The translations under genes were made by a program, and so were the position numbers. The notes beneath the pieces were generated by a model. That model saw only the letters and a program-made list of their open reading frames with translations, searched no databases and had not been told where the DNA came from. Shown piece after piece: positions 1-64,000 of a stretch of 64,000 nt of DNA. Every line of letters starts with the position of its first letter. Within the stretch, counting starts at the first letter, position 1. Location: positions 1,674,001 to 1,738,000 of the forward strand of contig NZ_SDHW01000001.1 in the NCBI RefSeq assembly GCF_004118265.1. The letters are read 5' to 3'. This stretch comes from Lacibacter luteus. Its GTDB lineage: Bacteria > Bacteroidota > Bacteroidia > Chitinophagales > Chitinophagaceae.

Positions 1-748
1 GTGTTGGTAAAAACTTACTCATCCACACAGTTGCTTTGCCTGTTAACGTAAGTACTACAGCACGTTTACGTTTAGCAATGGCGTTGTAAATATGCAAAGC
101 ACAGTCTTCTGCACTCATCAGTTTCGATTCATCCATTGGTGTTTCGCCAATTGGTTTGCCTTCGCCGTTTAATGCAGTAGTGCGGATTTTGGTTGCAATA
201 AAGCCCGGCGATACCCACAATACATTTACATCATGATCTTTCATTTCAACCCGCAATGCTTCTAACCATCCCTGCATCGCAAACTTAGATGCGGAATAAG
301 CACTACGGCCGGGTATACCCCTGTTGCCTACAATGGATGAAATGCCTGCAACTGTTCCTTTGCGTTGAATGATGTATGGCAATGCAGCTTTGGTTGTATA
401 AACAGTACCCCAGAAGTTTACATCCATCAAACGTTTATATGCCGATGTTTCGGAGTCGATGATTAATGCACGCATTGAAAGTCCTGCGTTGTTGATGAGG
501 ATATCAATACCGCCAAATGCTTTCACTGCAGTTGCAATAAAATGATTGCAATCCTGTTCGTTGCTAACATCTGCAACAAACGTATGCAAAGGCCTGCCAA
601 CAAATTCCTGTTGTAAAGCATAAAGCTTATCGTTGTTTCTGCCACAGGTAGCCACTTTTGCACCCTTGCTTAAAAACAATTCCACCAGCGCTTTACCAAT
701 ACCATCGCTGCCACCTGTAATTACTACAACCTTATCCTTAAAATCCAT
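1..748 (-). CDS. SDR-family oxidoreductase, 3' end beyond window
   Basis: Short-chain dehydrogenase/reductase, about 249 codons visible, C-terminus cut by the window edge. The start at 748 gives MDFKDKVVVITGGSDGIGKA, a strong first beta strand followed by the TGGSDGIG dinucleotide-binding turn (residues 11-18). NNAG lies near residue 87. The catalytic triad is visible as Ser in GISSIVG (about 138) and YSASK (Tyr about 151, Lys about 155). This fits an NAD(P)-dependent cytosolic oxidoreductase; the substrate cannot be read from the sequence. It is transcribed leftward. A TACTTTTG element (reverse complement of 765-772) lies 16 bp upstream of the start and may be its -7 box. Confidence 0.9.
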   Translation of the reverse strand, partial: MDFKDKVVVITGGSDGIGKALVELFLSKGAKVATCGRNNDKLYALQQEFVGRPLHTFVADVSNEQDCNHFIATAVKAFGGIDILINNAGLSMRALIIDSETSAYKRLMDVNFWGTVYTTKAALPYIIQRKGTVAGISSIVGNRGIPGRSAYSASKFAMQGWLEALRVEMKDHDVNVLWVSPGFIATKIRTTALNGEGKPIGETPMDESKLMSAEDCALHIYNAIAKRKRAVVLTLTGKATVWMSKFLPT

Positions 749-782
749 GCTTATTCGTTTAGTGCAAAAGTAGTACAAACAG

Positions 783-806
783 AAAAGCCTCCGTGTGGAG
801 GCTTTT
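783..806 (-). terminator. Hairpin downstream of tRNA-Lys
   Basis: Perfect 10-bp stem (AAAAGCCTCC / GGAGGCTTTT) with a GTGT loop, about 8 nt beyond the tRNA 3' end on the minus strand and followed by T-rich sequence. It probably ends the tRNA transcript just before the SDR promoter region. Confidence 0.75.
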
Positions 807-813
807 GTTTCTG

Positions 814-886
814 TGATCCCGCTGGGACTCGAACCCAGGACCCCAACATTAAAAGTGTCGTGCTCTACCAACTGAGCTACGGAATC
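814..886 (-). tRNA. tRNA-Lys (UUU)
   Basis: Read on the minus strand this folds as a cloverleaf. The 7-bp acceptor GATTCCG pairs with CGGGATC (one G-T). The D arm is GCTCAGTTGGTAGAGC, the anticodon loop CTTTTAA carries TTT, and the T arm has GGTTCGAGTCC. The discriminator is A and CCA is not encoded. The identity is Lys, reading AAA/AAG. Confidence 0.95.
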
Positions 887-914
887 TCAAAACGTTTCCG
901 TTTTTTTGGGAGTG

Positions 915-945
915 CAAAAATAGGGTAATTACAGTTGCCTCCAAA
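915..945 (-). promoter_or_regulatory. Promoter of tRNA-Lys
   Basis: On the minus strand, TTTG (942-945), a 19-bp spacer and TATTTTTG (915-922) match the Bacteroidota housekeeping pattern TTTG-N19-TAnnTTTG exactly. The tRNA begins about 28 nt downstream. This is the cleanest promoter in the window and a useful reference for the others. Confidence 0.75.
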
Positions 946-1022
946 TTTTTTAAACTAAAATGTTTTTACTTTTTTCTTTACGATACGTTTCAATCTTCTG
1001 AAACCCAACAGCACCGTGCATT

Positions 1023-1970
1023 TTACTCTGTTTCCTCGCTCACAAATTTTTCTTTCATTTTTTCCAACAGCTTTGTTTCAATCATCTTAGTTGCAAGATG
1101 AATCATATTCACAAATGCTTTTGATGTGGAAATACCGTGCCCAACAATCACCGGTTTATCAATTCCTAAAATTGGTGTGCCGCCATAAGTTTCAAAATTG
1201 AAACGTTTAAAATAATCATCTTCATCCAGGTTGCGAGACTTTGAAATATCAAAGATCGATTCGCCCAGTTTTAAAATAACATTACCGGTAAATCCATCAC
1301 ACACCATTACATCAGCTTTGCCGGTTAATATTTCACGACCTTCAATGTTGCCGATAAAATTAATGAGCTTACTTTCTCTTAACAATGGATAAGCAGCCTG
1401 TGCCAATAAATTGCCCTTGCCTTCCTCTTCACCAATATTGATCAATCCAACTGCAGGGTTTTCTATTTCAAGAATATTTTGAGCATAGATACTTCCGAGA
1501 ATAGCGTTTTGCAATAAATTCTCCGGCTTACAATCGGCCTGCATACCCACATCGAGAATCAATCCATAACCACCTTCTACTTTGGGAATAACAGTTGAAA
1601 TTGTAGGACGCTGTACACCTTCAATGGCACGAATAGTATAAAACACACCCACCATCATTGCACCTGTGTTACCGGCACTGATAAATGCATCAATTTTTCC
1701 TTCGGCCAGCAACTGCAGACCCTTGTTCATGGAGGAGTTGGGCTTATCCCGTAATGCTTTGGTAGGCGACTCCTGCATATCCACCACTTCGGTAGTATGC
1801 AAAAAAGATACAGCTGCCGGTACAGAAACAAAATGCCTGCGCATAATGGTTTCGTCACCAATCAGCAGCAATTTAATACCAGGGGTAGCTTCGGCTAAAA
1901 ACAAATCTACGCCCAACAGCGGCTGCTGAGGGGCGTAGTCGCCACCCATCATGTCAATACCTATGACCAT
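1023..1970 (-). CDS. plsX: Phosphate acyltransferase PlsX
   Basis: PlsX converts acyl-ACP plus phosphate to acyl-phosphate, the first step of phosphatidic acid synthesis in the PlsX/PlsY/PlsC route. The 315-residue protein begins MVIGIDMMGGDYAP, the family's D-MGGD-P N-terminus. It carries AFISAGNTGAMM, VGLINIGEEEGKG and DVMVCDGFTGNVILK, all characteristic of PlsX, and its length is normal. It is third in the leftward DUF177-rpmF-plsX operon, 23 bp after rpmF, an arrangement conserved in many bacteria that links ribosome and lipid synthesis. A separate PlsC-type acyltransferase is encoded at 14080-14859. Confidence 0.96.
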   Translation of the reverse strand: MVIGIDMMGGDYAPQQPLLGVDLFLAEATPGIKLLLIGDETIMRRHFVSVPAAVSFLHTTEVVDMQESPTKALRDKPNSSMNKGLQLLAEGKIDAFISAGNTGAMMVGVFYTIRAIEGVQRPTISTVIPKVEGGYGLILDVGMQADCKPENLLQNAILGSIYAQNILEIENPAVGLINIGEEEGKGNLLAQAAYPLLRESKLINFIGNIEGREILTGKADVMVCDGFTGNVILKLGESIFDISKSRNLDEDDYFKRFNFETYGGTPILGIDKPVIVGHGISTSKAFVNMIHLATKMIETKLLEKMKEKFVSEETE

Positions 1971-1993
1971 GCAGGTAAGTTAATTATAAAAGC

Positions 1994-2188
1994 TTATGCT
2001 TTTGCGGGAGCTTTTTCAGCTACTAATTTTCCTTTGTAGTACAGTTTACCTTCGCTCACGTGTGCACGGTGACGGGGATGTGTTTCGCCCGTAGTGCTGT
2101 CTTTTGTTAAAGTAACACTCACTGCTGAATAGTGTGTACGACGTTTCGCACTGCGTTGTTGTGAATGTCTGCGCTTTGGATTTGGCAT
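1994..2188 (-). CDS. rpmF: 50S ribosomal protein L32
   Basis: A 64-residue basic protein beginning MPNPKRRHSQQRSAKRRTHY, the standard L32 N-terminus; HRAHVSEGKLYYKGK follows in the C-terminal half. Bacterial L32 can carry zinc-binding cysteines; none is present here, so this is the cysteine-free form. It sits 11 bp after the DUF177 gene and 23 bp before plsX. Confidence 0.97.
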   Translation of the reverse strand: MPNPKRRHSQQRSAKRRTHYSAVSVTLTKDSTTGETHPRHRAHVSEGKLYYKGKLVAEKAPAKA

Positions 2189-2199
2189 ATCTTTAAATT

Positions 2200-2736
2200 T
2201 TACTCGTTTCTAAATTTATCTAACCCTTTCCAGAGGGATTTGTTTTCGTTTTCCTGCGGGTTCATCTGAGCTAGCTTGGCCAACACCTCTTTGTTACAGT
2301 GTGGTCCGCCCATCTCACTTTCCCTGCACATCTTTTGCATGGGTATGCTGAGGTTAATAAACTCGAAGATCCAGTTTTTCACATGCAGATGACTTTCTGT
2401 ACGTGAAATGTAGAACACATCCGGACTTTCTTCTTCGTCATTCATCTTCTCCGGTTCATCGGTCATTTTCACCAGCATCTCAAATTCGTCCCACAGTTCT
2501 AAAGGCAAATCGTTTCCGCATCGGTCGCAAAGCACACCTAAGCTTCCACCTACCTCAAACTTCAGCAACATAAACCCTGTATTCTTTTCCAGTTCAAGTT
2601 TTACGTTGGCTTTACAGTTTTTAAAGTCCTGTTTTCCGAATTCTTCAAAGAACCTGTCGTCAATTTCATATAGAAACTGATGTGTGCCGGATTTTAACCC
2701 TACAAATGCTATTTCAAATTCCCGGCGGCTCGACAT
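2200..2736 (-). CDS. DUF177 (YceD-like) protein
   Basis: YceD/DUF177 proteins are encoded next to rpmF and are implicated in 23S rRNA accumulation. The product from the chosen start is 178 residues, beginning MSSRREFEIAFVGLKSG. It has a CDRCGND pair near the middle and a second cysteine cluster (MCRESEMGGPHC) near the C-terminus, as in the family. An in-frame ATG at 2790 was rejected because a good -7 box lies at 2760-2767, downstream of it, while an AAGGGG stretch precedes the 2736 ATG. First gene of the rpmF-plsX operon. Confidence 0.88.
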   Translation of the reverse strand: MSSRREFEIAFVGLKSGTHQFLYEIDDRFFEEFGKQDFKNCKANVKLELEKNTGFMLLKFEVGGSLGVLCDRCGNDLPLELWDEFEMLVKMTDEPEKMNDEEESPDVFYISRTESHLHVKNWIFEFINLSIPMQKMCRESEMGGPHCNKEVLAKLAQMNPQENENKSLWKGLDKFRNE

Positions 2737-2759
2737 AATACCCCTTTTTAAAGAGTTTG

Positions 2760-2791
2760 CAAAGGTAACCGAAATACCATTTCCTGCCAAA
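2760..2791 (-). promoter_or_regulatory. Promoter of DUF177-rpmF-plsX operon
   Basis: Minus strand TTTG (2788-2791), a 20-bp spacer and TACCTTTG (2760-2767) fit the Bacteroidota consensus. The expected transcription start is about 10-20 nt before the ATG at 2736. Confidence 0.6.
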
Positions 2792-2972
2792 CCAAATATT
2801 GGTTTTCTTTCGGCTTAAAGTTCCTGTAAGTACTAATTTAACCTCCTTTGGACTGTAAACCAGTATTGCCTACCCTCTTTAGAGTAGCAAAAAGCGTTCT
2901 TAAATTATTGTTGCACATTGACTATCAGCCAAAAGCTTATTACAAACCAATCCCGAAAACCGGTTTACCCCG

Positions 2973-2980
2973 TAAATTTG
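2973..2980 (+). promoter_or_regulatory. -7 box directly before DUF3810 start
   Basis: TAAATTTG matches TAnnTTTG, with only 6 nt between it and the ATG at 2987. If used, the message would be leaderless or nearly so. No clear TTTG -33 box is visible. Confidence 0.4.
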
Positions 2981-2986
2981 ACAGCA

Positions 2987-4072
2987 ATGACCTACGGCAA
3001 ACTTATACGGATATCGCTGCTTATTACGCTCCTCATCCTTGCCCTTTCTATATTTTTTATAGCAGGCAATCATGGCTGGATCGAAAAAAATTATGCCAAT
3101 GGCTTTTACCCGGGCCTTAGCCGTTTTTTGCGTATCCTGTTTGGCTGGATCCCCTTCAGCCTGGGCGATATTCTTTACAGCATTGTTTCGGTTAGCGTAC
3201 TTTGGCAACTGGGCAAATTTGTTGTGCGCCTTTTTCATAAAACCGATAGCTGGCGCAAAAAACTTACGCCTTTGCTTACAGCAGGTATTATTCTGTTATT
3301 TGTATATGTGTACTTCTATCTTTTTTGGGGATTGAATTATTACCGGCAGGGAATTGAACAGCAGCTGGGTTTAAAAAACGGTAAGTTCGATAAGCAGCAG
3401 TTGATCGATTTAAACAACTACCTGCTATTGCAGATGAATAGCCGAAAAGAAATCTGCCTGCAAAAGAAAGACACGACCATGAATAATGACCGCATGTTTC
3501 AATCGGCATTGCAGGGTTATCAAACACTGGAAAAACAATTCCCCTTTTTGCGATACAAACACGCATCATTAAAACCTTCAATGTTTGGTGAAATTGGAAA
3601 TTATGTGGGTTTCCAGGGATATTACAATCCATTTACAGGCGAAGGCCAAGTGAACACAGCTATCCCCAATTTTCTGCAACCTTATGTTGTATGCCACGAA
3701 ATGGCGCACCAGATCGGTTACGCCAGCGAAAGCGAAGCCAACTTTGTTGGTTTTCTTTCTGCAACACATTCAAACGACACACTTATGCAATACTCCAGTT
3801 ATCTCGATATGTTTTTGTATGCATGGGGTAACCTGAGAGCTGTTGATTCAACTGCAGCAAAACAGTTTGGCGATCAACTTCACCCCGGTGTTAAACGGGA
3901 TCTGGTTGCTTACAGAAAATTTGTAACCGATCATCGTACGTTCCTGAGCGACTGGACTGATAAGCTGTACGATTATTATCTGAAACAAAACCGCCAACGA
4001 AAAGGAATTGAAAGTTATGGCGAAGTAACAGGTTGGGTGTTGGCCTACCACCATAAATACGGGCTTAAGTAA
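2987..4072 (+). CDS. DUF3810 membrane-anchored zinc-protease-like protein
   Basis: About 361 residues, starting MTYGKLIRISLLITLLILAL. An upstream in-frame ATG at 2918 is less likely because the -7-like TAAATTTG lies just before 2987. Three hydrophobic segments occupy roughly the first 130 residues (signal/TM, SLGDILYSIVSVSVLW, AGIILLFVYVYFYLFWGLNY). The rest is an extracytoplasmic domain with VVCHEMAHQIGYASESEANF, an HExxH motif plus downstream Glu typical of zincin metallopeptidases. DUF3810 is widespread in Bacteroidota and has no assigned substrate. The role in envelope proteolysis is inferred from the motif. Confidence 0.88.
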   Translation: MTYGKLIRISLLITLLILALSIFFIAGNHGWIEKNYANGFYPGLSRFLRILFGWIPFSLGDILYSIVSVSVLWQLGKFVVRLFHKTDSWRKKLTPLLTAGIILLFVYVYFYLFWGLNYYRQGIEQQLGLKNGKFDKQQLIDLNNYLLLQMNSRKEICLQKKDTTMNNDRMFQSALQGYQTLEKQFPFLRYKHASLKPSMFGEIGNYVGFQGYYNPFTGEGQVNTAIPNFLQPYVVCHEMAHQIGYASESEANFVGFLSATHSNDTLMQYSSYLDMFLYAWGNLRAVDSTAAKQFGDQLHPGVKRDLVAYRKFVTDHRTFLSDWTDKLYDYYLKQNRQRKGIESYGEVTGWVLAYHHKYGLK

Positions 4073-4076
4073 ATAC

Positions 4077-4084
4077 TATATTTG
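4077..4084 (+). promoter_or_regulatory. -7 box before DUF2891 gene
   Basis: TATATTTG matches TAnnTTTG, 41 nt before the ATG at 4126 and just after the DUF3810 stop. No TTTG at -33. Confidence 0.4.
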
Positions 4085-4125
4085 TTTGCAACATTCCTGT
4101 TTTAATAACTGCTTAATTCAACTTC

Positions 4126-5229
4126 ATGCGTTTACTTTTTGCATTATTCATTTGTCTTTTTTCATTTCTATATACCCATGCGCAGGACAACAGTTTCTTT
4201 ACAATTAAAAAAGACAGCTCGGGTTTTATATTAACGGAAAAAGGTGCAGCACATCTTGCATCGCTTCCGTTGAAATGTATTGAACAGGAATATCCCAATA
4301 AAACCAATCATCTTTCCAACAGCGACAGCGATCATGTGTTGAAACCACATCAACTTCATCCATCGTTTTACGGTTGTCTCGATTGGCATTCTTCTGTTCA
4401 TGGCCACTGGATGCTGGTGAAGCTTTTAAAATCATTTCCTCATTTAGCAAACGCAGCAGAAATACGCAGCATACTCGCCAAAAGTTTTGCCGCAGATAAT
4501 ATTTTAAAAGAAGTAAAATATTTCGACTTGCCACTTGCGGCAAGCTGGGAACGTACTTACGGTTGGGCATGGCTCTTGAAACTCGATGAAGAATTACTGC
4601 AATGGGATGATGCTGATGCAAAAACATGGCATGCAAACCTGCAACCGCTTACCAATAAAATCGTTGATCTCTGGACAAAATTTTTACCCAAACAAACATA
4701 TCCTAACCGCACAGGTGTTCATCCGAATACAGCGTTCGGATTAGTATTTGCACTGGACTATGCAAGAGCAGCCAAAAACACAACCTTTGAATTGAATATT
4801 ACAAAAGCAGCACTTACACTTTTTCAAAAGGATAAAAATGTACCGGCTTCATGGGAACCGAATGGCTCTGATTTTCTTTCACCATCGCTGGAAGTGGCCG
4901 ATCTGATGCGCAGGGTATTACCTAAAAAAGATTTTCCCGTTTGGTTTAATCAATACATCGGTACGTCTGCTTTAAAACATCTTTTTGTATTACCGGTGGT
5001 ATCCGACAGAAATGATTACCAGATCGTGCATCTTGATGGACTTTGTTTCAGCCGCAGCTGGTGCATGAACGGTATTTCAAAAGCATTACCTGCAAATGAT
5101 CCACGTAAAAAAATGCTGATGCGTGCTGCTATCAATCATCTTACAGCTTCATTGCCCAATGTTGTAAGCGGTGGTTATGGCGGAGAACACTGGCTGGCGA
5201 GCTTTGCTGTTTATGCATTGTTTCAGTAA
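4126..5229 (+). CDS. Secreted DUF2891 protein
   Basis: A 367-residue protein with a clean signal peptide (MRLLFALFICLFSFLYTHAQ, cleavage after AQ). It belongs to DUF2891, recognised by HPSFYGCLDWHSSVHGHWML, SWERTYGWAWLLKL, SFEPNGSDFLSP-like SWEPNGSDFLSP and GGYGGEHWLASFAVYAL. The many Trp, His and Gly motifs and the helical pattern resemble alpha/alpha-barrel sugar-active proteins, but no activity is established. It runs rightward 54 bp after the DUF3810 gene and converges with dcd, with only 2 bp between the stops. Confidence 0.88.
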   Translation: MRLLFALFICLFSFLYTHAQDNSFFTIKKDSSGFILTEKGAAHLASLPLKCIEQEYPNKTNHLSNSDSDHVLKPHQLHPSFYGCLDWHSSVHGHWMLVKLLKSFPHLANAAEIRSILAKSFAADNILKEVKYFDLPLAASWERTYGWAWLLKLDEELLQWDDADAKTWHANLQPLTNKIVDLWTKFLPKQTYPNRTGVHPNTAFGLVFALDYARAAKNTTFELNITKAALTLFQKDKNVPASWEPNGSDFLSPSLEVADLMRRVLPKKDFPVWFNQYIGTSALKHLFVLPVVSDRNDYQIVHLDGLCFSRSWCMNGISKALPANDPRKKMLMRAAINHLTASLPNVVSGGYGGEHWLASFAVYALFQ

Positions 5230-5231
5230 AA

Positions 5232-5768
5232 TCAGAATTTATTCTTCCACATCATGCTTTCAACCGGTTTGTTTGGCTGACCGCTGTACTTGGCATTTGA
5301 CTTCTGGTTGTACTTCACTTCAATTTCTCCTTCCACAGGGAAATAAATAAGCTGACCGATGGGCATGCCTTTGTACACCTTCACGGGTTGTTTAACCGAA
5401 ATTTCCAATGTCCAGTTACCGCAAAAACCAACATCGCCTTTACCGGCGGTTGCATGAATATCGATACCCAAACGGCCTGTTGATGATTTACCTTCCAGGA
5501 AAGGCACATGCGCATGTGTTTCGGTGTATTCCAATGTTACACCGAGGTAAAAAATATGCGGATATAAAACAATTCCTTCGTCAGGAATTTCGAAGTACTC
5601 AATTTCGTTGTGCTTCTTTGCATCAATCATGTGTTCTTTATAAGTAGCCAATGTACTTCCTAAATGCACATCGTACGAATTGGAGCCAAGACAGCTCCTG
5701 TCGTACGGCTCAATTTTAATGGTTCCCTTTTCAATTTCCTCCAGGATTCTTTTATCCGATAAAATCAT
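5232..5768 (-). CDS. dcd: dCTP deaminase
   Basis: Deaminates dCTP to dUTP, supplying dUMP for thymidylate synthesis. The start MILSDKRILEEIEKG is chosen over an in-frame ATG at 5813 because it matches the conserved N-terminus and gives the usual 178 residues. Visible motifs are SCLGSNSYDVHLG, GKSSTGRLGIDIHATAG and GDVGFCGNWTLEI, which contains the catalytic Glu. GQLIYFPVEG and YSGQ.NKPVES complete the trimeric dUTPase-like fold. Transcribed leftward, convergent with the DUF2891 gene. Confidence 0.95.
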   Translation of the reverse strand: MILSDKRILEEIEKGTIKIEPYDRSCLGSNSYDVHLGSTLATYKEHMIDAKKHNEIEYFEIPDEGIVLYPHIFYLGVTLEYTETHAHVPFLEGKSSTGRLGIDIHATAGKGDVGFCGNWTLEISVKQPVKVYKGMPIGQLIYFPVEGEIEVKYNQKSNAKYSGQPNKPVESMMWKNKF

Positions 5769-5834
5769 ATACTTCTCTTTAGATTTGTATGCATTGAAAT
5801 ACTGAACCCGCAAGCTAAATTCTTAATTCTACAA

Positions 5835-6464
5835 TTGGCACTCGTTTATCAACATACTATCAACAGCGGCACAAGGGCCGGTCTTTGGCGCATAGAAGAA
5901 GCTGAAGATTTTTTTCTTGAAAAAGTACCGTTGAAGCGTGATGTATCGCATCCGCACAAGCGTTTACAACACCTCGCCGGCCGCTATCTGTTACCTACGC
6001 TGTTTGAAGATTTTCCGCTGGAAGAAATTTTAATTGCCGATACACGCAAGCCTTTTCTGCCCGATGAGAAATATCATTTCTCCATTTCGCATTGTGGCGA
6101 TTATGCAGCAGCAATTGTAAGCTCTACACAACGTGTAGGGATAGATATAGAAAAGGCTTCGGAAAAAATTTTACGGGTAAGTCACAAGTTTTTAACCGAA
6201 AGGGAAAAGATGCTGCTTGATGAACAAATGAGTGCACAGCAGTTATTACAACTTACATCGCTGATGTGGAGCACAAAAGAATCGATGTTTAAATGGTTTG
6301 GCGATGGCGGTGTTGATTTTCGTGAGCATATGCACATCGAAAATATTGAAGGCTCAGATGAAGAAGGAAAACTCATCTGCAGTTTTCGCAAACATGAACC
6401 ATTGCCACTTACAGTACATTATCGTTTCCTGTACGATTTGGTAATGAGTTGGGTTGTTAGTTGA
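5835..6464 (+). CDS. 4'-phosphopantetheinyl transferase superfamily protein
   Basis: Transfers the phosphopantetheine arm of CoA to a carrier protein (Sfp/AcpT superfamily). The 209-residue product shows the metal-binding RVGIDIEKASEKI and the downstream WSTKESMFKWFG, the canonical (V/I)G(I/V)D and (F/W)(S/C)xKE(A/S)xxK motifs. FSISHCGDYAAAIV is the usual preceding strand. The start is a TTG; no in-frame ATG exists before the conserved region. The carrier-protein partner is not visible nearby. It diverges from dcd and converges with murB. Confidence 0.88.
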   Translation: MALVYQHTINSGTRAGLWRIEEAEDFFLEKVPLKRDVSHPHKRLQHLAGRYLLPTLFEDFPLEEILIADTRKPFLPDEKYHFSISHCGDYAAAIVSSTQRVGIDIEKASEKILRVSHKFLTEREKMLLDEQMSAQQLLQLTSLMWSTKESMFKWFGDGGVDFREHMHIENIEGSDEEGKLICSFRKHEPLPLTVHYRFLYDLVMSWVVS

Positions 6465-6468
6465 GGAA

Positions 6469-6539
6469 AGCCTGTGGCCGATAGTTTTAAGTCATTATTC
6501 AAAAACAGACTAACTACTATCGGCTGTCTAGTAAAGGCT
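6469..6539. terminator. Inverted repeat between convergent genes
   Basis: GCCGATAGT (6477-6485) pairs with ACTATCGGC (6516-6524), and outer AGCCT/AGGCT (6469-6473, 6535-6539) can extend the structure across a loop of about 30 nt. It lies between the stops of the phosphopantetheinyl transferase gene and murB and may terminate both. The right outer arm touches the murB stop codon. No clear T-run, so the function is tentative. Confidence 0.4.
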
Positions 6540-7560
6540 AAATGATATTCACTTCCCTTTCCAGCTCTACTCCAAACTTTGCTTTCACACTCAGCATTAT
6601 TTCTCCGCTCAAATCATAAATTTCTTTACCGGTAGCTGCACCGTAATTTACCAGCACCAATGCTTGTTTTGCATGGCAACCTGCATCGCCTTTGCGATAA
6701 CCTTTCCACCCGCATTGTTCTATCAACCAGCCTGCCGCCAGCTTCATTGTACCATCGGGATTTGTATAAGCTACCAGCGATGTAAACTCATTCTTTAACT
6801 GATCGTACTGTTCTTTGCTGATGGATGGATTCTTAAAGAAACTTCCTGCGTTGCCGATCTGCTTCGGATCGGGCAACTTCGACGAACGGATATTGATGAC
6901 TGCCTGCGATATAGCGGTAATACTCAACTCCTTCACCCCTATTTTTTCCAGCTCTTCGTTAATGGCGCCATACGTTGTATGAAAGATGGGATTTTTTCTT
7001 AACCTGTACGTAACCGTTAGTATTACAAACTGGTCTTTATACTTTCGTTTGAACACACTTTCACGATAACCAAATGCACAATCTGTTGCAGAAAACGTTA
7101 CAACCGTTTTATCGGTTAAGTGATAAGCTTCCAGCTCTTCAAACACATCTTTTATTTCCACACCATACGCACCAATGTTCTGCATGGGGCTTGCACCTGC
7201 ATTACCAGGTATCAAACTTAAATTCTCCACGCCTGCCCAACCCTGTTGTACACAATGCTGCACAAAGCTGTGCCAGTTAACACCGGCGCCAACTTTTATA
7301 TATACAAACTGTTCATCTTCTTTTACTAATTCAATACCGGAAATACCATTCTTTAACACCAGTGCCTGCACATTACCTGTAAATAAAACATTACTGCCGC
7401 CACCTAATACCATACGGGGTATACGTGGCGCAAGATGTTGTATGTATTGCAGAATTTCCTGCAGTTGTGTAACCGAATTAAACTCGGCAAAGAGTTTTGC
7501 CTTTACATCAATACCAAATGTATTGTATTGCCTGAGTGAAAGATTTTCGTGAATTTGCAT
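6538..7560 (-). CDS. murB: UDP-N-acetylmuramate dehydrogenase MurB
   Basis: Reduces UDP-GlcNAc-enolpyruvate to UDP-MurNAc with NADPH and FAD, an early cytosolic step of peptidoglycan synthesis. The protein is 340 residues (type I length). It has the FAD-binding MVLGGGSNVLF and PGNAGASPMQNIGAYGVEI, FGYRESVFKRKYKD, and GNAGSFFKNP with the catalytic Ser. The C-terminal HAKQALVLVNYGAATGKEI carries the type I insert. The start MQIHENLSLRQYNTFGID matches the family. Confidence 0.96.
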   Translation of the reverse strand: MQIHENLSLRQYNTFGIDVKAKLFAEFNSVTQLQEILQYIQHLAPRIPRMVLGGGSNVLFTGNVQALVLKNGISGIELVKEDEQFVYIKVGAGVNWHSFVQHCVQQGWAGVENLSLIPGNAGASPMQNIGAYGVEIKDVFEELEAYHLTDKTVVTFSATDCAFGYRESVFKRKYKDQFVILTVTYRLRKNPIFHTTYGAINEELEKIGVKELSITAISQAVINIRSSKLPDPKQIGNAGSFFKNPSISKEQYDQLKNEFTSLVAYTNPDGTMKLAAGWLIEQCGWKGYRKGDAGCHAKQALVLVNYGAATGKEIYDLSGEIMLSVKAKFGVELEREVNII

Positions 7561-7687
7561 GTAATACCAAATTTTAAACTACTTAAGCTTGAAGGCAGGT
7601 TTCTACATTCAGGCTTGTATTATGCCGCAGCAATATGGTTCAACAATACGCATATAGCAAACGGCATGGTTGCAAAATAAAGCATTT

Positions 7688-8344
7688 ATGAACGGACAAA
7701 CAGCAGTTGTAATTGGCGCCACAGGATTAGTTGGATCGGCATTGGTTGAACAACTCTTAAACGATGATGCATTCAGCCGTGTACGCATTCTTGTTCGGCG
7801 TGCTGTAAACCTGCAACATCCAAAGCTGGAAATATGCATTACCGATTTTTCCAACTACGAACATTACCAACAGCAGCTTGGTACCGGCGATTGTATTTTT
7901 TGCTGCATCGGTACTACCATGGCACAGGTAAAAGGCGATAAAGTTTTATACCGCAGTATTGATTTTGATATACCTGTTAATGCTGCCCGTTTTGGCAAAG
8001 CTGCAGGCTTTCAGCAATATCTATTGGTATCGGCCATTGGTGCCAACAGCCGTTCACGCTTTTTTTATACACGATTAAAAGGCGAAGTGGAAGAAGTAAT
8101 TGCAACGTTTGGTTTTAACAGCTTTCATATTTTCCGTCCGTCATTTTTAATGGGCAACCGCATGCAACATCGAACAGGCGAAAGCATCGGGATTACTTTG
8201 TTCCGTATGTTTAAATTTCTTCTGCCATCGAACTATAAAGGTATTAATGGAACTGATGTTGCAAATGCAATGTTGCTGGCAGCTAAGAAAAAGGAATCCG
8301 GTTTACACGTTTATGCTTACAGTAAGATGCTTGAAAAAGCCTGA
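7688..8344 (+). CDS. NAD(P)-binding oxidoreductase (HTATIP2/NmrA-like)
   Basis: An atypical short-chain dehydrogenase of about 218 residues. The start MNGQTAVVIGATGLVGSALV (ATG at 7688, preferred over 7670) places GATGLVG at the N-terminus as in NAD(P)-binding Rossmann proteins. IFCCIGTTMAQVKGDKVLYRSID and YLLVSAIGANSRSRFFYTRLKGEVE are typical of the bacterial HTATIP2/TIP30-like group, as is FHIFRPSFLMGNR. The substrate is unknown. It diverges from murB and precedes the RRM gene. Confidence 0.85.
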   Translation: MNGQTAVVIGATGLVGSALVEQLLNDDAFSRVRILVRRAVNLQHPKLEICITDFSNYEHYQQQLGTGDCIFCCIGTTMAQVKGDKVLYRSIDFDIPVNAARFGKAAGFQQYLLVSAIGANSRSRFFYTRLKGEVEEVIATFGFNSFHIFRPSFLMGNRMQHRTGESIGITLFRMFKFLLPSNYKGINGTDVANAMLLAAKKKESGLHVYAYSKMLEKA

Positions 8345-8423
8345 AACAGTCAGATTTATGACTTAAACTGCTTATCTTGAGCAAGCAATCAACAGTTTAA
8401 TTAGTTTTACAAAAAAATTAAAA

Positions 8424-8861
8424 ATGAATTTATTTGTCGCCGGCTTACCCTATGATGTAGATGATGCCGAATTAGAAGAAATCTTTGAAAAGTTTGGCAA
8501 GGTAGTTTCTGCCAAAATTTCAATTGATCGTGAAACCGGAAAAAGCCGTGGCTTTGGTTTTGTTACAATGGAAAATGAAGCTGATGGTAATGATGCCATT
8601 GAGTTATTAAATGATATTCAGCTTGGCCGCAGCAAGAAACCACTTGTTGTTAAGAAAGCAGAAGACCGACCAGGTGGCGGAAGCAGTGGCGGTGGTGGAG
8701 GCTATCGTCCTGGCGGCGGTGGCGGTGGTTATCGCCCCGGTGGTGGCGGTGGTGGATACCGTCCCGGTGGCGGCGGTGGTGGTAACAGAGGTGGCGGCGG
8801 CTACGGTGGTGGAAACGGCGGTAGCGGTGGTGGATATGGCGGCGGCGGTCGTCGGTATTAA
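8424..8861 (+). CDS. Glycine-rich RRM RNA-binding protein
   Basis: One RNA recognition motif (residues 1-80) with RNP2 LFVAGL (3-8) and RNP1 KSRGFGFVTM (40-49), followed by a Gly-rich tail to residue 145. The tail contains three identical YRPGGGGGG repeats (94-120) and ends GGGGRRY. This is the layout of the small bacterial RRM proteins common in Bacteroidota and Cyanobacteria, which bind single-stranded RNA and are often cold-responsive. No operon partner; a strong terminator follows 17 nt after the stop. Confidence 0.93.
   Translation: MNLFVAGLPYDVDDAELEEIFEKFGKVVSAKISIDRETGKSRGFGFVTMENEADGNDAIELLNDIQLGRSKKPLVVKKAEDRPGGGSSGGGGGYRPGGGGGGYRPGGGGGGYRPGGGGGGNRGGGGYGGGNGGSGGGYGGGGRRY
8703..8783 (+). 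repeat. Tandem 27-bp coding repeat, three units
   Basis: Three consecutive 27-bp units encode YRPGGGGGG within the RRM protein tail, with synonymous differences between units. Such a tract can change copy number by slippage without breaking the frame. Confidence 0.8.
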
Positions 8862-8878
8862 TCAACATAAACGACTTC

Positions 8879-8908
8879 AAAAATCCCTCTCAACGGAGGG
8901 ATTTTTTA
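8879..8908 (+). terminator. Terminator of RRM gene
   Basis: AAAAATCCCTC (8879-8889) pairs with GAGGGATTTTT (from 8896) around a 6-nt loop and runs into TTTTTTATTT. Classic intrinsic terminator; the A-tract makes it potentially bidirectional. Confidence 0.9.
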
Positions 8909-9200
8909 TTTACCGGCATACCTGAAACCTGAACATAAAAATTAATATGTCGTAAATTTCCGATGAATAATTACGCAAAAAAATCGGTCAAAAGTACCCG
9001 CCGAAATAAGCTTACGTGTAACGAAATTTGTATCAGAAGTTAAGAATCCAATTCCTGAAGAAAAATCCGTACTCTATCAGAACTGACAGACCAATGATCC
9101 TTTGAAAACTAAAAAATTAAAATCCGTATTCATGAATCCGATCCATCATCCCTATTAAAACAATTATTTACCTCTTGATGGAAAAAATTTTACTCTTGCA
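8909..9200. other. Gene-free stretch with orphan terminator downstream
   Basis: No convincing gene lies between the RRM terminator and the second terminator at 9201. The only rightward reading frame noted is a 26-codon basic one (8963-9043) preceded by TAAATTTC, one base off the -7 consensus. It is too short to call. A small RNA ending at the 9201 hairpin is possible. Confidence 0.3.
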
Positions 9201-9233
9201 AAATCCCCCGGCTTTCGGGGGATTTGCTTTTTT
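9201..9233 (+). terminator. Orphan intrinsic terminator
   Basis: AAATCCCCCG (9201-9210) pairs with CGGGGGATTT (9216-9225) around GCTTT, followed by GCTTTTTT. It has no protein gene upstream on its strand after the RRM terminator, and it lies 46 nt before the FUSC gene start. Confidence 0.8.
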
Positions 9234-9267
9234 ACTACGCCATCAAACTTTATACAAATTGCTGCTA

Positions 9268-9275
9268 TAGTTTTG
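9268..9275 (+). promoter_or_regulatory. -7 box directly before FUSC gene
   Basis: TAGTTTTG fits TAnnTTTG and ends 4 nt before the ATG at 9280, again implying a leaderless message. No TTTG at -33. Confidence 0.4.
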
Positions 9276-9279
9276 CAGC

Positions 9280-10362
9280 ATGGCCGTTTCGTTTAAGCAA
9301 TTGGTAAAAGATGAACTCCGCTCCTTAGTTGAGCTGAAAAAATCCGAACGCCTTTGGCACATACCGGTACTGGCATCACTTTGTGTAGGTATTCCCTTGC
9401 TCATTGGTTTATATTTTAACCGTCTTGACTATGGCATCCTCGCCAGTACTGGTGGTATGGTTATTCTTTATCTGCCTTCATCTGCTTCTTTTGCTCAGCG
9501 GATGATCACACTCGTGGTTTGTTCGTTTGGCTTAGCTTTTTCGTTTGGGGTGAGTATTGCATTTAGTTTTAATCCTTATCTATCAGCCTTGGTGTTAGGA
9601 CTGATCGCATTTACCGCACATTGGGTTACCCGTTATTTTCAAATGAAACCACCCGGTGGTTTTTTCTTTGTGATGATCGCTGCTATTGCCAGCAGCATGC
9701 AGTTCGATTTCAATACCATCCCCACACGTATTGGTTTGATCGTGATGAGTGGTATGCTTACCTGTGTACTTGCGTTCTTTTACAGTTTATACATTATCAG
9801 AAAAGGAAAGTTTACACAGGAAACAACTTCGCTTGCAACCAACCCGTATACCAAACTGGTTGAATCGATCATCATTGGTGCAGTGCTGGCTGTTGCATTA
9901 CTGGTGAGTCATTTATTGAAACTGGAAAAGCCTTATTGGGTTCCTATTTCCTGTGCAGCAGTCATGCAGGGTATCAGTCTTCATCATGTATGGCAACGAA
10001 GCATCCAGCGTATACTCGGAACATTTATTGGGTTGGGTGTAGCCTGGTTACTGTTGCAGGTTGAAATGACTGCATTAACTGTTTGCCTCAGTATTATGTT
10101 ACTGCAGTTTATTGTGGAGATGCTGGTGGTGAGGCATTATGGATTAGCAGTTATTTTGATTACACCACTTACGTTGTTTTTAGCAGAAGCAGGAACAGCG
10201 ATGACTGCAGACCCAAATCAACTTATTGCAACACGTTTACTTGATACAGTGATTGGAAGTGTGATTGGTTTGCTGGGTGGATGGGTTTTGCATAACCAGC
10301 AGGTGCGTGAGAGTACTGAGCGGAGAATACGGAAGACGAGGGTGGCGATATTGAGGAAGTGA
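9280..10362 (+). CDS. FUSC-family integral membrane protein
   Basis: A 360-residue protein with two blocks of hydrophobic helices: about residues 25-170 (IPVLASLCVGIPLLIGLYF, MITLVVCSFGLAFSFGVSIA, IGLIVMSGMLTCVLAFFYSLY) and about 190-345 (IIIGAVLAVALLVSHLL, FIGLGVAWLLL, LLDTVIGSVIGLLGGWVL). The second block, with PYWVPISCAAVMQ and RSIQRILGTFIGL, is the fusaric acid resistance (FUSC/YccS-like) signature. Such proteins are proposed aromatic-acid or drug exporters in the inner membrane. The substrate is unknown, and no adaptor or outer-membrane gene is adjacent. Confidence 0.85.
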   Translation: MAVSFKQLVKDELRSLVELKKSERLWHIPVLASLCVGIPLLIGLYFNRLDYGILASTGGMVILYLPSSASFAQRMITLVVCSFGLAFSFGVSIAFSFNPYLSALVLGLIAFTAHWVTRYFQMKPPGGFFFVMIAAIASSMQFDFNTIPTRIGLIVMSGMLTCVLAFFYSLYIIRKGKFTQETTSLATNPYTKLVESIIIGAVLAVALLVSHLLKLEKPYWVPISCAAVMQGISLHHVWQRSIQRILGTFIGLGVAWLLLQVEMTALTVCLSIMLLQFIVEMLVVRHYGLAVILITPLTLFLAEAGTAMTADPNQLIATRLLDTVIGSVIGLLGGWVLHNQQVRESTERRIRKTRVAILRK

Positions 10363-10453
10363 TTGATGATCCTTATGGATATGCTTGCTAACTAAATGCC
10401 AAAATCGTCAGAATCATAAATAAATAACGAGGAGATCACGTTTATCTGCCATC

Positions 10454-10975
10454 ATGAAAAAGATCAAACGAATACTGCTGATTCTTTTACTTATTTTATT
10501 AATCGGCTTCCTCATTCCTCAATCGTTTACAATTCCGGTAAAAGGTGCAAGCAAGAAAAGCTACAATCAACAATCCTTCTGGGCTTACCCTTGGGGAACA
10601 TCAATAACACATAAGGGTGTTGATATTTTTGCAAAAGAAGGAACAGAGATCGTTTCCTCAACCAGTGGAATTGTACTTTACACCGGAACGATCGAGAAAG
10701 GCGGTAATATTGTTTTGATACTTGGTCCTAAGTGGAGATTGCATTACTACGCTCATCTTAAAGAAATCAAAACATCTTCATTCGCATTTGTAAGTTCAAC
10801 GAAAACGATTGGAACAGTTGGCACAACAGGCAACGCAGCAGGAAAAGCACCACATTTACATTATACCATCAAATCGCTCATTCCTCTTCCATGGAGAAAA
10901 GACACATCAATACAAGGATGGAAGAAAATGTATTACCTGAACCCCGTTGAATATTTGAATACTGCTTTAAATTAA
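10454..10975 (+). CDS. M23-family peptidoglycan endopeptidase
   Basis: A 173-residue protein with an N-terminal signal-anchor (KRILLILLLILLIGFLIP) and one M23/LytM domain. Zinc ligands are visible as HKGVD (His and Asp), and HLHYTI supplies the last His of the HxH motif. YYAHL supplies the intermediate conserved His. It probably cuts peptide crosslinks in the cell wall, in the periplasm. Single gene between the FUSC gene and a hypothetical protein, all rightward with gaps of about 90 and 40 bp. Confidence 0.9.
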   Translation: MKKIKRILLILLLILLIGFLIPQSFTIPVKGASKKSYNQQSFWAYPWGTSITHKGVDIFAKEGTEIVSSTSGIVLYTGTIEKGGNIVLILGPKWRLHYYAHLKEIKTSSFAFVSSTKTIGTVGTTGNAAGKAPHLHYTIKSLIPLPWRKDTSIQGWKKMYYLNPVEYLNTALN

Positions 10976-11015
10976 CAAAGTAATTACGGCTTGAAAAACA
11001 AAAAAAGAGAACTTA

Positions 11016-11510
11016 GTGATTATGAAGCTTCAAATTATCTGCATTTTGGGTTTCCTTTTGTATTCCTTTAATTCTCTTTTTGGGCAAACAAACCAATATG
11101 TTTGCAAAGACTATTTATCCGACACTTTATCTGTAGTTATTCTACCTTTCACAACAGCAAGAAACCCATTTGCTACAAAGTTTAAGCCTGCAATTCGCCC
11201 TAAAATCGACTATTGTTTGATTGAAGAATTGTTAACTAAGGCCATTCATACAATTTACAAAGACCACTTATTAAGTAAGCGTACAATGTGGATTGAAGAA
11301 ATCATGACCTCCTATAAAAAGCTATTGATATTTGCAACAGATAACAACGCACAATCATTTGTTTGGATAAATTGCCTATGCAAAACTCAAGGAGATTATT
11401 GGCGTTCACACATACCTCTTATTTTTGACGGTGGACCTTGCTATTTCAATCTTAAATTAAATCTTACAACAAGAGAATATTTTGATTTCTCTATAAACAG
11501 CCAAGGGTAG
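11016..11510 (+). CDS. Hypothetical secreted protein
   Basis: A 164-residue product of unknown family. The start may be ATG 11016 or 11022 (MKLQIICILGFLLYSFNSLFGQ), both giving a signal peptide with likely cleavage at FGQ. The mature part has three or more cysteines and no motif I recognise. Its base composition is AT-richer than the neighbouring priA, suggesting a recent or fast-evolving gene. It converges with priA, 7 bp between the stops. Confidence 0.6.
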   Translation: MIMKLQIICILGFLLYSFNSLFGQTNQYVCKDYLSDTLSVVILPFTTARNPFATKFKPAIRPKIDYCLIEELLTKAIHTIYKDHLLSKRTMWIEEIMTSYKKLLIFATDNNAQSFVWINCLCKTQGDYWRSHIPLIFDGGPCYFNLKLNLTTREYFDFSINSQG

Positions 11511-11517
11511 TCTCTTT

Positions 11518-14034
11518 TTACATCTTATCTACATCCGCAATCAACACCACACTTTTAAAATTTGGATGATTATGCAACAGCACCGTTTGTGCATGGATCA
11601 TTTCTTTACACTGATGAATCAGCTGTGCATCTTTCGGCAGCTTCAACACCAGTTCCATAATGTACTGGTTACGCACTCTGTTCACCACCGGTTCTGCCGG
11701 ACCAACCATATAATTTGCAAACAAAGGCTGCATGTTTTCACCCACCAGTTGTGCAGCCGCTTCTACGGTTTCTTTTTGTTTGTGCTTAAGTGTAAGCTGT
11801 ATGATGCGTGTAAACGGCGGATAATAAAACTGTCGTCTTGCCTGCAACTCAACAGAGAAAAACAATTTGTAATCGTGTGCTTTTACAAACTGCAAAACCG
11901 GATGATTGGTATTTGCTACCTGTATCATCACATGCCCATCTGCATCTTTTCGTCCGGCACGACCACTCACCTGCTCCATCAATTGAAAAGCACGTTCGTT
12001 CACACGAAAATCAGCAAAGCTTAATAAACTGTCTGCATCAAGAATACCTACCAGATTTACTTTTTCAAAATCCAAACCTTTCACCACCATTTGTGTGCCC
12101 ACTAAAATATCAATGCGGTGCTGCTCGAATTGTTGAATGAGTTGATCATGTGCCGTCTTCCCACTCACCGTATCATAATCCATGCGTGCAATCTTTGCTT
12201 TGGGAAACAGTTCCTGCAATTGCTCTTCCACTTTCTCCGTACCAAAATTGTGCTGCATAAAATCATGACTGCCGCATGCTTCGCAAGTGCTCACCGTTGG
12301 ATAAACCGTACCGCAGTAATGACACTGCAGTTTATGTTTGAATTTATGATAGGTTAAACTCACATCGCAATAACGGCAATGCGGAATCCAGCCGCAGGTT
12401 TTACAAACCTGGTGTGGTGTGTAACCACGACGGTTCTGAAACAGGATCACCTGTTTTTCCTGCGCCAGCGATTTTTCAATTGCTTCCTGCAACGCAGGAG
12501 CGATCATTACTTTTTCTTTTGTTTGCTTGAACAATGGTTTGGTATCAACCAACTCAATGGATGGCAACGCACCTTCACCAAAACGCTCCATCAATTCAAC
12601 CAAACCATATTTTCCGACATGCGTATTGTAATAAGATTCTACGGAAGGCGTACCACTGCCCAGCAACATTTTAGCACCAAACACAGAAGCATAATAAGCA
12701 GCTGCATCTCTTGCGTTGTAGCGTGGCGCAGGCTGTTGTTGTTTGTAACTGCTGTCGTGTTCTTCATCACAAACAATTAAACCAAGATCCGCAAACGGAA
12801 GAAACATGGAACTCCTTGCACCCAGTACTACTTTCATTTCACCGCTCTTGATCTTATTCCAGATTTCAATACGTTCGTTTTGGTTGAACTTGCTGTGATA
12901 AATACCAATGTATCCTCCAAAATGTTTTTGCAGTCGACGAATGATCTGTGCTGTTAATGCAATCTCCGGCAGCAAGTACAATACCTGCTTTCCTTTGCGG
13001 ATATATTCTTCAATGAGTTTAATGTAAAGTTGCGTTTTACCACTGCCAGTAACACCGTGCAGCAGACAAACAGGTTTTGTTTCGAATGATGTTCTTATTT
13101 CACTCAACGATTTCTGTTGAGCAGCTGTTAATTCAAAATCAATCGAAATGTTTCTCGGCAGGTTGAGCAAACGATCAACTGCACGTTTTTCTAAAAACAA
13201 AATACCTTTCTCTACCAATCCTTTCAATTGCGCATCGCTTGCATTGCTCTTTTTCAGCAATGCTGTTTTGCTTACCTCGCCTTCTGTTTTTATTAAATGC
13301 AGATAACTCAACAGCAATTCCATTTGCTTGGGTGCACGGCTCCAGTTATTCAGCAACTCACTTAACTGGTCTTCATTATCGTATTGCGGGTTCAGCAATA
13401 CAAATGTTTCCTTTTTGGCGGAATAAGTTTCCTTCAACGATTCCCATACAAAACAAACCCGCTTCTCGATCAAGCGTTTTACTACAGTATAAATATGCGA
13501 ACTGTCGAGTATCTGCTGCACTTCGGGCAACTTCAACTCCTTTCTTATCAATAATGCTTCTGCAACTAAATATTCATCGTGATCGAGTGTAGAAAAATCT
13601 TCACCGATCTCTTCGTTGTACAATAAAATAGTTTCACTGCTGAGTTTGAAATGTGCAGGCAATGCAGCCGCCATCACTTCACCTTCGGTGCACAAATAAT
13701 AATTGGCGATCCAATCCCACAACTTTAACTGTTGTTCATGAATGATCGGCTCCACATCCAGCACATTCAATAAAAATTTCGGATCGAATGCTGCAGGCTT
13801 GTTATTATGAATAGACTTGACAACACCCGCATAACGTTTCTTCCGTAGCTCCACTTCCACACGCACACCAACACGCACCTGTTCGAGCAACCGATCAGGA
13901 ATACTCCAGGTATAGTTTTTTGGAAGAGCGAGTGGTATAATAATTTCTGCGTAGCGTAAGCCCCCATCCCCTAAAGGGGGGAATATCTCCGCAGGTTTAT
14001 CTGCACTATTATTTTCATCAACAAATAAATCCAT
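11518..14034 (-). CDS. priA: Primosomal protein N' (PriA helicase)
   Basis: Restarts stalled replication forks: binds fork DNA, unwinds 3'-5' and loads the replicative helicase. The 838-residue protein has an N-terminal DNA-binding domain, LLHGVTGSGKTQLYIKL (Walker A), VCDEEHDSSYKQ (DEEH box) and IGIYHSKFNQNER. A zinc module with eight cysteines follows (CKTCGWIPHCRYCD and CHYCG...CEACGS), then DILVGTQMVVKGLDF and SGRAGRKD of the second RecA domain. Residues 18-25 (FPPLGDGG) are encoded by a dispersed repeat that is the inverse of one at the end of the upstream acyltransferase gene. Second in a two-gene leftward operon, 45 bp after that gene. Confidence 0.96.
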   Translation of the reverse strand: MDLFVDENNSADKPAEIFPPLGDGGLRYAEIIIPLALPKNYTWSIPDRLLEQVRVGVRVEVELRKKRYAGVVKSIHNNKPAAFDPKFLLNVLDVEPIIHEQQLKLWDWIANYYLCTEGEVMAAALPAHFKLSSETILLYNEEIGEDFSTLDHDEYLVAEALLIRKELKLPEVQQILDSSHIYTVVKRLIEKRVCFVWESLKETYSAKKETFVLLNPQYDNEDQLSELLNNWSRAPKQMELLLSYLHLIKTEGEVSKTALLKKSNASDAQLKGLVEKGILFLEKRAVDRLLNLPRNISIDFELTAAQQKSLSEIRTSFETKPVCLLHGVTGSGKTQLYIKLIEEYIRKGKQVLYLLPEIALTAQIIRRLQKHFGGYIGIYHSKFNQNERIEIWNKIKSGEMKVVLGARSSMFLPFADLGLIVCDEEHDSSYKQQQPAPRYNARDAAAYYASVFGAKMLLGSGTPSVESYYNTHVGKYGLVELMERFGEGALPSIELVDTKPLFKQTKEKVMIAPALQEAIEKSLAQEKQVILFQNRRGYTPHQVCKTCGWIPHCRYCDVSLTYHKFKHKLQCHYCGTVYPTVSTCEACGSHDFMQHNFGTEKVEEQLQELFPKAKIARMDYDTVSGKTAHDQLIQQFEQHRIDILVGTQMVVKGLDFEKVNLVGILDADSLLSFADFRVNERAFQLMEQVSGRAGRKDADGHVMIQVANTNHPVLQFVKAHDYKLFFSVELQARRQFYYPPFTRIIQLTLKHKQKETVEAAAQLVGENMQPLFANYMVGPAEPVVNRVRNQYIMELVLKLPKDAQLIHQCKEMIHAQTVLLHNHPNFKSVVLIADVDKM

Positions 14035-14106
14035 GAGCAGATAAAATTAGGGAAGAATAAAAACAATTGGAGTGTGTATTTACTCCCCTTTAGGGGATGG
14101 GGGCTT
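13958..14106. repeat. Perfect 22-bp inverted repeat around priA start
   Basis: Arms at 13958-13979 and 14085-14106 are exact reverse complements (core CCCCATCCCCTAAAGGGG), separated by 105 bp that contain the priA start codon. One arm is inside the priA coding region (codons for FPPLGDGGL). The other encodes the acyltransferase C-terminus (KPPSPKGE). Both are copies of a short palindromic repeat seen in this phylum. A folded transcript would put the priA start in a hairpin loop. Confidence 0.85.
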
Positions 14107-14859
14107 TATCCAGCTCGCCTTATATTCCTTCAGCTTTGCTTCCATTGCATCGTACACTTTTTGTTTGAAGGCAGGTACATCAAAGGGCGTATAACCTTCG
14201 GGAGAAATCTCTTCGAGATAAACAGTTCTTAATTTACCGGGGGTGATGGAAAATATACTTCGCCAATGCATACGATCAACTGCATCTAAAAACAACAATG
14301 GCTTGATGGGTGTTTGTGTTTCAATGGCCAACCGAAAAGCACCATCATAAAAATCGATCAGGGGTTTATCGGTCATGTTGAAAGTTCCTTCGGGTGCGAT
14401 GTAGATAGAGATTTCTTTGTTCAATACTGAACGCAAAATTTTTACGCTCTTCACCCTGTTCTCTGCACTTCCACGCAAAACAGGTACTACTGCTGCATTG
14501 TAAATGATACCAAACACCGGCACTTTGCCCATTTCTGCTTTCCCCAAAATGCGTAATGGCTGACGAATTGCTTTCAGCATCTGCGGAATATCCATGTAGG
14601 AATTATGATTGCTGACAAAAATGTAAGACTGATGTTCCCTGATCTCCTGTTCAATAATCCGTTTATGATAAATACCGATCATGAACAACCATGCATCGGC
14701 CCACCAATGTACAATACGCATCACCGCATTACCACCTTTTATTTTCCCGAAGAAAGAAGCGACCAGTACAACGGGCACAACGATCAACATCATGATCACA
14801 AACATGATCATGGCATAGATGACGTAAAGAATTTGTAGTGGTTTGAGTAATACTTTCAT
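14080..14859 (-). CDS. 1-acyl-sn-glycerol-3-phosphate acyltransferase (PlsC-type)
   Basis: Adds the second acyl chain to lysophosphatidic acid at the inner membrane. The 259-residue protein begins with a hydrophobic anchor (IMFVIMMLIVVPVVLVASFF), then SNHNSYMDIP with the HX4D catalytic motif, GIIYNAAVVPVLRGS, and APEGTFN, the second acyltransferase motif. The last eight residues (KPPSPKGE) come from a dispersed palindromic repeat that also supplies DNA up to the stop, so the natural C-terminus may be slightly altered. It precedes priA in the same direction. Confidence 0.9.
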   Translation of the reverse strand: MKVLLKPLQILYVIYAMIMFVIMMLIVVPVVLVASFFGKIKGGNAVMRIVHWWADAWLFMIGIYHKRIIEQEIREHQSYIFVSNHNSYMDIPQMLKAIRQPLRILGKAEMGKVPVFGIIYNAAVVPVLRGSAENRVKSVKILRSVLNKEISIYIAPEGTFNMTDKPLIDFYDGAFRLAIETQTPIKPLLFLDAVDRMHWRSIFSITPGKLRTVYLEEISPEGYTPFDVPAFKQKVYDAMEAKLKEYKASWIKPPSPKGE

Positions 14860-14867
14860 ACTTGTTT

Positions 14868-14954
14868 CGTCATGTCGACGAAGGAGGCATCTCTATCATT
14901 TGATACAGTCTGCAATTTGTGAGACCTCTCCTACGTCGAGGTGACGGACTTTTT
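14868..14954. repeat. Dispersed hairpin repeat (CGTCATGTCGACG type)
   Basis: An imperfect inverted repeat: the left arm CGTCATGTCGACGAAGGAG (14868-14886) is complementary, with a few mismatches, to the right arm CTCCTACGTCGAGGTGACG (14928-14946), with TCTC/GAGA inside. The right side is followed by GACTTTTTG, so the plus strand could terminate here. It sits upstream of the acyltransferase start. I recall similar hairpins scattered in Chitinophagaceae genomes; not checked. Confidence 0.6.
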
Positions 14955-15034
14955 GTTATTTATTCTTCAGCTTGCAATCATCAGAGCTTTCTTCAACAAT
15001 CAATATAACCAAATAAGCTGGCCATGTGCAAAGC

Positions 15035-15065
15035 AAGTCCCCTTTCAGGGGGATTTAGGGGTTTA
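15035..15065. repeat. Dispersed palindromic repeat at DUF4258 stop
   Basis: AAGTCCCCTTTCAGGGGGAT is followed by TTAGGGGTTTA. It is a CCCC/GGGG-type palindrome related to, but distinct from, the pair around priA. Its right end supplies the TAA stop of the DUF4258 gene on the minus strand. Confidence 0.6.
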
Positions 15066-15524
15066 CTTACAACTCGGGCAATCCCACTCATTCTCCAGAT
15101 CAATCACTGTTACAATGGTCAAGTGCCGTTGCTTTGGTGCCACAATAATGCGTACATGCTGATTATCTCTTGATGTAACTCCTTCCAACGCATACTTCGG
15201 ACCTTGTGCTGCATCGAGTTCGCTCTTCTTATAATTCACTTCTGCTTTCTGCACAATTTCTTTTACTTCTTCCTGGGTTATGTGCCGGCATTTCATGCGA
15301 CAGCGTGCATGCTTGGTGAAATAATAGTCCGATGAGGGATCACGAAAAGCATCAAGGTTATTGGTCTTTTGATTATCGGTTTTATTATCGTTGTCACGCA
15401 CATCTTCTGTACGTGGTTTTCGTTTATCGTTATCAGTTAGCTGATCCTTGCTGTTACAACGACGGATGAATACCGCTGCAATCAGTAACAGAATGAGCAA
15501 AAGATAGGGAAGCGCTTTTTTCAT
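15063..15524 (-). CDS. DUF4258 protein with N-terminal membrane anchor
   Basis: About 153 residues. The start MKKALPYLLLILLLIAAVFI is chosen over an in-frame ATG at 15608 because the intervening codons derive from a tandem repeat. One N-terminal TM helix is followed by a charged linker rich in Asp, Lys and Asn. The C-terminal DUF4258 domain reads FTKHARCRMKCRHITQEEV, HVRIIVAPKQRHLTIVTVID. DUF4258 has a small RelE/barnase-like fold and is sometimes found in toxins. Here the anchor and the lack of an antitoxin gene argue against a toxin role. Function unknown. Confidence 0.75.
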   Translation of the reverse strand: MKKALPYLLLILLLIAAVFIRRCNSKDQLTDNDKRKPRTEDVRDNDNKTDNQKTNNLDAFRDPSSDYYFTKHARCRMKCRHITQEEVKEIVQKAEVNYKKSELDAAQGPKYALEGVTSRDNQHVRIIVAPKQRHLTIVTVIDLENEWDCPSCK

Positions 15525-15565
15525 TGTTGTATTTGCTGCACAATAATATTGTTTTTCGTTGAGAT

Positions 15566-15604
15566 GCGGGTGAGCCACCCAAAACAACTGCGGGTGACCC
15601 ACCC
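15566..15604. repeat. Two 15-bp direct repeats (GCGGGTGA-CCACCC)
   Basis: GCGGGTGAGCCACCC (15566-15580) and GCGGGTGACCCACCC (15590-15604) differ at one base and are 24 bp apart. Each is a partial palindrome (GGGTG/CACCC). They lie between the DUF4258 start and the helicase stop. Confidence 0.7.
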
Positions 15605-15639
15605 TCACACCAACAATAAACTAAAAACTATAAACCTCC

Positions 15640-18507
15640 CTACTCCAACAAATACTTAATATCATCCAGCGATAAACTCTTAACAAAACCTTCTTCAGCA
15701 GTGATCAGATCTTCGGCGAGTTTCTTTTTACCTGCTGCCAGCTTCATGATCTTTTCTTCCACACTGTCCTTACAGATCATGCGATACGCAAACACATGCG
15801 ATTGCTGACCGATGCGATGTGTACGATCAATGGCCTGGTTCTCTACCGCTGTGTTCCACCATGGATCAAACAGGAAAACATAATCTGCTGCGGTTAAGGT
15901 AAGACCGGCATTACCTGCTTTCAAGCTTAACAGGAAAACCGTCACATCACTTTCTTCATCCTGAAATTCAGCAACCAGGTCCTGTCGTTCAGAAACTTTT
16001 GTTTGTCCATCAAGTCGAATGTATTTGATACCTTCTTTTTGCAAGTCACGTTCCAGCAGATCAAGCATGGATGTAAACTGGCTAAACACCAGTGCACGAT
16101 GTTGAGGAATGATGGTCTTCAATTCATCAATCAAAACTTTCGTTTTAATGCTGTCGTATGCAAACACATCTTCATCCTTTACCAGTTCGCAACTGTTACA
16201 AATCTGCCGGAGCTTCATCAAACCAGCCAGCACACTCATCTTGCCTTTGTTCAAACCATTTTCGCTGATATCCATCAACACATTGCTGCGAACATTTTCT
16301 TTGATGCTTTCGTATGCGGTACGCTGATCGATATCCATTTCGCACCAAAGCACTGATTCTGTTTTTGTAGGAAGATCAGGTGCTGCCTGTTCTTTCGTAC
16401 GGCGTAATACAAATGGGCGAATCAGTTTTTGCAAAGCCGCTGCTTTTTCTGCATCTGCTTTTTGTTCAATCGGAATAGCATATTCTCTTCTGAAAAATTC
16501 ATTGCTGCCTAACAAGCCGGGCAATAAGAAATGCAACTGGCTGTAGAGATCACCCGTACCATTCATCACCGGTGTACCGCTCAATGCAATTTTTGTTTTA
16601 CCAACAAGCTGCCAAACTGCTTTGGTTATTTGTGCAGATGGATTTTTGATATGCTGACTTTCATCTACCACAATTGTATTCCACGGAATATTTTGCAGCA
16701 ATGCAATATCCTGTCGCAATGTTCCGTAACTCGTGATGATGATCTTATTGTTGGCATCGTTCAATAAACTTTCATCTCTTCCTGCACCATGAAACACCAC
16801 TGCTTTAACTGCCGGCGCAAATTTTTCCAACTCCTTCTGCCAGTTGTACAACAAACTTGCAGGCGCTGCAACAAGATGTTGATCATTCGGCTGCTCTTCA
16901 ATTTTATGTAAGAGGAATGTGATCGTTTGCAATGTTTTACCCAAACCCATATCATCGGCCAAACAACCACTGCCACCTATTTCCGATAACAAACGCAACC
17001 ACTCATATCCTTTCTGTTGATAAGGGCGCAACTCTTTCACCGTTAATCCTGTTGGCAATGCATATAATGCCTGTTCCTGTTTCTCCCACTGTTTCCATTT
17101 ACTGAACCATCCTGCACTGATGTCGGTTTTAATTGCTGATGCATCTTCTGTTGTTTCATCCGTTGCTTCACTCATCAGCAACCACTTCGGCACCAGTAGT
17201 TCATCTTTACGCACTTTACCATGCCGTATCATCATACCATATTGCTTCAACCAATCTTCACCCAACACGCCCAGACTACCATCTTTCAGCATCACAGCTT
17301 TCTGTCCGTTCTGTAAACTTTTCTGCAAGTAGTTAAGCGGAATAATTTCTTTTCCAAACTTCACCATCATACCTAAACATATCCAGCTGTTTTCCGTTTC
17401 CTGTTTGCTGATAGTTGTTTCAGCAATATGCGGTGAGTAACGGAAATGTTTCATCAGGTCGATGCCGAGCAGATCAACATCCATCTCCAGCAACTTGTGA
17501 TATACTTTCAGAAACCAACCTTTCTTCTGCGCTTCAGCAAAAGTGAGATAAAAAAATCCATTGCTTTGGTTCGAAAATTTTTCATGCAGTGATCGAAGAA
17601 AAGTAACCAGCTCTTCCTCTTTTTGCTGATGACGGATAATGTTGAGGACCTTACCTGCGCTTTGTATTGTTGCTGTTTCTTCAAAAGGTCCATCGATCAC
17701 ATAACCATCGTACACAAAACGTGGTTCGAGTTTTAGAAATGTATTATTCAGTTCGCTCAACATTACCTGCGGCTGCGGTTCAGCGATCAACTCTTCGCCT
17801 TGTGTAATGGCGGTGGCATCCACTTTCAATTCCCATTCCTTCAGCTTTGCGACCACCTGTTCAAATGATGATGGTTCAGCTGTAGTCCATGTGCTGCTGT
17901 CTTGCTGTTGCAACCATTCAACCGCATCATGACTTTTTGATGCGAGCTGATAATACGTTGAATCGTTCTCTAATAAAAAATGAAACCGTTTGAACGAAGC
18001 AAGTGGCATACGTTCTTTTCCTTTTACTACCTGTATCTCCAGTTTGTAACGATCATTTTCTGCAACAGCATGAAAAGCGAGTTCAACAGGATAAGAATGA
18101 AAAACACATTTCACTGTTTGTGTTGATGCAGCATTGACTGTTCCGCTGTGATAAAATTCAAAGCCCTGCAATTGCCGCATTGCACTGATCATCGATTGCA
18201 GTTTACGTGCCATTGCTTTTTTCTGCATGGCGGCACGTTCTGTTTCGTTGCTGATGTATTGCGATTGACCAACAATATCGGCTTCTGTTTTCTGCCATTC
18301 CCATTTCGAAAAACCCAACAGGGTTTTCATGCCTTCATCACTTAACTGCGGAAAAAACTGTTTGAGGTTGGCACGGCTCAACTGCTGCTCACCCGATGTA
18401 ATGCCCGTTGCGGTTTTGATCAATTGTCTGATCTCCAACACAGGTCGTTTGGTAAACAAATGCTTCGGCTGAAAGAGTAAATATGTTTTGGTATTACGGT
18501 TGTCCAT
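15640..18507 (-). CDS. SNF2-family DEAD/DEAH-box helicase
   Basis: A 955-residue Swi2/Snf2 ATPase. The start MDNRNTKTYLLFQPKHLFTK replaces a 39-codon upstream extension that has no domain character. About 480 N-terminal residues are family-specific. The motor follows: CLADDMGLGKTLQTITFLLH (Walker A), IVVDESQHIKNPSAQ (DESQ box), KIALSGTPVMNG, then ALVFSQFTSMLDLLER, LSLKAGNAGLTLTAADYVFL and DRTHRIGQQSHVFAYR of the second RecA domain. Such bacterial proteins translocate on DNA and may remodel RNA polymerase or repair complexes. The specific target is unknown. Confidence 0.92.
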   Translation of the reverse strand: MDNRNTKTYLLFQPKHLFTKRPVLEIRQLIKTATGITSGEQQLSRANLKQFFPQLSDEGMKTLLGFSKWEWQKTEADIVGQSQYISNETERAAMQKKAMARKLQSMISAMRQLQGFEFYHSGTVNAASTQTVKCVFHSYPVELAFHAVAENDRYKLEIQVVKGKERMPLASFKRFHFLLENDSTYYQLASKSHDAVEWLQQQDSSTWTTAEPSSFEQVVAKLKEWELKVDATAITQGEELIAEPQPQVMLSELNNTFLKLEPRFVYDGYVIDGPFEETATIQSAGKVLNIIRHQQKEEELVTFLRSLHEKFSNQSNGFFYLTFAEAQKKGWFLKVYHKLLEMDVDLLGIDLMKHFRYSPHIAETTISKQETENSWICLGMMVKFGKEIIPLNYLQKSLQNGQKAVMLKDGSLGVLGEDWLKQYGMMIRHGKVRKDELLVPKWLLMSEATDETTEDASAIKTDISAGWFSKWKQWEKQEQALYALPTGLTVKELRPYQQKGYEWLRLLSEIGGSGCLADDMGLGKTLQTITFLLHKIEEQPNDQHLVAAPASLLYNWQKELEKFAPAVKAVVFHGAGRDESLLNDANNKIIITSYGTLRQDIALLQNIPWNTIVVDESQHIKNPSAQITKAVWQLVGKTKIALSGTPVMNGTGDLYSQLHFLLPGLLGSNEFFRREYAIPIEQKADAEKAAALQKLIRPFVLRRTKEQAAPDLPTKTESVLWCEMDIDQRTAYESIKENVRSNVLMDISENGLNKGKMSVLAGLMKLRQICNSCELVKDEDVFAYDSIKTKVLIDELKTIIPQHRALVFSQFTSMLDLLERDLQKEGIKYIRLDGQTKVSERQDLVAEFQDEESDVTVFLLSLKAGNAGLTLTAADYVFLFDPWWNTAVENQAIDRTHRIGQQSHVFAYRMICKDSVEEKIMKLAAGKKKLAEDLITAEEGFVKSLSLDDIKYLLE

Positions 18508-18572
18508 AGAAAAACAAGGGCGGCAAAAATAAGGGGTTGAAAGATGAGGCAACCATGAATAATTATTTTTTT

Positions 18573-18606
18573 CACGCAAAGGGCGCAAAGAAAATAAGAC
18601 GCAGAG
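18573..18606. repeat. Dispersed repeat (CACGCAAAGGGCGCAAAG type)
   Basis: CACGCAAAGGGCGCAAAG (18573-18590) followed by ACGCAGAGA nearby. This GCAAAG/GCAGAG motif series lies in the divergent spacer between the helicase gene and mtaB and resembles short repeats scattered in Bacteroidota genomes (from memory, not searched). Confidence 0.5.
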
Positions 18607-18642
18607 AAATGTGCTGTAAATCAAACAATTTTATTTGAGGTT

Positions 18643-18689
18643 GCCGGGAAGGCAGTAAGGCGGGAGTAAGAACTCTCCGCCTTCCCGGC
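18643..18689. repeat. Nested palindrome (GCCGGGAAGGC)
   Basis: GCCGGGAAGGC (18643-18653) and GCCTTCCCGGC (18679-18689) are perfect reverse complements. Inside them AAGGCGG and CCGCCTT can pair alternatively, so two mutually exclusive folds exist. Located between divergent genes about 110 bp before mtaB. Confidence 0.7.
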
Positions 18690-18748
18690 TTACTGGCCAA
18701 AGCCCTTTTCAGCTTACATTTCAGCTCGCTTCTTTCTCCGTACTTCGT

Positions 18749-18756
18749 TATCTTTG
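18749..18756 (+). promoter_or_regulatory. -7 box of mtaB
   Basis: TATCTTTG fits TAnnTTTG and lies 41 nt before the ATG at 18798. No matching -33 TTTG. Confidence 0.45.
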
Positions 18757-18797
18757 CAGCCTTTCTGCAAAAGGGGCAGCACGAGAAATAATCAGAT

Positions 18798-20087
18798 ATG
18801 GCAGCAGCAAAAACAGTCGCATTTCACACATTGGGTTGTAAACTCAACTATTCCGAAACATCCACACTCAGCCGGCAGATGGAGAGTGAAGGTTTTGAGA
18901 AGAAAGAGTTTGATGACCTGGCCGATGTGTATGTGATCAACACCTGTTCTGTTACTGATAATGCCGATAAAGAATGTCGGCAACTGGTGCGTCGTATTCA
19001 ACGCAAGTCGCCGGAAAGTTTAGTGGTAATCACCGGTTGTTATGCACAGTTGAAGCCAAAAGAAATTGCAGAGATACCCGGTGTTGATTTGGTGTTAGGT
19101 GCAGCCGAAAAATTCAATATTGTTTCGCACATTAAAGAACTGGCGAAAGGTGATAGTGCAAAGATCAGCAGTTGCGACATTGAAGATGTAAGTGGTTTCA
19201 ATGCTTCTTATTCCATCAACGACCGTACACGTACGTTTTTAAAAGTACAGGATGGTTGCGATTATACCTGTTCGTTCTGCACCATTCCGCAGGCACGAGG
19301 TAAAAGCAGAAGCGATAATGTGGCCAACGTGATTGCCAACGCCAAAGAAATTGCAACAGGTGGCAGTAAAGAAATTGTGTTGACGGGTGTGAACCTTGGC
19401 GATTTTGGTAAAGGTGCAGATGGTAATGGTTCGCTTTCTATCTATAACCGTGAGGAAAATTTCTTCGACCTCATACAACAGTTAGATAAAGTGGAAGGTA
19501 TTGAACGTTATCGCATCTCTTCCATTGAACCCAACCTGCTTACCAACGAGATCATTGAATTTGTAAGCAGAAGTAAAAAGTTCATGCCGCATTTTCATAT
19601 TCCGTTGCAAAGCGGAAGCAATACCATTCTAGGTATGATGCGCCGCCGTTACAAACGGGAGCTGTATGCCGAACGTGTTGCACTCATTAAACAACTGATG
19701 CCGCATTGCTGTATTGGTGTGGATGTAATTGTTGGTTTCCCCGGTGAAACCGATGAACTGTTTAAGGAAACATTTGATTTTCTTCACTCACTCGATGTAA
19801 GCTATCTGCATGTGTTCACCTACTCTGAACGTGACAACACACATGCACTCACACTCGGTCCGGTTGTACCTATGACCACCCGTTACGAACGTAACAAAAC
19901 ACTCCGCAATCTTTCTTACATGAAGATGCAATACTTTACGGAGCAGCACGCAGGCGAAACAAGACCTGTGCTGTTCGAAGGGCATAGTAAGAACGGCATG
20001 ATGGAAGGTTATACCGATAACTACATTAAGATCACTACGCCGTTTAAAGAAGAATGGGTGAATGAGATTGTGGATTGGAAGATATAA
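18798..20087 (+). CDS. mtaB: tRNA t6A37 methylthiotransferase MtaB
   Basis: A radical-SAM enzyme that converts N6-threonylcarbamoyladenosine 37 to its 2-methylthio form in ANN-decoding tRNAs. The 429-residue protein has the N-terminal UPF0004 domain with HTLGCKLNYSET (the LGCK form distinguishes MtaB from MiaB), INTCSVTDNADKEC and ITGCYAQL, three cysteines for one 4Fe-4S cluster. The radical-SAM CX3CX2C is DYTCSFCTIPQARG. HIPLQSGSN and the C-terminal TRAM-like end complete it. Two Fe-S clusters make it a client of the SUF operon nearby. Confidence 0.95.
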   Translation: MAAAKTVAFHTLGCKLNYSETSTLSRQMESEGFEKKEFDDLADVYVINTCSVTDNADKECRQLVRRIQRKSPESLVVITGCYAQLKPKEIAEIPGVDLVLGAAEKFNIVSHIKELAKGDSAKISSCDIEDVSGFNASYSINDRTRTFLKVQDGCDYTCSFCTIPQARGKSRSDNVANVIANAKEIATGGSKEIVLTGVNLGDFGKGADGNGSLSIYNREENFFDLIQQLDKVEGIERYRISSIEPNLLTNEIIEFVSRSKKFMPHFHIPLQSGSNTILGMMRRRYKRELYAERVALIKQLMPHCCIGVDVIVGFPGETDELFKETFDFLHSLDVSYLHVFTYSERDNTHALTLGPVVPMTTRYERNKTLRNLSYMKMQYFTEQHAGETRPVLFEGHSKNGMMEGYTDNYIKITTPFKEEWVNEIVDWKI

Positions 20088-20107
20088 GGCTTTGTAAGGT
20101 ACTAGTA

Positions 20108-20494
20108 CTATTTGTACTCTTCTGGTTTCAATACAATTCGAAACAAATAATTCCCCAAAGTGTCACTATAGTTAAATTCTACTGTCGTATTTATATCTCT
20201 AAACATTTTACTTTCAGGATTTGTTCTAACCATGTTTAAAGTTGTAATACGTAATGACTTTTCAAATTCATGAATGTCGTATTTCACAGTATCATACTTT
20301 AAGATGTAATTATACCTAAAAGTTGCAGGAGGAAGTGCGACAGTATTTTCAAGTTTCAAAATACTATCAACTTGCATAGGACACATTTTATTGACAGTAG
20401 TAGAGACTCCTTTTAAAAATTCAAACCTTGATTTTGGCTTTGAATTACAACCAATAAAAACAAATACCACAAAGATTTTGAAAAACATTTTCAT
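20108..20494 (-). CDS. Small putative lipoprotein
   Basis: A 128-residue protein with a lipoprotein signal (MKMFFKIFVVFVFIGCNSKP; lipobox FIGC, Cys 16). The mature part is rich in Tyr, Asn and Lys with no recognised domain. Composition is AT-rich relative to neighbours. It converges with mtaB (20-bp gap) and lies 16 bp downstream of the Rrf2 gene, so it could be read through from the SUF operon, but nothing ties its function to Fe-S metabolism. Confidence 0.65.
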   Translation of the reverse strand: MKMFFKIFVVFVFIGCNSKPKSRFEFLKGVSTTVNKMCPMQVDSILKLENTVALPPATFRYNYILKYDTVKYDIHEFEKSLRITTLNMVRTNPESKMFRDINTTVEFNYSDTLGNYLFRIVLKPEEYK

Positions 20495-20510
20495 AAGTCT
20501 TCAACTATTC

Positions 20511-20987
20511 TTACTTCAACAACGCCTCCACATTTCTCTGCAGAATCGCTTCCAGTTTCAGCTCCACTTCTTTTTCTTTCACCATCAGATCTTTCAGCGT
20601 TAATTTATTCAGCAGATTATCGAGTGTGTACTGGATCATCTTCCACAGCGAACGTGTGCTGCAATCAACAGAGTTAGTACACAAACGGCCAATGCCGGTA
20701 TGTGCATCACAAAACTGTTGATCGAACAAAGTACCACCCAATGCTTTCAACACATCATTAATAACGATGGTATCCGATGGCTTTGCCAGCACATAACCAC
20801 CTTTGTAACCGGGCGTACTGTTGATGAACCCTTCCATACGCAAAGTGCGGCAAATCTTTGCCACATGCGGTTCGGTGAGCTTCTCCGCTTCACTTAACTG
20901 TGGAATACTTAATCCTTCAACGGGATTAGCCGATGCAATGCGGATAAGAATCCTGATACCGTACTCTTCTGATGAAGTAATTTTCAT
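20511..20987 (-). CDS. Rrf2-family Fe-S-responsive regulator
   Basis: A 158-residue Rrf2/IscR-type repressor. The N-terminal winged helix reads MKITSSEEYGIRILIRIA, IPQLSEAEKLTEPHVAKI and INSTPGYKGGYVLAKP. Cys 93, Cys 103 and Cys 109 (FCDAHTGIGRLCTNSVDC) match the spacing of cluster-binding cysteines in IscR/SufR proteins, so it likely senses 2Fe-2S status. It is the last SUF-linked gene of the operon, 11 bp after the bacilliredoxin gene, unusual because such regulators more often come first. The likely operator is the direct repeat at the sufB promoter. Confidence 0.9.
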   Translation of the reverse strand: MKITSSEEYGIRILIRIASANPVEGLSIPQLSEAEKLTEPHVAKICRTLRMEGFINSTPGYKGGYVLAKPSDTIVINDVLKALGGTLFDQQFCDAHTGIGRLCTNSVDCSTRSLWKMIQYTLDNLLNKLTLKDLMVKEKEVELKLEAILQRNVEALLK

Positions 20988-20998
20988 GTTGAGATGGT

Positions 20999-21550
20999 TT
21001 ATTCTTGTGTTGCTAAAGGATCTACCTGGTATAAATTTTTGAAATAACTTCTTAACTCTTCACGCTCTGCTTCTGTTGTTTGCTTTGTGCAATATTCATT
21101 GTATGCTGTGATCAATGCATCAGCAATCGTACCTGCATCTGTTGTTTCAATCTGGTGACGTTGCAAATGCAACAGCACTTGTCCGTCTTTCAACAACAAC
21201 ACATTGGGTGAAGAAGGTGTGATTCCGTTCAAATAGTTTGCACGGAAATGCGCCACCGCTTCTTTCTCCATACCTGCAAACAATGTTGCTTTTACATCAG
21301 GCACTACATGATTAAAAAAGCTGAGCAATGCACCCGGTCTGCTAACTCTTGCACTGCAACCGCATACACTGTTCAACACCAGCAATACTGTTTTTCCGGG
21401 ATTACCTGCCAATACCTTTTCAACATCTTCAACACTCATCATTTGTTCAAAGCCTGCATCTACCAGCTCTTTTCGGTAAGGTGCTGCAATTTGTTCGGGA
21501 TAGCTGGGGCCTTGATTGCCCATTAAACTATCTAAAGAAATCATTGCCAT
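20999..21550 (-). CDS. BrxA/BrxB-family bacilliredoxin
   Basis: A 183-residue thioredoxin-fold protein of the YphP/YqiW (DUF1094) family. LLVLNSVCGCSARVSRPGAL holds the CGC active site, and the order GIT.SSPNVLLLKDGQ fits the family. The C-terminus carries a helical extension beyond the usual 145 residues. In Firmicutes these remove bacillithiol from proteins. In Bacteroidota the homologue is commonly found with suf genes, so a role in redox maintenance of cluster assembly is likely (inference). It lies between the DUF59 gene and the Rrf2 gene. Confidence 0.88.
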   Translation of the reverse strand: MAMISLDSLMGNQGPSYPEQIAAPYRKELVDAGFEQMMSVEDVEKVLAGNPGKTVLLVLNSVCGCSARVSRPGALLSFFNHVVPDVKATLFAGMEKEAVAHFRANYLNGITPSSPNVLLLKDGQVLLHLQRHQIETTDAGTIADALITAYNEYCTKQTTEAEREELRSYFKNLYQVDPLATQE

Positions 21551-21564
21551 ACTTTAAATTTTTC

Positions 21565-21674
21565 TCACAGATTTCACTGATGTACTCAGATGAAATCTGT
21601 TGGTGATTGTTATTGTTTATTAAAGCTCATTGATCTGCAGAAAACTATCTGTTTTTATCTGCGTGATCTGTGAG
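21565..21674. repeat. Dispersed CACAGAT repeat between suf genes
   Basis: CTCACAGAT (21565-21573) pairs with ATCTGTGAG (21666-21674), enclosing further ATCTG and CAGAT pieces. It fills the spacer between the DUF59 and bacilliredoxin genes. A second copy of the family lies at 25294-25352. Confidence 0.7.
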
Positions 21675-21679
21675 CAACT

Positions 21680-21994
21680 CTACATAAATCCTAATTCCAA
21701 TGCTGCTACTTCACTCATCATACTCTTCTCCCACTTCGGTGTCCAGGTGATCATCACATTTACATCAGTCACGCCTTCCACTTCTCTTACTTTCTGATCT
21801 ACTTCCACAGGCAACGATTGTGCTGCAGGGCAACTGGGCGCTGTCAACGTCATGGTGATATTGGCATAACCTTTATCGTTGATGTCGATATTGTAGATCA
21901 AACCAAGATCATAGATATTCACCGGCAACTCGGGATCAAATACCGTTTGTAGCTTTTCGATGATCGTTTCTTTAATTGCTTCTTTGTCCATCAC
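21680..21994 (-). CDS. DUF59/MIP18-family Fe-S assembly protein
   Basis: A 104-residue protein (start ATG 21994 or the adjacent ATG 21991). FDPELPVNIYDLGLIYNIDI and MTLTAPSCPAAQSLPVEVDQKV are the DUF59 (SufT/PaaD-like) core with its conserved Cys, and VNVMITWTPKW follows. DUF59 proteins help mature or deliver Fe-S clusters. It is 19 bp after sufE in the operon. Confidence 0.92.
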   Translation of the reverse strand: MMDKEAIKETIIEKLQTVFDPELPVNIYDLGLIYNIDINDKGYANITMTLTAPSCPAAQSLPVEVDQKVREVEGVTDVNVMITWTPKWEKSMMSEVAALELGFM

Positions 21995-22013
21995 ATTTAT
22001 TTTACAATCCGCA

Positions 22014-22454
22014 CTAATTCATCTGTTGCTTTGCTTGATATACAGTTGCATCCAGTTTCATTTGTTTCACCATGCTCAGCAAACCATTGCTTCTTGTTTG
22101 TGCCAGGTGTTGCTTCATGCCGATCTTATCTATGAATTCCAGTTTTGCATCAACGATCTCTTTGGGTGCATGTCCGCTCAATACACGAATCAGCATACTC
22201 ACCAAACCTTTTACGATCACCGCATCGCTTTCTGCACGATAAAATACTTTTCCATCTTTCAACTCGCTCACCATCCACACTGTACTCTGGCAACCTTTGA
22301 TCTTGTTCTCTTCTTTCTTATGCTCGTCTTCCAGTGGTTTCAATTTCTTTCCCATGTCGATGATGTATTCATATTTCTCATCCCATGAATCGAACAACGA
22401 AAACTCATCAACAATTTCTTCTTCTGTTTCTGCTATACTTTTAACTTCTGCCAT
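22014..22454 (-). CDS. sufE: Cysteine desulfurase activator SufE
   Basis: Takes persulfide sulfur from SufS and passes it to the SufBCD scaffold. The 146-residue protein shows the SufE fold order FDSWDEKYEYIIDMGKKL, ENKIKGCQSTVWM with the sulfur-accepting Cys, ADSDAVIVKG-like ESDAVIVKGLVSMLIRVLSG and GMKQHLAQTRSNGLLSM. Normal length. A 188-bp spacer with a G9 tract and a hairpin separates it from sufS. Confidence 0.95.
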   Translation of the reverse strand: MAEVKSIAETEEEIVDEFSLFDSWDEKYEYIIDMGKKLKPLEDEHKKEENKIKGCQSTVWMVSELKDGKVFYRAESDAVIVKGLVSMLIRVLSGHAPKEIVDAKLEFIDKIGMKQHLAQTRSNGLLSMVKQMKLDATVYQAKQQMN

Positions 22455-22539
22455 TTTCTTTTTTATGTAACCGGCTTTAGTAATTCTTTTAATCGTTTGT
22501 TGCGTCGCACACTTGAACGTTTTGTAATGCTATTCAGCA

Positions 22540-22594
22540 CCCCCCCCCGTCAATCTTTACTAAGTTTATCATCCTTCAGCCCTCCAAGGAGGGG
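22540..22594. repeat. C9/G9 tract and short hairpin upstream of sufE
   Basis: Nine consecutive C (22540-22548; G on the transcribed strand) followed at 22580-22593 by CCCTCC-AA-GGAGGG, a perfect 6-bp palindrome. Both are in the sufS-sufE spacer (22455-22642), which holds no gene. The hairpin resembles dispersed repeats elsewhere in the window. Confidence 0.6.
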
Positions 22595-22642
22595 ATTCAT
22601 ATTATCCAATTCATCCTTTCATCCTATAAATCCTGGTTCAGA

Positions 22643-23884
22643 CTATCTCAATAACTTTATCGCTTTATGCAAACCTGCAATCATCACATCAATTTCTTCT
22701 TTGGTATTGTACATTGCAAAACTTGCTCTTGTAGTACCGGGAATACCAAAACGATTCATCAATGGTTGTGTACAGTGATGACCCGTACGAACTGCTACTC
22801 CCTGGTTATCTAATAAAATACCTAAGTCCTGTGGATGTACGCCTTCCACTACATACGATGCCACACTCACTTTATGTTTTGCTGTACCAACTAAACGAAT
22901 ACCATCAATGCTTTGTAATTGCTCCGTTGCATAACGCAGCAACTCGTCTTCGTATTTACGAATGGTTGATTTACCAATACCACTTACAAAATCAAGCGCT
23001 GCTTTTAAAGCAACCGTATCAGCAATATTGGGTGTACCTGCTTCAAACTTGTAAGGCAGATCGTTCCAGGTTGTTTTTTCGAATGTTACATCTTTGATCA
23101 TTTCACCACCACCCATGAACGGCGGCATTGCTTCGAGCAACGCACGCTTGCCATACAATACACCAATGCCTGTCGGGCCATATACTTTGTGTGAACTGAT
23201 GGCGAAGAAATCGCAATCGAGTTGCTGCACATCAATATCCAAATGCACGGTTGATTGTGCTCCATCGAGCATAACAATTGCTCCAACCTTATGTGCTGCG
23301 TCAATAATTTCTTTTACAGGATTGATCGTTCCCAACGAATTGGATGCATGCACTACGGAAACCAGTTTCACTTTTTCATTTAAGAGTTTGTGAAACTCTT
23401 CCATGATCAATTCGCCGTTATCATTTACAGGAATCACATTCAACTTTGCGCCTGTGATTTCAGCGATCAGCTGCCAGGGAACGATATTGCTGTGATGTTC
23501 CATGCCACTGATGATAATCTCATCACCTGCTTTCAGATTGGTGCGTGCCCATGTGTAAGCAACAAGATTAATGCTTTCGGTAACGCCTCTTGTGAAAATA
23601 ATTTCTTCACGCTGTTTGGCATTGATGAATTGCTGCACGGTATCTCTTGTTGCTTCGTAAGCAGCGGTTGCTTCTTCGGCCAATGAGTGAATACCACGAT
23701 GAATATTAGCGTTGTAGTTTTTGTAATAATCTGTCAGCGCATCAATTACTACCTGCGGCTTTTGTGTAGTGGCAGCATTATCAAAATATACCAAAGGTTT
23801 TCCTTTCACCACACGGTTCAGTACCGGAAAGTGCTGACGGATAGCCTGTACATCAAAAGTGGTATGTGTTAACGTTTCAACCAT
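22643..23884 (-). CDS. sufS: Cysteine desulfurase SufS
   Basis: PLP enzyme (class V aminotransferase fold) that removes sulfur from cysteine as an enzyme-bound persulfide. The 413-residue protein has YFDNAATTQKP, the ANIHRGIHSLAEEAT segment, MEHHSNIVPWQ, VSVVHASNSLGTINPVKEI, ISSHKVYGPTGIGVLYG (PLP Lys) and AVRTGHHCTQPLMNRFG with the catalytic Cys on the short SufS-type loop. It partners with SufE, encoded next. Confidence 0.96.
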   Translation of the reverse strand: MVETLTHTTFDVQAIRQHFPVLNRVVKGKPLVYFDNAATTQKPQVVIDALTDYYKNYNANIHRGIHSLAEEATAAYEATRDTVQQFINAKQREEIIFTRGVTESINLVAYTWARTNLKAGDEIIISGMEHHSNIVPWQLIAEITGAKLNVIPVNDNGELIMEEFHKLLNEKVKLVSVVHASNSLGTINPVKEIIDAAHKVGAIVMLDGAQSTVHLDIDVQQLDCDFFAISSHKVYGPTGIGVLYGKRALLEAMPPFMGGGEMIKDVTFEKTTWNDLPYKFEAGTPNIADTVALKAALDFVSGIGKSTIRKYEDELLRYATEQLQSIDGIRLVGTAKHKVSVASYVVEGVHPQDLGILLDNQGVAVRTGHHCTQPLMNRFGIPGTTRASFAMYNTKEEIDVMIAGLHKAIKLLR

Positions 23885-23895
23885 TATTTAATTTT

Positions 23896-23968
23896 TACTA
23901 CGAAGAGCCAAAAAGGTTTTCTTCGAATTAACTTGGTGAACCTTGTGCAATCTTTGTGCCTTTGTGGT
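23896..23968. repeat. Dispersed repeat (CTTTGTGCCTTTGTGG type)
   Basis: The sufD-sufS spacer carries CGAAGAGCC...TCTTCG (a loose inverted repeat) followed by GGTGAACCTTGTGCAATC and TTTGTGCCTTTGTGGTTCAA. These phrases recur in Bacteroidota intergenic DNA (from memory, not searched). No gene here. Confidence 0.5.
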
Positions 23969-23972
23969 TCAA

Positions 23973-25280
23973 TCAAATTTCAAAATCCAAACGCTCAGAA
24001 ATGATCTGATCTACATACTGGCGAATTGGTTCAAGTTCAATCTTCTCCAAAATCTCAATTGCAAATGCATGTAACAACAATGCCTTCGCTGCTTTTTCAC
24101 CAATGCCTCTTGCCTGCAAATAAAACAAAGCTTCATCATCCAATCGGCCAATGGTACAACCATGCGAACATTTCACATCATCCGCAAAAATTTCAAGCTG
24201 TGGTTTGGTGTTTACCGAAGCAGTATCGCTCAGCAATACATTCTTATTACTTTGATAAGCGTTTGTTTTTTGTGCATCCTGGCGAACAAAAATCTTGCCG
24301 TTGAAAACACCTGTAGCATTTTCATCCATGATGCCTTTGTACAGTTCGTTACTTAAGCTGTGCGGCTGCTGGTTATCTACAATCGTATGATTATCGATGT
24401 GCGTATTTCCTTTTACACAATACAAACCATACATATTGCTTTCGCAACCGGGTGCTTCCAGAATAAAGTTGAGGTTGTTACGAATCGTACCGCCGTTTAG
24501 TGTAATGGTAACAGAATTCACCTTACTTACACCTAACTGGCGCACATGCGTTGTTTTTACACAACTGCTATGACTATCCTCATTCTGAATTTTATAAATA
24601 TGCACCTGTGCATTTTCTTCCACTACAATTTCACTCACTTTGTTGATGAATGAATCGCTGGTACCGATGGTTACTTCTTCTTCTACCAATTTTACTTCTG
24701 CGTTCACTGCAACATGAATCAATGTACGTGGTTGCGATAACACATTCACCGTTCTTGCATCGTTGATATAATAACAATACAGCGGATGCTCAACTGATTT
24801 ATTTTTCTTTACAGAAATAAACAAGCCTTGGTATGCAAACGCATTGTTCAATGCATTCACACCATCGTTGTGATAACCGGCGCTATGACCAAGATTTGCA
24901 TCAACAATTGCTTTGTATTCGCCTTTCACTGCTTCGCTCAACGGAAGGATCACCAGTTCATCAGCAGATGAACGGATGTTTGAAAGTTCTGCATGATAAA
25001 TACCGTTTACAAATACCAGCTCATTTGCAGCTTCATGGCCGGGCAAACGAAATGCATCCACATCTTTTGCTGTAACTGCTGTTGCATCTACCGCATAAGA
25101 AAAATCTTTGTTCAGCACTACACTGATGCGTGTGTACTTCCACTCTTCGTGCTTCACAGTTGGGATGCCTTGTTCATTGAACAGTTCCAGCCCTTTCTGG
25201 CTCAACGCTTTTAGTGAACCATTACCGCTGAATGATTCTTTGCTGATCTTATCCTGTATTAATTCTTTTAATTCTGACAT
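23973..25280 (-). CDS. sufD: Fe-S scaffold subunit SufD
   Basis: Member of the SufBC2D scaffold, structurally paralogous to SufB. The 435-residue beta-helix protein contains EEWKYTRIS, LNGGTIRNNLNFILEAPGCE, GLYCVKGNTHIDNHTIVDN, GVFNGKIFVRQDAQKTNAYQ and DDVKCSHGCTIGRLDDEALF. The last carries the conserved CSHG of SufD. It lies 76 bp after sufC, with a CACAGAT repeat between them. Confidence 0.95.
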   Translation of the reverse strand: MSELKELIQDKISKESFSGNGSLKALSQKGLELFNEQGIPTVKHEEWKYTRISVVLNKDFSYAVDATAVTAKDVDAFRLPGHEAANELVFVNGIYHAELSNIRSSADELVILPLSEAVKGEYKAIVDANLGHSAGYHNDGVNALNNAFAYQGLFISVKKNKSVEHPLYCYYINDARTVNVLSQPRTLIHVAVNAEVKLVEEEVTIGTSDSFINKVSEIVVEENAQVHIYKIQNEDSHSSCVKTTHVRQLGVSKVNSVTITLNGGTIRNNLNFILEAPGCESNMYGLYCVKGNTHIDNHTIVDNQQPHSLSNELYKGIMDENATGVFNGKIFVRQDAQKTNAYQSNKNVLLSDTASVNTKPQLEIFADDVKCSHGCTIGRLDDEALFYLQARGIGEKAAKALLLHAFAIEILEKIELEPIRQYVDQIISERLDFEI

Positions 25281-25293
25281 CTTACTTTTTTTG

Positions 25294-25352
25294 TCTCACT
25301 GATTCCACTGATATGCACAGATTTTTCTGTGTTCATCTGCGTTATCTGTGAG
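25294..25352. repeat. Dispersed CACAGAT repeat between sufC and sufD
   Basis: GCACAGA-TTTT-TCTGTGT forms a central hairpin, flanked by CTCACTGAT on the left and ATCTGTGAG on the right. Same family as the element at 21565-21674. Confidence 0.7.
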
Positions 25353-25356
25353 CGAT

Positions 25357-26121
25357 TTAGGCTTCTACTTCTTCTCCTAATTCTTCCTTAATAAAATCGT
25401 ATCCTTTTTCTTCCAGTTCAAGAGCAAGCTCTTTACCACCGCTTTTTACAATGCGGCCTTTGTACAGTACGTGTACATAATCAGGAACAATGTACTCGAG
25501 CAAACGCTGGTAGTGCGTAATCACCAATGTGGCATTGTCTTTTGATTTCAATTTGTTCACGCCTTCTGCTACAATACGCAACGCATCAATATCCAAACCG
25601 CTATCTGTTTCATCAAGAATAGCAAACTTTGGTTCCAACATCGCCATCTGGAAAATTTCATTACGCTTCTTTTCACCACCACTGAAACCCTCGTTGAGTG
25701 AACGGCTTAACAAAGACTGATCGATTTCAACCAGCTTCATTTTCTCTTTCATCTTTTTCAAAAAAGCAACTGCATCCATTGGTTCTTCACCACGATATTT
25801 ACGCACTTCGTTCACTGCTGTTTTAATAAAGTTGGTTGTGCTTACACCGGGAATTTCAATTGGGTATTGAAACGCAAGGAACACACCTTCACGTGCACGA
25901 TCTTCGGGAGCAAGCTCCAGCAGATCTTTTCCCTGGAACTCAACAGTACCGCCTGTTACTTCATAATCAGAACGACCAGCGAGTACAGAAGCCAATGTTG
26001 ACTTACCGCTACCGTTGGGTCCCATAATCGCATGCACTTCGCCTGCTTTAATTTCAAGGTTGATACCTTTTAAGATCTCCTTCTCTTCAATCCTTGCCTG
26101 TAAATTTTTTATTGATAACAT
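25357..26121 (-). CDS. sufC: Fe-S assembly ATPase SufC
   Basis: ABC-type ATPase that drives conformational change in the SufBCD scaffold. The 254-residue protein has HAIMGPNGSGKSTLASVL (Walker A), VFLAFQYPIEIPGVSTTNF (the SufC-specific Q-loop), EGFSGGEKKRNEIFQMAM (signature), FAILDETDSGLDIDAL (Walker B and D-loop) and LVITHYQRLL (H-switch). It follows sufB by 41 bp. Confidence 0.97.
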   Translation of the reverse strand: MLSIKNLQARIEEKEILKGINLEIKAGEVHAIMGPNGSGKSTLASVLAGRSDYEVTGGTVEFQGKDLLELAPEDRAREGVFLAFQYPIEIPGVSTTNFIKTAVNEVRKYRGEEPMDAVAFLKKMKEKMKLVEIDQSLLSRSLNEGFSGGEKKRNEIFQMAMLEPKFAILDETDSGLDIDALRIVAEGVNKLKSKDNATLVITHYQRLLEYIVPDYVHVLYKGRIVKSGGKELALELEEKGYDFIKEELGEEVEA

Positions 26122-26124
26122 ATA

Positions 26125-26158
26125 ATTTGAAAATTGTGAATTTGAAAATTTGAAAATG
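26125..26158. repeat. Dispersed AATTTGAAAA repeat between sufB and sufC
   Basis: Three iterations of AATTTGAAAA(T/A) fill the 41-bp spacer. The same AT-rich unit recurs at 51492-51578 between the CoA-transferase genes. Confidence 0.7.
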
Positions 26159-26162
26159 GACT

Positions 26163-27608
26163 TTATCCCACACTTCCTTCTAATGAAATAGCCAACAGTT
26201 TCTGTGCTTCCACGGCAAACTCCATCGGTAATTGATTCATTACTTCTTTCGCAAAACCATTAATGATAAGGGCTACTGCAGTTTCAGTATCTAAACCACG
26301 TTGATTGCAATAGAAGATCTGGTCTTCACCAATTTTTGAAGTAGTAGCTTCATGTTCCACCTGTGCTGTGCTGTTCTTTACTTCAATGTATGGGAATGTG
26401 TGTGCACCGCATTTATCGCCCAGTAACAAACTATCGCACTGAGAAAAGTTTCTTGCGTTGATAGCATTCTTACCAACCTGCACCAAACCACGATAAGAGT
26501 TTTGACTGAAGCCTGCCGATATACCTTTGGATACAATGCGGCTACGAGTGTTCTTACCAATGTGCATCATCTTAGTACCTGTATCAGCTTGTTGATGATT
26601 GTTGGTAACAGCAACAGAATAAAATTCACCCTGGCTGTTATCGCCTTTCAAAATCACCGAAGGATATTTCCATGTAACAGCACTACCTGTTTCAACCTGC
26701 GTCCAGCTGATCTTTGAATTTACACCTGCGCAAATACCACGCTTGGTAACAAAGTTGTAAATGCCACCCTTACCATCTTTATCGCCGGGATACCAGTTTT
26801 GTACCGTTGAATATTTTACTTCTGCATTATCCAACGCAACAATTTCAACCACCGCAGCGTGCAACTGGTTTTCATCACGCATTGGTGCAGTACAGCCTTC
26901 GAGATAACTTACATAGCTGCCTTCTTCGGCAACAATGAGTGTACGCTCAAACTGACCGGTATTTTCAGCGTTAATACGGAAGTATGTGCTCAACTCCATC
27001 GGACTTTTAACGCCTTTTGGAATGTAGCAGAAACTACCATCGCTGAACACCGCACTGTTCAATGCAGAAAAATAGTTATCGGTCATTGGAACAACAGAGC
27101 CCAACCATTTTTTAATGAGTTCGGGGTGTTCCTGTATAGCTTCGCTCATGCTGCAGAAAATAATTCCGAGTTCGGCGAGTTGCTTTTTAAATGTAGTGGC
27201 AATTGAAACCGAGTCGATCACCGCATCCACCGCCACATTGCTCAAACGTTTTTGTTCGTCGAGAGAGATACCCAGCTTTTCGAACGTAGCCCTTAATTCG
27301 GGATCCACTTCATCTAAACTGTTCAACGTTTTTTTCTGCTTGGGGGCGCTGTAATATTTAATGGCGTTGTAATCTACCTTGGGGTATTTTACGTTGGCCC
27401 ATTCCGGCTCGCTCATTTTTAACCAATGACGGTAGGCTTTCAGTCGCCAGTCGAGCATCCATTCCGGTTCGTTCTTTTTGGCGCTGATGAAGCGCACAAT
27501 GTCTTCACTCAGGCCGGGAGGCGCTTCGTCGGCCTCAATATTGGTCACCCAACCATACTTGTACTCACTCAGGGCTGTTTGCTCCAGAGTGGTCAGCATT
27601 TCACTCAT
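26163..27608 (-). CDS. sufB: Fe-S scaffold subunit SufB
   Basis: Scaffold on which clusters are built, in complex with SufC and SufD. The 481-residue protein has the SufB motifs [79 protein letters not shown] and [20 protein letters not shown], including the conserved Cys of EGCTAP and the Glu/His near the C-terminus. It is the first gene of the operon and follows a promoter with a repeated operator-like motif. Confidence 0.97.
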
Positions 27609-27650
27609 GATTCGTTCTGTTTAATCGGATTGCTAATGAAAATTCAATTT

Positions 27651-27693
27651 ATACGCAAAAGTACAGATTAATCTATACGAAAAAGTACAGATT
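27651..27693 (-). promoter_or_regulatory. suf operon promoter with 24-bp-spaced direct repeat
   Basis: Two copies of a 19-bp sequence (plus strand ATACGCAAAAGTACAGATT at 27651-27669 and ATACGAAAAAGTACAGATT at 27675-27693) differ by one base. On the minus strand the nearer copy contains TACTTTTG (27656-27663), a perfect -7 box 47 nt before the sufB ATG. The spacer holds the palindrome AGATTAATCT. The likely binder is the Rrf2 regulator encoded at the operon's end (inference). Confidence 0.6.
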
Positions 27694-27719
27694 GTGTTCG
27701 AGATGCGGAAAAAGTTGAC

Positions 27720-27920
27720 ATTTGGAAGAATTTGTGGGGATTGGGAGTTGGTAATTGGTAATTGGGGATTAGGTTCCGATAGTTATCGGGATGGGGGCTG
27801 TGGGCTTTTTGCGCCTTGAGCAGCTGCAGTTCCGGCTTTTCGCTGCAATTTGTCAACCGCCGTCGGGGCTTTCAGCCGCCAACGGGGTCTCCTCATTTCC
27901 ACTTCAATCCGGCAGCCTTT
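27720..27920. repeat. GC-richer repeat patch between suf operon and pseudogene
   Basis: Between the suf promoter and the ORF6N remnant there is no gene. Visible parts: GTAATTGGTAATTGG tandem units, the palindrome CCGATA-GT-TATCGG (27776-27789), and a GC-rich section with CGTCGGGGCTTTCAG and CCAACGGGGTCTCC, ending TTTCCACTTCAATCC. The last parts resemble long dispersed repeats of this phylum (recollection, not searched). Confidence 0.5.
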
Positions 27921-27943
27921 GAACAATGTATTTCTATCCCCGA

Positions 27944-28513
27944 TTATTTTTTCCTGAATCCTATCCGCTCCCGTTCGTCCCACCTCCGTTCTGCCGCTTT
28001 TTCATCTAACAAATTTTCCATGGCATCGTAGATCTGGCTAAGCTGTACATCATGTTCTCCAAGTCGTTCTTTCAACTCCCGCAATTGTTCCATGAGATCA
28101 TTTTCTTTCAGCAATATTTTCCTGATTTCCACAAAAGCCCGCATGATGGCTATGTTCATTTGAATAGCCCGTTCGGTTGTTAGTATTCCACTTAGCATCG
28201 CAACTCCCTATTCAGTAAAGACATAGGGCATGTATTTACTATGTTGTCCCCGGCCTTTCTTTAAGGTTGCATTTTGCAACCTTAAAGAATCTGAGTTACC
28301 TTCTGAGGTTTCAAATTACAACCTCAAACTTTCAAATTCCTCTTTCGTTAACTGAAACATAAAATCCAAAGGGAAACGCTTGCTATTTCTCTTTACTGCA
28401 AGATTCAGAAACTTCGTTTCTGTACCGTAAAGTTCGGCAAGGTCACGGTCGAGCATCACCCGCTCTCCTCTGATTTCGTAAATGCGGTTTTGAATACTTC
28501 TGATGATTTGCAT
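27944..28513 (-). pseudogene. ORF6N-domain protein gene broken by two in-frame stops
   Basis: Read in one frame from [20 protein letters not shown], the ORF6N DNA-binding domain ([39 protein letters not shown]) runs into TAA at 28316. It then continues KKGRGQ, YMPYVFTE, TAG at 28208, GVAMLSGILTTERAIQ, and ends in a coiled-coil-like tail (to 27944). The conserved family phrase FTEQGVAML shows that the second stop replaced a Gln codon (CAG to TAG). The first is likewise consistent with CAA to TAA. Total length, 189 codons, is normal for the family. ORF6N proteins are often found in prophages and mobile islands. Confidence 0.88.
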
Positions 28514-28549
28514 AGGCTTTGCTAAAACAATCAAAATAGAAAACATTTT

Positions 28550-28579
28550 GCAAAAACAAAAAGAGCGGCCTTTGGCCGC
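28550..28579 (-). terminator. Terminator of the exporter operon
   Basis: On the minus strand GCGGCC-AAA-GGCCGC (28565-28579 region) is followed by TCTTTTTGTTTTTGC. It lies 23 nt past the TolC gene stop and ends the leftward exporter operon. Confidence 0.85.
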
Positions 28580-28601
28580 CCAACTCATTCACCGTTTCCT
28601 A

Positions 28602-30008
28602 TCACAAGTTTTTGCCCTGGTAAAAATCAAGCATTCTTGTACGGAAACTGTATTCATATTTCGCCTGCACCAGATTGATCTTTGTACGATCGAGGTTGTT
28701 CTTCGCAATCAGAAATTCAGCTGCATTGATGACACCTGTTTCAAAACGCACTTCAGCTGCACGAAACGATTCTTCGTAATTCAACAACTGCTCATTCAAT
28801 GTTGTTAAACGTTTATGGGCAGCTTCCATGTTTACCCAAGCCTGCTCAATATTCTGCTTTAACTGGTAGAGCGTGTTATCGGCTTCCAGTTCGGTATTTT
28901 TTAAATTAAGTTTTGCCAAACGAACTCTGTTCTTTGTTTGCAGGTTATTAAAAATGGGTATCTGCATATTGATGCCTGTAAAAAAACCGAGGTTATTCTC
29001 CATTTGTTTAAAATAACCGACTGAAGATGAAGAGAAATTCTGCATTTCCCGGTAAACAGGCGTGCGTGCACTTCCGCTTTTAATATAAGTGCCGGTTTCA
29101 ATTTCGGAAACAGTAGTAGGTATAAGTCGTGTAAACAAACTTGAATAACTGCTGCCGGCACTTGCACCTAAACTGATGGTTGGATAATAACCACTCTTCG
29201 CAACCTGTATACTTTTCTCCGCACTTTTAACCCGGTACTTATTGGCTTTTACCAATGCCATATACTCCATTGCCGCTGCAATTACTTCTACCGATGTTTG
29301 TGCATACAGAACATCACTTAGCTGAATGCTTCTTTGTAACTGCAAACCCGATGCAAACGGCATATTCATTAATTGACAAAGTGTAAGTTTCGCCTGTTGT
29401 AAATTGTTTTCAAGATTTACAATCGCAATCAGTTCATTTGCCTGCTGTCCTTTTATATCAGTTAATTGGTAACTGCCTGCCGAACCTTCTTTCACCAACA
29501 CTTCCATTCGTTCGATCTGCTTTTTTGTAACCTGCAACTGCGTACGGGATACCTGCAAAAGATCATCACTCAGCAGCACCTGCATGTAAGCGAGTATAAC
29601 ATTCAGCACAAGATTATCCTGTGCCTGTTTGTAATCCAGTTCTGCGGCTTTATGCGAAAAATTAGTTTGCTGAATTAAATTCTGCAAACGCATACCGTTG
29701 AATAAAACCACACCTGCATCTAAGCCTGCATTGGAAAACGATAGTTGATTATTGGTGTAGGTATTCGTAATAGGATCTACGTTGCGGCCAAAATTGTTAC
29801 CATAATTCCACCGGCTGTTTACGTTAGGCAACAGGTTCAGCCTTGCCTGGTTTTTATTTACCTCTGCAGCCTGTAGTTGCAATCCTGTTTGCTGTACAAG
29901 AATATTCCGTTTCAATGCTGTATCAATACATTGTTTTAAACCCATCTCCTGCGCATGTGTTGTAACAACACAAAGCAATAAAGCCACAGTTAAACTGATG
30001 ATCCGCAT
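28602..30008 (-). CDS. TolC-family outer-membrane efflux protein
   Basis: A 468-residue protein with a signal peptide (MRIISLTVALLLCVVTTHAQ) and two OEP repeats of long helices and strands typical of TolC channels: LPNVNSRWNYGNNFGRNVDP, SFSNAGLDAGVVLFNGMRLQ, INMQIPIFNNLQTKNRVRLA and AEVRFETGVINAAEFLIAKN. It should form the outer-membrane duct of the tripartite exporter encoded upstream. Last gene of the operon, 9 bp after ATPase B and followed by the terminator. Confidence 0.93.
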   Translation of the reverse strand: MRIISLTVALLLCVVTTHAQEMGLKQCIDTALKRNILVQQTGLQLQAAEVNKNQARLNLLPNVNSRWNYGNNFGRNVDPITNTYTNNQLSFSNAGLDAGVVLFNGMRLQNLIQQTNFSHKAAELDYKQAQDNLVLNVILAYMQVLLSDDLLQVSRTQLQVTKKQIERMEVLVKEGSAGSYQLTDIKGQQANELIAIVNLENNLQQAKLTLCQLMNMPFASGLQLQRSIQLSDVLYAQTSVEVIAAAMEYMALVKANKYRVKSAEKSIQVAKSGYYPTISLGASAGSSYSSLFTRLIPTTVSEIETGTYIKSGSARTPVYREMQNFSSSSVGYFKQMENNLGFFTGINMQIPIFNNLQTKNRVRLAKLNLKNTELEADNTLYQLKQNIEQAWVNMEAAHKRLTTLNEQLLNYEESFRAAEVRFETGVINAAEFLIAKNNLDRTKINLVQAKYEYSFRTRMLDFYQGKNL

Positions 30009-30017
30009 AATTCGTTA

Positions 30018-30695
30018 TTAATTGTTGATGTGTTTTTCAATTCTTCCATCAAGTAAATGAATGGTTCTGCCCGCATAGGCGGCATTCTTTTCGCTGTGCG
30101 TAACCTGTATAATGGTTACTCCTTCTTTGTTCAGCTGTGTAAACAACTCCATTATCTCTTCACCTTGCCTGGAATTAAGATTACCTGTTGGTTCATCTGC
30201 AAGAATAAGTTTTGGCTTTGCAATCAATGCACGGGCAATACCAACCAATTGCTGTTGCCCGCCTGAAAGCTGCGAAGGAAAAAGATCTTTCTTACCAACA
30301 ATATTGAAACGATCGAGCATATCGGCCACCATTGCTTTGCGTTCGCTGCTTTTTACATCCTGGTACAACAAAGGCGTTTCAATGTTTTCGTAAACAGTTA
30401 ACTCATCAATTAAATGATATTGCTGAAATACAAAACCAATGTATTGTTTGTACAACTGTGCCCGTTGCTTTTCCTTGAGCTTGTGTACACTTTCGTGCAG
30501 AAAATTATACTCACCTTCATCAAACCCATCAAGCATACCAATTACATTGAGCAAAGTTGATTTGCCCGAACCCGAAGGACCCATGATGGAAATAAACTCC
30601 CCTTCCTGCACCTGCAGGTTGATATCTTTCAATAAAAAAATCCTGTTACCGCCAACAGTAACCCATTTGAACATATTTTTTAACTCTAATAACAT
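30018..30695 (-). CDS. ABC transporter ATPase B (MacB/LolD-like)
   Basis: A 225-residue ATPase, start [21 protein letters not shown] longer reading frame back to 31067 overlaps the permease gene and is not coding. It has [20 protein letters not shown] (Walker A), [16 protein letters not shown] (signature), [16 protein letters not shown] (Walker B and D-loop) and [11 protein letters not shown] (H-switch). Compared with ATPase A, the signature has Leu instead of Arg (QQQLV vs QQQRV) and the D-loop Asp is Asn (GNLN vs GNLD), so coupling or turnover may differ. It starts 11 bp after permease 5 and ends 9 bp before the TolC gene. Confidence 0.93.
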
Positions 30696-30706
30696 TTGCT
30701 TTATAA

Positions 30707-33061
30707 TTATTCGGTTCGTAAACTTTTTACAGGATTTGCAATAGCTGCGTAAATCGCTTTGTATGCAATAGTGATCAACGCTATTGAAAAGATGCAGCAG
30801 AAAAGAATGCACAACATCAACAGGTTTACACCCGGACTGTAAGCAAACAGGCTGATGAAGAAGTAACAAATTGCATAACCCACCGGCAAACCAATTCCTG
30901 CTGCAATAATGATCAGTTTTACAAAACTCTTCGACAGCTCTTTTACAATTACCGGAACTGATGCGCCCATTACTTTTCGTATACCGATTTCTTTTACTCT
31001 TTTTTCTGTGTGATAGGTTACAATACCCAGCAAACCCATCAATGCAATGATCAATACAACAACACAAAACATGCCCATAAACTTCATATCTCTGCCGGGG
31101 AAATAGCGGTCGTACATTTCTTTTTGATAATTGGAAAAAGCCAACTCTTCATGCGGATGATATTTTTTCCAGACCGCAGCTATCTCCGATTTAAACACCG
31201 CATCATCCACTTCTGTTTTTGTTTTAATACTTAACAGATGAAATTGCGAAGGGTTATACTGCAGCACTAATGGGTTTGTTGCAAACTGGTAAATATAATA
31301 GCAGAAATTTTTAACCACACCGTTAATGATCACTTCACGATCGTTATTCAACAGGATGGTTTTACCAACAGCTTCCTGCGGAGTACCAAGTCCGAGAGTA
31401 GTAAGTAATTGTTCATTTACCACTACAAAGTTTGAAACAGAATCGCCGTTAGATGCAGGTAAATTATTACCTGCTATAAACTGCAGCTGCATATTGCTGA
31501 TGAACTCTGCATTGGCTGCATAATAACTTGCTTCTTTATTTTGCTCCTGTTTATTTTTTTTGATAGCAGCCTGTGCGGTAGTACCACCAAAAGCTGTTGA
31601 CACCAAACCGATGCGTTCGATATTTTTATTTGCTGTCAGATCCTGCTGCAACAACCGATAATCACCTTTCACCGATACATTGTAAATATGTTTTCGATTG
31701 AAATTATCGTTATCAGTTGCCATATAGCGGAACTGGTTATAAAATGTAGCCATTACAAAAATGAAACAGGAACTTGCAACAAACTGAATTACTACAAGAC
31801 TGTTGCGTAAACCCATTCTGCCGAATGTAGATGGAGCAATTGTTCCCTTCAACACTTTTGCCGGTTGAAAGCGTGAAAGGATGCGTGCCGGAATAGCGCC
31901 TGCCAATGCGCCAATGAAAATACTGAAGATGATAAACGTTCCCCACAATACAAACTGGTTATCTACTTTCCAGGTAAACCAGTTTACATAACTGAACTGC
32001 TCCATCAGCTTCAACACAATAAAGCCAAGTGCCAATGACAGCAACGCCACCAACACCGCTTCACAAATAAACTGTCCAACCAATTGATGACGCAATGCAC
32101 CCGCAACTTTTCTTACGCCAACTTCTTTTGCACGACTGAGCGAACGTGCCAATGTTAGGTTTACATAGTTAAATCCCGCAAGTAACAGCAGTGCTAATGC
32201 AAATCCAAAGTTCACCGCAAGATCCAGGATCGACTCAACATAAGAATTGCCACGCAGATCGTCAAAATCGGGAGCAACCGATGTTATTGCCTGCTCTCGG
32301 AAAGTCAGATTTTCTTTTGTTGCATTTACAATAGACTTTGTATTGATCTTTGCTGCAACAGCTGTTAAAGCAGCATCAAGATTTGCTTTGTTTGCAGTTG
32401 GCTTCAACAGCACATAGGTAAATCCATTAAGGGATGTAAGTGCAGTATCTTTTGAAAACTTATTGTAGGTAGCCATCGACACCATTACATCGCTACGCAG
32501 ATGTGTATTGCGTTTGTAGGGTTTTAATACACCTGTTACGGTAAAATCGCCGTAACCGGGATGCGTAAGCACTTTACCTACAGCTTCTGTTGTGCCAAAA
32601 AAAGCAAGTGCTTTTTCTTCGGTTAATACTAAACTGTTGGGTTCAACCGGTGCAGTGCCGGATGCCAGTTTAAATCCAAACACATCAAAAAAAGCCGGCT
32701 CTACATAGATGCTGTTTACATCGAGTGTTTTAATACGATTGTTCAGCTCCCATCCAAATTCACGCACAACAAAGATTGCTTTTTCAATCGACGGATAATC
32801 CTGTTTCAGTTGTTCGGCTACTGTTTGTGGCGATAAAGCATATTTGATTTTTCCACCAACATTATCTGTTACATCGGTAATAATGCGGTAGGTACGATCG
32901 GGATAAGGATGGAAATTATCATACTCATAGGCACTCTGCACCTGCATTAAACTCAGCAATGCAAAAGGTATTGCAAGTCCAAGCCCTAAAATGTTGATGA
33001 TGGAGAATAATTTATTCTTCCACAAATTGCGCCACGCTACTTTAAAATAATTCCGGATCAT
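30707..33061 (-). CDS. FtsX/MacB-type ABC permease 5
   Basis: A 784-residue double permease: N-terminal TM (NILGLGLAIPFALLSLMQV), periplasmic MacB-PCD domain (about 45-260), FtsX block with RSLSRAKEVGVRKVAGALR and three TM helices (about 285-400), a TM near 430, a second periplasmic domain, and a C-terminal FtsX block with TEKRVKEIGIRKVMGAS. It ends ANPVKSLRTE, a tail shared by nearly all five permeases. MacB-type proteins use mechanotransmission to push periplasmic substrates through TolC rather than carrying them across the inner membrane. The fifth of the array is the most diverged near the N-terminus. Confidence 0.92.
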   Translation of the reverse strand: MIRNYFKVAWRNLWKNKLFSIINILGLGLAIPFALLSLMQVQSAYEYDNFHPYPDRTYRIITDVTDNVGGKIKYALSPQTVAEQLKQDYPSIEKAIFVVREFGWELNNRIKTLDVNSIYVEPAFFDVFGFKLASGTAPVEPNSLVLTEEKALAFFGTTEAVGKVLTHPGYGDFTVTGVLKPYKRNTHLRSDVMVSMATYNKFSKDTALTSLNGFTYVLLKPTANKANLDAALTAVAAKINTKSIVNATKENLTFREQAITSVAPDFDDLRGNSYVESILDLAVNFGFALALLLLAGFNYVNLTLARSLSRAKEVGVRKVAGALRHQLVGQFICEAVLVALLSLALGFIVLKLMEQFSYVNWFTWKVDNQFVLWGTFIIFSIFIGALAGAIPARILSRFQPAKVLKGTIAPSTFGRMGLRNSLVVIQFVASSCFIFVMATFYNQFRYMATDNDNFNRKHIYNVSVKGDYRLLQQDLTANKNIERIGLVSTAFGGTTAQAAIKKNKQEQNKEASYYAANAEFISNMQLQFIAGNNLPASNGDSVSNFVVVNEQLLTTLGLGTPQEAVGKTILLNNDREVIINGVVKNFCYYIYQFATNPLVLQYNPSQFHLLSIKTKTEVDDAVFKSEIAAVWKKYHPHEELAFSNYQKEMYDRYFPGRDMKFMGMFCVVVLIIALMGLLGIVTYHTEKRVKEIGIRKVMGASVPVIVKELSKSFVKLIIIAAGIGLPVGYAICYFFISLFAYSPGVNLLMLCILFCCIFSIALITIAYKAIYAAIANPVKSLRTE

Positions 33062-33089
33062 TTTTGATAAGGTTCTTTTTACTGATGAG

Positions 33090-35474
33090 TTATTCTGTTC
33101 GTAAACTTTTAACCGGCTTAGCCAATGCTGCTCTTATGGCCTGGTACGAAACTGTAAGCAATGCCAGCAATACAATACCTGCTCCTGTAGCTGCAAACAA
33201 CCACCAGCTGAGTGCAGCCCTGTAAGGATAATTCTGCAGCCACTTATCTGCAAGCAGCCATGCAACAGGTATGGCAATACAAAGTGAAACCAATACGAGC
33301 TGTAAAAAATCTTTCGACAAAGCCTTTACAATTGTTGTTACAGATGCGCCCAATACTTTTCGTACACCAATTTCTTTCAAGCGTTTTTCTGCTGACAATA
33401 CCGATAACCCAAACAAGCCGATGCAGGAAATAAAAATGGTAAGAAAAGCACCAAACAATAACATCTTTTTCCATTTGGCTTCTGCTTCGTATTGGCGTTG
33501 GTTACTGATGTCTTTAAACTCGTAACTGTAAGGTTGTACAGGCAATAACCGTTTATAAACCTGTTCAACATATGGTAAGACAGCTGCTGCCGATCCTTCT
33601 TTAATACGTATAACTGCCAACCCGAAATTATTCTCGTCGTTACACAGCAACTGTGGTTTAATTACTTCGCTAAGTGCCGCATAGTGATGATCTTTCACCA
33701 CACCCACAACCGTGTACTTCTTTTCTCTATACCAGAAATCAACCACCTGTCCAACAGGTTCTTTCCATCCGGCTGCTTTTACAAACGCTTCGTTCACCAT
33801 TACTGCAGAACTTGTATCGGAAGTAAATGAACGGGAGAAGTTGCGTCCCTGCACAACAGGTATCTTATACAAAGGCAGATAATCAGCATCAACCCAATCC
33901 ATCGTAAACTCAATTTCTTTATTGCCATTCACTCTTGCCAATGTTCCATTAAATCCGTTATTGCGGACAGCAACCTGTTCTACATTTGGATTTTTTAATA
34001 ACTCCTGGCGAAAAACTGCAATTTCATTTTTTGAGATGTTGGGCACCGTAAGCACATGTTTATCGTTATACCCCAGATCTTTCGATACAAGAAAATGAAA
34101 CTGCCTGTACATAACAGTTGTTGCTATAATAAGAAGAGTGGCTAAAGAGAACTGCAGTACCACTAACGATTTTTGTAAATAATTCTTTCCTGCTAACCGG
34201 AAACGATTGTATAATGTTTGCACGGGATTAAAACCTGAAAGCACCAACGCCGGATAAAATCCTGCCAAAAACCCTGTAACAAAAAACAATGCTGCATAGC
34301 CGCTTATCAATTGCAGATCGAACAGATAAGCAAGCGACAACGCTTTGTTGGAAAGATCGTTAAAGAAGGGCAGTAACAATTGTGCAATGCCCAACCCCAA
34401 CACAAATGCAACAAAACAAATAATGTACGATTCGCCTAAAAACTGCGCAATGAGTTGGCGGCGATCGCTACCAACAACTTTGCGTACGCCAATTTCTTTT
34501 GCACGTTTTAACGAACGGGCTACTGTAAGGTTTACAAAATTGATACAGGCGATCAACAAAATAAACAATGCAATGCCCGACAGAATATAAGAATACATCG
34601 GATTGCTGGCGCCAACCATTCCGTTATCGGCACGATAATCCTTACTCAGGTGTATATCGGTATACGGTTGCAGCATGTATTCTGATTTGGCTTTGAAATT
34701 GTATTTCTCTGCCACTATCTTAATCATTTCCTTTGCATCTGTTTCATAAAACCGCATCATCTTTTTTTCTACCTGTTTTACATCTGCACCCGGTGCAAGT
34801 ACAACAAATGTGTTAAGAAAGAAGTTGAACCAATTCATACGATCCGAAATTTCATCGGGCCGTAATTCCATTTTCGTGAGCATCTGAAACTTAATAGAAG
34901 AATTCTGCGGGCAATCTTTTGCAACGGCTGTAACAGTATATGGTTTAAATGTACCATTGCGTTGCAACTTTAATGTTTTACCAACTACATCTGCAGAACC
35001 AAAAAATTTACGGGCAACCGTTTCGCTCAACACTACAGCATCGGGTTGTTGTAAAGCTGTTTTACCATCGCCATGCAACAATGGAAACTGCATCATGGAA
35101 AAGAAATTACTATCTACAAAATGCGCTTCCTGCCCAAGCACTTCCGTTCCTTTTTTAATATTTACATAGTCGCCCTGGAAACGTACAAACGAAACTATCT
35201 CCGGTACGCCCGATGCAAAAGCAGGTCCGTGAAAACTGCCGGTGTTTCCGCTTTGCATTGCAATACTTCCATCCGGATTTACTTCTTTGCTTACAATACG
35301 GTAAATATTGTTTACACCGGGAAGAAAGCGATCGTAACTCACTTCGTCCTTTGTGTATAAAAGAATCAGCATGGCGCATGCAAGCCCCATACTCAATCCG
35401 GCAATATTGATGAACGAATACACTTTGTTCTTCGAAAAATTCCGGAAAGCTGTTTTTAGATAATTTTTAAACAT
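33090..35474 (-). CDS. FtsX/MacB-type ABC permease 4
   Basis: About 794 residues from MFKNYLKTAFRNFSKNKVYS; an ATG at 35504 adds ten unlikely residues. Same layout as its neighbours: N-terminal TM (NIAGLSMGLACAMLILLYT), periplasmic domain, FtsX block with RSLKRAKEIGVRKVVGSDRR, TM, second periplasmic domain, FtsX block with SAEKRLKEIGVRKVLGAS, and tail KPVKSLRTE. A 45-bp gap separates it from permease 3, the widest in the permease run. Substrate unknown. Confidence 0.92.
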   Translation of the reverse strand: MFKNYLKTAFRNFSKNKVYSFINIAGLSMGLACAMLILLYTKDEVSYDRFLPGVNNIYRIVSKEVNPDGSIAMQSGNTGSFHGPAFASGVPEIVSFVRFQGDYVNIKKGTEVLGQEAHFVDSNFFSMMQFPLLHGDGKTALQQPDAVVLSETVARKFFGSADVVGKTLKLQRNGTFKPYTVTAVAKDCPQNSSIKFQMLTKMELRPDEISDRMNWFNFFLNTFVVLAPGADVKQVEKKMMRFYETDAKEMIKIVAEKYNFKAKSEYMLQPYTDIHLSKDYRADNGMVGASNPMYSYILSGIALFILLIACINFVNLTVARSLKRAKEIGVRKVVGSDRRQLIAQFLGESYIICFVAFVLGLGIAQLLLPFFNDLSNKALSLAYLFDLQLISGYAALFFVTGFLAGFYPALVLSGFNPVQTLYNRFRLAGKNYLQKSLVVLQFSLATLLIIATTVMYRQFHFLVSKDLGYNDKHVLTVPNISKNEIAVFRQELLKNPNVEQVAVRNNGFNGTLARVNGNKEIEFTMDWVDADYLPLYKIPVVQGRNFSRSFTSDTSSAVMVNEAFVKAAGWKEPVGQVVDFWYREKKYTVVGVVKDHHYAALSEVIKPQLLCNDENNFGLAVIRIKEGSAAAVLPYVEQVYKRLLPVQPYSYEFKDISNQRQYEAEAKWKKMLLFGAFLTIFISCIGLFGLSVLSAEKRLKEIGVRKVLGASVTTIVKALSKDFLQLVLVSLCIAIPVAWLLADKWLQNYPYRAALSWWLFAATGAGIVLLALLTVSYQAIRAALAKPVKSLRTE

Positions 35475-35519
35475 AGTATGTACAGTTTTGCAGCGCCAAC
35501 ACACTGCAGATGATAAGGT

Positions 35520-37946
35520 TTATTGTGTTCGCAAACTTTTTACAGGATTTGCTATTGCAGCCTTAATTGCCTGGAAGCTGATCGTTAACAATGCAATGCC
35601 TATTGCCACAATGCCCGCTGCTGCAAATACCCACCACGACAATTGAACCTTGTAGGCAAAATTTTCGAGCCAGCGATACATCGCATACCACACAACCGGA
35701 ACGGCAATTACAAATGCAATAAACACCAGTTGCAAAAAATCTTTTGATAATAAACGGGCAATAGTAAGCACGTTTGCGCCTAACACTTTACGTACACCTA
35801 TTTCCTTTGTTCGTGCTTCTACTGTGTAGGTGGCAAGACCGAATAAACCAAGGCAGGCAATAATTATGGCCCACACCGATGCAGTAGTAAACAACTTACT
35901 GTATTGTTGTTCGGAAATGTATTGCTTGTTGAAATTGTCATTTGCAAAAAAATATTCGAACGGATTGTTGCGGAAGTAAGATTTGAACATTGTTTCCAGC
36001 TGTGCAACATTATCCTGTATTCTATCGGTTTGCAGACGCACTGTAAAATAAGCACTGTTACTTTGCGGATAAAAAATGATCGGATCAATTGCTTTTTGCA
36101 ATCCGATATGATGATAATTTTTTACAACCCCTATTACCTGTAGTTTACGCTCATCCCACTGCACTTTTGTGTTTAATGCTTCTTCAGGCGATTTAAAGCC
36201 AAGTTCTTCAATTGCTTTTTCGTTCATCAGCACTTTATCATTGTCATTCCAATCAACCATTGTTTCTGCCTGTGTAAATGTGCGGCCTGCAGCTAAACCT
36301 ATCTGGTAGGTGTTGAGATAACGATCATCGATCAACGCAAAAGAAAACGATTTCAACTCGTCACCTTTTCTTGAGCCGGGTTGCGAAAAACCTGATGTTG
36401 CAAAATTGTAACCATTGCCCGGCACACTTCCGCTAAGCGAATAATCTTTTACAAAACTTTGCTGTGCAATTGCATTGATGAAAGCGGTGCGTCGCATCTT
36501 GTAAGTGCTGTCTTTATCAACCTGTGGTCCACGGATAACAAGCAGCTGATCGGTATTAACACCCAGGTTTTTATTCTGCATATAATTCAACTGCCTGTAT
36601 ATAAAAGCAGTTGCCAACAGCAACCCAATTGAAATGGAAAACTGAAACACCACAAGCGATTTACGCAGCACAACAGCTTTGGTTGTTTTTACGAGCTTCC
36701 CTTTTAATGTTTCAACCGGATTAAAACCCGAAAGACTGTAAGCCGTATAAGCACCAGATAGCAAAGAACCGATAATAAGCAGCACCAACCCTGCAACCCA
36801 TGCCGGTGTAGAGAGTAACGATGTAAACGTAAGTTCCTTTTCAATAATGGTATTAAACAGCGGCTGCAACAGGCGTACAATTAACAATGCCAAACCAAAA
36901 CTGATCAGATTCACCAACATTGATTCGCCCAGAAACTGTAATACAAGCGACCCTCTTGAAGCACCTACCACCTTACGTACACCTACCTCGTTTGCACGCT
37001 TTAATGCATTGGCAGTTGAAAGATTAATATAGTTAAACCATGCTATTGCAAGAATAAGTATTGCGATGATGCTGAGGATATACACGTACTTTAAATTGCC
37101 GCTTGTTTGATAGGTATCGCTGAAGGATGCCGGCAGATGTACATTTGCAAATGGCTGCAACCGGAACACGAGACCATCTTTATCTTTTTTAAGTTCGTTG
37201 CGGAGCGTCGTTAATTTTTGTTCCAGCTTTTTATAATCTGCCGTTTCGTTTATTCTGAAATATGTATGAATGTATTGCGAACTGAGGTTATCTAACTGTG
37301 CCCAATCGTTATCGTTAAGATTAGCCGGATTACTTAATGTTTCAAGAGAGAAAACCATATCGTAACGGATATCTGAATTAACGGGTATATCGTATACCCC
37401 ACTTACTGTATAATTTGCTTTTCCAAACTGGTTATACAGTGTAAGCGATTGGCCAACAGGTTCAGCTTTGCCAAAATATTTTTTTGCTGTTGCCGTCGAT
37501 AAAAAAACAACATTCGGCTTTTTAAATGCAGCTGCACTTCCTTCCAAAACGTTGAAGCTGAAAAACTCAAAGAAATTTCCTTCTGCATATCCAACATTTG
37601 TTTCCCGAAACGGTTCTGCGTTTTCTGCATTACGCCGAACAATGCCTTGCCCTACTCCCTCTTCAAAGCGGCAGTACGCTTGTATTTCGGGAAAACGATC
37701 TTTTGCTTTTTGTGCCCAGCCCGGTTCCACCTGTGGCCATGTTTGTCCTTTCGGATCTTCGTTTAATAAACGATAGGTTGTTGCGATATTCTCATGAAAC
37801 CCATTCACACTTTTTTCAAAACTTACATACTGCAGTATAAGTATGAATGCTGCAATGCCCATTGCCAGGCCTGCAATATTGATGAAACTGTACAGCTTGT
37901 TACGCCATAAGTTTCTTAAAGTTATTTTGAAATAGGTTTTGAGCAT
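35520..37946 (-). CDS. FtsX/MacB-type ABC permease 3
   Basis: An 808-residue double FtsX permease beginning MLKTYFKITLRNLWRNKLYS, with TM NIAGLAMGIAAFILILQYV. Both FtsX blocks carry the coupling motif (NALKRANEVGVRKVVGASRG and EARTKEIGVRKVLGANV). It ends NPVKSLRTQ. The periplasmic parts (about 45-280 and 465-670) vary most among the five paralogues, as expected if they set substrate or partner choice. Located 11 bp after permease 2. Confidence 0.92.
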   Translation of the reverse strand: MLKTYFKITLRNLWRNKLYSFINIAGLAMGIAAFILILQYVSFEKSVNGFHENIATTYRLLNEDPKGQTWPQVEPGWAQKAKDRFPEIQAYCRFEEGVGQGIVRRNAENAEPFRETNVGYAEGNFFEFFSFNVLEGSAAAFKKPNVVFLSTATAKKYFGKAEPVGQSLTLYNQFGKANYTVSGVYDIPVNSDIRYDMVFSLETLSNPANLNDNDWAQLDNLSSQYIHTYFRINETADYKKLEQKLTTLRNELKKDKDGLVFRLQPFANVHLPASFSDTYQTSGNLKYVYILSIIAILILAIAWFNYINLSTANALKRANEVGVRKVVGASRGSLVLQFLGESMLVNLISFGLALLIVRLLQPLFNTIIEKELTFTSLLSTPAWVAGLVLLIIGSLLSGAYTAYSLSGFNPVETLKGKLVKTTKAVVLRKSLVVFQFSISIGLLLATAFIYRQLNYMQNKNLGVNTDQLLVIRGPQVDKDSTYKMRRTAFINAIAQQSFVKDYSLSGSVPGNGYNFATSGFSQPGSRKGDELKSFSFALIDDRYLNTYQIGLAAGRTFTQAETMVDWNDNDKVLMNEKAIEELGFKSPEEALNTKVQWDERKLQVIGVVKNYHHIGLQKAIDPIIFYPQSNSAYFTVRLQTDRIQDNVAQLETMFKSYFRNNPFEYFFANDNFNKQYISEQQYSKLFTTASVWAIIIACLGLFGLATYTVEARTKEIGVRKVLGANVLTIARLLSKDFLQLVFIAFVIAVPVVWYAMYRWLENFAYKVQLSWWVFAAAGIVAIGIALLTISFQAIKAAIANPVKSLRTQ

Positions 37947-37957
37947 ACCATATCGTT

Positions 37958-40390
37958 TTATTCGTTTCGTAAACTCTTTACAGGGTTCGTTAACGCAGCC
38001 TTAATTGCATGCGAGCTTACTGTGAGTACTGCAATGAGTAATGCAACAAATCCGGCTAAAGCAAATACCCACCAGCTGATGTTTACACGATAAGCAAAAT
38101 CACGCAACCAGGTACTCATGGCCCACCATGCCACAGGAAAAGCAATGAGTGATGCAATACAAACCAGCTTTACAAAATCTTTTGAGAGCAATGTGGTAAT
38201 ACTTGTTACCGATGCGCCTAATACTTTACGCACACCAATTTCTTTTGTGCGTTGTTCAGCCATATATGCAGCCAAACCAAACAAACCCAGGCAGGCAATA
38301 AAAATGGCCAGCAATGCAAACGATAAAGCTACTTTACCAATACGTTGTTCTGCACGGTACATGTTATCGAACGAATCATCAAGAAACTGGTAGCTGAACG
38401 GCATATCGGGCGCCATGGTTTTCCATTTTGCTTCAATGTTTTTGATAAGTGCAGTTACATCGCCTGCCGATACTTTAAATGCTGTAGCCCATTTATTATT
38501 ACCAAGCCGCATAGCAAGCGGACCAATATTCTGCCGTAACGATTCGAAGTTGAAATTTTTTACAACTGCTACGATCGTATACGAAATAATTTCGTTGGCA
38601 TTACCGGTGGATGTATAAAGCTTTTTGCCAACAGGATCATCCATACCAATTAGTTTGGCAACTGCTTCATTAATAATAATGGCTGTTGTATCGGAGCCAT
38701 ACTCTTTCGAAAAATTTCTTCCTTTCAGCACTTCCATTCCCATCACCGGTATATAATCGTAATCAACATTCCATACCTGCATGTTAAAGCCATTCTTCTC
38801 ATTCATTACTGCTTCGGTAGAAAATGTATTATCATTACGAGATGAGTTGCTTACAGGTAAATAACCTGCAAATGACGATGCTTTTACACCACTCATTTTC
38901 CCTACTTCGTTACGGAAAGCATCGGCCTTTGTGTTTAACGCCCATGTGCCGTTTACAATCAGCAACTGGTCTTTATTAAAACCGATCTTGGCATTTTGTA
39001 TATAATTCAACTGGCGAAACACTACGATAGTACCAATGATGAGTACAATGGATGTAAAGAACTGGAATACCACCAATGCACTTCTGAAATTACTTCGGCT
39101 GAATGCTTTACCTGTTCTTCCTTTTAATACTGCAATAGGTTGAAAGGAAGAGAGGAAAAATGCAGGATACAAACCGGCCAGCACGCCTGTTACAACAGGC
39201 ATCAACAACAGGAATAATAAATACCCTGGCTGCAGCAACATTTCTATACTTAAACTTTTTCCGGCAATGCTGTTGAAATAACCAACACTCAACCATACTA
39301 ATCCAATGGCGATGATCAAACCAATAAACACCATCAATGTTGACTCTGTAAGAAACTGGCCGATCAATGATTTTTTTCCGGTGCCTAATACTTTGCGGAT
39401 GCCCACTTCTTTTGCACGGTTAGCCGAACGGGCAGTAGAAAGATTCATAAAGTTTACACAGGCGATCAACAAAATAAACAATGCCACTGCCGAAAAAATA
39501 TATACATACTGAATACTGCTGTTAACACCCAGCTCCGGAAAACGATCGGAGTACAAATGAATATCGAGCATGGGCATTAACGAATACTCAAGTTTGTTTC
39601 CTGTGCGTGCAAAATCTTCCATGCTGTTTATCTGCATAAACTGTTTTGCCTGCGGCAGAATATATTTATCAATCAGCTGCTTAAAGTTTTTATTAAAAGC
39701 TTTGTAATCGGCTCCGGGTTGCAATACAATATAGGTTTGAAAATTATGGCTCAGGAAATTGCCCCAGCCATATTCCACATTATCCATCGAAAAAAGAAAA
39801 TCGTAATTGAAGTGTGCGTTCTGCGGCATGTCTTTAATTACAGCCGTTACTTTATACACGGTGTGTTTTTCGTCGTTTACTTCAATGCCTTTGCCCATTG
39901 CATCAACAGTGCCGAAATATTTTTTGGCAGCCGATTCACTTATTACAACTGTATTGGGTTCGTTTAATGCAGTTTTTGCATTGCCGGCAACAACAGGTAA
40001 TGTAAACACATCAAAAATGGTTGAATCGGCATGCGCCACTTTTGTTTCTTCAATAAACGTTGTGCCCTTTTTCAACAGTTTCGATCCACTGGATGCATAA
40101 ATTCTTGTAAACTGTTCTACCTGCGGATAATCTTTTTTGAGTGTAGCTCCCATAGGGTCGCTGCACACCGCAAGCCGGAGATCGGATCCGCCAAAACGGA
40201 TGTCAGAATCAACCCGATAAATACGACTGGCCTTTGTGTTGTGTTTATCGTAACTGAGTTCATCCATTACATACATACTGATAAGGATGAAGCAAGCCAG
40301 TCCAACTGCTAACCCAACAATATTGAGCAGCGAAAATGTTTTATTCTTAAGGAGGTTTCGCCAGGCAACGACAATGTAATTCTTAAACAT
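37958..40390 (-). CDS. FtsX/MacB-type ABC permease 2
   Basis: An 810-residue double FtsX permease from MFKNYIVVAWRNLLKNKTFS. The first TM is NIVGLAVGLACFILISMYV; the coupling motifs are SANRAKEVGIRKVLGTGKK and EQRTKEIGVRKVLGAS; the tail is NPVKSLRNE. It lies 11 bp after permease 1, and the start-stop spacing suggests translational coupling. Shares the array's common topology: one TM, periplasmic domain, three TM, one TM, periplasmic domain, three TM. Confidence 0.92.
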   Translation of the reverse strand: MFKNYIVVAWRNLLKNKTFSLLNIVGLAVGLACFILISMYVMDELSYDKHNTKASRIYRVDSDIRFGGSDLRLAVCSDPMGATLKKDYPQVEQFTRIYASSGSKLLKKGTTFIEETKVAHADSTIFDVFTLPVVAGNAKTALNEPNTVVISESAAKKYFGTVDAMGKGIEVNDEKHTVYKVTAVIKDMPQNAHFNYDFLFSMDNVEYGWGNFLSHNFQTYIVLQPGADYKAFNKNFKQLIDKYILPQAKQFMQINSMEDFARTGNKLEYSLMPMLDIHLYSDRFPELGVNSSIQYVYIFSAVALFILLIACVNFMNLSTARSANRAKEVGIRKVLGTGKKSLIGQFLTESTLMVFIGLIIAIGLVWLSVGYFNSIAGKSLSIEMLLQPGYLLFLLLMPVVTGVLAGLYPAFFLSSFQPIAVLKGRTGKAFSRSNFRSALVVFQFFTSIVLIIGTIVVFRQLNYIQNAKIGFNKDQLLIVNGTWALNTKADAFRNEVGKMSGVKASSFAGYLPVSNSSRNDNTFSTEAVMNEKNGFNMQVWNVDYDYIPVMGMEVLKGRNFSKEYGSDTTAIIINEAVAKLIGMDDPVGKKLYTSTGNANEIISYTIVAVVKNFNFESLRQNIGPLAMRLGNNKWATAFKVSAGDVTALIKNIEAKWKTMAPDMPFSYQFLDDSFDNMYRAEQRIGKVALSFALLAIFIACLGLFGLAAYMAEQRTKEIGVRKVLGASVTSITTLLSKDFVKLVCIASLIAFPVAWWAMSTWLRDFAYRVNISWWVFALAGFVALLIAVLTVSSHAIKAALTNPVKSLRNE

Positions 40391-40401
40391 GATGATAGGT
40401 T

Positions 40402-42831
40402 TTATTCAGTCCGCAAACTTTTTACAGGATTTTGAGTAGCTGCTCTAACCGTATTAAAGCTGATGGTAACAAAGGCGATGATGATGGCTGTGAGTGCAAC
40501 CAATACAAACATCCACCATTCAAGTTTAACACGATAAGGAAACGATTCGAGCCATTTACTCATGGCCAACCAGGATATAGGTGTGGCAATAAGCACAGCA
40601 ATTAATACCAGCTTTAAGAAATCTTTGGAGATGAGGAATGAAAGCGTTGGCACATCGGCTCCCAATACTTTACGCACACCAATTTCTTTTACCCTTTGCT
40701 GAATAATGAGCAATACCATAGCCAGCAATCCGAGGCAGGAAAGTACAATAGAAATAATTGCAGCAATGCTGAACAGGAACGACATCATTTTTTCCTGCTT
40801 GTACCAGTTCTCTACATTCTCATCAACAAACGAACCTTTAAATTCCCGACCGGGTTCAAGTAAAGCCATCTCTCTTTGCAATGCATCCATTACAGCTTCC
40901 CTGTTTTGTGCATTGGTACGGATAAAGCAATACCGTACCGGTGTGTTTTTGGTATAGATCATTGCAAGCGGCTCTTTCTTTTCACGCAGGGAATACATAT
41001 GAAAATCGGGTATAACAGCAACAATGTTCCATGCAGGTGCCCCGCTATCTACCAGTATATGCTGACCTATCAGTTGTTTTTCGTTAAACTGTTTTGCAGA
41101 ACTTTCGGTAAGTATTACATGCTGCAAAGTATCTGCCGCATAACTCACATCAATATCATTTCCTTCAATTGGTTTTATGCCGAACGTTTGCAGAAAATCT
41201 GCATCAACAAAATTGATGTTGGTTGTAACGTTCGCTCCTTTATAGCCAAACGAATTGGTTAGCTTGGCAGAACTTCCATCGAGCCCTACACCAACATTGA
41301 TGTGACTGCCCGAAACAGACAACACACCGGGATTGGAAGCTAAACGTGTACGGAGTTTTTCAATATTCTTTCTTCCGTTTTCGGGTTTATGAAACGGAAT
41401 GCTGATGAGGTACTCCTGGTTTAAACCCAAATCGGCAGTTTGTAAATGTTTAAACTGTTGGTAGATGATGAATGTGCAACTGATCATAATACAGGCAATA
41501 ACAAACTGCACTACAATTAATGCGCTGCGTATAAAACTTTTTCGCTTTAAGGTTACTTTTCCTTTTAATGTTTCCACTACCTGGAACTTACTCATCAACC
41601 ACGAAGGATAGCCGCCTGCAATGAACGAAACGAAAAGCAATAAGCTGAATGCAAGCAAGAGAAACGCCGGTTCCAGCATCATCTCTGCCAATGGCATGCC
41701 GCCACCTGTTTGTTGCTGTATTACTGCTACCAGCACTTTTGCAAACAACATCGATAACACAAAAGCAACAAAGCAAAGCAGAAAACTTTCGCTCCACAAT
41801 TGTGCAAACAAACCTTCTTTGGCTGCACCCAAACATTTACGCACACCAATTTCCCTGCTGCGTGTAAATGCATTAGCCAGATTAATGTTTACAAAATTGA
41901 AACAGGCTATGAGTATAATGAGCAATCCAACCAGCAGTATCACATATATTTCCGCTTTGTTTACTCCATTGCCCAAACCACTGATGCGTGGCGAAAAATG
42001 CAGCTCTGTTAACGAAAGTAAACGGGTGGCAAAAATATCGCCACGGTTATCGGGCTTTGCTCCTTCACGCTTCAGGCTTTCGTACCAACCGGGTAAATTT
42101 TTCTTGTTACATACAATCAACTGTTTCTCGGCCTGCTCCTGTGTTGCATTTTCTTTCAGCATTACAAAAACAGCATGGTGCTGATTATCCCAATTGTTTT
42201 TTTCCGATGCATAACTACCTGCGTTTTCTATACGGGCCAAAGCATCAAACCGAAGGCTGCTGTTGTTTGGAAAATTTTTAAGCACAGCAACAACCGTCAT
42301 CTCTTTCAACTTACTACCGCTGTAAGGCGATTGAATTGTTTTACCAATTGGATCTTCATTACCAAAAATCCGCTTTGCAGCAGCTTCGGTCAATACAACA
42401 TCGGTAAGATTGGTTAACGGGTTAGCAGCATTTCCTTTTGCAACAGGAAAGCTGAACATCTGCAGAAAATCTTCATCTACCAGCATGGTGCTGATGTCAA
42501 CCTCTTTTTCTTTGTACACAACAAGGTTGCTTCCATATAAATAACGTGTTGCTTTATCAATAGCAGGAACTTCTGCTTTAAACATTGGCGCTGCAGGATA
42601 GCCAAATACATTTCCTATTTGCGAGCCCGACTCCCTGTTAAATACCTGGTAAGCCTGGAATATTTTTTTGCGGTTAGCATGGCTTTTATCGTAACTGAAC
42701 TGTCCGTAAACAGCCAGCAACACCATAATGCCAATGGTGAAGCCGATAAACAAACCGGCGAGGTTAATACCTGTATGAAATTTGTTTTTAAACAAACTGC
42801 GCCAGGCTATTTTAATGTAGTTTTTTAACAT
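40402..42831 (-). CDS. FtsX/MacB-type ABC permease 1
   Basis: An 809-residue double FtsX permease from MLKNYIKIAWRSLFKNKFHT. The first TM is NLAGLFIGFTIGIMVLLAVY; the coupling motifs are AFTRSREIGVRKCLGAAKEG and QQRVKEIGVRKVLGADV; the tail is NPVKSLRTE. It directly follows ATPase A (32-bp gap). The N-terminal FtsX motif carries a Cys where the paralogues have Val, a small private change. Likely the first partner of ATPase A. Confidence 0.92.
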   Translation of the reverse strand: MLKNYIKIAWRSLFKNKFHTGINLAGLFIGFTIGIMVLLAVYGQFSYDKSHANRKKIFQAYQVFNRESGSQIGNVFGYPAAPMFKAEVPAIDKATRYLYGSNLVVYKEKEVDISTMLVDEDFLQMFSFPVAKGNAANPLTNLTDVVLTEAAAKRIFGNEDPIGKTIQSPYSGSKLKEMTVVAVLKNFPNNSSLRFDALARIENAGSYASEKNNWDNQHHAVFVMLKENATQEQAEKQLIVCNKKNLPGWYESLKREGAKPDNRGDIFATRLLSLTELHFSPRISGLGNGVNKAEIYVILLVGLLIILIACFNFVNINLANAFTRSREIGVRKCLGAAKEGLFAQLWSESFLLCFVAFVLSMLFAKVLVAVIQQQTGGGMPLAEMMLEPAFLLLAFSLLLFVSFIAGGYPSWLMSKFQVVETLKGKVTLKRKSFIRSALIVVQFVIACIMISCTFIIYQQFKHLQTADLGLNQEYLISIPFHKPENGRKNIEKLRTRLASNPGVLSVSGSHINVGVGLDGSSAKLTNSFGYKGANVTTNINFVDADFLQTFGIKPIEGNDIDVSYAADTLQHVILTESSAKQFNEKQLIGQHILVDSGAPAWNIVAVIPDFHMYSLREKKEPLAMIYTKNTPVRYCFIRTNAQNREAVMDALQREMALLEPGREFKGSFVDENVENWYKQEKMMSFLFSIAAIISIVLSCLGLLAMVLLIIQQRVKEIGVRKVLGADVPTLSFLISKDFLKLVLIAVLIATPISWLAMSKWLESFPYRVKLEWWMFVLVALTAIIIAFVTISFNTVRAATQNPVKSLRTE

Positions 42832-42863
42832 GAGAATGATGATAAGGGTGATAAGGCTTAAGG

Positions 42864-43541
42864 TTATACCAGTATGTTTTCAGTAACCGTTTGTCCGTCG
42901 AGCATACGAATAATACGGTGACTGTATTTAGCATCATGCTCACTATGTGTAACCATGATGATGGTTGTGCCTTGCTCGTTTAAATCGGTAAGCAGCTGCA
43001 TTACTTCGTTACCGTTTGATGAATCGAGGTTACCCGTTGGTTCATCGGCAAGAATTAATTTAGGTTTGTTAACAACGGCCCTTGCTACTGCCACACGTTG
43101 CTGCTGACCACCACTTAATTGCTGCGGATAGTGATTGCGGCGATGCATGATCTGCATTTTATCCAGCACTTCTTCTACACGTGTTTTACGATCGGCTGCT
43201 TTTACTCCGGTGTAGATGAGTGGAAGTTCTACGTTTTCAAAAACAGTGAGTTCATCAATAAGATTAAAACTCTGGAACACGAAGCCGATGTTATGTTTAC
43301 GCAAATCGGCACGCTTCCGTTCGTTAAAGCCGGCTACTTCAATTCCATTGAACATAAAGCTGCCGCCATCAGCATCATCGAGCAAACCAACAATGTTTAA
43401 CAAGGTTGATTTACCGCAACCGCTCGGGCCCATTATTGCAACAAATTCACCTTCCTTTATTTCAAATGAAAGTTTATTCAATGCCACCGTTTCCACTTCT
43501 TCGGTACGGTAATATTTCTCCAGGTTTGTAATCTTGATCAT
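42864..43541 (-). CDS. ABC transporter ATPase A (MacB/LolD-like)
   Basis: A 225-residue ATPase beginning MIKITNLEKYYRTEEVETVA, with all motifs standard: IMGPSGCGKSTLLNIVGLL (Walker A), NIGFVFQSFNLIDELT (Q-loop), LSGGQQQRVAVARAVV (signature), [16 protein letters not shown] (Walker B and D-loop) and IIMVTHSEHDA (H-switch). It should energise the FtsX-type permeases encoded downstream. It follows the small peptide gene by 24 bp. Confidence 0.95.
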   Translation of the reverse strand: MIKITNLEKYYRTEEVETVALNKLSFEIKEGEFVAIMGPSGCGKSTLLNIVGLLDDADGGSFMFNGIEVAGFNERKRADLRKHNIGFVFQSFNLIDELTVFENVELPLIYTGVKAADRKTRVEEVLDKMQIMHRRNHYPQQLSGGQQQRVAVARAVVNKPKLILADEPTGNLDSSNGNEVMQLLTDLNEQGTTIIMVTHSEHDAKYSHRIIRMLDGQTVTENILV

Positions 43542-43565
43542 ACTATGATATGGTTTTACTGTTTA

Positions 43566-43736
43566 TTAAAGTAACATGTGATTAAAAGGAATCAGTTCTG
43601 TAAACGCAGGTGCAGCTTTCGTTTTTTGCATTGCCGCCTGTACTGTTTTGTTTTTATTGCAGGCGTTTGTTGGGGTTACCAATCCATCGCCCGCAAACAA
43701 GAAGAACAACAACAGAAATAAACTATTCGGTTTCAT
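43566..43736 (-). CDS. 56-residue putative secreted peptide in exporter operon
   Basis: An open frame of 56 codons with ATG at 43736, 11 bp after the adaptor stop, and TAA 24 bp before ATPase A. The N-terminus MKPNSLFLLLFFLFAGDG looks like a signal peptide or signal anchor. The rest (about 37 residues, one Cys, KNKTVQAAMQKTKAAPAF) is basic and Ala-rich. I recognise no family, and the lipobox is poor (PTNAC). The tight placement inside the operon and the operon-like spacing argue that it is translated. It could be the exporter's substrate, a signalling peptide or a small subunit; this is inference. Confidence 0.6.
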   Translation of the reverse strand: MKPNSLFLLLFFLFAGDGLVTPTNACNKNKTVQAAMQKTKAAPAFTELIPFNHMLL

Positions 43737-43747
43737 ATTGCTTGTTT

Positions 43748-45001
43748 TTACTTTTTCAAAATCAACTCCTGCATAGCGCCGTAAGTTTCGTAACTGCTGG
43801 TTACTATTTTATCGCCGGGTTTTAACCCTTGTACTATTTCGTAATAGTCGGGGTTTTGGCGGCCCAACTGTATATCTACTTTGTAAGCTGTTTTACCGTT
43901 TTCACTTACTTTAAATATCCAGTTGCCACCTGTTTGCTGGTAGAAACCTCCCTTGGGTAAAAGCAATGCTTTTGTTTCATCGCTCAGCGCCAAACGTATT
44001 TGCAACGTTTGTCCACGACGGATGCTTTCCGGAACCGCACCGGTAAATTCCATATCAACCTGGAAGCGGCCATTCAACACCTGTGTATACACTTTTTTAA
44101 TTTTCAGCTGATAGTTTTTACCGGCTACATCACAATTACCAACAAGACCAGTAAATATGCGGCTGATGTAATGCTCATCAATATCAACACGTACTTTAAA
44201 ACCGCTCATTACATCTATCTGCCCTAAACGCTGACCTTTATTTTTGCTCTCACCAATTTCTGCATCAAGCGAAGTAAGCTGCCCGTCAACAGGAGCACGC
44301 ACAATCAGATCGCCCACTTTTTTGCGCATGAGTGTAAGTGTGCGTTTCATTTGCTGATAGCTTTCTCCTGCCTGGTCAACCTGTTGCTTCATACTTACAG
44401 CATCGGTTTTCATGATCTGCTCCGTAAGCTTTTTCCTGCGCAATTGATAGTCGTATAAATTTTTACTGCTTTGGAATTCCTGTGCACCAATAACTTTTTG
44501 GTCGAAGAGTTTTTTGTTGAGGTTGTAAACACGTTCTGCTTCTTTCAATGCATTATCCACTTCCGCATCCTGGTTCTGGCGATTGATAGAATTTTGCTCG
44601 GCATTGTTTTTACTTATCTGCATTTGCGTTAACACATTAAACACCTGTGTTTCCTGGTTGGCCAACTGCAGTTCAAGATCGGTGTTGGATAAACGGAGAA
44701 TGGGTTGATCTTTTTTCATCATAGCACCATCTTCCACATATTTTTCTTCTACACGACCACCTTCCATTGCATCGAGATAAATAGTGCTGATGGGTAACAC
44801 CACACCATTAACCGGTATAAATTCCTGGAAGCTGCCTGTTTTAATTTCGCTGATGGTAATACGTTCGGTATCTACATTCAATCTCGATTTGCCCGAAGTA
44901 AAATAAATGCTGCCTGCTATTAACGCAACAATACCTGCTATACCTGCAATGGTTAAGAGGCGTTTGGTGCTCCATTTCTTTTTTGCTATAACTCTGTCCA
45001 T
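43748..45001 (-). CDS. HlyD-family periplasmic adaptor
   Basis: Membrane-fusion protein linking the inner-membrane permeases to TolC. The 417-residue protein has one N-terminal TM (LLTIAGIAGIVALIAGSIYF), a first lipoyl half (GVVLPISTIYLDAMEGGRVE), a long coiled-coil hairpin (about 105-215, Gln/Asn/Lys-rich), the second lipoyl half (IVRAPVDGQLTSLDAEIGES) and beta-barrel and membrane-proximal domains (GLKPGDKIVTSSYETYG). First gene of the leftward operon, downstream of the control region shared with the two-component genes. Confidence 0.94.
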   Translation of the reverse strand: MDRVIAKKKWSTKRLLTIAGIAGIVALIAGSIYFTSGKSRLNVDTERITISEIKTGSFQEFIPVNGVVLPISTIYLDAMEGGRVEEKYVEDGAMMKKDQPILRLSNTDLELQLANQETQVFNVLTQMQISKNNAEQNSINRQNQDAEVDNALKEAERVYNLNKKLFDQKVIGAQEFQSSKNLYDYQLRRKKLTEQIMKTDAVSMKQQVDQAGESYQQMKRTLTLMRKKVGDLIVRAPVDGQLTSLDAEIGESKNKGQRLGQIDVMSGFKVRVDIDEHYISRIFTGLVGNCDVAGKNYQLKIKKVYTQVLNGRFQVDMEFTGAVPESIRRGQTLQIRLALSDETKALLLPKGGFYQQTGGNWIFKVSENGKTAYKVDIQLGRQNPDYYEIVQGLKPGDKIVTSSYETYGAMQELILKK

Positions 45002-45366
45002 GATTCTAAAATACGTTTCTGCTTGTATAACTGTTACAGAAAAACCACCCGGTTGGCTGAGGACCGGATGATCGGTCTGTTACAGTGAAAAGGTTTAATG
45101 ATAAGGAACTGTCCGTTACCTGTGAAAGCCGTGCCAACTCATCTTATGTATGAAAATCAAGGCTTTACTGTATAGCCGTTGTTTTAACTGTTCGCTTTTG
45201 CAACAACAGGTGTACGGTTTTGATACAGTTTCTGTACAGCCATTTTTTTCTTAGTTATTTATTGTTAATGCTTTACGATTATGGTAAACTTGTGGCAGTG
45301 AAAGCAAAGCCGGCAGATTGTTATTGAGAAGCTGCTATTCACAATTCACTATTGACCATTCAGCAA
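45002..45366. promoter_or_regulatory. Divergent control region: palindromes and sigma-54-like element
   Basis: No gene here. CTGTTACAG occurs at 45031-45039 and 45077-45085, and CTGTACAG at 45232-45239; each is a perfect palindrome. On the minus strand TTGGCACGGCTTTCAC (45122-45137) has a perfect sigma-54 -24 part (TTGGCACG), but its -12 part is TCAC, not TTGC. On the plus strand ATTG (45261-45264), 20 bp and TAAACTTG (45285-45292) form a weak housekeeping promoter for the regulator. The palindromes are candidate sites for the response regulator. Confidence 0.5.
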
Positions 45367-46731
45367 ATGAGTTTAAAAAATTCACGCATACTTGTTATTG
45401 ATGATGATACCGATGTGCTCACAGCAGTGCGCCTGCTGTTGAAAACGGAAGTAAAAGAAGTAGTAACAGAAAAGAACCCGGAAAACATCCGTCACCTTTT
45501 ATCGAAAAATGAGTTCGATCTTATTTTACTCGATATGAATTTCAACAGTACCATCCACACAGGTAATGAAGGTTTGTACTGGTTAAGAAAAATCAAAGAG
45601 TTTAATAACTCCCCTGCTGTGGTTATGATAACTGCTTATGGTGATATTGATCTGGCTGTGCGTTCGTTAAAAGAAGGTGCATCTGACTTTATGATAAAAC
45701 CCTGGCACAACGAAAAACTCATCGGCACCATTGGCGAAGCCATTAAAAAACGAAACAGTTTAAAAACAAATACCAGTGCTGTAATACGTTCTGCCGATTC
45801 CATCATTGGCACACAACTGCTTGGCGAAAGCGAAGCAATGAATGATATTTTTTTGAAGATCGAAAAAATTGCACCTACCGATGCCAATGTGTTGATACTT
45901 GGTGAAAACGGTACGGGTAAAGATCTGATCGCACAGGCCATTCAGCAAAAATCGTTGCGCAACAACAAACCATTTATTAAAGTAGATGCCGGAGCATTAA
46001 CTGAAAGCTTGTTTGAAAGCGAACTGTTCGGTCATAAAAAAGGAGCGTTTACCGATGCAAGAGAAGACCGCATCGGTCGTTTTGAAGCAGCAAACGGTGG
46101 TACAATTTTTTTAGATGAGATTGGCAACATCAACTTACAACAACAGGCCAAACTTTTATCTGTATTGCAAAACAGGCAGGTAATCAAACTCGGCAGCAAC
46201 GAACCTGTGCCCATCGATATACGTTTGATCTGTGCAACCAATCTTCCTTTAGCTGAACTGGCAAACGAAGCACGCTTCCGGAAAGATCTTATCTATCGCA
46301 TCAACACTGTAGAAATAACGGTACCTCCTTTGCGCAACCGCAAAGAAGATATTCAGCTGCTGGCACAACACTATGCCAATCTTTATGCAGATAAGTACAT
46401 CAAACCAAAGATGGAACTGGATAAAAAAGCAGTTGAGAAATTAACGACCTATCATTTTCCGGGTAATGTGCGTGAACTTCAATACAGTATTGAGCGGGCA
46501 GTGATCATGGCCGATGGCGAATCGTTACAGGCCGACGATATTATTTTCTCTCCTATTGAAACAGCAAGACAGCAGGAAGATGAACAACACGATTTAAAAT
46601 TAAGCAGCGTGGAAAAAAACACGATCCTGCGTGTAATTGAAAAACACAACGGCAACATTACCAAAGCTGCAAAAGAACTGGGTTTAACAAGAACAGCATT
46701 GTACAGAAGATTAACGAAGTATGATATTTAA
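45367..46731 (+). CDS. NtrC-family sigma-54-dependent response regulator
   Basis: A 454-residue activator. The ATG at 45367 (MSLKNSRILVIDDDTD) is preferred over an in-frame TTG at 45352. Receiver domain: acidic pocket VIDDD, phospho-acceptor Asp 56 (LILLDMNF) and Lys 111. AAA+ domain: GENGTGK (179-185), GAFTDA (226-231, the sigma-54 contact loop, usually GAFTGA), FLDEIGN (248-254). A Fis-type HTH ends the protein (NGNITKAAKELGLTRTALYRR). It should activate a sigma-54 promoter; the divergent exporter operon is the obvious target. The gene overlaps its kinase gene by 11 bp. Confidence 0.95.
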   Translation: MSLKNSRILVIDDDTDVLTAVRLLLKTEVKEVVTEKNPENIRHLLSKNEFDLILLDMNFNSTIHTGNEGLYWLRKIKEFNNSPAVVMITAYGDIDLAVRSLKEGASDFMIKPWHNEKLIGTIGEAIKKRNSLKTNTSAVIRSADSIIGTQLLGESEAMNDIFLKIEKIAPTDANVLILGENGTGKDLIAQAIQQKSLRNNKPFIKVDAGALTESLFESELFGHKKGAFTDAREDRIGRFEAANGGTIFLDEIGNINLQQQAKLLSVLQNRQVIKLGSNEPVPIDIRLICATNLPLAELANEARFRKDLIYRINTVEITVPPLRNRKEDIQLLAQHYANLYADKYIKPKMELDKKAVEKLTTYHFPGNVRELQYSIERAVIMADGESLQADDIIFSPIETARQQEDEQHDLKLSSVEKNTILRVIEKHNGNITKAAKELGLTRTALYRRLTKYDI

Positions 46732-48064
46732 ACAATACGAAGGACGTTTATTGATACGTGTACTGCTCCTGTTTGTGGTAGTATCGTTTATTGCATGGTT
46801 GTTGGTGAACGCTTATTTTCTCTATATTATTTTTGTTGTGCCTGTTTTGTTATACCAGTTGTACGATTTGTATAGTTTATTAAAAAAAGCACAGGACGAA
46901 GTAAAAGAGTTTGCCGAAAGCGTACACTATCGTGATTTCTCCCGCTACTTTAATGTAAAGCAGGCACCTGCTGAGTTACAGCCTTTGCGTGCAGGTTTTA
47001 ACGAAATCAACAGTACATTTAAAGTAATTACCAAAGAACGGGAAACGCAATATGTTTACCTGCAAAAAATATTAGAGTTGGTTGATACAGGTATTCTTTC
47101 ATACGAAGTAAACGATGGAGAAATTGCCTGGATGAATGAAACGTTTAAACGCTTGCTGGGTATTCCTTATTTAAAAACCATTCATAGTTTAGAAAAAAGA
47201 GATGAACAGTTGTACAAAGAAGTGCTCTCTCTAAAATCCGGTGAGAACAGGATCGTAAAAGCAAATACCGACAAATCGGTATTGAAATTATTATTATCAG
47301 CAACTGCATTTCAAACCGATGGAAAAGTATTTAAACTGATTGCTTTTCAGAATGTAAACGAAGCTCTGGATGAAACAGAAGCACAGGCTTGGCGAAAGCT
47401 GCTGAGTGTAATGACGCATGAGATCATGAATTCTGTTGCACCGATTTCTTCCCTGGCCGATACATTAAAAAACCGTTTGCAGCTTTCTACCGCACATTTG
47501 CAAAACAACGACGGTTCTGTTGAAGATCTGGAGTTGGGTATCGAAACCATCAAACGCCGCAGCGAAGGTTTGCTGAAGTTTGCAGAAACATACCGCAACC
47601 TCAACAAGATCACCACACTCAATGTAAAAAAAATACAGGTGCTGGATCTTTTCGAAAACCTGCACCAGTTAATGCAGCCCACACTCGAACAAAAAAATAT
47701 TGAGCTGGAAATTATTTTAAAAGATCCGGCTATTGCATTGGAAGTAGATATGCATTTAATTGAACAGGTGCTTATCAATCTTTTGGTGAATGCTATCGAA
47801 GCTGTAAAAGATAAAACCGAACCACGTATTGTTTTATCGGCTTACGAATCGGGCGATCATAAAACAGTTATTAAAGTTGCAGACAATGGTGTGGGTATGG
47901 ATGAAGAAGTGATGGACAAGATCTTTATCCCATTCTTCAGTACACGAAAAACAGGCAGTGGCATCGGGCTAAGCCTTTGTAAACAGATTATGTTACTGCA
48001 CAAAGGAAGTATACAGGTACAAAGCCGCCCCGGCGAAGGCACTGCATTTATGCTGCTGTTCTGA
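46721..48064 (+). CDS. NtrY-like sensor histidine kinase
   Basis: A 447-residue membrane kinase. Two close TM helices fill residues 10-45 (LLLFVVVSFIAWLLVNAYFL, YIIFVVPVLLYQLYDLY) with almost no periplasmic loop, so it likely senses a signal in or near the membrane, or an internal one. A PAS-like region spans about 105-220. The H-box MTHEIMNSVAPI (His 233) is of the NtrY/HPK4 type. The ATPase part has NLLVNAIEAVKD, VADNGVGM and FSTRKTGSGIGLSL. The 11-bp overlap with the regulator gene implies coupled translation. Confidence 0.93.
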   Translation: MIFKQYEGRLLIRVLLLFVVVSFIAWLLVNAYFLYIIFVVPVLLYQLYDLYSLLKKAQDEVKEFAESVHYRDFSRYFNVKQAPAELQPLRAGFNEINSTFKVITKERETQYVYLQKILELVDTGILSYEVNDGEIAWMNETFKRLLGIPYLKTIHSLEKRDEQLYKEVLSLKSGENRIVKANTDKSVLKLLLSATAFQTDGKVFKLIAFQNVNEALDETEAQAWRKLLSVMTHEIMNSVAPISSLADTLKNRLQLSTAHLQNNDGSVEDLELGIETIKRRSEGLLKFAETYRNLNKITTLNVKKIQVLDLFENLHQLMQPTLEQKNIELEIILKDPAIALEVDMHLIEQVLINLLVNAIEAVKDKTEPRIVLSAYESGDHKTVIKVADNGVGMDEEVMDKIFIPFFSTRKTGSGIGLSLCKQIMLLHKGSIQVQSRPGEGTAFMLLF

Positions 48065-48173
48065 TCTTCATTCACCTGTTTTCAACAACAACCCCTCTTC
48101 ATGTTTTGGTAACATTCAAATAATGTTACGTTAACAATGCGCTGCTACCATTGCCGTTCTAAACTCTTACACA

Positions 48174-49709
48174 ATGAGAAAATTAAGTTTCCTTTTCGGC
48201 AGTCTTGTATTGTTTGCAAGCTGTGCGAAAGAAGGATTAAAGAACGGCGCAACAGATAAATCTGCACAGATCTCTGCCCGCCAGGAATCCACAACGTTTA
48301 ACGAAGTTGGAAGTATTAATGTAGGTGGCGCAGGTGCTGCAGAAATAAGTGCTTACGATGCAGCAACTAAAAAATTGTTTGTAGTTAATAACAGCGCAGG
48401 CAACAATCGTATTGAAGTGCTCGACATCAGCAACCCGGCTGCTCCTGTTATTACCGGCAACATTAATATTGCAGTTTACGGTGGTTTTGTAAACAGTGTT
48501 GCCGTAAGCGATGGCAAACTTGCTGCTGCTATTGAAGCAACAGATAAAGTAAGCGCAGGTAAAGTTGCAGTTTTCAATACAACTACGCATGCAGCCATTG
48601 CAGCTGTAACAGTTGGTTCGTTGCCCGACATGGTTACGTTTACACCCGACGGCAAATTTATTCTTACTGCCAACGAAGGCGAACCGAATGATGCCTACAC
48701 AATTGATCCGTTAGGTACAGTTTCAATTATCAGCATTGAAGATGATTATGCAGTAACAACTCTCGACTTCAGCAAATTTGCATCGCAGGCAATTGCACTT
48801 AAAGCAAAAGGTTTCCGTTTGTTTGGCAAAAATGCCAGCTTCGAACAGGATGTAGAACCTGAATACATTGCAGTTTCTACAAACAGTAACACTGCCTGGG
48901 TAACGTTGCAGGAAAACAATGGCATTGCCAAGATCGATCTTACAACAAAAACCATTACAGATATTTTTCCTTTAGGTTTTAAAGATTATAACAACCCTTC
49001 CAACAGCATTGATCCAAGCGACCAGGATAATAAAATTGCCTTTGGCGCATGGCCGGTAAAAGGTATTTACTTACCGGATGCCATTGCTGTAAACAGTTTT
49101 AATGGTACTCCGTTTCTTTATACAGCTAACGAAGGCGATGTGAGAGAGTGGGCAGGCTTAACACCAGTTGAAGTGCGTCGTGCAGGCCATGCATCTGTTG
49201 TATTAGATCCTGTTGCATTCCCTAACGCAGCTGCATTAAAAACAAATGCACAGTTGGGTCGCCTAAACATTACAACTACTTTAGGTGATACGGATGGTGA
49301 TGGTGATTTTGATGAACTGTATTCGTACGGTGCACGTTCGTTCAGCATCTGGAATGGCTTAACTGGTGAGTTGGTATTCGACAGCAAAAACCAGATCGAT
49401 ACCAAAGCTGCCGAAATGGGTAAGTATGTTGACAGCCGCAGCGATGATAAGGGTTGCGAGCCGGAAGGCATTACACTGGGTCGTGTTGGTAACAACAATT
49501 TATTGTTTGTTGGTTTAGAAAGAGCAAACGCAGTGATGATCTATGATGTAACAAACCCCATTAAACCAAAATACCTGCAATGGTTAAACACAGGTGTTGC
49601 GCCCGAAGGTGTATTGTTTGTATCGGCCGATAAAAGTCCGAACGGCAAAAGCCTGTTTATTGCGAGCAGCGAAACAGATGGCTTTGTAAAAATTTATACA
49701 ACCAATTAA
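48174..49709 (+). CDS. Choice-of-anchor I lipoprotein (beta-propeller)
   Basis: A 511-residue protein with lipoprotein signal MRKLSFLFGSLVLFASCAKE (lipobox FASC, Cys 17). It belongs to the choice-of-anchor I group: seven-blade-like YVTN repeats (LDISNPAAPVITGNINI, GSLPDMVTFTPDGKFILTAN), the signature EGEPNDAY, GDTDGDGDFDELYSYGARSF and YDVTNPIKPKYLQWL. Such proteins are extracellular or surface-attached. A phosphatase role has been proposed for relatives, but no catalytic site is clear here. Stand-alone gene followed by a strong terminator. Confidence 0.88.
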   Translation: MRKLSFLFGSLVLFASCAKEGLKNGATDKSAQISARQESTTFNEVGSINVGGAGAAEISAYDAATKKLFVVNNSAGNNRIEVLDISNPAAPVITGNINIAVYGGFVNSVAVSDGKLAAAIEATDKVSAGKVAVFNTTTHAAIAAVTVGSLPDMVTFTPDGKFILTANEGEPNDAYTIDPLGTVSIISIEDDYAVTTLDFSKFASQAIALKAKGFRLFGKNASFEQDVEPEYIAVSTNSNTAWVTLQENNGIAKIDLTTKTITDIFPLGFKDYNNPSNSIDPSDQDNKIAFGAWPVKGIYLPDAIAVNSFNGTPFLYTANEGDVREWAGLTPVEVRRAGHASVVLDPVAFPNAAALKTNAQLGRLNITTTLGDTDGDGDFDELYSYGARSFSIWNGLTGELVFDSKNQIDTKAAEMGKYVDSRSDDKGCEPEGITLGRVGNNNLLFVGLERANAVMIYDVTNPIKPKYLQWLNTGVAPEGVLFVSADKSPNGKSLFIASSETDGFVKIYTTN

Positions 49710-49723
49710 TCCTGTTTGTACAT

Positions 49724-49760
49724 AAAAGAAAATGCCACGCAAAGCGTGGCATTTTCTTTT
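49724..49760. terminator. Bidirectional 17-bp perfect terminator
   Basis: AAAAGAAAATGCCACGC (49724-49740) and its exact complement (49744-49760) flank an AAA loop. It is placed between convergent genes (choice-of-anchor I and OmpA), with A-rich and T-rich flanks that suit both directions. Confidence 0.92.
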
Positions 49761-49771
49761 AGTAACATTTT

Positions 49772-50641
49772 TTATTTCTGTGGTTCGAGCAGTTTAAAGA
49801 ACTGATCGAGTTGTGGCAGAATAACAATACGTGTTCTTCTGTTTGTTGCTTTTCCTTCTTTGGTATCGTTACCTGCAATAGGTTTGTATTCGCTACGACC
49901 GGCCGCTGCCATCTTCGCAGGATCCAACCCGTATTCCTTCTGTAACAAACGCACGACCGTTGTTGCACGCTTCACACTCAAATCCCAGTTGTCAACCAAT
50001 ACGCCGTTTCCTTTGTAGGGAACATCATCTGTGTGACCTTCAACCATAAATTCAATATCGGGTTGATTTTTTAATACAAGTGCTACTTTACCCAACACTT
50101 CTTTTGCACGATCGGTAATGGTATAACTTCCGCTCTTAAAGAGCAGCTTATCCGAAATATCAATGTACACAACACCTTTATCAACTTTAATGTTGATGTC
50201 TTCATCTTCAATATTGCCGATAGCCCCTTTCAGGTTCATTACAAGTGCCATGTTGAGCGAATCTTTGTACGCCATTTGCTGCTGCAGTGTTTGGATGTAT
50301 GCGTCTTTAGCACCAATATTCTGCAAGGATTGTTTAATACTTTCGGCTTGCTGTTTTGAAATAACAGAAAGATTCTCGAGCTGCTGCAGTGTAGCCGTAT
50401 AATTCTGTTTGATGAGTTCAATTTCACGGTTCAGATCGGCGATCTTTTTATTCAGCTCATTCTTATCCTGAATTAAACCTGCTTTTTGATTGTTACAATC
50501 GGCCAGCGATCCTTCCAGTGTTTGATAACGTGTTTGCAATAATGCATAATCCGCCTGTGACTTTTTAAACTTTTTACTGCTAACGCAGGAACTAAACAGC
50601 AATGCGGCAGCGGCAAGAGCTACCATGTAATTCATTTTCAT
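49772..50641 (-). CDS. OmpA-family lipoprotein
   Basis: A 289-residue protein with lipoprotein signal (AAAALLFSSCVSSKK, lipobox FSSC). A long coiled coil spans about 30-130 (Gln, Asn, Leu and Lys heptads), and a C-terminal OmpA peptidoglycan-binding domain follows. The domain shows FMVEGHTDDVPYKG, NWDLSVKRATTVVRLLQ, AAGRSEYKPIAGN and KATNRRTRIVILPQL. It likely tethers the outer membrane to the cell wall. A 189-bp spacer upstream (50642-50830) contains TACCTTCG, a near-consensus -7 box on the minus strand, and no gene. Confidence 0.93.
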   Translation of the reverse strand: MKMNYMVALAAAALLFSSCVSSKKFKKSQADYALLQTRYQTLEGSLADCNNQKAGLIQDKNELNKKIADLNREIELIKQNYTATLQQLENLSVISKQQAESIKQSLQNIGAKDAYIQTLQQQMAYKDSLNMALVMNLKGAIGNIEDEDINIKVDKGVVYIDISDKLLFKSGSYTITDRAKEVLGKVALVLKNQPDIEFMVEGHTDDVPYKGNGVLVDNWDLSVKRATTVVRLLQKEYGLDPAKMAAAGRSEYKPIAGNDTKEGKATNRRTRIVILPQLDQFFKLLEPQK

Positions 50642-50830
50642 AATGTTGATTTTAAAAACAAAAAATAGTCAGGATGTTTTTTACAGGCACAACGCTTTCC
50701 TTTCGGGGCCACGAAGGTAGGCGCACAGCTAATAGTACTGTTTCAGAGAAATGTTAATATCCCTGCACCATTAAAAGCCTGTCATCTTTCTATGTAGTTA
50801 TTAAAAACCCTGCCAAAAACGAAGAGAAGG

Positions 50831-51487
50831 TTAAAATTGCATCTCAGGAATCGTTCCTTCAACAATTAAACGGCCTGCTGTTTTGGTAACAATTTCCTGC
50901 ACAGATACACCGGGAGCCCGTTCCAGCAGTTTAAAACCATCGGCTGTAACATCGAGCACTGCGAGATCGCTTACAATTTTTTTTACGCAACGTTTACCCG
51001 TTAACGGTAGCGAGCATTGCGGCAACAATTTGCTTTCGCCTTTCGGGTTGGTATGCATCATTGCTACGATAATATTTTTTGCACTGGCAACAAGATCCAT
51101 TGCACCACCCATGCCCTTCACCATTTTGCCGGGGATTTTCCAATTGGCAATATCACCTTCATCACTTACTTCCATGGCACCAAGTACAGTAAGATCAACT
51201 TTGCCTGCACGGATCATTCCGAAACTCATTGCACTATCAAAAAAAACAGAGCCGGGTAATGTAGTGATGGTTTGCTTACCTGCATTAATGAGATCGGGAT
51301 CTTCTTCTCCTTCAAACGGAAAAGGCCCCATGCCCAGCAAACCATTTTCACTTTGCAGTTCTACATGAATACCTTGCGGAATATAATTTGCAACCAATGT
51401 TGGAATACCAATACCAAGATTTACATAGTAACCATCTTTTAATTCCTGCGCAATGCGTTGTGCAATTTGTTCTTTTGAGAGAGCCAT
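50831..51487 (-). CDS. scoB: 3-oxoacid CoA-transferase subunit B
   Basis: Beta subunit of succinyl-CoA:3-ketoacid CoA-transferase, which activates acetoacetate with CoA from succinyl-CoA for ketone-body or butanoate use. The 218-residue protein has [15 protein letters not shown] and [17 protein letters not shown], with the catalytic Glu in SENG, then [20 protein letters not shown] and [16 protein letters not shown]. The alpha subunit gene lies 98 bp upstream, in the same direction. Confidence 0.94.
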
Positions 51488-51491
51488 ATGA

Positions 51492-51578
51492 GCAATTTGA
51501 AAATTAGATAATTTGAAAATTTGAAAATTGTCTGCTCACGTCAACCACCATTATTTCATTTTCAAATTTTCAAATTGC
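51492..51578. repeat. AATTTGAAAA inverted repeat between CoA-transferase genes
   Basis: GCAATTTGAAAATT (51492-51505) continues with two more AATTTGAAAA units and faces an inverted copy (TTCAAATTTTCAAATTGC, to 51578). The arms can form a long AT hairpin in the scoA-scoB spacer. Same unit as at 26125-26158. Confidence 0.7.
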
Positions 51579-51585
51579 CTCATTA

Positions 51586-52284
51586 TTAAATTTGTTTTCT
51601 TGTAGTTTTTTGTTCAATCCGTTTTTCATAATTCATTCCCTGGAAAATGCGGTGTACATAAATACCCGGAGTATGGATCGCATTAGGATGTAAGATGCCC
51701 GGCTCTACCAACTCCTCCACTTCTGCAATGGTAATTTTTCCGGCCATTGCCATCAGCGGATTAAAGTTGCGGGCCGTTTCTTTATAAATAAGATTGCCCA
51801 TTTTATCGCCTTTCCATGCTTTTACAATAGCATAATCGGCATCAAATGCATATTCAAGTAAATAATCTTTCCCGTTAAAATTCCGTACTTCTTTTCCTTC
51901 GGCTACTTCTGTACCAACACCGGCCGGCGTATAAATAGCCGGCATGCCATAGCCGGCAGCCATGCAACGTGTAGCTAATGTTCCCTGCGGTATTAACTCC
52001 ACTTCCAGTTCGCCACTTAATAGCTGGCGCTCAAACTCTGCATTCTCGCCTACATAAGACGAAATCATTTTCTTCACCTGCTTTTGCTGCAGCATTAAAC
52101 CTATACCAAAATCATCTACACCTGCATTGTTGGAAATACAAGTGAGTTGTTTGGTTCCTTTAGTTACCAAAGCCGCTATACAATTTTCGGGAATGCCGCA
52201 CAAACCAAACCCACCAAGCATGAGGGTTGCGCCATCGGCAATGTCTTTGATGGCTTCATGTGCATCAGCAACAACTTTGTTCAT
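51586..52284 (-). CDS. scoA: 3-oxoacid CoA-transferase subunit A
   Basis: Alpha subunit of the CoA-transferase. The start [20 protein letters not shown] is preferred over an in-frame ATG seven codons upstream. [19 protein letters not shown] is the glycine-rich CoA-transferase family I signature; [39 protein letters not shown] and [17 protein letters not shown] follow. The product, 232 residues, pairs with the B subunit to form the active enzyme. Confidence 0.94.
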
Positions 52285-52362
52285 TGCAATCGTATTTGAT
52301 TGCAAGATAAGAGAAGAACGTAAATGAATGTTCGTTAAAATGGAATATGCAAGCTGCCCTGC

Positions 52363-54579
52363 TTATGCAGCAGCAAGGTATTCTTTCAATTCCTGCAATA
52401 CAACCTGCACCGACGAATCGATCTCAGCAATAAGATGTTTCATCTGTTCACGTTCGGTATTTTTCGAAATATCTCCTTTCTCAATCTGGATAACCTTACT
52501 GGATACATGCTCGTTTACACCCAATATCTTTAAGGTCGATTTCATGTTGTGTGCAGTTGCTTTGATGAGGGCTTGATCTTCTGCAGCAAAAGATTCCTGT
52601 AATCGTTTTACTTCGCCAGGTAAAAAATCAAATGCTTTGTTCAGCAGATCCTGAATGCTTTCCTTATTACCACCCGTTAAGCGATGCAGGTAATCGATGT
52701 TCACCAGCTTAAGATGAGTGTTTAACTGAATTGCAGGTTGCGTATTCCAATCGTTGTAATGGTTTAACAGTTCGAGTAATTTGCGCTCATCAACCGGTTT
52801 GGTTAAATAAGCATTCATACCGGCACTAATAGCATTCTGCTGTTCAATACTTTGGCAAAAGGCACTTAACCCGATAACCGGAGTCTGGAGACTTAATTCT
52901 GCTCTTATTTTTTTCGTTGTATCAATACCGCTAAGACCGGGCATTTGTATATCCATCAAAATAAAATCGTAGGCCTTCTGCTTCAGCATTTGCAATGCTG
53001 CAACGCCACTGTCTGCTTTATCAAAAATAAACTGATGCTCTGCAAGCAGATAACCCATCAGGTCACGGTTCATTTCGTTATCATCAACAATGAGGATTTT
53101 CTTTTGTATTAGCCTTTCATTACAAATGATTGCTGTTTCTTCTTTCTGCTCATCCACTGTTGTAATAGCAAACGGCAGCAACAAATTAAATTGTGTTCCT
53201 GCTCCGGGCGTTGAGAACACTTCAATTTCGCCGCCCTGCATTTCTACCAACTGTTTTACAATTGGCAAGCCCAAACCCGTACCATAATATTTTTTTGATG
53301 TTTTACTTTCTATCTGGTAGAAACGTTCGAACACATACGGCAACTTTTCTTTATCAATACCAATACCGGTATCCTGTATAGTAAATTGTACCCAGGCTTT
53401 ATCGCCTGTTTGTTTTATTACTGATGCGGAAACAGAAACCGATCCCTGTTCGGTAAACTTGATAGAGTTGCCGGTAAGATTCACTAATATCTGCATCAGC
53501 TTTTTTTCATCGCCCAACACATGTGCAGGCACACGCTCATCGGTATGGATATGCAACAACAGGTTTTTACTTTCTGCACGGTTCTGCAATACATTATTCA
53601 AATTAGATAATACCTGTTTTACACTAAATGCATCATTCGAAAACTGAAAATGGCCCGATTCGAGTTTTGAATAATCCAACACATCGTTGATTACTTCCAT
53701 TAACAAATTACCCGACACTTTCATTGAATTGATCCACTGCGTTGTTTCGGCAGTATGTTGCTTTTTTAGCAACAGGTTGGTATATCCAATTATAGAATTT
53801 AACGGTGTACGTAATTCGTGTGTAACATTGGCAATAAACTGATCTTTTACCAGCTGCGCCTGTTTCTCTTTTTGAATGGCAATTGAAAGCCTGTTGTTAA
53901 GCCTGTTTGTTTCGATTATTTTATATAACACAACAAACGCAATGGCCGACATAAAAATGAGTGAAAAAAGATTCCATTTTTTATCGAGCTGAAGCAACTC
54001 GTTTTTCTCGTTGCTGATGGTATTATTTAACTGGGCAATTCTTGCACCTAATGCAGCAAGTACTTCCTGCTCACCTAATGTTATTTCCTTAAAGGATTTT
54101 TTGTACTCTGCACTGCCAAGTACAAGCATTGCTTCTTCCTTGCCCTGTTCGTCGTACACATGCAGCGTTTCTTTATTAAATTCAATACGGTTGGATGCTT
54201 TGTGTACAAACAGGTTTACAAGATATTTTGGCACATACCTGTCATACGTCTCCCGCACTTTGGTAAGGCTGCTTTCTACTTCTGTACGGTTTTTTGTAAA
54301 AGCATCCCGTTTTACCGGATCGCCTGATTCGATGTATTGTTCGAGAAGATGATCGTTTTGTGTTATGAGAAATGTAGCCTTTTCAATTGCCTGCTGGTAA
54401 CGCTGGTGCATAATAACCGAATCGGTTTGTGCGGTATGATCTTTTACAGAATCGAACACACCCGATTCTACAAAATAATTAAAGCCGATAGCGGTTAAAA
54501 GAATTACTGCAATACCAATAAATGTGACGAGCTGTTTAAAGCGGGGATTAGACAATACAGAGCGCAAGCCTGGTTTCAT
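52363..54579 (-). CDS. Hybrid sensor kinase with receiver and Hpt domains
   Basis: A 738-residue hybrid kinase. TM1 (about 17-33) and TM2 (about 205-225) flank a helical periplasmic sensor resembling CHASE3. HisKA: FIANVTHELRTPLNSIIGY (His 254). HATPase: ILVNLTGNSIKFTEQG, QDTGIGIDKEKLPYVFERF and GTGLGLPIVKQLVEMQGG. Receiver: VDDNEMNRDLMG with Asp 543 (FILMDIQMPG). Hpt domain: ATAHNMKSTLKILG (His 677). A full His-Asp-His relay in one protein, so an external response regulator or DNA-binding partner is expected but not encoded beside it. Confidence 0.94.
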   Translation of the reverse strand: MKPGLRSVLSNPRFKQLVTFIGIAVILLTAIGFNYFVESGVFDSVKDHTAQTDSVIMHQRYQQAIEKATFLITQNDHLLEQYIESGDPVKRDAFTKNRTEVESSLTKVRETYDRYVPKYLVNLFVHKASNRIEFNKETLHVYDEQGKEEAMLVLGSAEYKKSFKEITLGEQEVLAALGARIAQLNNTISNEKNELLQLDKKWNLFSLIFMSAIAFVVLYKIIETNRLNNRLSIAIQKEKQAQLVKDQFIANVTHELRTPLNSIIGYTNLLLKKQHTAETTQWINSMKVSGNLLMEVINDVLDYSKLESGHFQFSNDAFSVKQVLSNLNNVLQNRAESKNLLLHIHTDERVPAHVLGDEKKLMQILVNLTGNSIKFTEQGSVSVSASVIKQTGDKAWVQFTIQDTGIGIDKEKLPYVFERFYQIESKTSKKYYGTGLGLPIVKQLVEMQGGEIEVFSTPGAGTQFNLLLPFAITTVDEQKEETAIICNERLIQKKILIVDDNEMNRDLMGYLLAEHQFIFDKADSGVAALQMLKQKAYDFILMDIQMPGLSGIDTTKKIRAELSLQTPVIGLSAFCQSIEQQNAISAGMNAYLTKPVDERKLLELLNHYNDWNTQPAIQLNTHLKLVNIDYLHRLTGGNKESIQDLLNKAFDFLPGEVKRLQESFAAEDQALIKATAHNMKSTLKILGVNEHVSSKVIQIEKGDISKNTEREQMKHLIAEIDSSVQVVLQELKEYLAAA

Positions 54580-54689
54580 AGTTTTGGATTTGGATACGGT
54601 ACTGAAAAATTACGCTTAATCTTTTTTACAGGCAATATTGCATTGCATGTTTTTTCCCTATACCCTGCTCGTAAAACTACGAACGGAAA

Positions 54690-55637
54690 TTAACGAACAA
54701 TGCGCCAACACCAACGTTGCAGCTTGCCTTCAAAATCGAAAGTTGTTGTTGCTTTGGTGATGTCTTTAATGGTTGTTGCTGCTATCTCGTCTTGCTTCAA
54801 CTCAAATTTCCGTGCATTATTGCTGAAGTATAAAATACCTCCCGGCTTCATTGCACGAAGTGTTTTGTTGATGAGTTCAACATGATCTTCCTGTATATCG
54901 AGGAAGTCTTTCATTTTTTTACTGTTGCTGAAAGTTGGCGGATCCATTACCACCACATCAAATGTATTGGGTGTTAATGTATCGAGGTATTGCTTTACAT
55001 CTGCCACTACAAAGCGAAACTTTTTGTGATCCACAAAATAGTTGGCTTCAAAATTCCGCTTTGCCCAATCGATATAGGTATTCGACAGATCTACAGTAAC
55101 CACTTCTGCCGCACCGCCTGCTGCTGCATACACACTAAACGAACCGGTGTAGGCAAAAAGGTTGAGCATTTTTTTGTCCTTTACTTCATCCATTACCATT
55201 TTACGTGTTGTGCGATGATCGAGAAATAAACCGGTATCTAAATAATCGGATAAATTAACCAAAAAGTTTAAGCCGTTTTCCTTTACTTCAAAGAACTCCT
55301 TTTCCTCTGCTGTTTTCTGGTATTGCGACTGGCGGTTACTTTTTCTGCGACGTTCTTTTGTATAAATATCATCTTCAGGAATAGTCAATACACTGCTGAT
55401 CACTTCCACGGTTCCTTCAAGCCACTCCTGGTGTTCTTCTTCGGTAAGATGATGTTTTGCTTTGTATTCACTTACACAAACACGTGTATCGTACACATCA
55501 ATACTTACCGGAAACTCCGGCAGATCTTTATCGTATAACCGATAGCAGGTAATGCCCATACGCCGTGCCTGTTTCTCCCGGTGTTTATACACTTTGGAGA
55601 GGCGGTTTTGAAACATTTGTAATTTATCTGAAAGCAT
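54690..55637 (-). CDS. Stand-alone RlmK-type 23S rRNA methyltransferase
   Basis: A 315-residue class I methyltransferase. It closely parallels the C-terminal (RlmK) half of E. coli RlmKL, which makes m7G2069. Shared motifs are ITCYRLYDKDLPEFPVSIDV, NRQSQYQKT, NLSDYLDTGLFLDHRTTR, NLFAYTGSFSVYAAAGGA (SAM motif I), VDLSNTYIDWAKRNF and VVMDPPTFSNSKKMKD (motif IV). The N-terminal RlmL/THUMP half of the fused enzyme is missing. Whether a separate RlmL exists elsewhere cannot be seen here. Confidence 0.88.
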   Translation of the reverse strand: MLSDKLQMFQNRLSKVYKHREKQARRMGITCYRLYDKDLPEFPVSIDVYDTRVCVSEYKAKHHLTEEEHQEWLEGTVEVISSVLTIPEDDIYTKERRRKSNRQSQYQKTAEEKEFFEVKENGLNFLVNLSDYLDTGLFLDHRTTRKMVMDEVKDKKMLNLFAYTGSFSVYAAAGGAAEVVTVDLSNTYIDWAKRNFEANYFVDHKKFRFVVADVKQYLDTLTPNTFDVVVMDPPTFSNSKKMKDFLDIQEDHVELINKTLRAMKPGGILYFSNNARKFELKQDEIAATTIKDITKATTTFDFEGKLQRWCWRIVR

Positions 55638-55695
55638 GATTGTGAGTGGTGAATAGTGAATGTCTTGTGCTTTGGCTTTTGGATTTTCTTACTTG

Positions 55696-56676
55696 TTACA
55701 GTGCCAGCAAACTGCATCCCCGTATATCGCTGTTATCGATGCGGCCCATTACACGAAAGCTGCCATCTTCAAAAACCTCACCAATATCGTCGGTAGCAAT
55801 AAAGCTGCATGAATATACGTTCGCAAGATCAATAATGTTTAATGCGCCTTTTCCTTTTGTTTTCAGCTGCATCGGATCATCTTCTTCCCGAACCAACACT
55901 TTCATCCAGGGCGGGCAATAAAAAATACCATCGCCTTTTGAATAAGCCTGGCTCAGCAATTCCGTCATTCCATACTCCGAATGGATTTTATCAACCAAAA
56001 AACTCTTTTTCAATTGCGCATGCACTTCATCTCTTGTAAGTTCTTCTCTTCTTCCTTTCATGCCACCGGTTTCCATAACAATGGTATGCTTCAAGGGTAA
56101 TTGATATTGTTCGGCAAAATCAAGAAGCCCGAAGGTTACACCAATCAACAATGTTTTTTGTTGTTGCTCTTCCAGCTCAATTAGCCGTTTTGCCAGCTCA
56201 TCTACATTACTGAGAAAAAATCCGTTTAACGGGTGGCCGCTTTCATCCATCATTCGTTGCACCATATACACCAGCGACGAATGTTTCCGTTCAAGATAAG
56301 ATGGCAACAAACCCAGCACACAATAATCCTTGACAAATCCATACTGCAATGCAAATGCGTTGAAAAAAGAATCTTCGTACAGCTTCAAACTTTTTACCAA
56401 ATGTTTGCTTTGTACAGTTTGTGTAGTGCCGCTGCTTTCAAACAGCTGCTCTTCTTCAAACGCAGTGGTTTTAACGGCATGCGTTTTAAAAAAACTGATG
56501 GGCAAAAAAGGAATACGTTCAATTGTTTGAATGCTCCCGACCGGCTTGTTCAATGCCTGAACAAACCCACCGTAAACAGCATTATTCTTATACTGAAAAG
56601 AAAACAGCTCTAATGCTGCCTGGTTAAAGACAGCGCTGTTTATCTGAAAAAGATTGTTAACAAACAGAGGAATCAA
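55696..56676 (-). CDS. LuxE-like acyl-protein synthetase/acyltransferase
   Basis: A 326-residue member of the LuxE/PaaK-like acyl-activating group: LFESSGTTQTVQSKHLVKSL (nucleotide-binding SSGTT), CVLGLLPSYLERKHSSLVYM, VMETGGMKGRREELTRDEVH and SEYGMTELLSQAYSKGDG. LuxE activates fatty acids as acyl-AMP and holds them as an acyl-enzyme. In Bacteroidota these occur without luciferase genes, often near surface or lipid pathways. No luxA, B, C or D here, so bioluminescence is excluded. Substrate unknown. Confidence 0.85.
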   Translation of the reverse strand: MIPLFVNNLFQINSAVFNQAALELFSFQYKNNAVYGGFVQALNKPVGSIQTIERIPFLPISFFKTHAVKTTAFEEEQLFESSGTTQTVQSKHLVKSLKLYEDSFFNAFALQYGFVKDYCVLGLLPSYLERKHSSLVYMVQRMMDESGHPLNGFFLSNVDELAKRLIELEEQQQKTLLIGVTFGLLDFAEQYQLPLKHTIVMETGGMKGRREELTRDEVHAQLKKSFLVDKIHSEYGMTELLSQAYSKGDGIFYCPPWMKVLVREEDDPMQLKTKGKGALNIIDLANVYSCSFIATDDIGEVFEDGSFRVMGRIDNSDIRGCSLLAL

Positions 56677-56679
56677 CTT

Positions 56680-56707
56680 TTTGTTGGCTTATTAATGCTT
56701 AAATTTG
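56680..56707 (+). promoter_or_regulatory. Promoter of small lipoprotein gene
   Basis: TTTG (56680-56683), a 16-bp spacer and TAAATTTG (56700-56707), 18 nt before the ATG at 56726. The boxes are perfect; the spacer is shorter than the usual 19. Confidence 0.5.
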
Positions 56708-56725
56708 AAATAAGAACATTCTCGA

Positions 56726-57199
56726 ATGAAAGCAAAACTATTACTTCTTTTCGTAACAACTGCCTTGCTCGCCGGCTGTGGAAAAGAGAAATATCAAACA
56801 AAGCCGCAGATCAAAATCAAATCGGTAAGAGTAGGTAATATTACCGATGCTTTGGGCAATACTGGTAAAGTAGTTGAGTTCGATTTAACCGTTACCGATA
56901 AAGAAGGTGATGTACAGGATACCATTACAATTGATAAACTTGATGCGGCTTCGCCCGCCTGTCCCGGCAATACGCTGCTAAACGACAGATATAAGATCCC
57001 CGATTTTCCCGGTGAAGCAAACCAACAAGTAACCATTAAAGTAAAATACGCTAACATTAATATTGAAGGGTATGGTTTGTTAGGTGGTTCTTCCTGCCCT
57101 CCTGCTACCGATGTTTCAAGATTCCGTTTTGTTGTTAAAGACAAAGCAGGCAACAGAAGCGACAGCGTTACAACAGAACCCGTTGCGCTTGGCTTCTAG
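56726..57199 (+). CDS. Small secreted lipoprotein
   Basis: A 157-residue protein with lipoprotein signal MKAKLLLLFVTTALLAGCGK (LAGC lipobox, Cys 18). The mature part reads as a beta-rich domain (VVEFDLTVTDKEGDVQDTIT, FRFVVKDKAGNRSDSVTTEP), resembling Ig-like or cadherin-like folds in composition, with paired cysteines. No specific family recognised. It is followed after 12 bp by a UbiA-like gene with its own -7 box. Confidence 0.75.
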   Translation: MKAKLLLLFVTTALLAGCGKEKYQTKPQIKIKSVRVGNITDALGNTGKVVEFDLTVTDKEGDVQDTITIDKLDAASPACPGNTLLNDRYKIPDFPGEANQQVTIKVKYANINIEGYGLLGGSSCPPATDVSRFRFVVKDKAGNRSDSVTTEPVALGF

Positions 57200-57207
57200 T
57201 ATATTTG
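57200..57207 (+). promoter_or_regulatory. -7 box directly before UbiA-like gene
   Basis: TATATTTG overlaps the last base of the preceding stop codon region and ends 4 nt before the ATG at 57212. A leaderless start is implied if it is active. Confidence 0.35.
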
Positions 57208-57211
57208 CCGG

Positions 57212-58045
57212 ATGAACAGGTTGTTTCGTTTTCTTTTATTTGAACACCTGGTTATTGCCATAAGCGCTGCTGCACTTTGCGCTCAAACCAAGTTGTTTTA
57301 TTCCATTTTCGATTATCCGCTTACGCTGATAGCGTTTGTGTTCTTTGCAACCCTGCTCAGCTACAATATGCATTTCAGCTTTGCTGCCAACAAAAGCAGC
57401 TCTTCCGAACAGTTGCTGTGGTTCAGAGAAAACAAAACTGTTGCACTTGTATTCAATATCGTTTCACTCATTGCCACGCTTTGGTTTTGGTGGAAAGTCA
57501 GCAGCATTAATACCCATATTGTATTGGCTATTCTGTTCAACGCTGCTTACACAGCACCTTTACTGTTGAAGAATCCCATCAAACTGCCTTCTATTCTTAC
57601 ATTCATCAAAAGTTATTTCATTGGTTTTGTATGGGCTTATGCAACTGTGGTTTTACCATTGGCCTTTTTTAATGTAGAACCAAACATCAATGAAGTGTTC
57701 CTGTTTGTAAGCAGGCTTTTGCTGGTTGCACTTGCCACCATGATCTTCGATTACCGGGACAGGCTTCGTGATTTTGAAATGGGTGTACATACCCCGGCAA
57801 ACATCATGAACGAGCACAAGTTTGAAATTTTCTTTCTTATCAATATTCTACTGTATTCTTTCTCGGTTGTGTTTTTAGCTATTCGTTTTAACAGTTACCT
57901 GCACTTGCTGCAACTCATTCCCGGGGTAGTGGCCATTTACCTGCTGCGTATTTCTAAAAATGAAAACAGCGATTACTTCTATCTAACATGGGTAGATGGC
58001 TTGCTGATTCTTTCTCCTGCCCTTAGCTTATTGCTGCTGCTCTAA
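57212..58045 (+). CDS. UbiA-like integral membrane protein
   Basis: A 277-residue protein with about eight TM helices. The segment LVALATMIFDYRDRLRDFEM carries a DxxD-x3-D-like acidic motif, as in the second Asp-rich motif of UbiA prenyltransferases, followed by GVHTPANIM. The first Asp-rich motif is weak or absent (NAAYTAPLLLKNP region), so activity is uncertain. UbiA enzymes attach prenyl chains to aromatic rings in the membrane. No quinone genes adjoin it. Confidence 0.7.
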   Translation: MNRLFRFLLFEHLVIAISAAALCAQTKLFYSIFDYPLTLIAFVFFATLLSYNMHFSFAANKSSSSEQLLWFRENKTVALVFNIVSLIATLWFWWKVSSINTHIVLAILFNAAYTAPLLLKNPIKLPSILTFIKSYFIGFVWAYATVVLPLAFFNVEPNINEVFLFVSRLLLVALATMIFDYRDRLRDFEMGVHTPANIMNEHKFEIFFLINILLYSFSVVFLAIRFNSYLHLLQLIPGVVAIYLLRISKNENSDYFYLTWVDGLLILSPALSLLLLL

Positions 58046-58108
58046 ACCTTAAGCATCTGCTACAGGCAAAAAACAGTTAACCGCTTCCGTTTAAAAGAAG
58101 CGAAACCG

Positions 58109-58116
58109 TACATTTG
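58109..58116 (+). promoter_or_regulatory. -7 box of M42 peptidase gene
   Basis: TACATTTG fits TAnnTTTG, 17 nt before the ATG at 58134. A GCTTC/GAAGC inverted repeat (58083-58101) lies just upstream. Confidence 0.45.
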
Positions 58117-58133
58117 CTGAAAGCACTAAACCG

Positions 58134-59246
58134 ATGGCAAAAGCAAAAGCAGCAAAGAAAAAGTCAATTCTTACAGACAGGTCTCTGGAGTTTTTAAAGA
58201 ATTATCATAACACACATTCACCGGTTGGTTTCGAAATCAGCGGACAGAAAGTGTGGCTCGAATACCTGAAGCCTTATATTGATACGCATTTTGTTGATCC
58301 GTACGGAACAGCAGTTGGTGTAATTAACCCCGAACATACATTTAAAGTAGTGATAGAAGGCCATGCGGATGAGATCAGCTGGTTTGTAAACTATATTTCA
58401 CCCGAAGGTTTAATTTATCTTAAACGCAACGGAGGTGTCGATCACCAGATTGCTCCTGCAAAACGTGTGTTCATTCACGGTAAAAAAGGAATTGTAAAAG
58501 CTGTTTTCGGATGGCCTGCCATTCATACACGCTTAGGCAATCCCGATGCAAAAGAGCCGCAACCACGTGTTGATAATCTCTGGCTCGATTGCGGTGCCCG
58601 TAATAAAAAAGAAGTTGAAGAGTTAGGTGTTAAAGTTGGCTGTGTAGTTACCTACGAAGAAGGTTTTGATGAGCTTGCACACGACTATTATATTGCCCGT
58701 GCATTCGATAACCGCATTGGTGGTTTTATGATTGCTGAAGTTGCACGCCTGCTGAAAGAAAATAAAAAGAAGCTTCCGTTTGGTTTATACATTGTAAATG
58801 CCGTACAGGAAGAAATTGGTTTACGTGGTGCAGAAATGATTGCACGCCGCATTAAGCCAGATATTGCAATTGTTACAGATGTTACGCATGATACTACGAC
58901 TCCCATGATCAGTAAAATTGTGGAAGGCGAAATTGCATGCGGCAAAGGCCCTTCACTTGCAACTGCACCTGCAGTACACAACAAACTGCTCGACTTTGTA
59001 ACCGATGTTGCAGAGAAGAAAAAAATTCCGGTGCAATGGCGTTCGCTCAGCAGAAGTACAGGTACCGATACCGATTCGTTTGCATATGCAAATGATGGTT
59101 GCCCGAGTGTGCTTATCAGCATTCCGTTGCGCTACATGCATACAACAGTTGAAATGCTGCACAAAAGCGATATTGAAAACACAATTATGCTGATGTATGA
59201 AACCTTACTTGAATTAACTCCAAAAACAAACCTGCGCTACTTATGA
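58134..59246 (+). CDS. M42-family metallo-aminopeptidase
   Basis: A 370-residue dinuclear zinc peptidase of the PepA/FrvX (M42) group. Metal and catalytic motifs: VIEGHADEISWFV (His and Asp), YIARAFDNRIGGF (bridging Asp), NAVQEEIGLRGA (catalytic Glu pair), IVTDVTHDT (Asp), RSLSRSTGTDTDSF and PLRYMHTTVEML (His). These enzymes form large tetrahedral shells that trim peptides in the cytosol; some relatives act as endoglucanase-like proteins. Its stop overlaps the start of a small membrane protein gene (ATGA), so the two are translationally coupled. Confidence 0.93.
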   Translation: MAKAKAAKKKSILTDRSLEFLKNYHNTHSPVGFEISGQKVWLEYLKPYIDTHFVDPYGTAVGVINPEHTFKVVIEGHADEISWFVNYISPEGLIYLKRNGGVDHQIAPAKRVFIHGKKGIVKAVFGWPAIHTRLGNPDAKEPQPRVDNLWLDCGARNKKEVEELGVKVGCVVTYEEGFDELAHDYYIARAFDNRIGGFMIAEVARLLKENKKKLPFGLYIVNAVQEEIGLRGAEMIARRIKPDIAIVTDVTHDTTTPMISKIVEGEIACGKGPSLATAPAVHNKLLDFVTDVAEKKKIPVQWRSLSRSTGTDTDSFAYANDGCPSVLISIPLRYMHTTVEMLHKSDIENTIMLMYETLLELTPKTNLRYL

Positions 59247-59413
59247 TGCAGTTATTATACCTCGACCCCGGAAGTGGCAGTTACCTGGTTCAGGTAATTA
59301 TTGCAGCTGTGTTGGGTGTTATCTTTTATTTCAAAAGCGGATGGAACTGGATCAAAAGCTTTTTCGTAAAAACGCCACCTAAAGAAGAGGAGGAAAATGA
59401 ATCAGCTGATTAA
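59243..59413 (+). CDS. 56-residue membrane protein (LDPGSGSYL type)
   Basis: Small ORF of 56 codons, starting in the ATGA overlap with the M42 gene. MMQLLYLDPGSGSYLVQVII opens with a short LDPGSGSYL motif, then one TM helix (VIIAAVLGVIFYF), an aromatic patch (SGWNWIKSFF) and an acidic tail (KEEEENESAD). It overlaps the methyltransferase gene by 17 bp, so it sits inside a tight operon. I associate LDPG(S/T)GS-type mini-proteins with surface-glycan and phosphatase-superfamily loci, from memory. Function unknown. Confidence 0.75.
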   Translation: MMQLLYLDPGSGSYLVQVIIAAVLGVIFYFKSGWNWIKSFFVKTPPKEEEENESAD

Positions 59414-60770
59414 TCATCACCCTGCTTCGTTCCGGGATCCTTCCGGTTTTATTTATGAACAAAACGGAACGGTTTATCGTTTCGTTTCTACTATATATGC
59501 AAGCCACTATTCGTTATTGATGAATAGTGGCCTTGCTGCAGAATTACAAAAGAAGAATTTACTCTTAGCTTTTTCTGAAGCAACCGATAATCACCTTGGT
59601 CGTGCAGATTGGTATAAAACACTTGTGCCACAACAACTGCCTTTCATATCCTATGCATGGGAATGGAGTTTCAGCCAATTAAAAGATGCAGCGCTGGCAA
59701 CACTTGCTGTTTGCAAACTTGCATTGCAGAAAGGTATGATATTGAAAGATGCTACGCATACCAATATGCAATGGGTTGATGGTAAATGGAAGCTGATAGA
59801 TACACTTTCGTTTGAAACTTATACAACAGGTGAATCGTGGATTGCCTACCGGCAGTTTTGCGAATGTTTTCTTAACCCGTTATTGGTTGCTGCACATACC
59901 GGAATGGAGGTAAACAGATTACTGTTAAGCTATCCGGATGGTGTTCCGGCAAACATTACAGCAAAACTTTTGCCTTTTAAAACAAAGTTCAACGCTGTGG
60001 TTTACCTGCATGTGCATTTACAGGCCAAGCTTGCAGCGAAGCCTGCTACCGAACAGAAAGGCTCAGGAAAAAAACTATCGCAGAAAAATATTGAACAGAT
60101 ACTTGAAAGTTTGTGCAGCTGTATTGAAGGTTTAAATCTGCCTCAGCAAACAACTACCTGGAATAATTATTATTCCGAAACAATACTCAGCGAAACTTAT
60201 TTATCTGAAAAGAAAAAACTGATTAGTGCTATTCTTGCAGATGAATCGTACAAAAGCGTAATCGATCTTGGTGCAAACGAGGGAGAATTTTCACTGCTCT
60301 GCCGGCAAGATGCCAGCGTTATTGCAACTGATTTCGACAGTGCATGTATCGACTCATTGTACAACCGGTTAAAAAAAGAAAAGCGAAAAAACATTTTACC
60401 GCTTGTACTCGACTTAACCTATCCTTCGCCTGCAATGGGCTGGATGAATGCTGAACGAAAAGCATTTTTCAGCCGGGCTAATGCAGATGTATGCATGGCA
60501 TTAGCACTGATCCATCACTTTGCAATTGCCAAAAATATTTCGTTCGGTCAACTGGCTTCGTTCTTTGCTTCAATCTGCAAAACGCTTATTATAGAGTTTG
60601 TGCCAAAGGAAGATCCGAAAGTGCAGAGCATGCTGCAATGGCGAAAAGATATTTTTGAAGAGTTTACTGTTGAAGAGTTTGAAAAAGCATTTGCGTCGTT
60701 CTTTTCATTGCAACAAAAAGTAACAGTTAACGGTTCGCAACGCACAATATTTGTGTATAGAAAAAAGTAA
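59397..60770 (+). CDS. NoeA-like protein with SAM methyltransferase domain
   Basis: A 457-residue protein. The N-terminal half (about 1-240) resembles host-specificity nodulation protein NoeA: PSGFIYEQNGTVYRFVSTIY, LPFISYAWEWSFSQLKDAAL, MILKDATHTNMQWVDGKWKL, a kinase-like region that may bind a phospho-sugar or lipid. The C-terminal half is a class I methyltransferase with VIDLGANEGEFSLL (motif I), VIATDFDSACIDSLY and ALALIHHFAIAKNISF. Likely methylates a surface polysaccharide or a carrier (inference). It overlaps the upstream mini-protein gene by 17 bp. Confidence 0.82.
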   Translation: MNQLINHHPASFRDPSGFIYEQNGTVYRFVSTIYASHYSLLMNSGLAAELQKKNLLLAFSEATDNHLGRADWYKTLVPQQLPFISYAWEWSFSQLKDAALATLAVCKLALQKGMILKDATHTNMQWVDGKWKLIDTLSFETYTTGESWIAYRQFCECFLNPLLVAAHTGMEVNRLLLSYPDGVPANITAKLLPFKTKFNAVVYLHVHLQAKLAAKPATEQKGSGKKLSQKNIEQILESLCSCIEGLNLPQQTTTWNNYYSETILSETYLSEKKKLISAILADESYKSVIDLGANEGEFSLLCRQDASVIATDFDSACIDSLYNRLKKEKRKNILPLVLDLTYPSPAMGWMNAERKAFFSRANADVCMALALIHHFAIAKNISFGQLASFFASICKTLIIEFVPKEDPKVQSMLQWRKDIFEEFTVEEFEKAFASFFSLQQKVTVNGSQRTIFVYRKK

Positions 60771-60788
60771 TTGCTATTTCCAGATAAT

Positions 60789-62333
60789 ATGAAAGAGAAG
60801 CTGAAAATACGTTTACAGCAAAAACCTTATTTCCTGCTGCTGCTACCCGTTTTTTTTATTTCGCATGGGTATAATGCTTTCTTTGGCTTCTTTCCGTTTT
60901 CATTTGTTCTGTTGAATTTTTCTGCATGCTTGTGTTTAACAGGCCTATTGTATCAATTGTCACTTATACTGTTTAAGCAGAGACAGAAAGCTGCAATTTT
61001 TGCTTTCTGCATTACGCTGTTTATGCTGAGTTTTGGAGCTTTACACGATAGCATAAAACAACATTTACTCAGTTTTTTTTCCCGTTATGCTCTTATCTTA
61101 CCTGTTTCACTATTACTTGCAGTCTTACTTTACTTTATTCTTAGAAAGAATAAAACACAATTATTGCAAACATTTCTTTTTGCAAATACGTTGATGTTAT
61201 TGCTGATGTGCTATGAGCTTATTGACGGAGCAGCCAGATGGGCTACATATAAAAAAGGAGGCAACCTAATTGATAACCGGTTTCAGGCTTACAAAGCAAT
61301 AAAAAACCCTGTTACAATACCTGATTCAATCAAGCCCGATATTTACCTGTTAGTATTCGATGCAATGCCTTCAACAATTGCAATGAAAAAGGAATGGAGT
61401 TTCGATAACAGCAATCTCGACAGCTCACTTTCAAAAGAAGGTTTTTACATCAACAGCTTTTCAAAAAGTAATTACAACCTTACAGTATTATCAATTGCGA
61501 GCATGTTGAACATGGATTACACTCCGCCAATTGACATCTATCAGGACGAAACAAAAATGTATTTTAAAGCATCTGCTTCTATTCTGGACAACTCGCTAAC
61601 CCGTTTTCTGCTTAAACAGGAATATGATATAAAACAATATCAGCCTGTTTCATTTAATAATAACGATTGGGATAATAAAGTTTTTTTCAGCGATATGTTG
61701 TGCATGAATTATTTCTACCAAACTCTCCCGGGTCGTATGTACAGAGATCTTAAGTGGGGTTTTTTAAGAATAAAAAATAAGCTGATCCCCTCTGACATTT
61801 TCGCAAAAGTACAAAAGCAAAACTTGCAGCATCAAGCAGATCTTGAAAAAACTATCCAGCTGGTAAAGCAATCTTGTGCATTGAAAAAAAATCAACCTCA
61901 ATTTGTATATGCACATTTTCAATTGCCGCACGATCCGTTTATTTACGACAGTACAGGAAAACTAAAGCCGCCAGCAAATACCATCAATATTAATGAGTCA
62001 GACCAACCCTCTGCGTTTCTTGAGCAAGTAAAATTTGCTGACAATATAATTTTACAACTGGTACTGCATATCATTAGAAACAATAAAAAAAACAGTATCA
62101 TCCTTGTGGCAGGAGATCATGGTTACCGCAATGTACATGGCACAAGAAGCTACATGGTTTTTGATAATTTCAGCTCCTATTATTTCCCTGATAGCAACTA
62201 CCTGAATCTTTATTCTTCTATTAGTCCTGTTAACAGCTTCCGGGTTGTACTGAATAAATATTTCAATACAGGCCTGCCACTTTTAAAAGATAGCAGTATA
62301 TTCATTCCATATACATTACCAGGCAACGAGTAA
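60789..62333 (+). CDS. Membrane alkaline-phosphatase/sulfatase-superfamily protein 1
   Basis: A 514-residue protein (ATG 60789 preferred over a TTG at 60771). About five TM helices in residues 12-145, then an extracytoplasmic catalytic domain. KPDIYLLVFDAMPST carries metal-binding Asp 191 and a Ser/Thr nucleophile just after. HFQLPHDPF and VAGDHGYRN (Asp 443, His 444) supply later metal ligands. This is the architecture of phosphoglycerol, phosphoethanolamine and sulfate transferases or hydrolases of the envelope. It is paralogous to the next gene, 1 bp away. Not a classical sulfatase (no CxPxR). Confidence 0.82.
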   Translation: MKEKLKIRLQQKPYFLLLLPVFFISHGYNAFFGFFPFSFVLLNFSACLCLTGLLYQLSLILFKQRQKAAIFAFCITLFMLSFGALHDSIKQHLLSFFSRYALILPVSLLLAVLLYFILRKNKTQLLQTFLFANTLMLLLMCYELIDGAARWATYKKGGNLIDNRFQAYKAIKNPVTIPDSIKPDIYLLVFDAMPSTIAMKKEWSFDNSNLDSSLSKEGFYINSFSKSNYNLTVLSIASMLNMDYTPPIDIYQDETKMYFKASASILDNSLTRFLLKQEYDIKQYQPVSFNNNDWDNKVFFSDMLCMNYFYQTLPGRMYRDLKWGFLRIKNKLIPSDIFAKVQKQNLQHQADLEKTIQLVKQSCALKKNQPQFVYAHFQLPHDPFIYDSTGKLKPPANTININESDQPSAFLEQVKFADNIILQLVLHIIRNNKKNSIILVAGDHGYRNVHGTRSYMVFDNFSSYYFPDSNYLNLYSSISPVNSFRVVLNKYFNTGLPLLKDSSIFIPYTLPGNE

Positions 62334-62334
62334 T

Positions 62335-63945
62335 ATGTTTAAGAAAATTTACAATCGGATTAAGGAAACGTTTCATACTTATCCACTATTTCTTTTTTTA
62401 CTGCCTGCTTTTTTTTTATATAGCGGATATAATGAGTTGTTCGGGTTCCTGTCAGCTCAATTTATATTAGTGAATGCTTTATGGATTTTTGGTTCCATTG
62501 CAGTTGTTTTGGGAATTAGCCTCCTGCTACTAAGAAACAAAAGAAAGGCGGCTATTTTTACATTCTTCGTTACGCTTGCCTTTCTTACATTTGGTTACCT
62601 GCACGACGTATTGAAACAGTTAAGCAGCAATACAATACTTGTTCGCTTTGGTTTTCTCGTACCTGCTTTACTTCTTTTAATCATTCTATTGTTTTTTACT
62701 CTTAAGCGTCAAAAAAGCAAATTTGAAAGTGTTTTCAATTTTCTAAACTTGCTATTTGTTGTGCTGCTTCTTTCAGAAATACCAAACAGCATTAAGCGAC
62801 ATCAGCTTGACAAAAGTGTACACAATCTTATCGACTTTCGTTTTTCCGTTTTCAACGAATACAAACCGCAAGCAGAACTACCTGATTCATCAAAACCAGA
62901 TATCTACTTTCTGCTTTTTGATGCAATGGCATCTTCGCAAAGTGTTCAGCAAACAACAGGCAGAAACATTCATCCTTTGGATAGTTTTCTTCAACAAAAA
63001 GGATTTTACCTTGCATCAGCTGCTGCTGCTAATTATAACTGGACCATTCATTCGGTAAGTACAACTCTTAATATGGAGTATCTCCCACCATGGATCACTC
63101 CTGTAAAAGACGATATGAAGGTGTATTTCTGGGGGTCATCTTCTTTTAAAGACAATTCACTTTTCCGTATTCTCAATAAGGAAGGTTATCAAATAAAAAG
63201 TTACCAGCCCATTTCTTTCAACAATCCTGACTGGCCAGGCAATTCTTACTTTATTAACCTCAAGAAAGATCATTATTACTTCAAAACACTCCCCGGCAGG
63301 ATTTACAGGGACATTTTCTGGAATTATTCACGTATCGATTTCGACTTTGTGCGGAAACAACAATTCCGGATTATGCAAAAAAGAAACGAAGAAAAAAAAC
63401 AATTACTCGACACTACCATTGCTTTAATAAAGCAAAGCTGTTCGGATTCCGGTGCTCCGAAATTTATTTATGGTCATTTTATGATACCCCACGACCCGTA
63501 TGTATTTGACAGTGCAGGAAATTTAAAAGAAGTAGAAAAAACAATTGTACGAACATCCGGCGACGAATTACAGTATTACTATCAGCAGCTACAGTATGCA
63601 ACAGTTGTAATAAAAGACCTTGTTAACTACATACAAACGCACAACAGAAAAAACAGCATCATTATTGTTGCAGGAGATCATGGATTTAAAACAGAAGATG
63701 CACGTGTAAAAGGTTATAGTTTCAATAATTACTCAGCTTACTATTTTCCCGATCAGGAATATGGAAGTATGTACAAATCGGCATCACCTGTTAATACATT
63801 CAGGCTTGTATTGAATAAATACTTCAATGCAAAACTTCCTTTGCTAAAGGACAGCAGCACACTTGTTGTTCCGGAGAAAAAAGAAACAATTAAGAAATCA
63901 GAAAAGATACAGCCAACGCATACCCCTTCAACCCCAAACCAATAA
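62335..63945 (+). CDS. Membrane alkaline-phosphatase/sulfatase-superfamily protein 2
   Basis: A 536-residue paralogue of the preceding protein with the same N-terminal TM bundle (LFLLPAFFLYSGYNELFGFL, VLVRFGFLV-like) and the catalytic phrases KPDIYFLLFDAMASS (Asp 196), HFMIPHDPYVFD and VAGDHGFKTE (Asp 448). The C-terminus is a low-complexity tail (KKETIKKSEKIQPTHTPSTP). Tandem duplication with divergence: phrases such as YKQTLPGR-like KTLPGRIYRDI and NKYFNAKLPLLKDSS are shared. The last 56 bp overlap an opposing reading frame at the window edge. Confidence 0.82.
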   Translation: MFKKIYNRIKETFHTYPLFLFLLPAFFLYSGYNELFGFLSAQFILVNALWIFGSIAVVLGISLLLLRNKRKAAIFTFFVTLAFLTFGYLHDVLKQLSSNTILVRFGFLVPALLLLIILLFFTLKRQKSKFESVFNFLNLLFVVLLLSEIPNSIKRHQLDKSVHNLIDFRFSVFNEYKPQAELPDSSKPDIYFLLFDAMASSQSVQQTTGRNIHPLDSFLQQKGFYLASAAAANYNWTIHSVSTTLNMEYLPPWITPVKDDMKVYFWGSSSFKDNSLFRILNKEGYQIKSYQPISFNNPDWPGNSYFINLKKDHYYFKTLPGRIYRDIFWNYSRIDFDFVRKQQFRIMQKRNEEKKQLLDTTIALIKQSCSDSGAPKFIYGHFMIPHDPYVFDSAGNLKEVEKTIVRTSGDELQYYYQQLQYATVVIKDLVNYIQTHNRKNSIIIVAGDHGFKTEDARVKGYSFNNYSAYYFPDQEYGSMYKSASPVNTFRLVLNKYFNAKLPLLKDSSTLVVPEKKETIKKSEKIQPTHTPSTPNQ

Positions 63946-64000
63946 TACTGCCTGCAGCTTTTGCACTTACATGAGAGAGTTTGCGGAATTCTTCACGTGC
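63890..64000 (-). CDS. Possible 3' end of a leftward gene
   Basis: Open frame of 36 codons running in from the right window edge, ending TAA at 63890: AREEFRKLSHVSAKAAGSII then GLGLKGYALAV. Amphipathic to hydrophobic, no recognised family. It overlaps the preceding gene by 56 bp in the convergent direction, which is unusual, so it may be chance. Confidence 0.3.
   Translation of the reverse strand, partial: AREEFRKLSHVSAKAAGSIIGLGLKGYALAVSFLIS

Follow-up and report, generated by a model that had tools for sequence, protein, structure and literature searches.

Work on type VII (FtsX/MacB/Bce) ABC systems has usually dealt with a single ATPase paired with a single permease. The locus described here raises the question of what an exporter operon does with five permease genes, and whether these five form a fixed set. 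It occupies positions 28563-48064 of the window, i.e. the 64,000-nucleotide stretch of Lacibacter luteus (Chitinophagaceae) DNA under study, and comprises a minus-strand run from 45001 to 28602 (adaptor, 56-aa mini-ORF, ATPase A, permeases 1-5, ATPase B, TolC) and a divergent regulator pair. Its features are:

46721..48064, plus strand: sensor kinase, 447 aa, with a transmembrane (TM) hairpin, a loop of few residues, a conserved YRDFS linker and HATPase_c
45370..46731, plus strand: NtrC-type response regulator with REC, sigma-54 AAA+ domain (GAFTDA loop) and Fis-type HTH (Pfam)
45121..45136, minus strand: sigma-54-type promoter element TGGCACGGCTTTCACA, 135 nt upstream of the adaptor ATG, with identical letters in L. 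cauensis
43748..45001, minus strand: periplasmic adaptor of HlyD/RND_mfp type, 417 aa (profile matches)
43566..43736, minus strand: mini-peptide, 56 aa, with a signal-peptide-like start, a variable Cys-bearing linker and a hydrophobic C-terminal tail
42864..43541, minus strand: ATPase A, 225 aa, canonical LSGGQQQR signature (ABC_tran)
40402..42831, minus strand: permease 1, 809 aa, its family at the level of at least 50% comprising the window and L. cauensis only (Pfam, clustering)
37958..40390, minus strand: permease 2, 810 aa, member of family 0 with 52 sequences in 45 loci (clustering, AlphaFold model)
35520..37946, minus strand: permease 3, 808 aa, family of 4 (Pfam, clustering)
33090..35474, minus strand: permease 4, 794 aa from the ATG (GTG at 35504 possible), family of 10 (Pfam, clustering)
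30707..33061, minus strand: permease 5, 784 aa, the most divergent, family of 3 (Pfam, clustering)
30018..30695, minus strand: ATPase B, 225 aa from 30695, signature LSGGQQQL (ABC_tran)
28602..30008, minus strand: TolC-type outer-membrane duct, 468 aa (OEP)
28563..28581, minus strand: intrinsic-terminator-like, G+C-rich hairpin of 8 pairs followed by a T run (hairpin scan)

ORF calls and Pfam bear out the gene content, order and strands given in the first-pass annotation, with OEP, ABC_tran (twice), HlyD_3, Response_reg plus Sigma54_activat plus HTH_8, and HATPase_c across the non-permease genes. The gaps of 9-45 bp are likewise correct (9-32 bp from the listed ORF starts, 45 bp before permease 4 from the ATG at 35474), as is the overlap of regulator and kinase, which measures 11 bp; an upstream TTG start of the regulator at 45352 is possible. 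The 349-aa ORF at the position of ATPase B is a TTG extension reaching into permease 5, and since this overlap masks ATPase B in gene calling, the window locus was assigned by hand to the closed loci. The hairpin at the operon end, described as a terminator, is present and terminator-like; 32 such sites were counted in the region versus 19.9 expected in shuffles. Internal sigma-70-type promoters numbered 40 versus 49.5 expected, by a pattern that is uninformative in this phylum. The data support an exporter that is complete in itself, with a dedicated sigma-54 two-component system, one motor/adaptor/duct set and several permeases with differing periplasmic domains. Five operon proteins compared with the PADLOC models gave no membership in known anti-phage defence: the mini-peptide, permease 2 and the adaptor had no match, and the regulator and kinase matched defence models solely via AAA+ or kinase regions.

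Each of the five permeases contains two MacB_PCD and two FtsX stretches, and the AlphaFold model of permease 2 shows 8 long membrane helices and two periplasmic core domains. Among the fold matches listed for this model, YbbP and BceB come nearest, with YbbP in first place and LolC/LolE also ranked; the rms deviations over the full length are large (8-11 Å), so these matches point to a shared overall layout rather than to close relatedness. Since the five are mutually only 26-38% identical, we regard them as old paralogues. A whole-genome search with PF12704 (MacB_PCD) placed 10 of 14 matches in the locus; the other four lie in frames of 416-452 aa, so this search revealed no second duplicated permease elsewhere in the genome. 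The permease G+C content (0.401-0.412) falls inside the range of the other operon genes (0.389-0.425), and composition therefore gives no sign of recent import or foreign origin.

For comparison, 61 stitched loci were assembled from the window, 40 of 70 matching family genomes and 20 of 120 matching phylum genomes, chosen mainly for long contigs and spread, and 66 of 80 named loci (L077-L142) were used, the last 14 being omitted. Four duplicate loci were dropped from all counts except, unless stated, those of the mini-ORF, and clustering was limited to permeases of at least 700 aa. Related genomes share a conserved chassis, kinase-regulator divergent from adaptor-ATPase A and, downstream, ATPase B-TolC, built around a hypervariable permease cassette. 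The regulator pair co-occurs with the exporter in other genomes: kinase and regulator are adjacent in 53 of the 61 loci, and the regulator stands divergent beside the adaptor in 55 (unassigned ORFs ignored). Roughly half of the loci seen carry ATPase B; in 30 of 32 its LSGGQQQ is followed by L instead of R.

The idea of five permeases conserved as a set, in contrast, fails outside L. cauensis, which carries all five in the same order at 89-93% identity. The 27 closed loci hold 1 to 10 permeases (up to 13 in open loci), and 426 permeases cluster into 139 families. Single permeases occur in genomes G108, G106, G061, G479 and G346, so permease variety is not essential. Where adaptor identity is 75-85%, identity is about 90% for ATPase A and about 38% for the best permease match. 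Loci with 10-kb flanks are truncated, and this lowers the apparent sharing of permeases; among 38 closed pairs in this adaptor range the mean shared fraction is 0.35. One ATPase-adaptor chassis is well conserved across the family while nearly the whole permease set changes from one related species to the next, and the ten genes are one instance of an open cassette array. Variation among permeases is concentrated in the periplasmic regions.

Several simple origins of the array were considered. Fixed slots are ruled out by the spread of family positions and by nearest neighbours, which in closed loci with at least three permeases keep their slot no more than in shuffles (first 0.27 vs 0.17±0.10; middle 0.60 vs 0.65±0.06; last 0.09 vs 0.18±0.10). 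Pairwise family order is slightly above shuffles (236/305 = 0.77 vs 0.70±0.02, the highest of 300 shuffles being 0.757), which may stem from relatedness of the loci. Recent tandem duplication is ruled out for most permeases: among 293, the best identity within the locus has a median of 38% versus 58% to other genomes, and only 8 in-locus pairs exceed 60%. Simple vertical inheritance also fails. Permease identity tracks adaptor identity only partly (pooled Spearman 0.41, 1464 pairs; significant in families 0, 1, 5, 6 and 7, not in 2, 3 and 4), and the presence or absence of most families resembles shuffled labels on a chassis tree of 35 of the 61 loci, built by a quick method with 12 of 32 inner branches starred. 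In G330, a genome from another family, some permeases are 55-68% identical to those of genomes whose adaptor is about 40% identical, a sequence pattern that looks like transfer.

The control genes are more uniform. The regulator combines REC, a sigma-54 AAA+ domain and a Fis-type HTH as in NtrC, and a sigma-54 gene is present in the genome. Upstream of the adaptor the -24 half of the promoter is strong (TGGCAY-N3-6-TT in 94/123 loci vs 2/123 on the reverse strand) and the -12 half weak (in a stricter scoring, 18/92 attain 9, against 5 on the reverse strand and 1.6 in shuffles). The window kinase lacks a periplasmic sensor domain, and all 44 kinases of 420-480 aa have a bare TM hairpin with no insert of more than 6 residues over the first 110 window columns; regulator-adjacent kinases are at most 488 aa long, and those below this size range are mostly cut by region ends. 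A promoter survey reports that COG0577 'antimicrobial peptide' permeases are enriched for sigma-54 promoters in Bacteroidia (PMC12316311); the accessible passages of that survey make no mention of chassis, cassette turnover, kinase type or mini-peptide.

The chassis-cassette architecture is well supported; the function is inferred. We consider it somewhat better than an even bet (probability about 0.55) that the locus is an envelope-stress detoxification module of Bacteroidota, made of the chassis and exchangeable permease cassettes. The TM-hairpin kinase and the NtrC-type activator would fire one sigma-54 promoter. The chassis would supply the hardware, namely a MacA-like adaptor, the TolC duct and ATPase A, which ATPase B accompanies in roughly half of the loci seen. 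The cassettes would supply a variable number of duplicated permeases of predicted YbbP/BceB fold, each apparently a fusion of two MacB-like halves in which the segments that dock to the ATPase are conserved and the periplasmic domains vary. Each permease may be specific for its own amphipathic compound, be it an antimicrobial peptide, a lipid or a stray signal peptide, which it would take out of the periplasm or the inner membrane with the common ATPases and hand to adaptor and TolC; working permeases would inform the kinase, as in Bce flux sensing. Under selection, species might gain, lose and reshuffle permeases to fit the compounds they meet. The conserved motor, adaptor and control with species-variable permeases suggests a changeable defence kit against envelope toxins. 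If the permeases truly share the motor, they offer a natural panel for learning permease substrate choice. Many 'ABC transporter permease' genes of Bacteroidota that lack an assignment could also find their place in loci of this kind.

More tentatively, the locus might be a recognition repertoire: one motor-duct chassis with more than 100 interchangeable permease families as a species-specific receptor array, a sensor-less kinase reading transporter activity, the mini-peptide as ligand or cargo, and ATPases A and B as an asymmetric motor.

The mini-peptide, mentioned only in passing in the earlier reading, deserves more weight. It has no Pfam match at E 0.1, but of the 43 gaps of 180-460 nt between adaptor and ATPase A, 37 contain a mini-ORF (34 of 40 once three duplicate loci are removed), with none on the reverse strand and 0.04 expected in shuffles that preserve single-base composition only, and its dN/dS against L. 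cauensis is about 0.29. Judged by sequence, it looks like a real, fast-evolving, predicted secreted family, one without a Pfam model that is hereby brought into view. The same counts speak for a dedicated peptide exporter, in which the mini-peptide and perhaps other small peptides are the cargo and the permeases handle different peptides. Darobactin is carried out by DarBCD, MacAB-TolC has been reported to carry a periplasmic peptide, and among curated models ATPase A matches DarD best and the adaptor DarC. However, a looser detector found no mini-ORF in 81 of 122 loci, all holding adaptor and ATPase A as the inclusion condition; the DarB, DarC and DarD scores all stay under the equivalog cut-offs; the genes of the window operon include no recognised RiPP enzyme, and neither do the 20 of 75 extra ORFs inside other operons that were tested by Pfam. 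We consider such an exporter unlikely.

Less likely still is lipid or lipoprotein trafficking, i.e. LolCDE/YbbAP-like extraction from the inner membrane by permeases specialised per lipid. In its favour, YbbP leads the listed fold matches of the permease model and LolC/LolE rank among them, and LolD is one of the proteins that ATPase A resembles. Against it, ATPase A scores 225 where the LolD cut-off is 307.75, and adaptor plus TolC, sigma-54 control and fast repertoire turnover would fit a housekeeping role poorly. Plain MacAB-type multidrug efflux with near-neutral permease gain and loss and no permease-substrate matching has the building blocks of MacAB-TolC, and neutral exchange would also give a family distribution like shuffled labels, but we hold it to be improbable given the rarity of recent duplicates and the periplasmic focus of variation, although weaker constraint there would produce the latter too.

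The locus can finally be compared with known systems. No description of a chassis plus array was recognised among the papers listed by searches of the open-licence PMC literature. RNA-seq of a Flavobacterium columnare sppA mutant shows, in the accessible part of the report, induction of a macA/yknY/macB/tolC set (PMC13236525). This set was rejected as direct evidence: the macB_1 forward primer given there reads LSLLGVTIG (translated by eye). We take this to be the classical single-unit MacB type, and the set is therefore probably another operon. A further paper, PMC5780487, was uninformative. Toastrack-type genes, as in LiaFSR-LiaX systems, lie inside 10 of the 61 operons and were not found in the other 51 loci (some incomplete) by seeds taken from inside operons and searched in the fetched stretches; PF13349 has no match in the L. 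luteus genome, and no operon showed an obvious LiaF/PspC gene. YbbAP of E. coli shows 13% identity, and its operon is not known to have an adaptor, TolC or two-component partner. ADOP (TIGR03434) shares the duplicated MacB_PCD-FtsX layout at 235-344 bits (permease 1 286.7, permease 2 344.1, permease 3 271.5, permease 4 296.8, permease 5 235.5), below the cut-off of 622.3; according to descriptions of ADOP no ATPase gene lies next to them, whereas the permeases here share an operon with two. DarBCD gives the best curated match for ATPase A (DarD, 304.9/375 bits) and adaptor (DarC, 158.7/450), and the five permeases match DarB at 95-169/700 bits; unlike DarBCD, the locus has a multi-permease array and sigma-54 control, and no biosynthesis gene was recognised in the window operon. 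With MacAB-TolC it shares adaptor, TolC, MacB_PCD and FtsX permease halves and a MacB-like ATPase, but the ATPase is a separate gene rather than an N-terminal domain fused to one permease unit (225/966 bits at best against the MacB model), the permease is duplicated and present in many copies, and there is a second ATPase. Bce modules (BceAB-BceRS) have the sensor-less kinase in common with the locus, which differs in its diderm host, its adaptor and TolC, and its several permeases per operon with two periplasmic core domains each. The Bce response regulator is OmpR-type, and the one found here is NtrC-type with Sigma54_activat. We know of no earlier diderm, sigma-54 example of Bce-like transporter-coupled signalling; if the motor is shared, this locus would be the first. 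Most likely it is the equivalent, in a diderm and under sigma-54 control, of a Bce-type detoxification module, with a MacA/TolC duct attached and with permeases that can be exchanged.

Our analysis describes the exporter locus at 28563-48064 as a conserved chassis (kinase, regulator, adaptor, ATPase A, ATPase B and TolC) that carries a variable array of permease cassettes. The first-pass annotation read a minus-strand run of adaptor, mini-peptide, ATPase A, permeases 1-5, ATPase B and TolC with a divergent regulator and kinase; on re-reading of the window, its gene list, order, strands and gaps all proved correct. Pfam and NCBIfam identify the TolC duct as OEP, the adaptor as HlyD/RND_mfp, two ABC ATPases, one NtrC-type regulator, one histidine kinase and, in each of the five permeases, two MacB_PCD and two FtsX stretches. 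The five permeases share 26-38% pairwise identity, and a whole-genome PF12704 search found no further duplicated permease elsewhere. The genome holds one sigma-54 gene, and the adaptor is 97% identical in the same-genus genome of L. cauensis. The next ORF past the operon (just below 28510, minus strand) has a start that resembles an ORF6N-type protein.

Adaptor matches at E<=1e-40 occur in 70 of 147 family genomes and 120 of 395 phylum genomes. Regions were taken from 60 genomes (40 of these 70 and 20 of these 120) plus 66 of 80 named GTDB loci; synteny was counted in 61 stitched loci including the window, ignoring unassigned ORFs. The kinase adjoins the regulator in 53/61, the regulator lies beside the adaptor and divergent from it in 55/61, and adaptor and ATPase A are consecutive in 57/61. 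ATPase B was seen in 31 stitched loci (32 counting the window), followed by TolC in 25; two genomes (G061, G065) have TolC with no ATPase B seen. In some distant loci (genomes G479 and G346) the fetched stretch showed nothing of the system beyond kinase, regulator, adaptor, ATPase A and a single permease. Locus L185 of genome G055 has its TolC-ATPase B end, together with a gene of Toastrack type and two additional permeases, in the opposite orientation to the adaptor end, which would fit a split of the locus by inversion.

The permease array turns over far more freely. Closed loci (27, window and L. cauensis included) carry 1 to 10 full-length permeases (median 5), and open loci up to 13. At 50% reciprocal-best identity, the 426 permeases of 123 loci fall into 139 families, 78 of them singletons. 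Window permease 2 belongs to the commonest family (52 sequences, 45 loci); the families of permeases 4, 3, 5 and 1 have 10, 4, 3 and 2 members. Among genomes whose adaptors share 75-85% identity (480 pairs), median identity was 90% for ATPase A, 80% for ATPase B, 74% for the regulator, 64% for the kinase, 45% for TolC, which is thus also variable, and 38% for the best permease match. Genome G034, for example, matches the window at 80% (adaptor) and 90% (ATPase A), but its three permeases reach only 38-40% identity to their best-scoring matches in the window. On a chassis tree (adaptor plus ATPase A, 35 loci), eight families present in 16, 18, 10, 12, 6, 8, 7 and 7 loci require at minimum 9, 11, 9, 10, 6, 6, 5 and 5 changes, versus 11.9, 12.0, 8.7, 9.8, 5.7, 7.2, 6.4 and 6.5 in 100 sets of shuffled labels; for none of the eight did the observed number fall below the shuffled range. 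Permease slots are not kept between loci, and family order is weakly kept. Best matches of permeases have a median identity of 38% within their own locus versus 58% in other genomes, and fresh duplication was rejected as the source of most permeases. The arrays thus appear to sample a common pool of old permease families by gain and loss. Transfer is probably an additional source: permeases of locus L212 (G330) are 55-68% identical to Chitinophagaceae ones while the adaptors are only ~40% identical, so that cassettes may have passed between families. A PadR gene lies between the L212 permeases, and a second one was recognised by eye.

In 94/123 loci the 200 nt preceding the adaptor contain the pattern TGGCAY-N3-6-TT (other strand 2/123; resampled sequence 3.4+-2.0, highest of 100 sets 9); upstream of permeases it occurs in 16/293. 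In the window it is located here:

45136-45121, minus strand, candidate sigma-54-type site upstream of the adaptor (TGGCAY-N3-6-TT pattern)

A stricter 11-position score gave a smaller excess because the -12 half is weak: scores >=9 in 18/92 loci (other strand 5, shuffled 1.6) and >=8 in 52/92 (13 and 11.1). The usual sigma-54 contact loop reads GAFTGA; among 107 orthologues of the regulator (window 45370-46731), 84 carry GAFTDA, four GAFTGA, and 19 gave no pattern match. The kinase is a TM hairpin without periplasmic domain in all 44 orthologues of 420-480 aa, and a YRDFS-like linker is present in 82 of the 99 kinases scanned.

Both ATPases retain their motifs: Walker A in 122/122 (ATPase A) and 32/32 (ATPase B), Walker B in 121/122 and 30/32, and the H-loop pattern in 121/122 and 28/32. 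The two proteins of one locus share a median identity of 50%. The residue after LSGGQQQ is the canonical R in 122/122 ATPase A and L in 30/32 ATPase B (window 30018-30695 and orthologues). This fixed difference in sequence suggests separate roles, an asymmetric pair being one possibility.

The gap between adaptor and ATPase A has a content of its own. Mini-ORFs (ATG, 45-90 codons, signal-peptide-like start, end <=60 nt from ATPase A) were detected in 37/43 gaps of 180-460 nt (34/40 without three duplicates), versus 0 on the reverse strand and 0.04 in shuffles; a looser detector found none in 56 gaps under 180 nt. The peptides are strongly diverged, retaining a signal-peptide-like start, a linker that frequently contains Cys (at least one after residue 22 in 34/37) and a hydrophobic tail with, by eye, often a Pro ~8-10 residues before the end. 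The window copy (43566-43736) has no Pfam match; of its 56 codons, 10 differ from the L. cauensis copy at the first position, 8 at the second and 17 at the third (dN 0.17, dS 0.59). Judged by sequence, this is a fast-evolving, putatively secreted family. Gaps of 465-720 nt hold, in 21/22 cases, an antisense ORF of 23S_rRNA_IVP type (by eye; the one tested with Pfam is PF05635), and when the 61 stitched loci were searched with phmmer, nine of ten such hits (8 loci) fell in this gap. These genes occur there in many genera (L065 of G007, L064 of G028, L051 of G055, L210 of G327, L110 and others) and look like recurrent insertions.

Pfam was run on 20 of 75 extra ORFs (>=110 aa) inside operons: five lie above the PF13349 (Toastrack) cut-off and a sixth narrowly misses it, DUF2807 and S41 peptidases (the latter in L050 of G103 and L057 of G067) account for two each, and the remainder gave other matches or none. 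With phmmer homologues added, Toastrack-type genes occur in 10/61 loci, each between chassis genes, that of G055 in the inverted end. Genome-wide PF13349 is uncommon, with any match at E<=0.001 in 22/48 genomes and none at that threshold in the window's genome. Excerpts of PMC10269926 describe LiaX, whose C-terminus is PF13349, as binding daptomycin and signalling via LiaFSR; those of PMC11237479 tie Toastrack to envelope-stress and ABC operons, but as a presumed intracellular domain. In L206 of G476 (5447-8320), a permease close to a distant chassis copy carries 'permease prefix domain 1' and matches ADOP at 418 bits, short of the cut-off; its neighbour is, by eye, a PadR-like ORF, a possible link to the HAAS-PadR permeases in the excerpted PMC11237479.

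The best explanation, with a probability of roughly 55%, is that the locus encodes an envelope detoxification module under sigma-54 control whose permeases can be exchanged. What the analysis shows is its gene content and synteny, the turnover of its permeases, the sigma-54-type promoter element, the topology of the kinase and the fold predicted for a permease. ATPases, adaptor and TolC would be common to all permeases, the kinase would sense transporter activity, the substrates may be amphipathic toxic compounds, and selection would drive permease turnover. Export of peptides is an unlikely alternative, and traffic of lipids or lipoproteins somewhat less likely again. A plain pump with neutral exchange of permeases we consider improbable.

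In searches of the open-access literature we recognised no description of this chassis-plus-array. Known relatives exist for every operon protein but the mini-peptide, and the link to sigma-54 control is partly predicted in print already; an independent promoter survey (PMC12316311, in excerpt) describes sigma-54 promoters for the COG0577 permeases of Bacteroidia.
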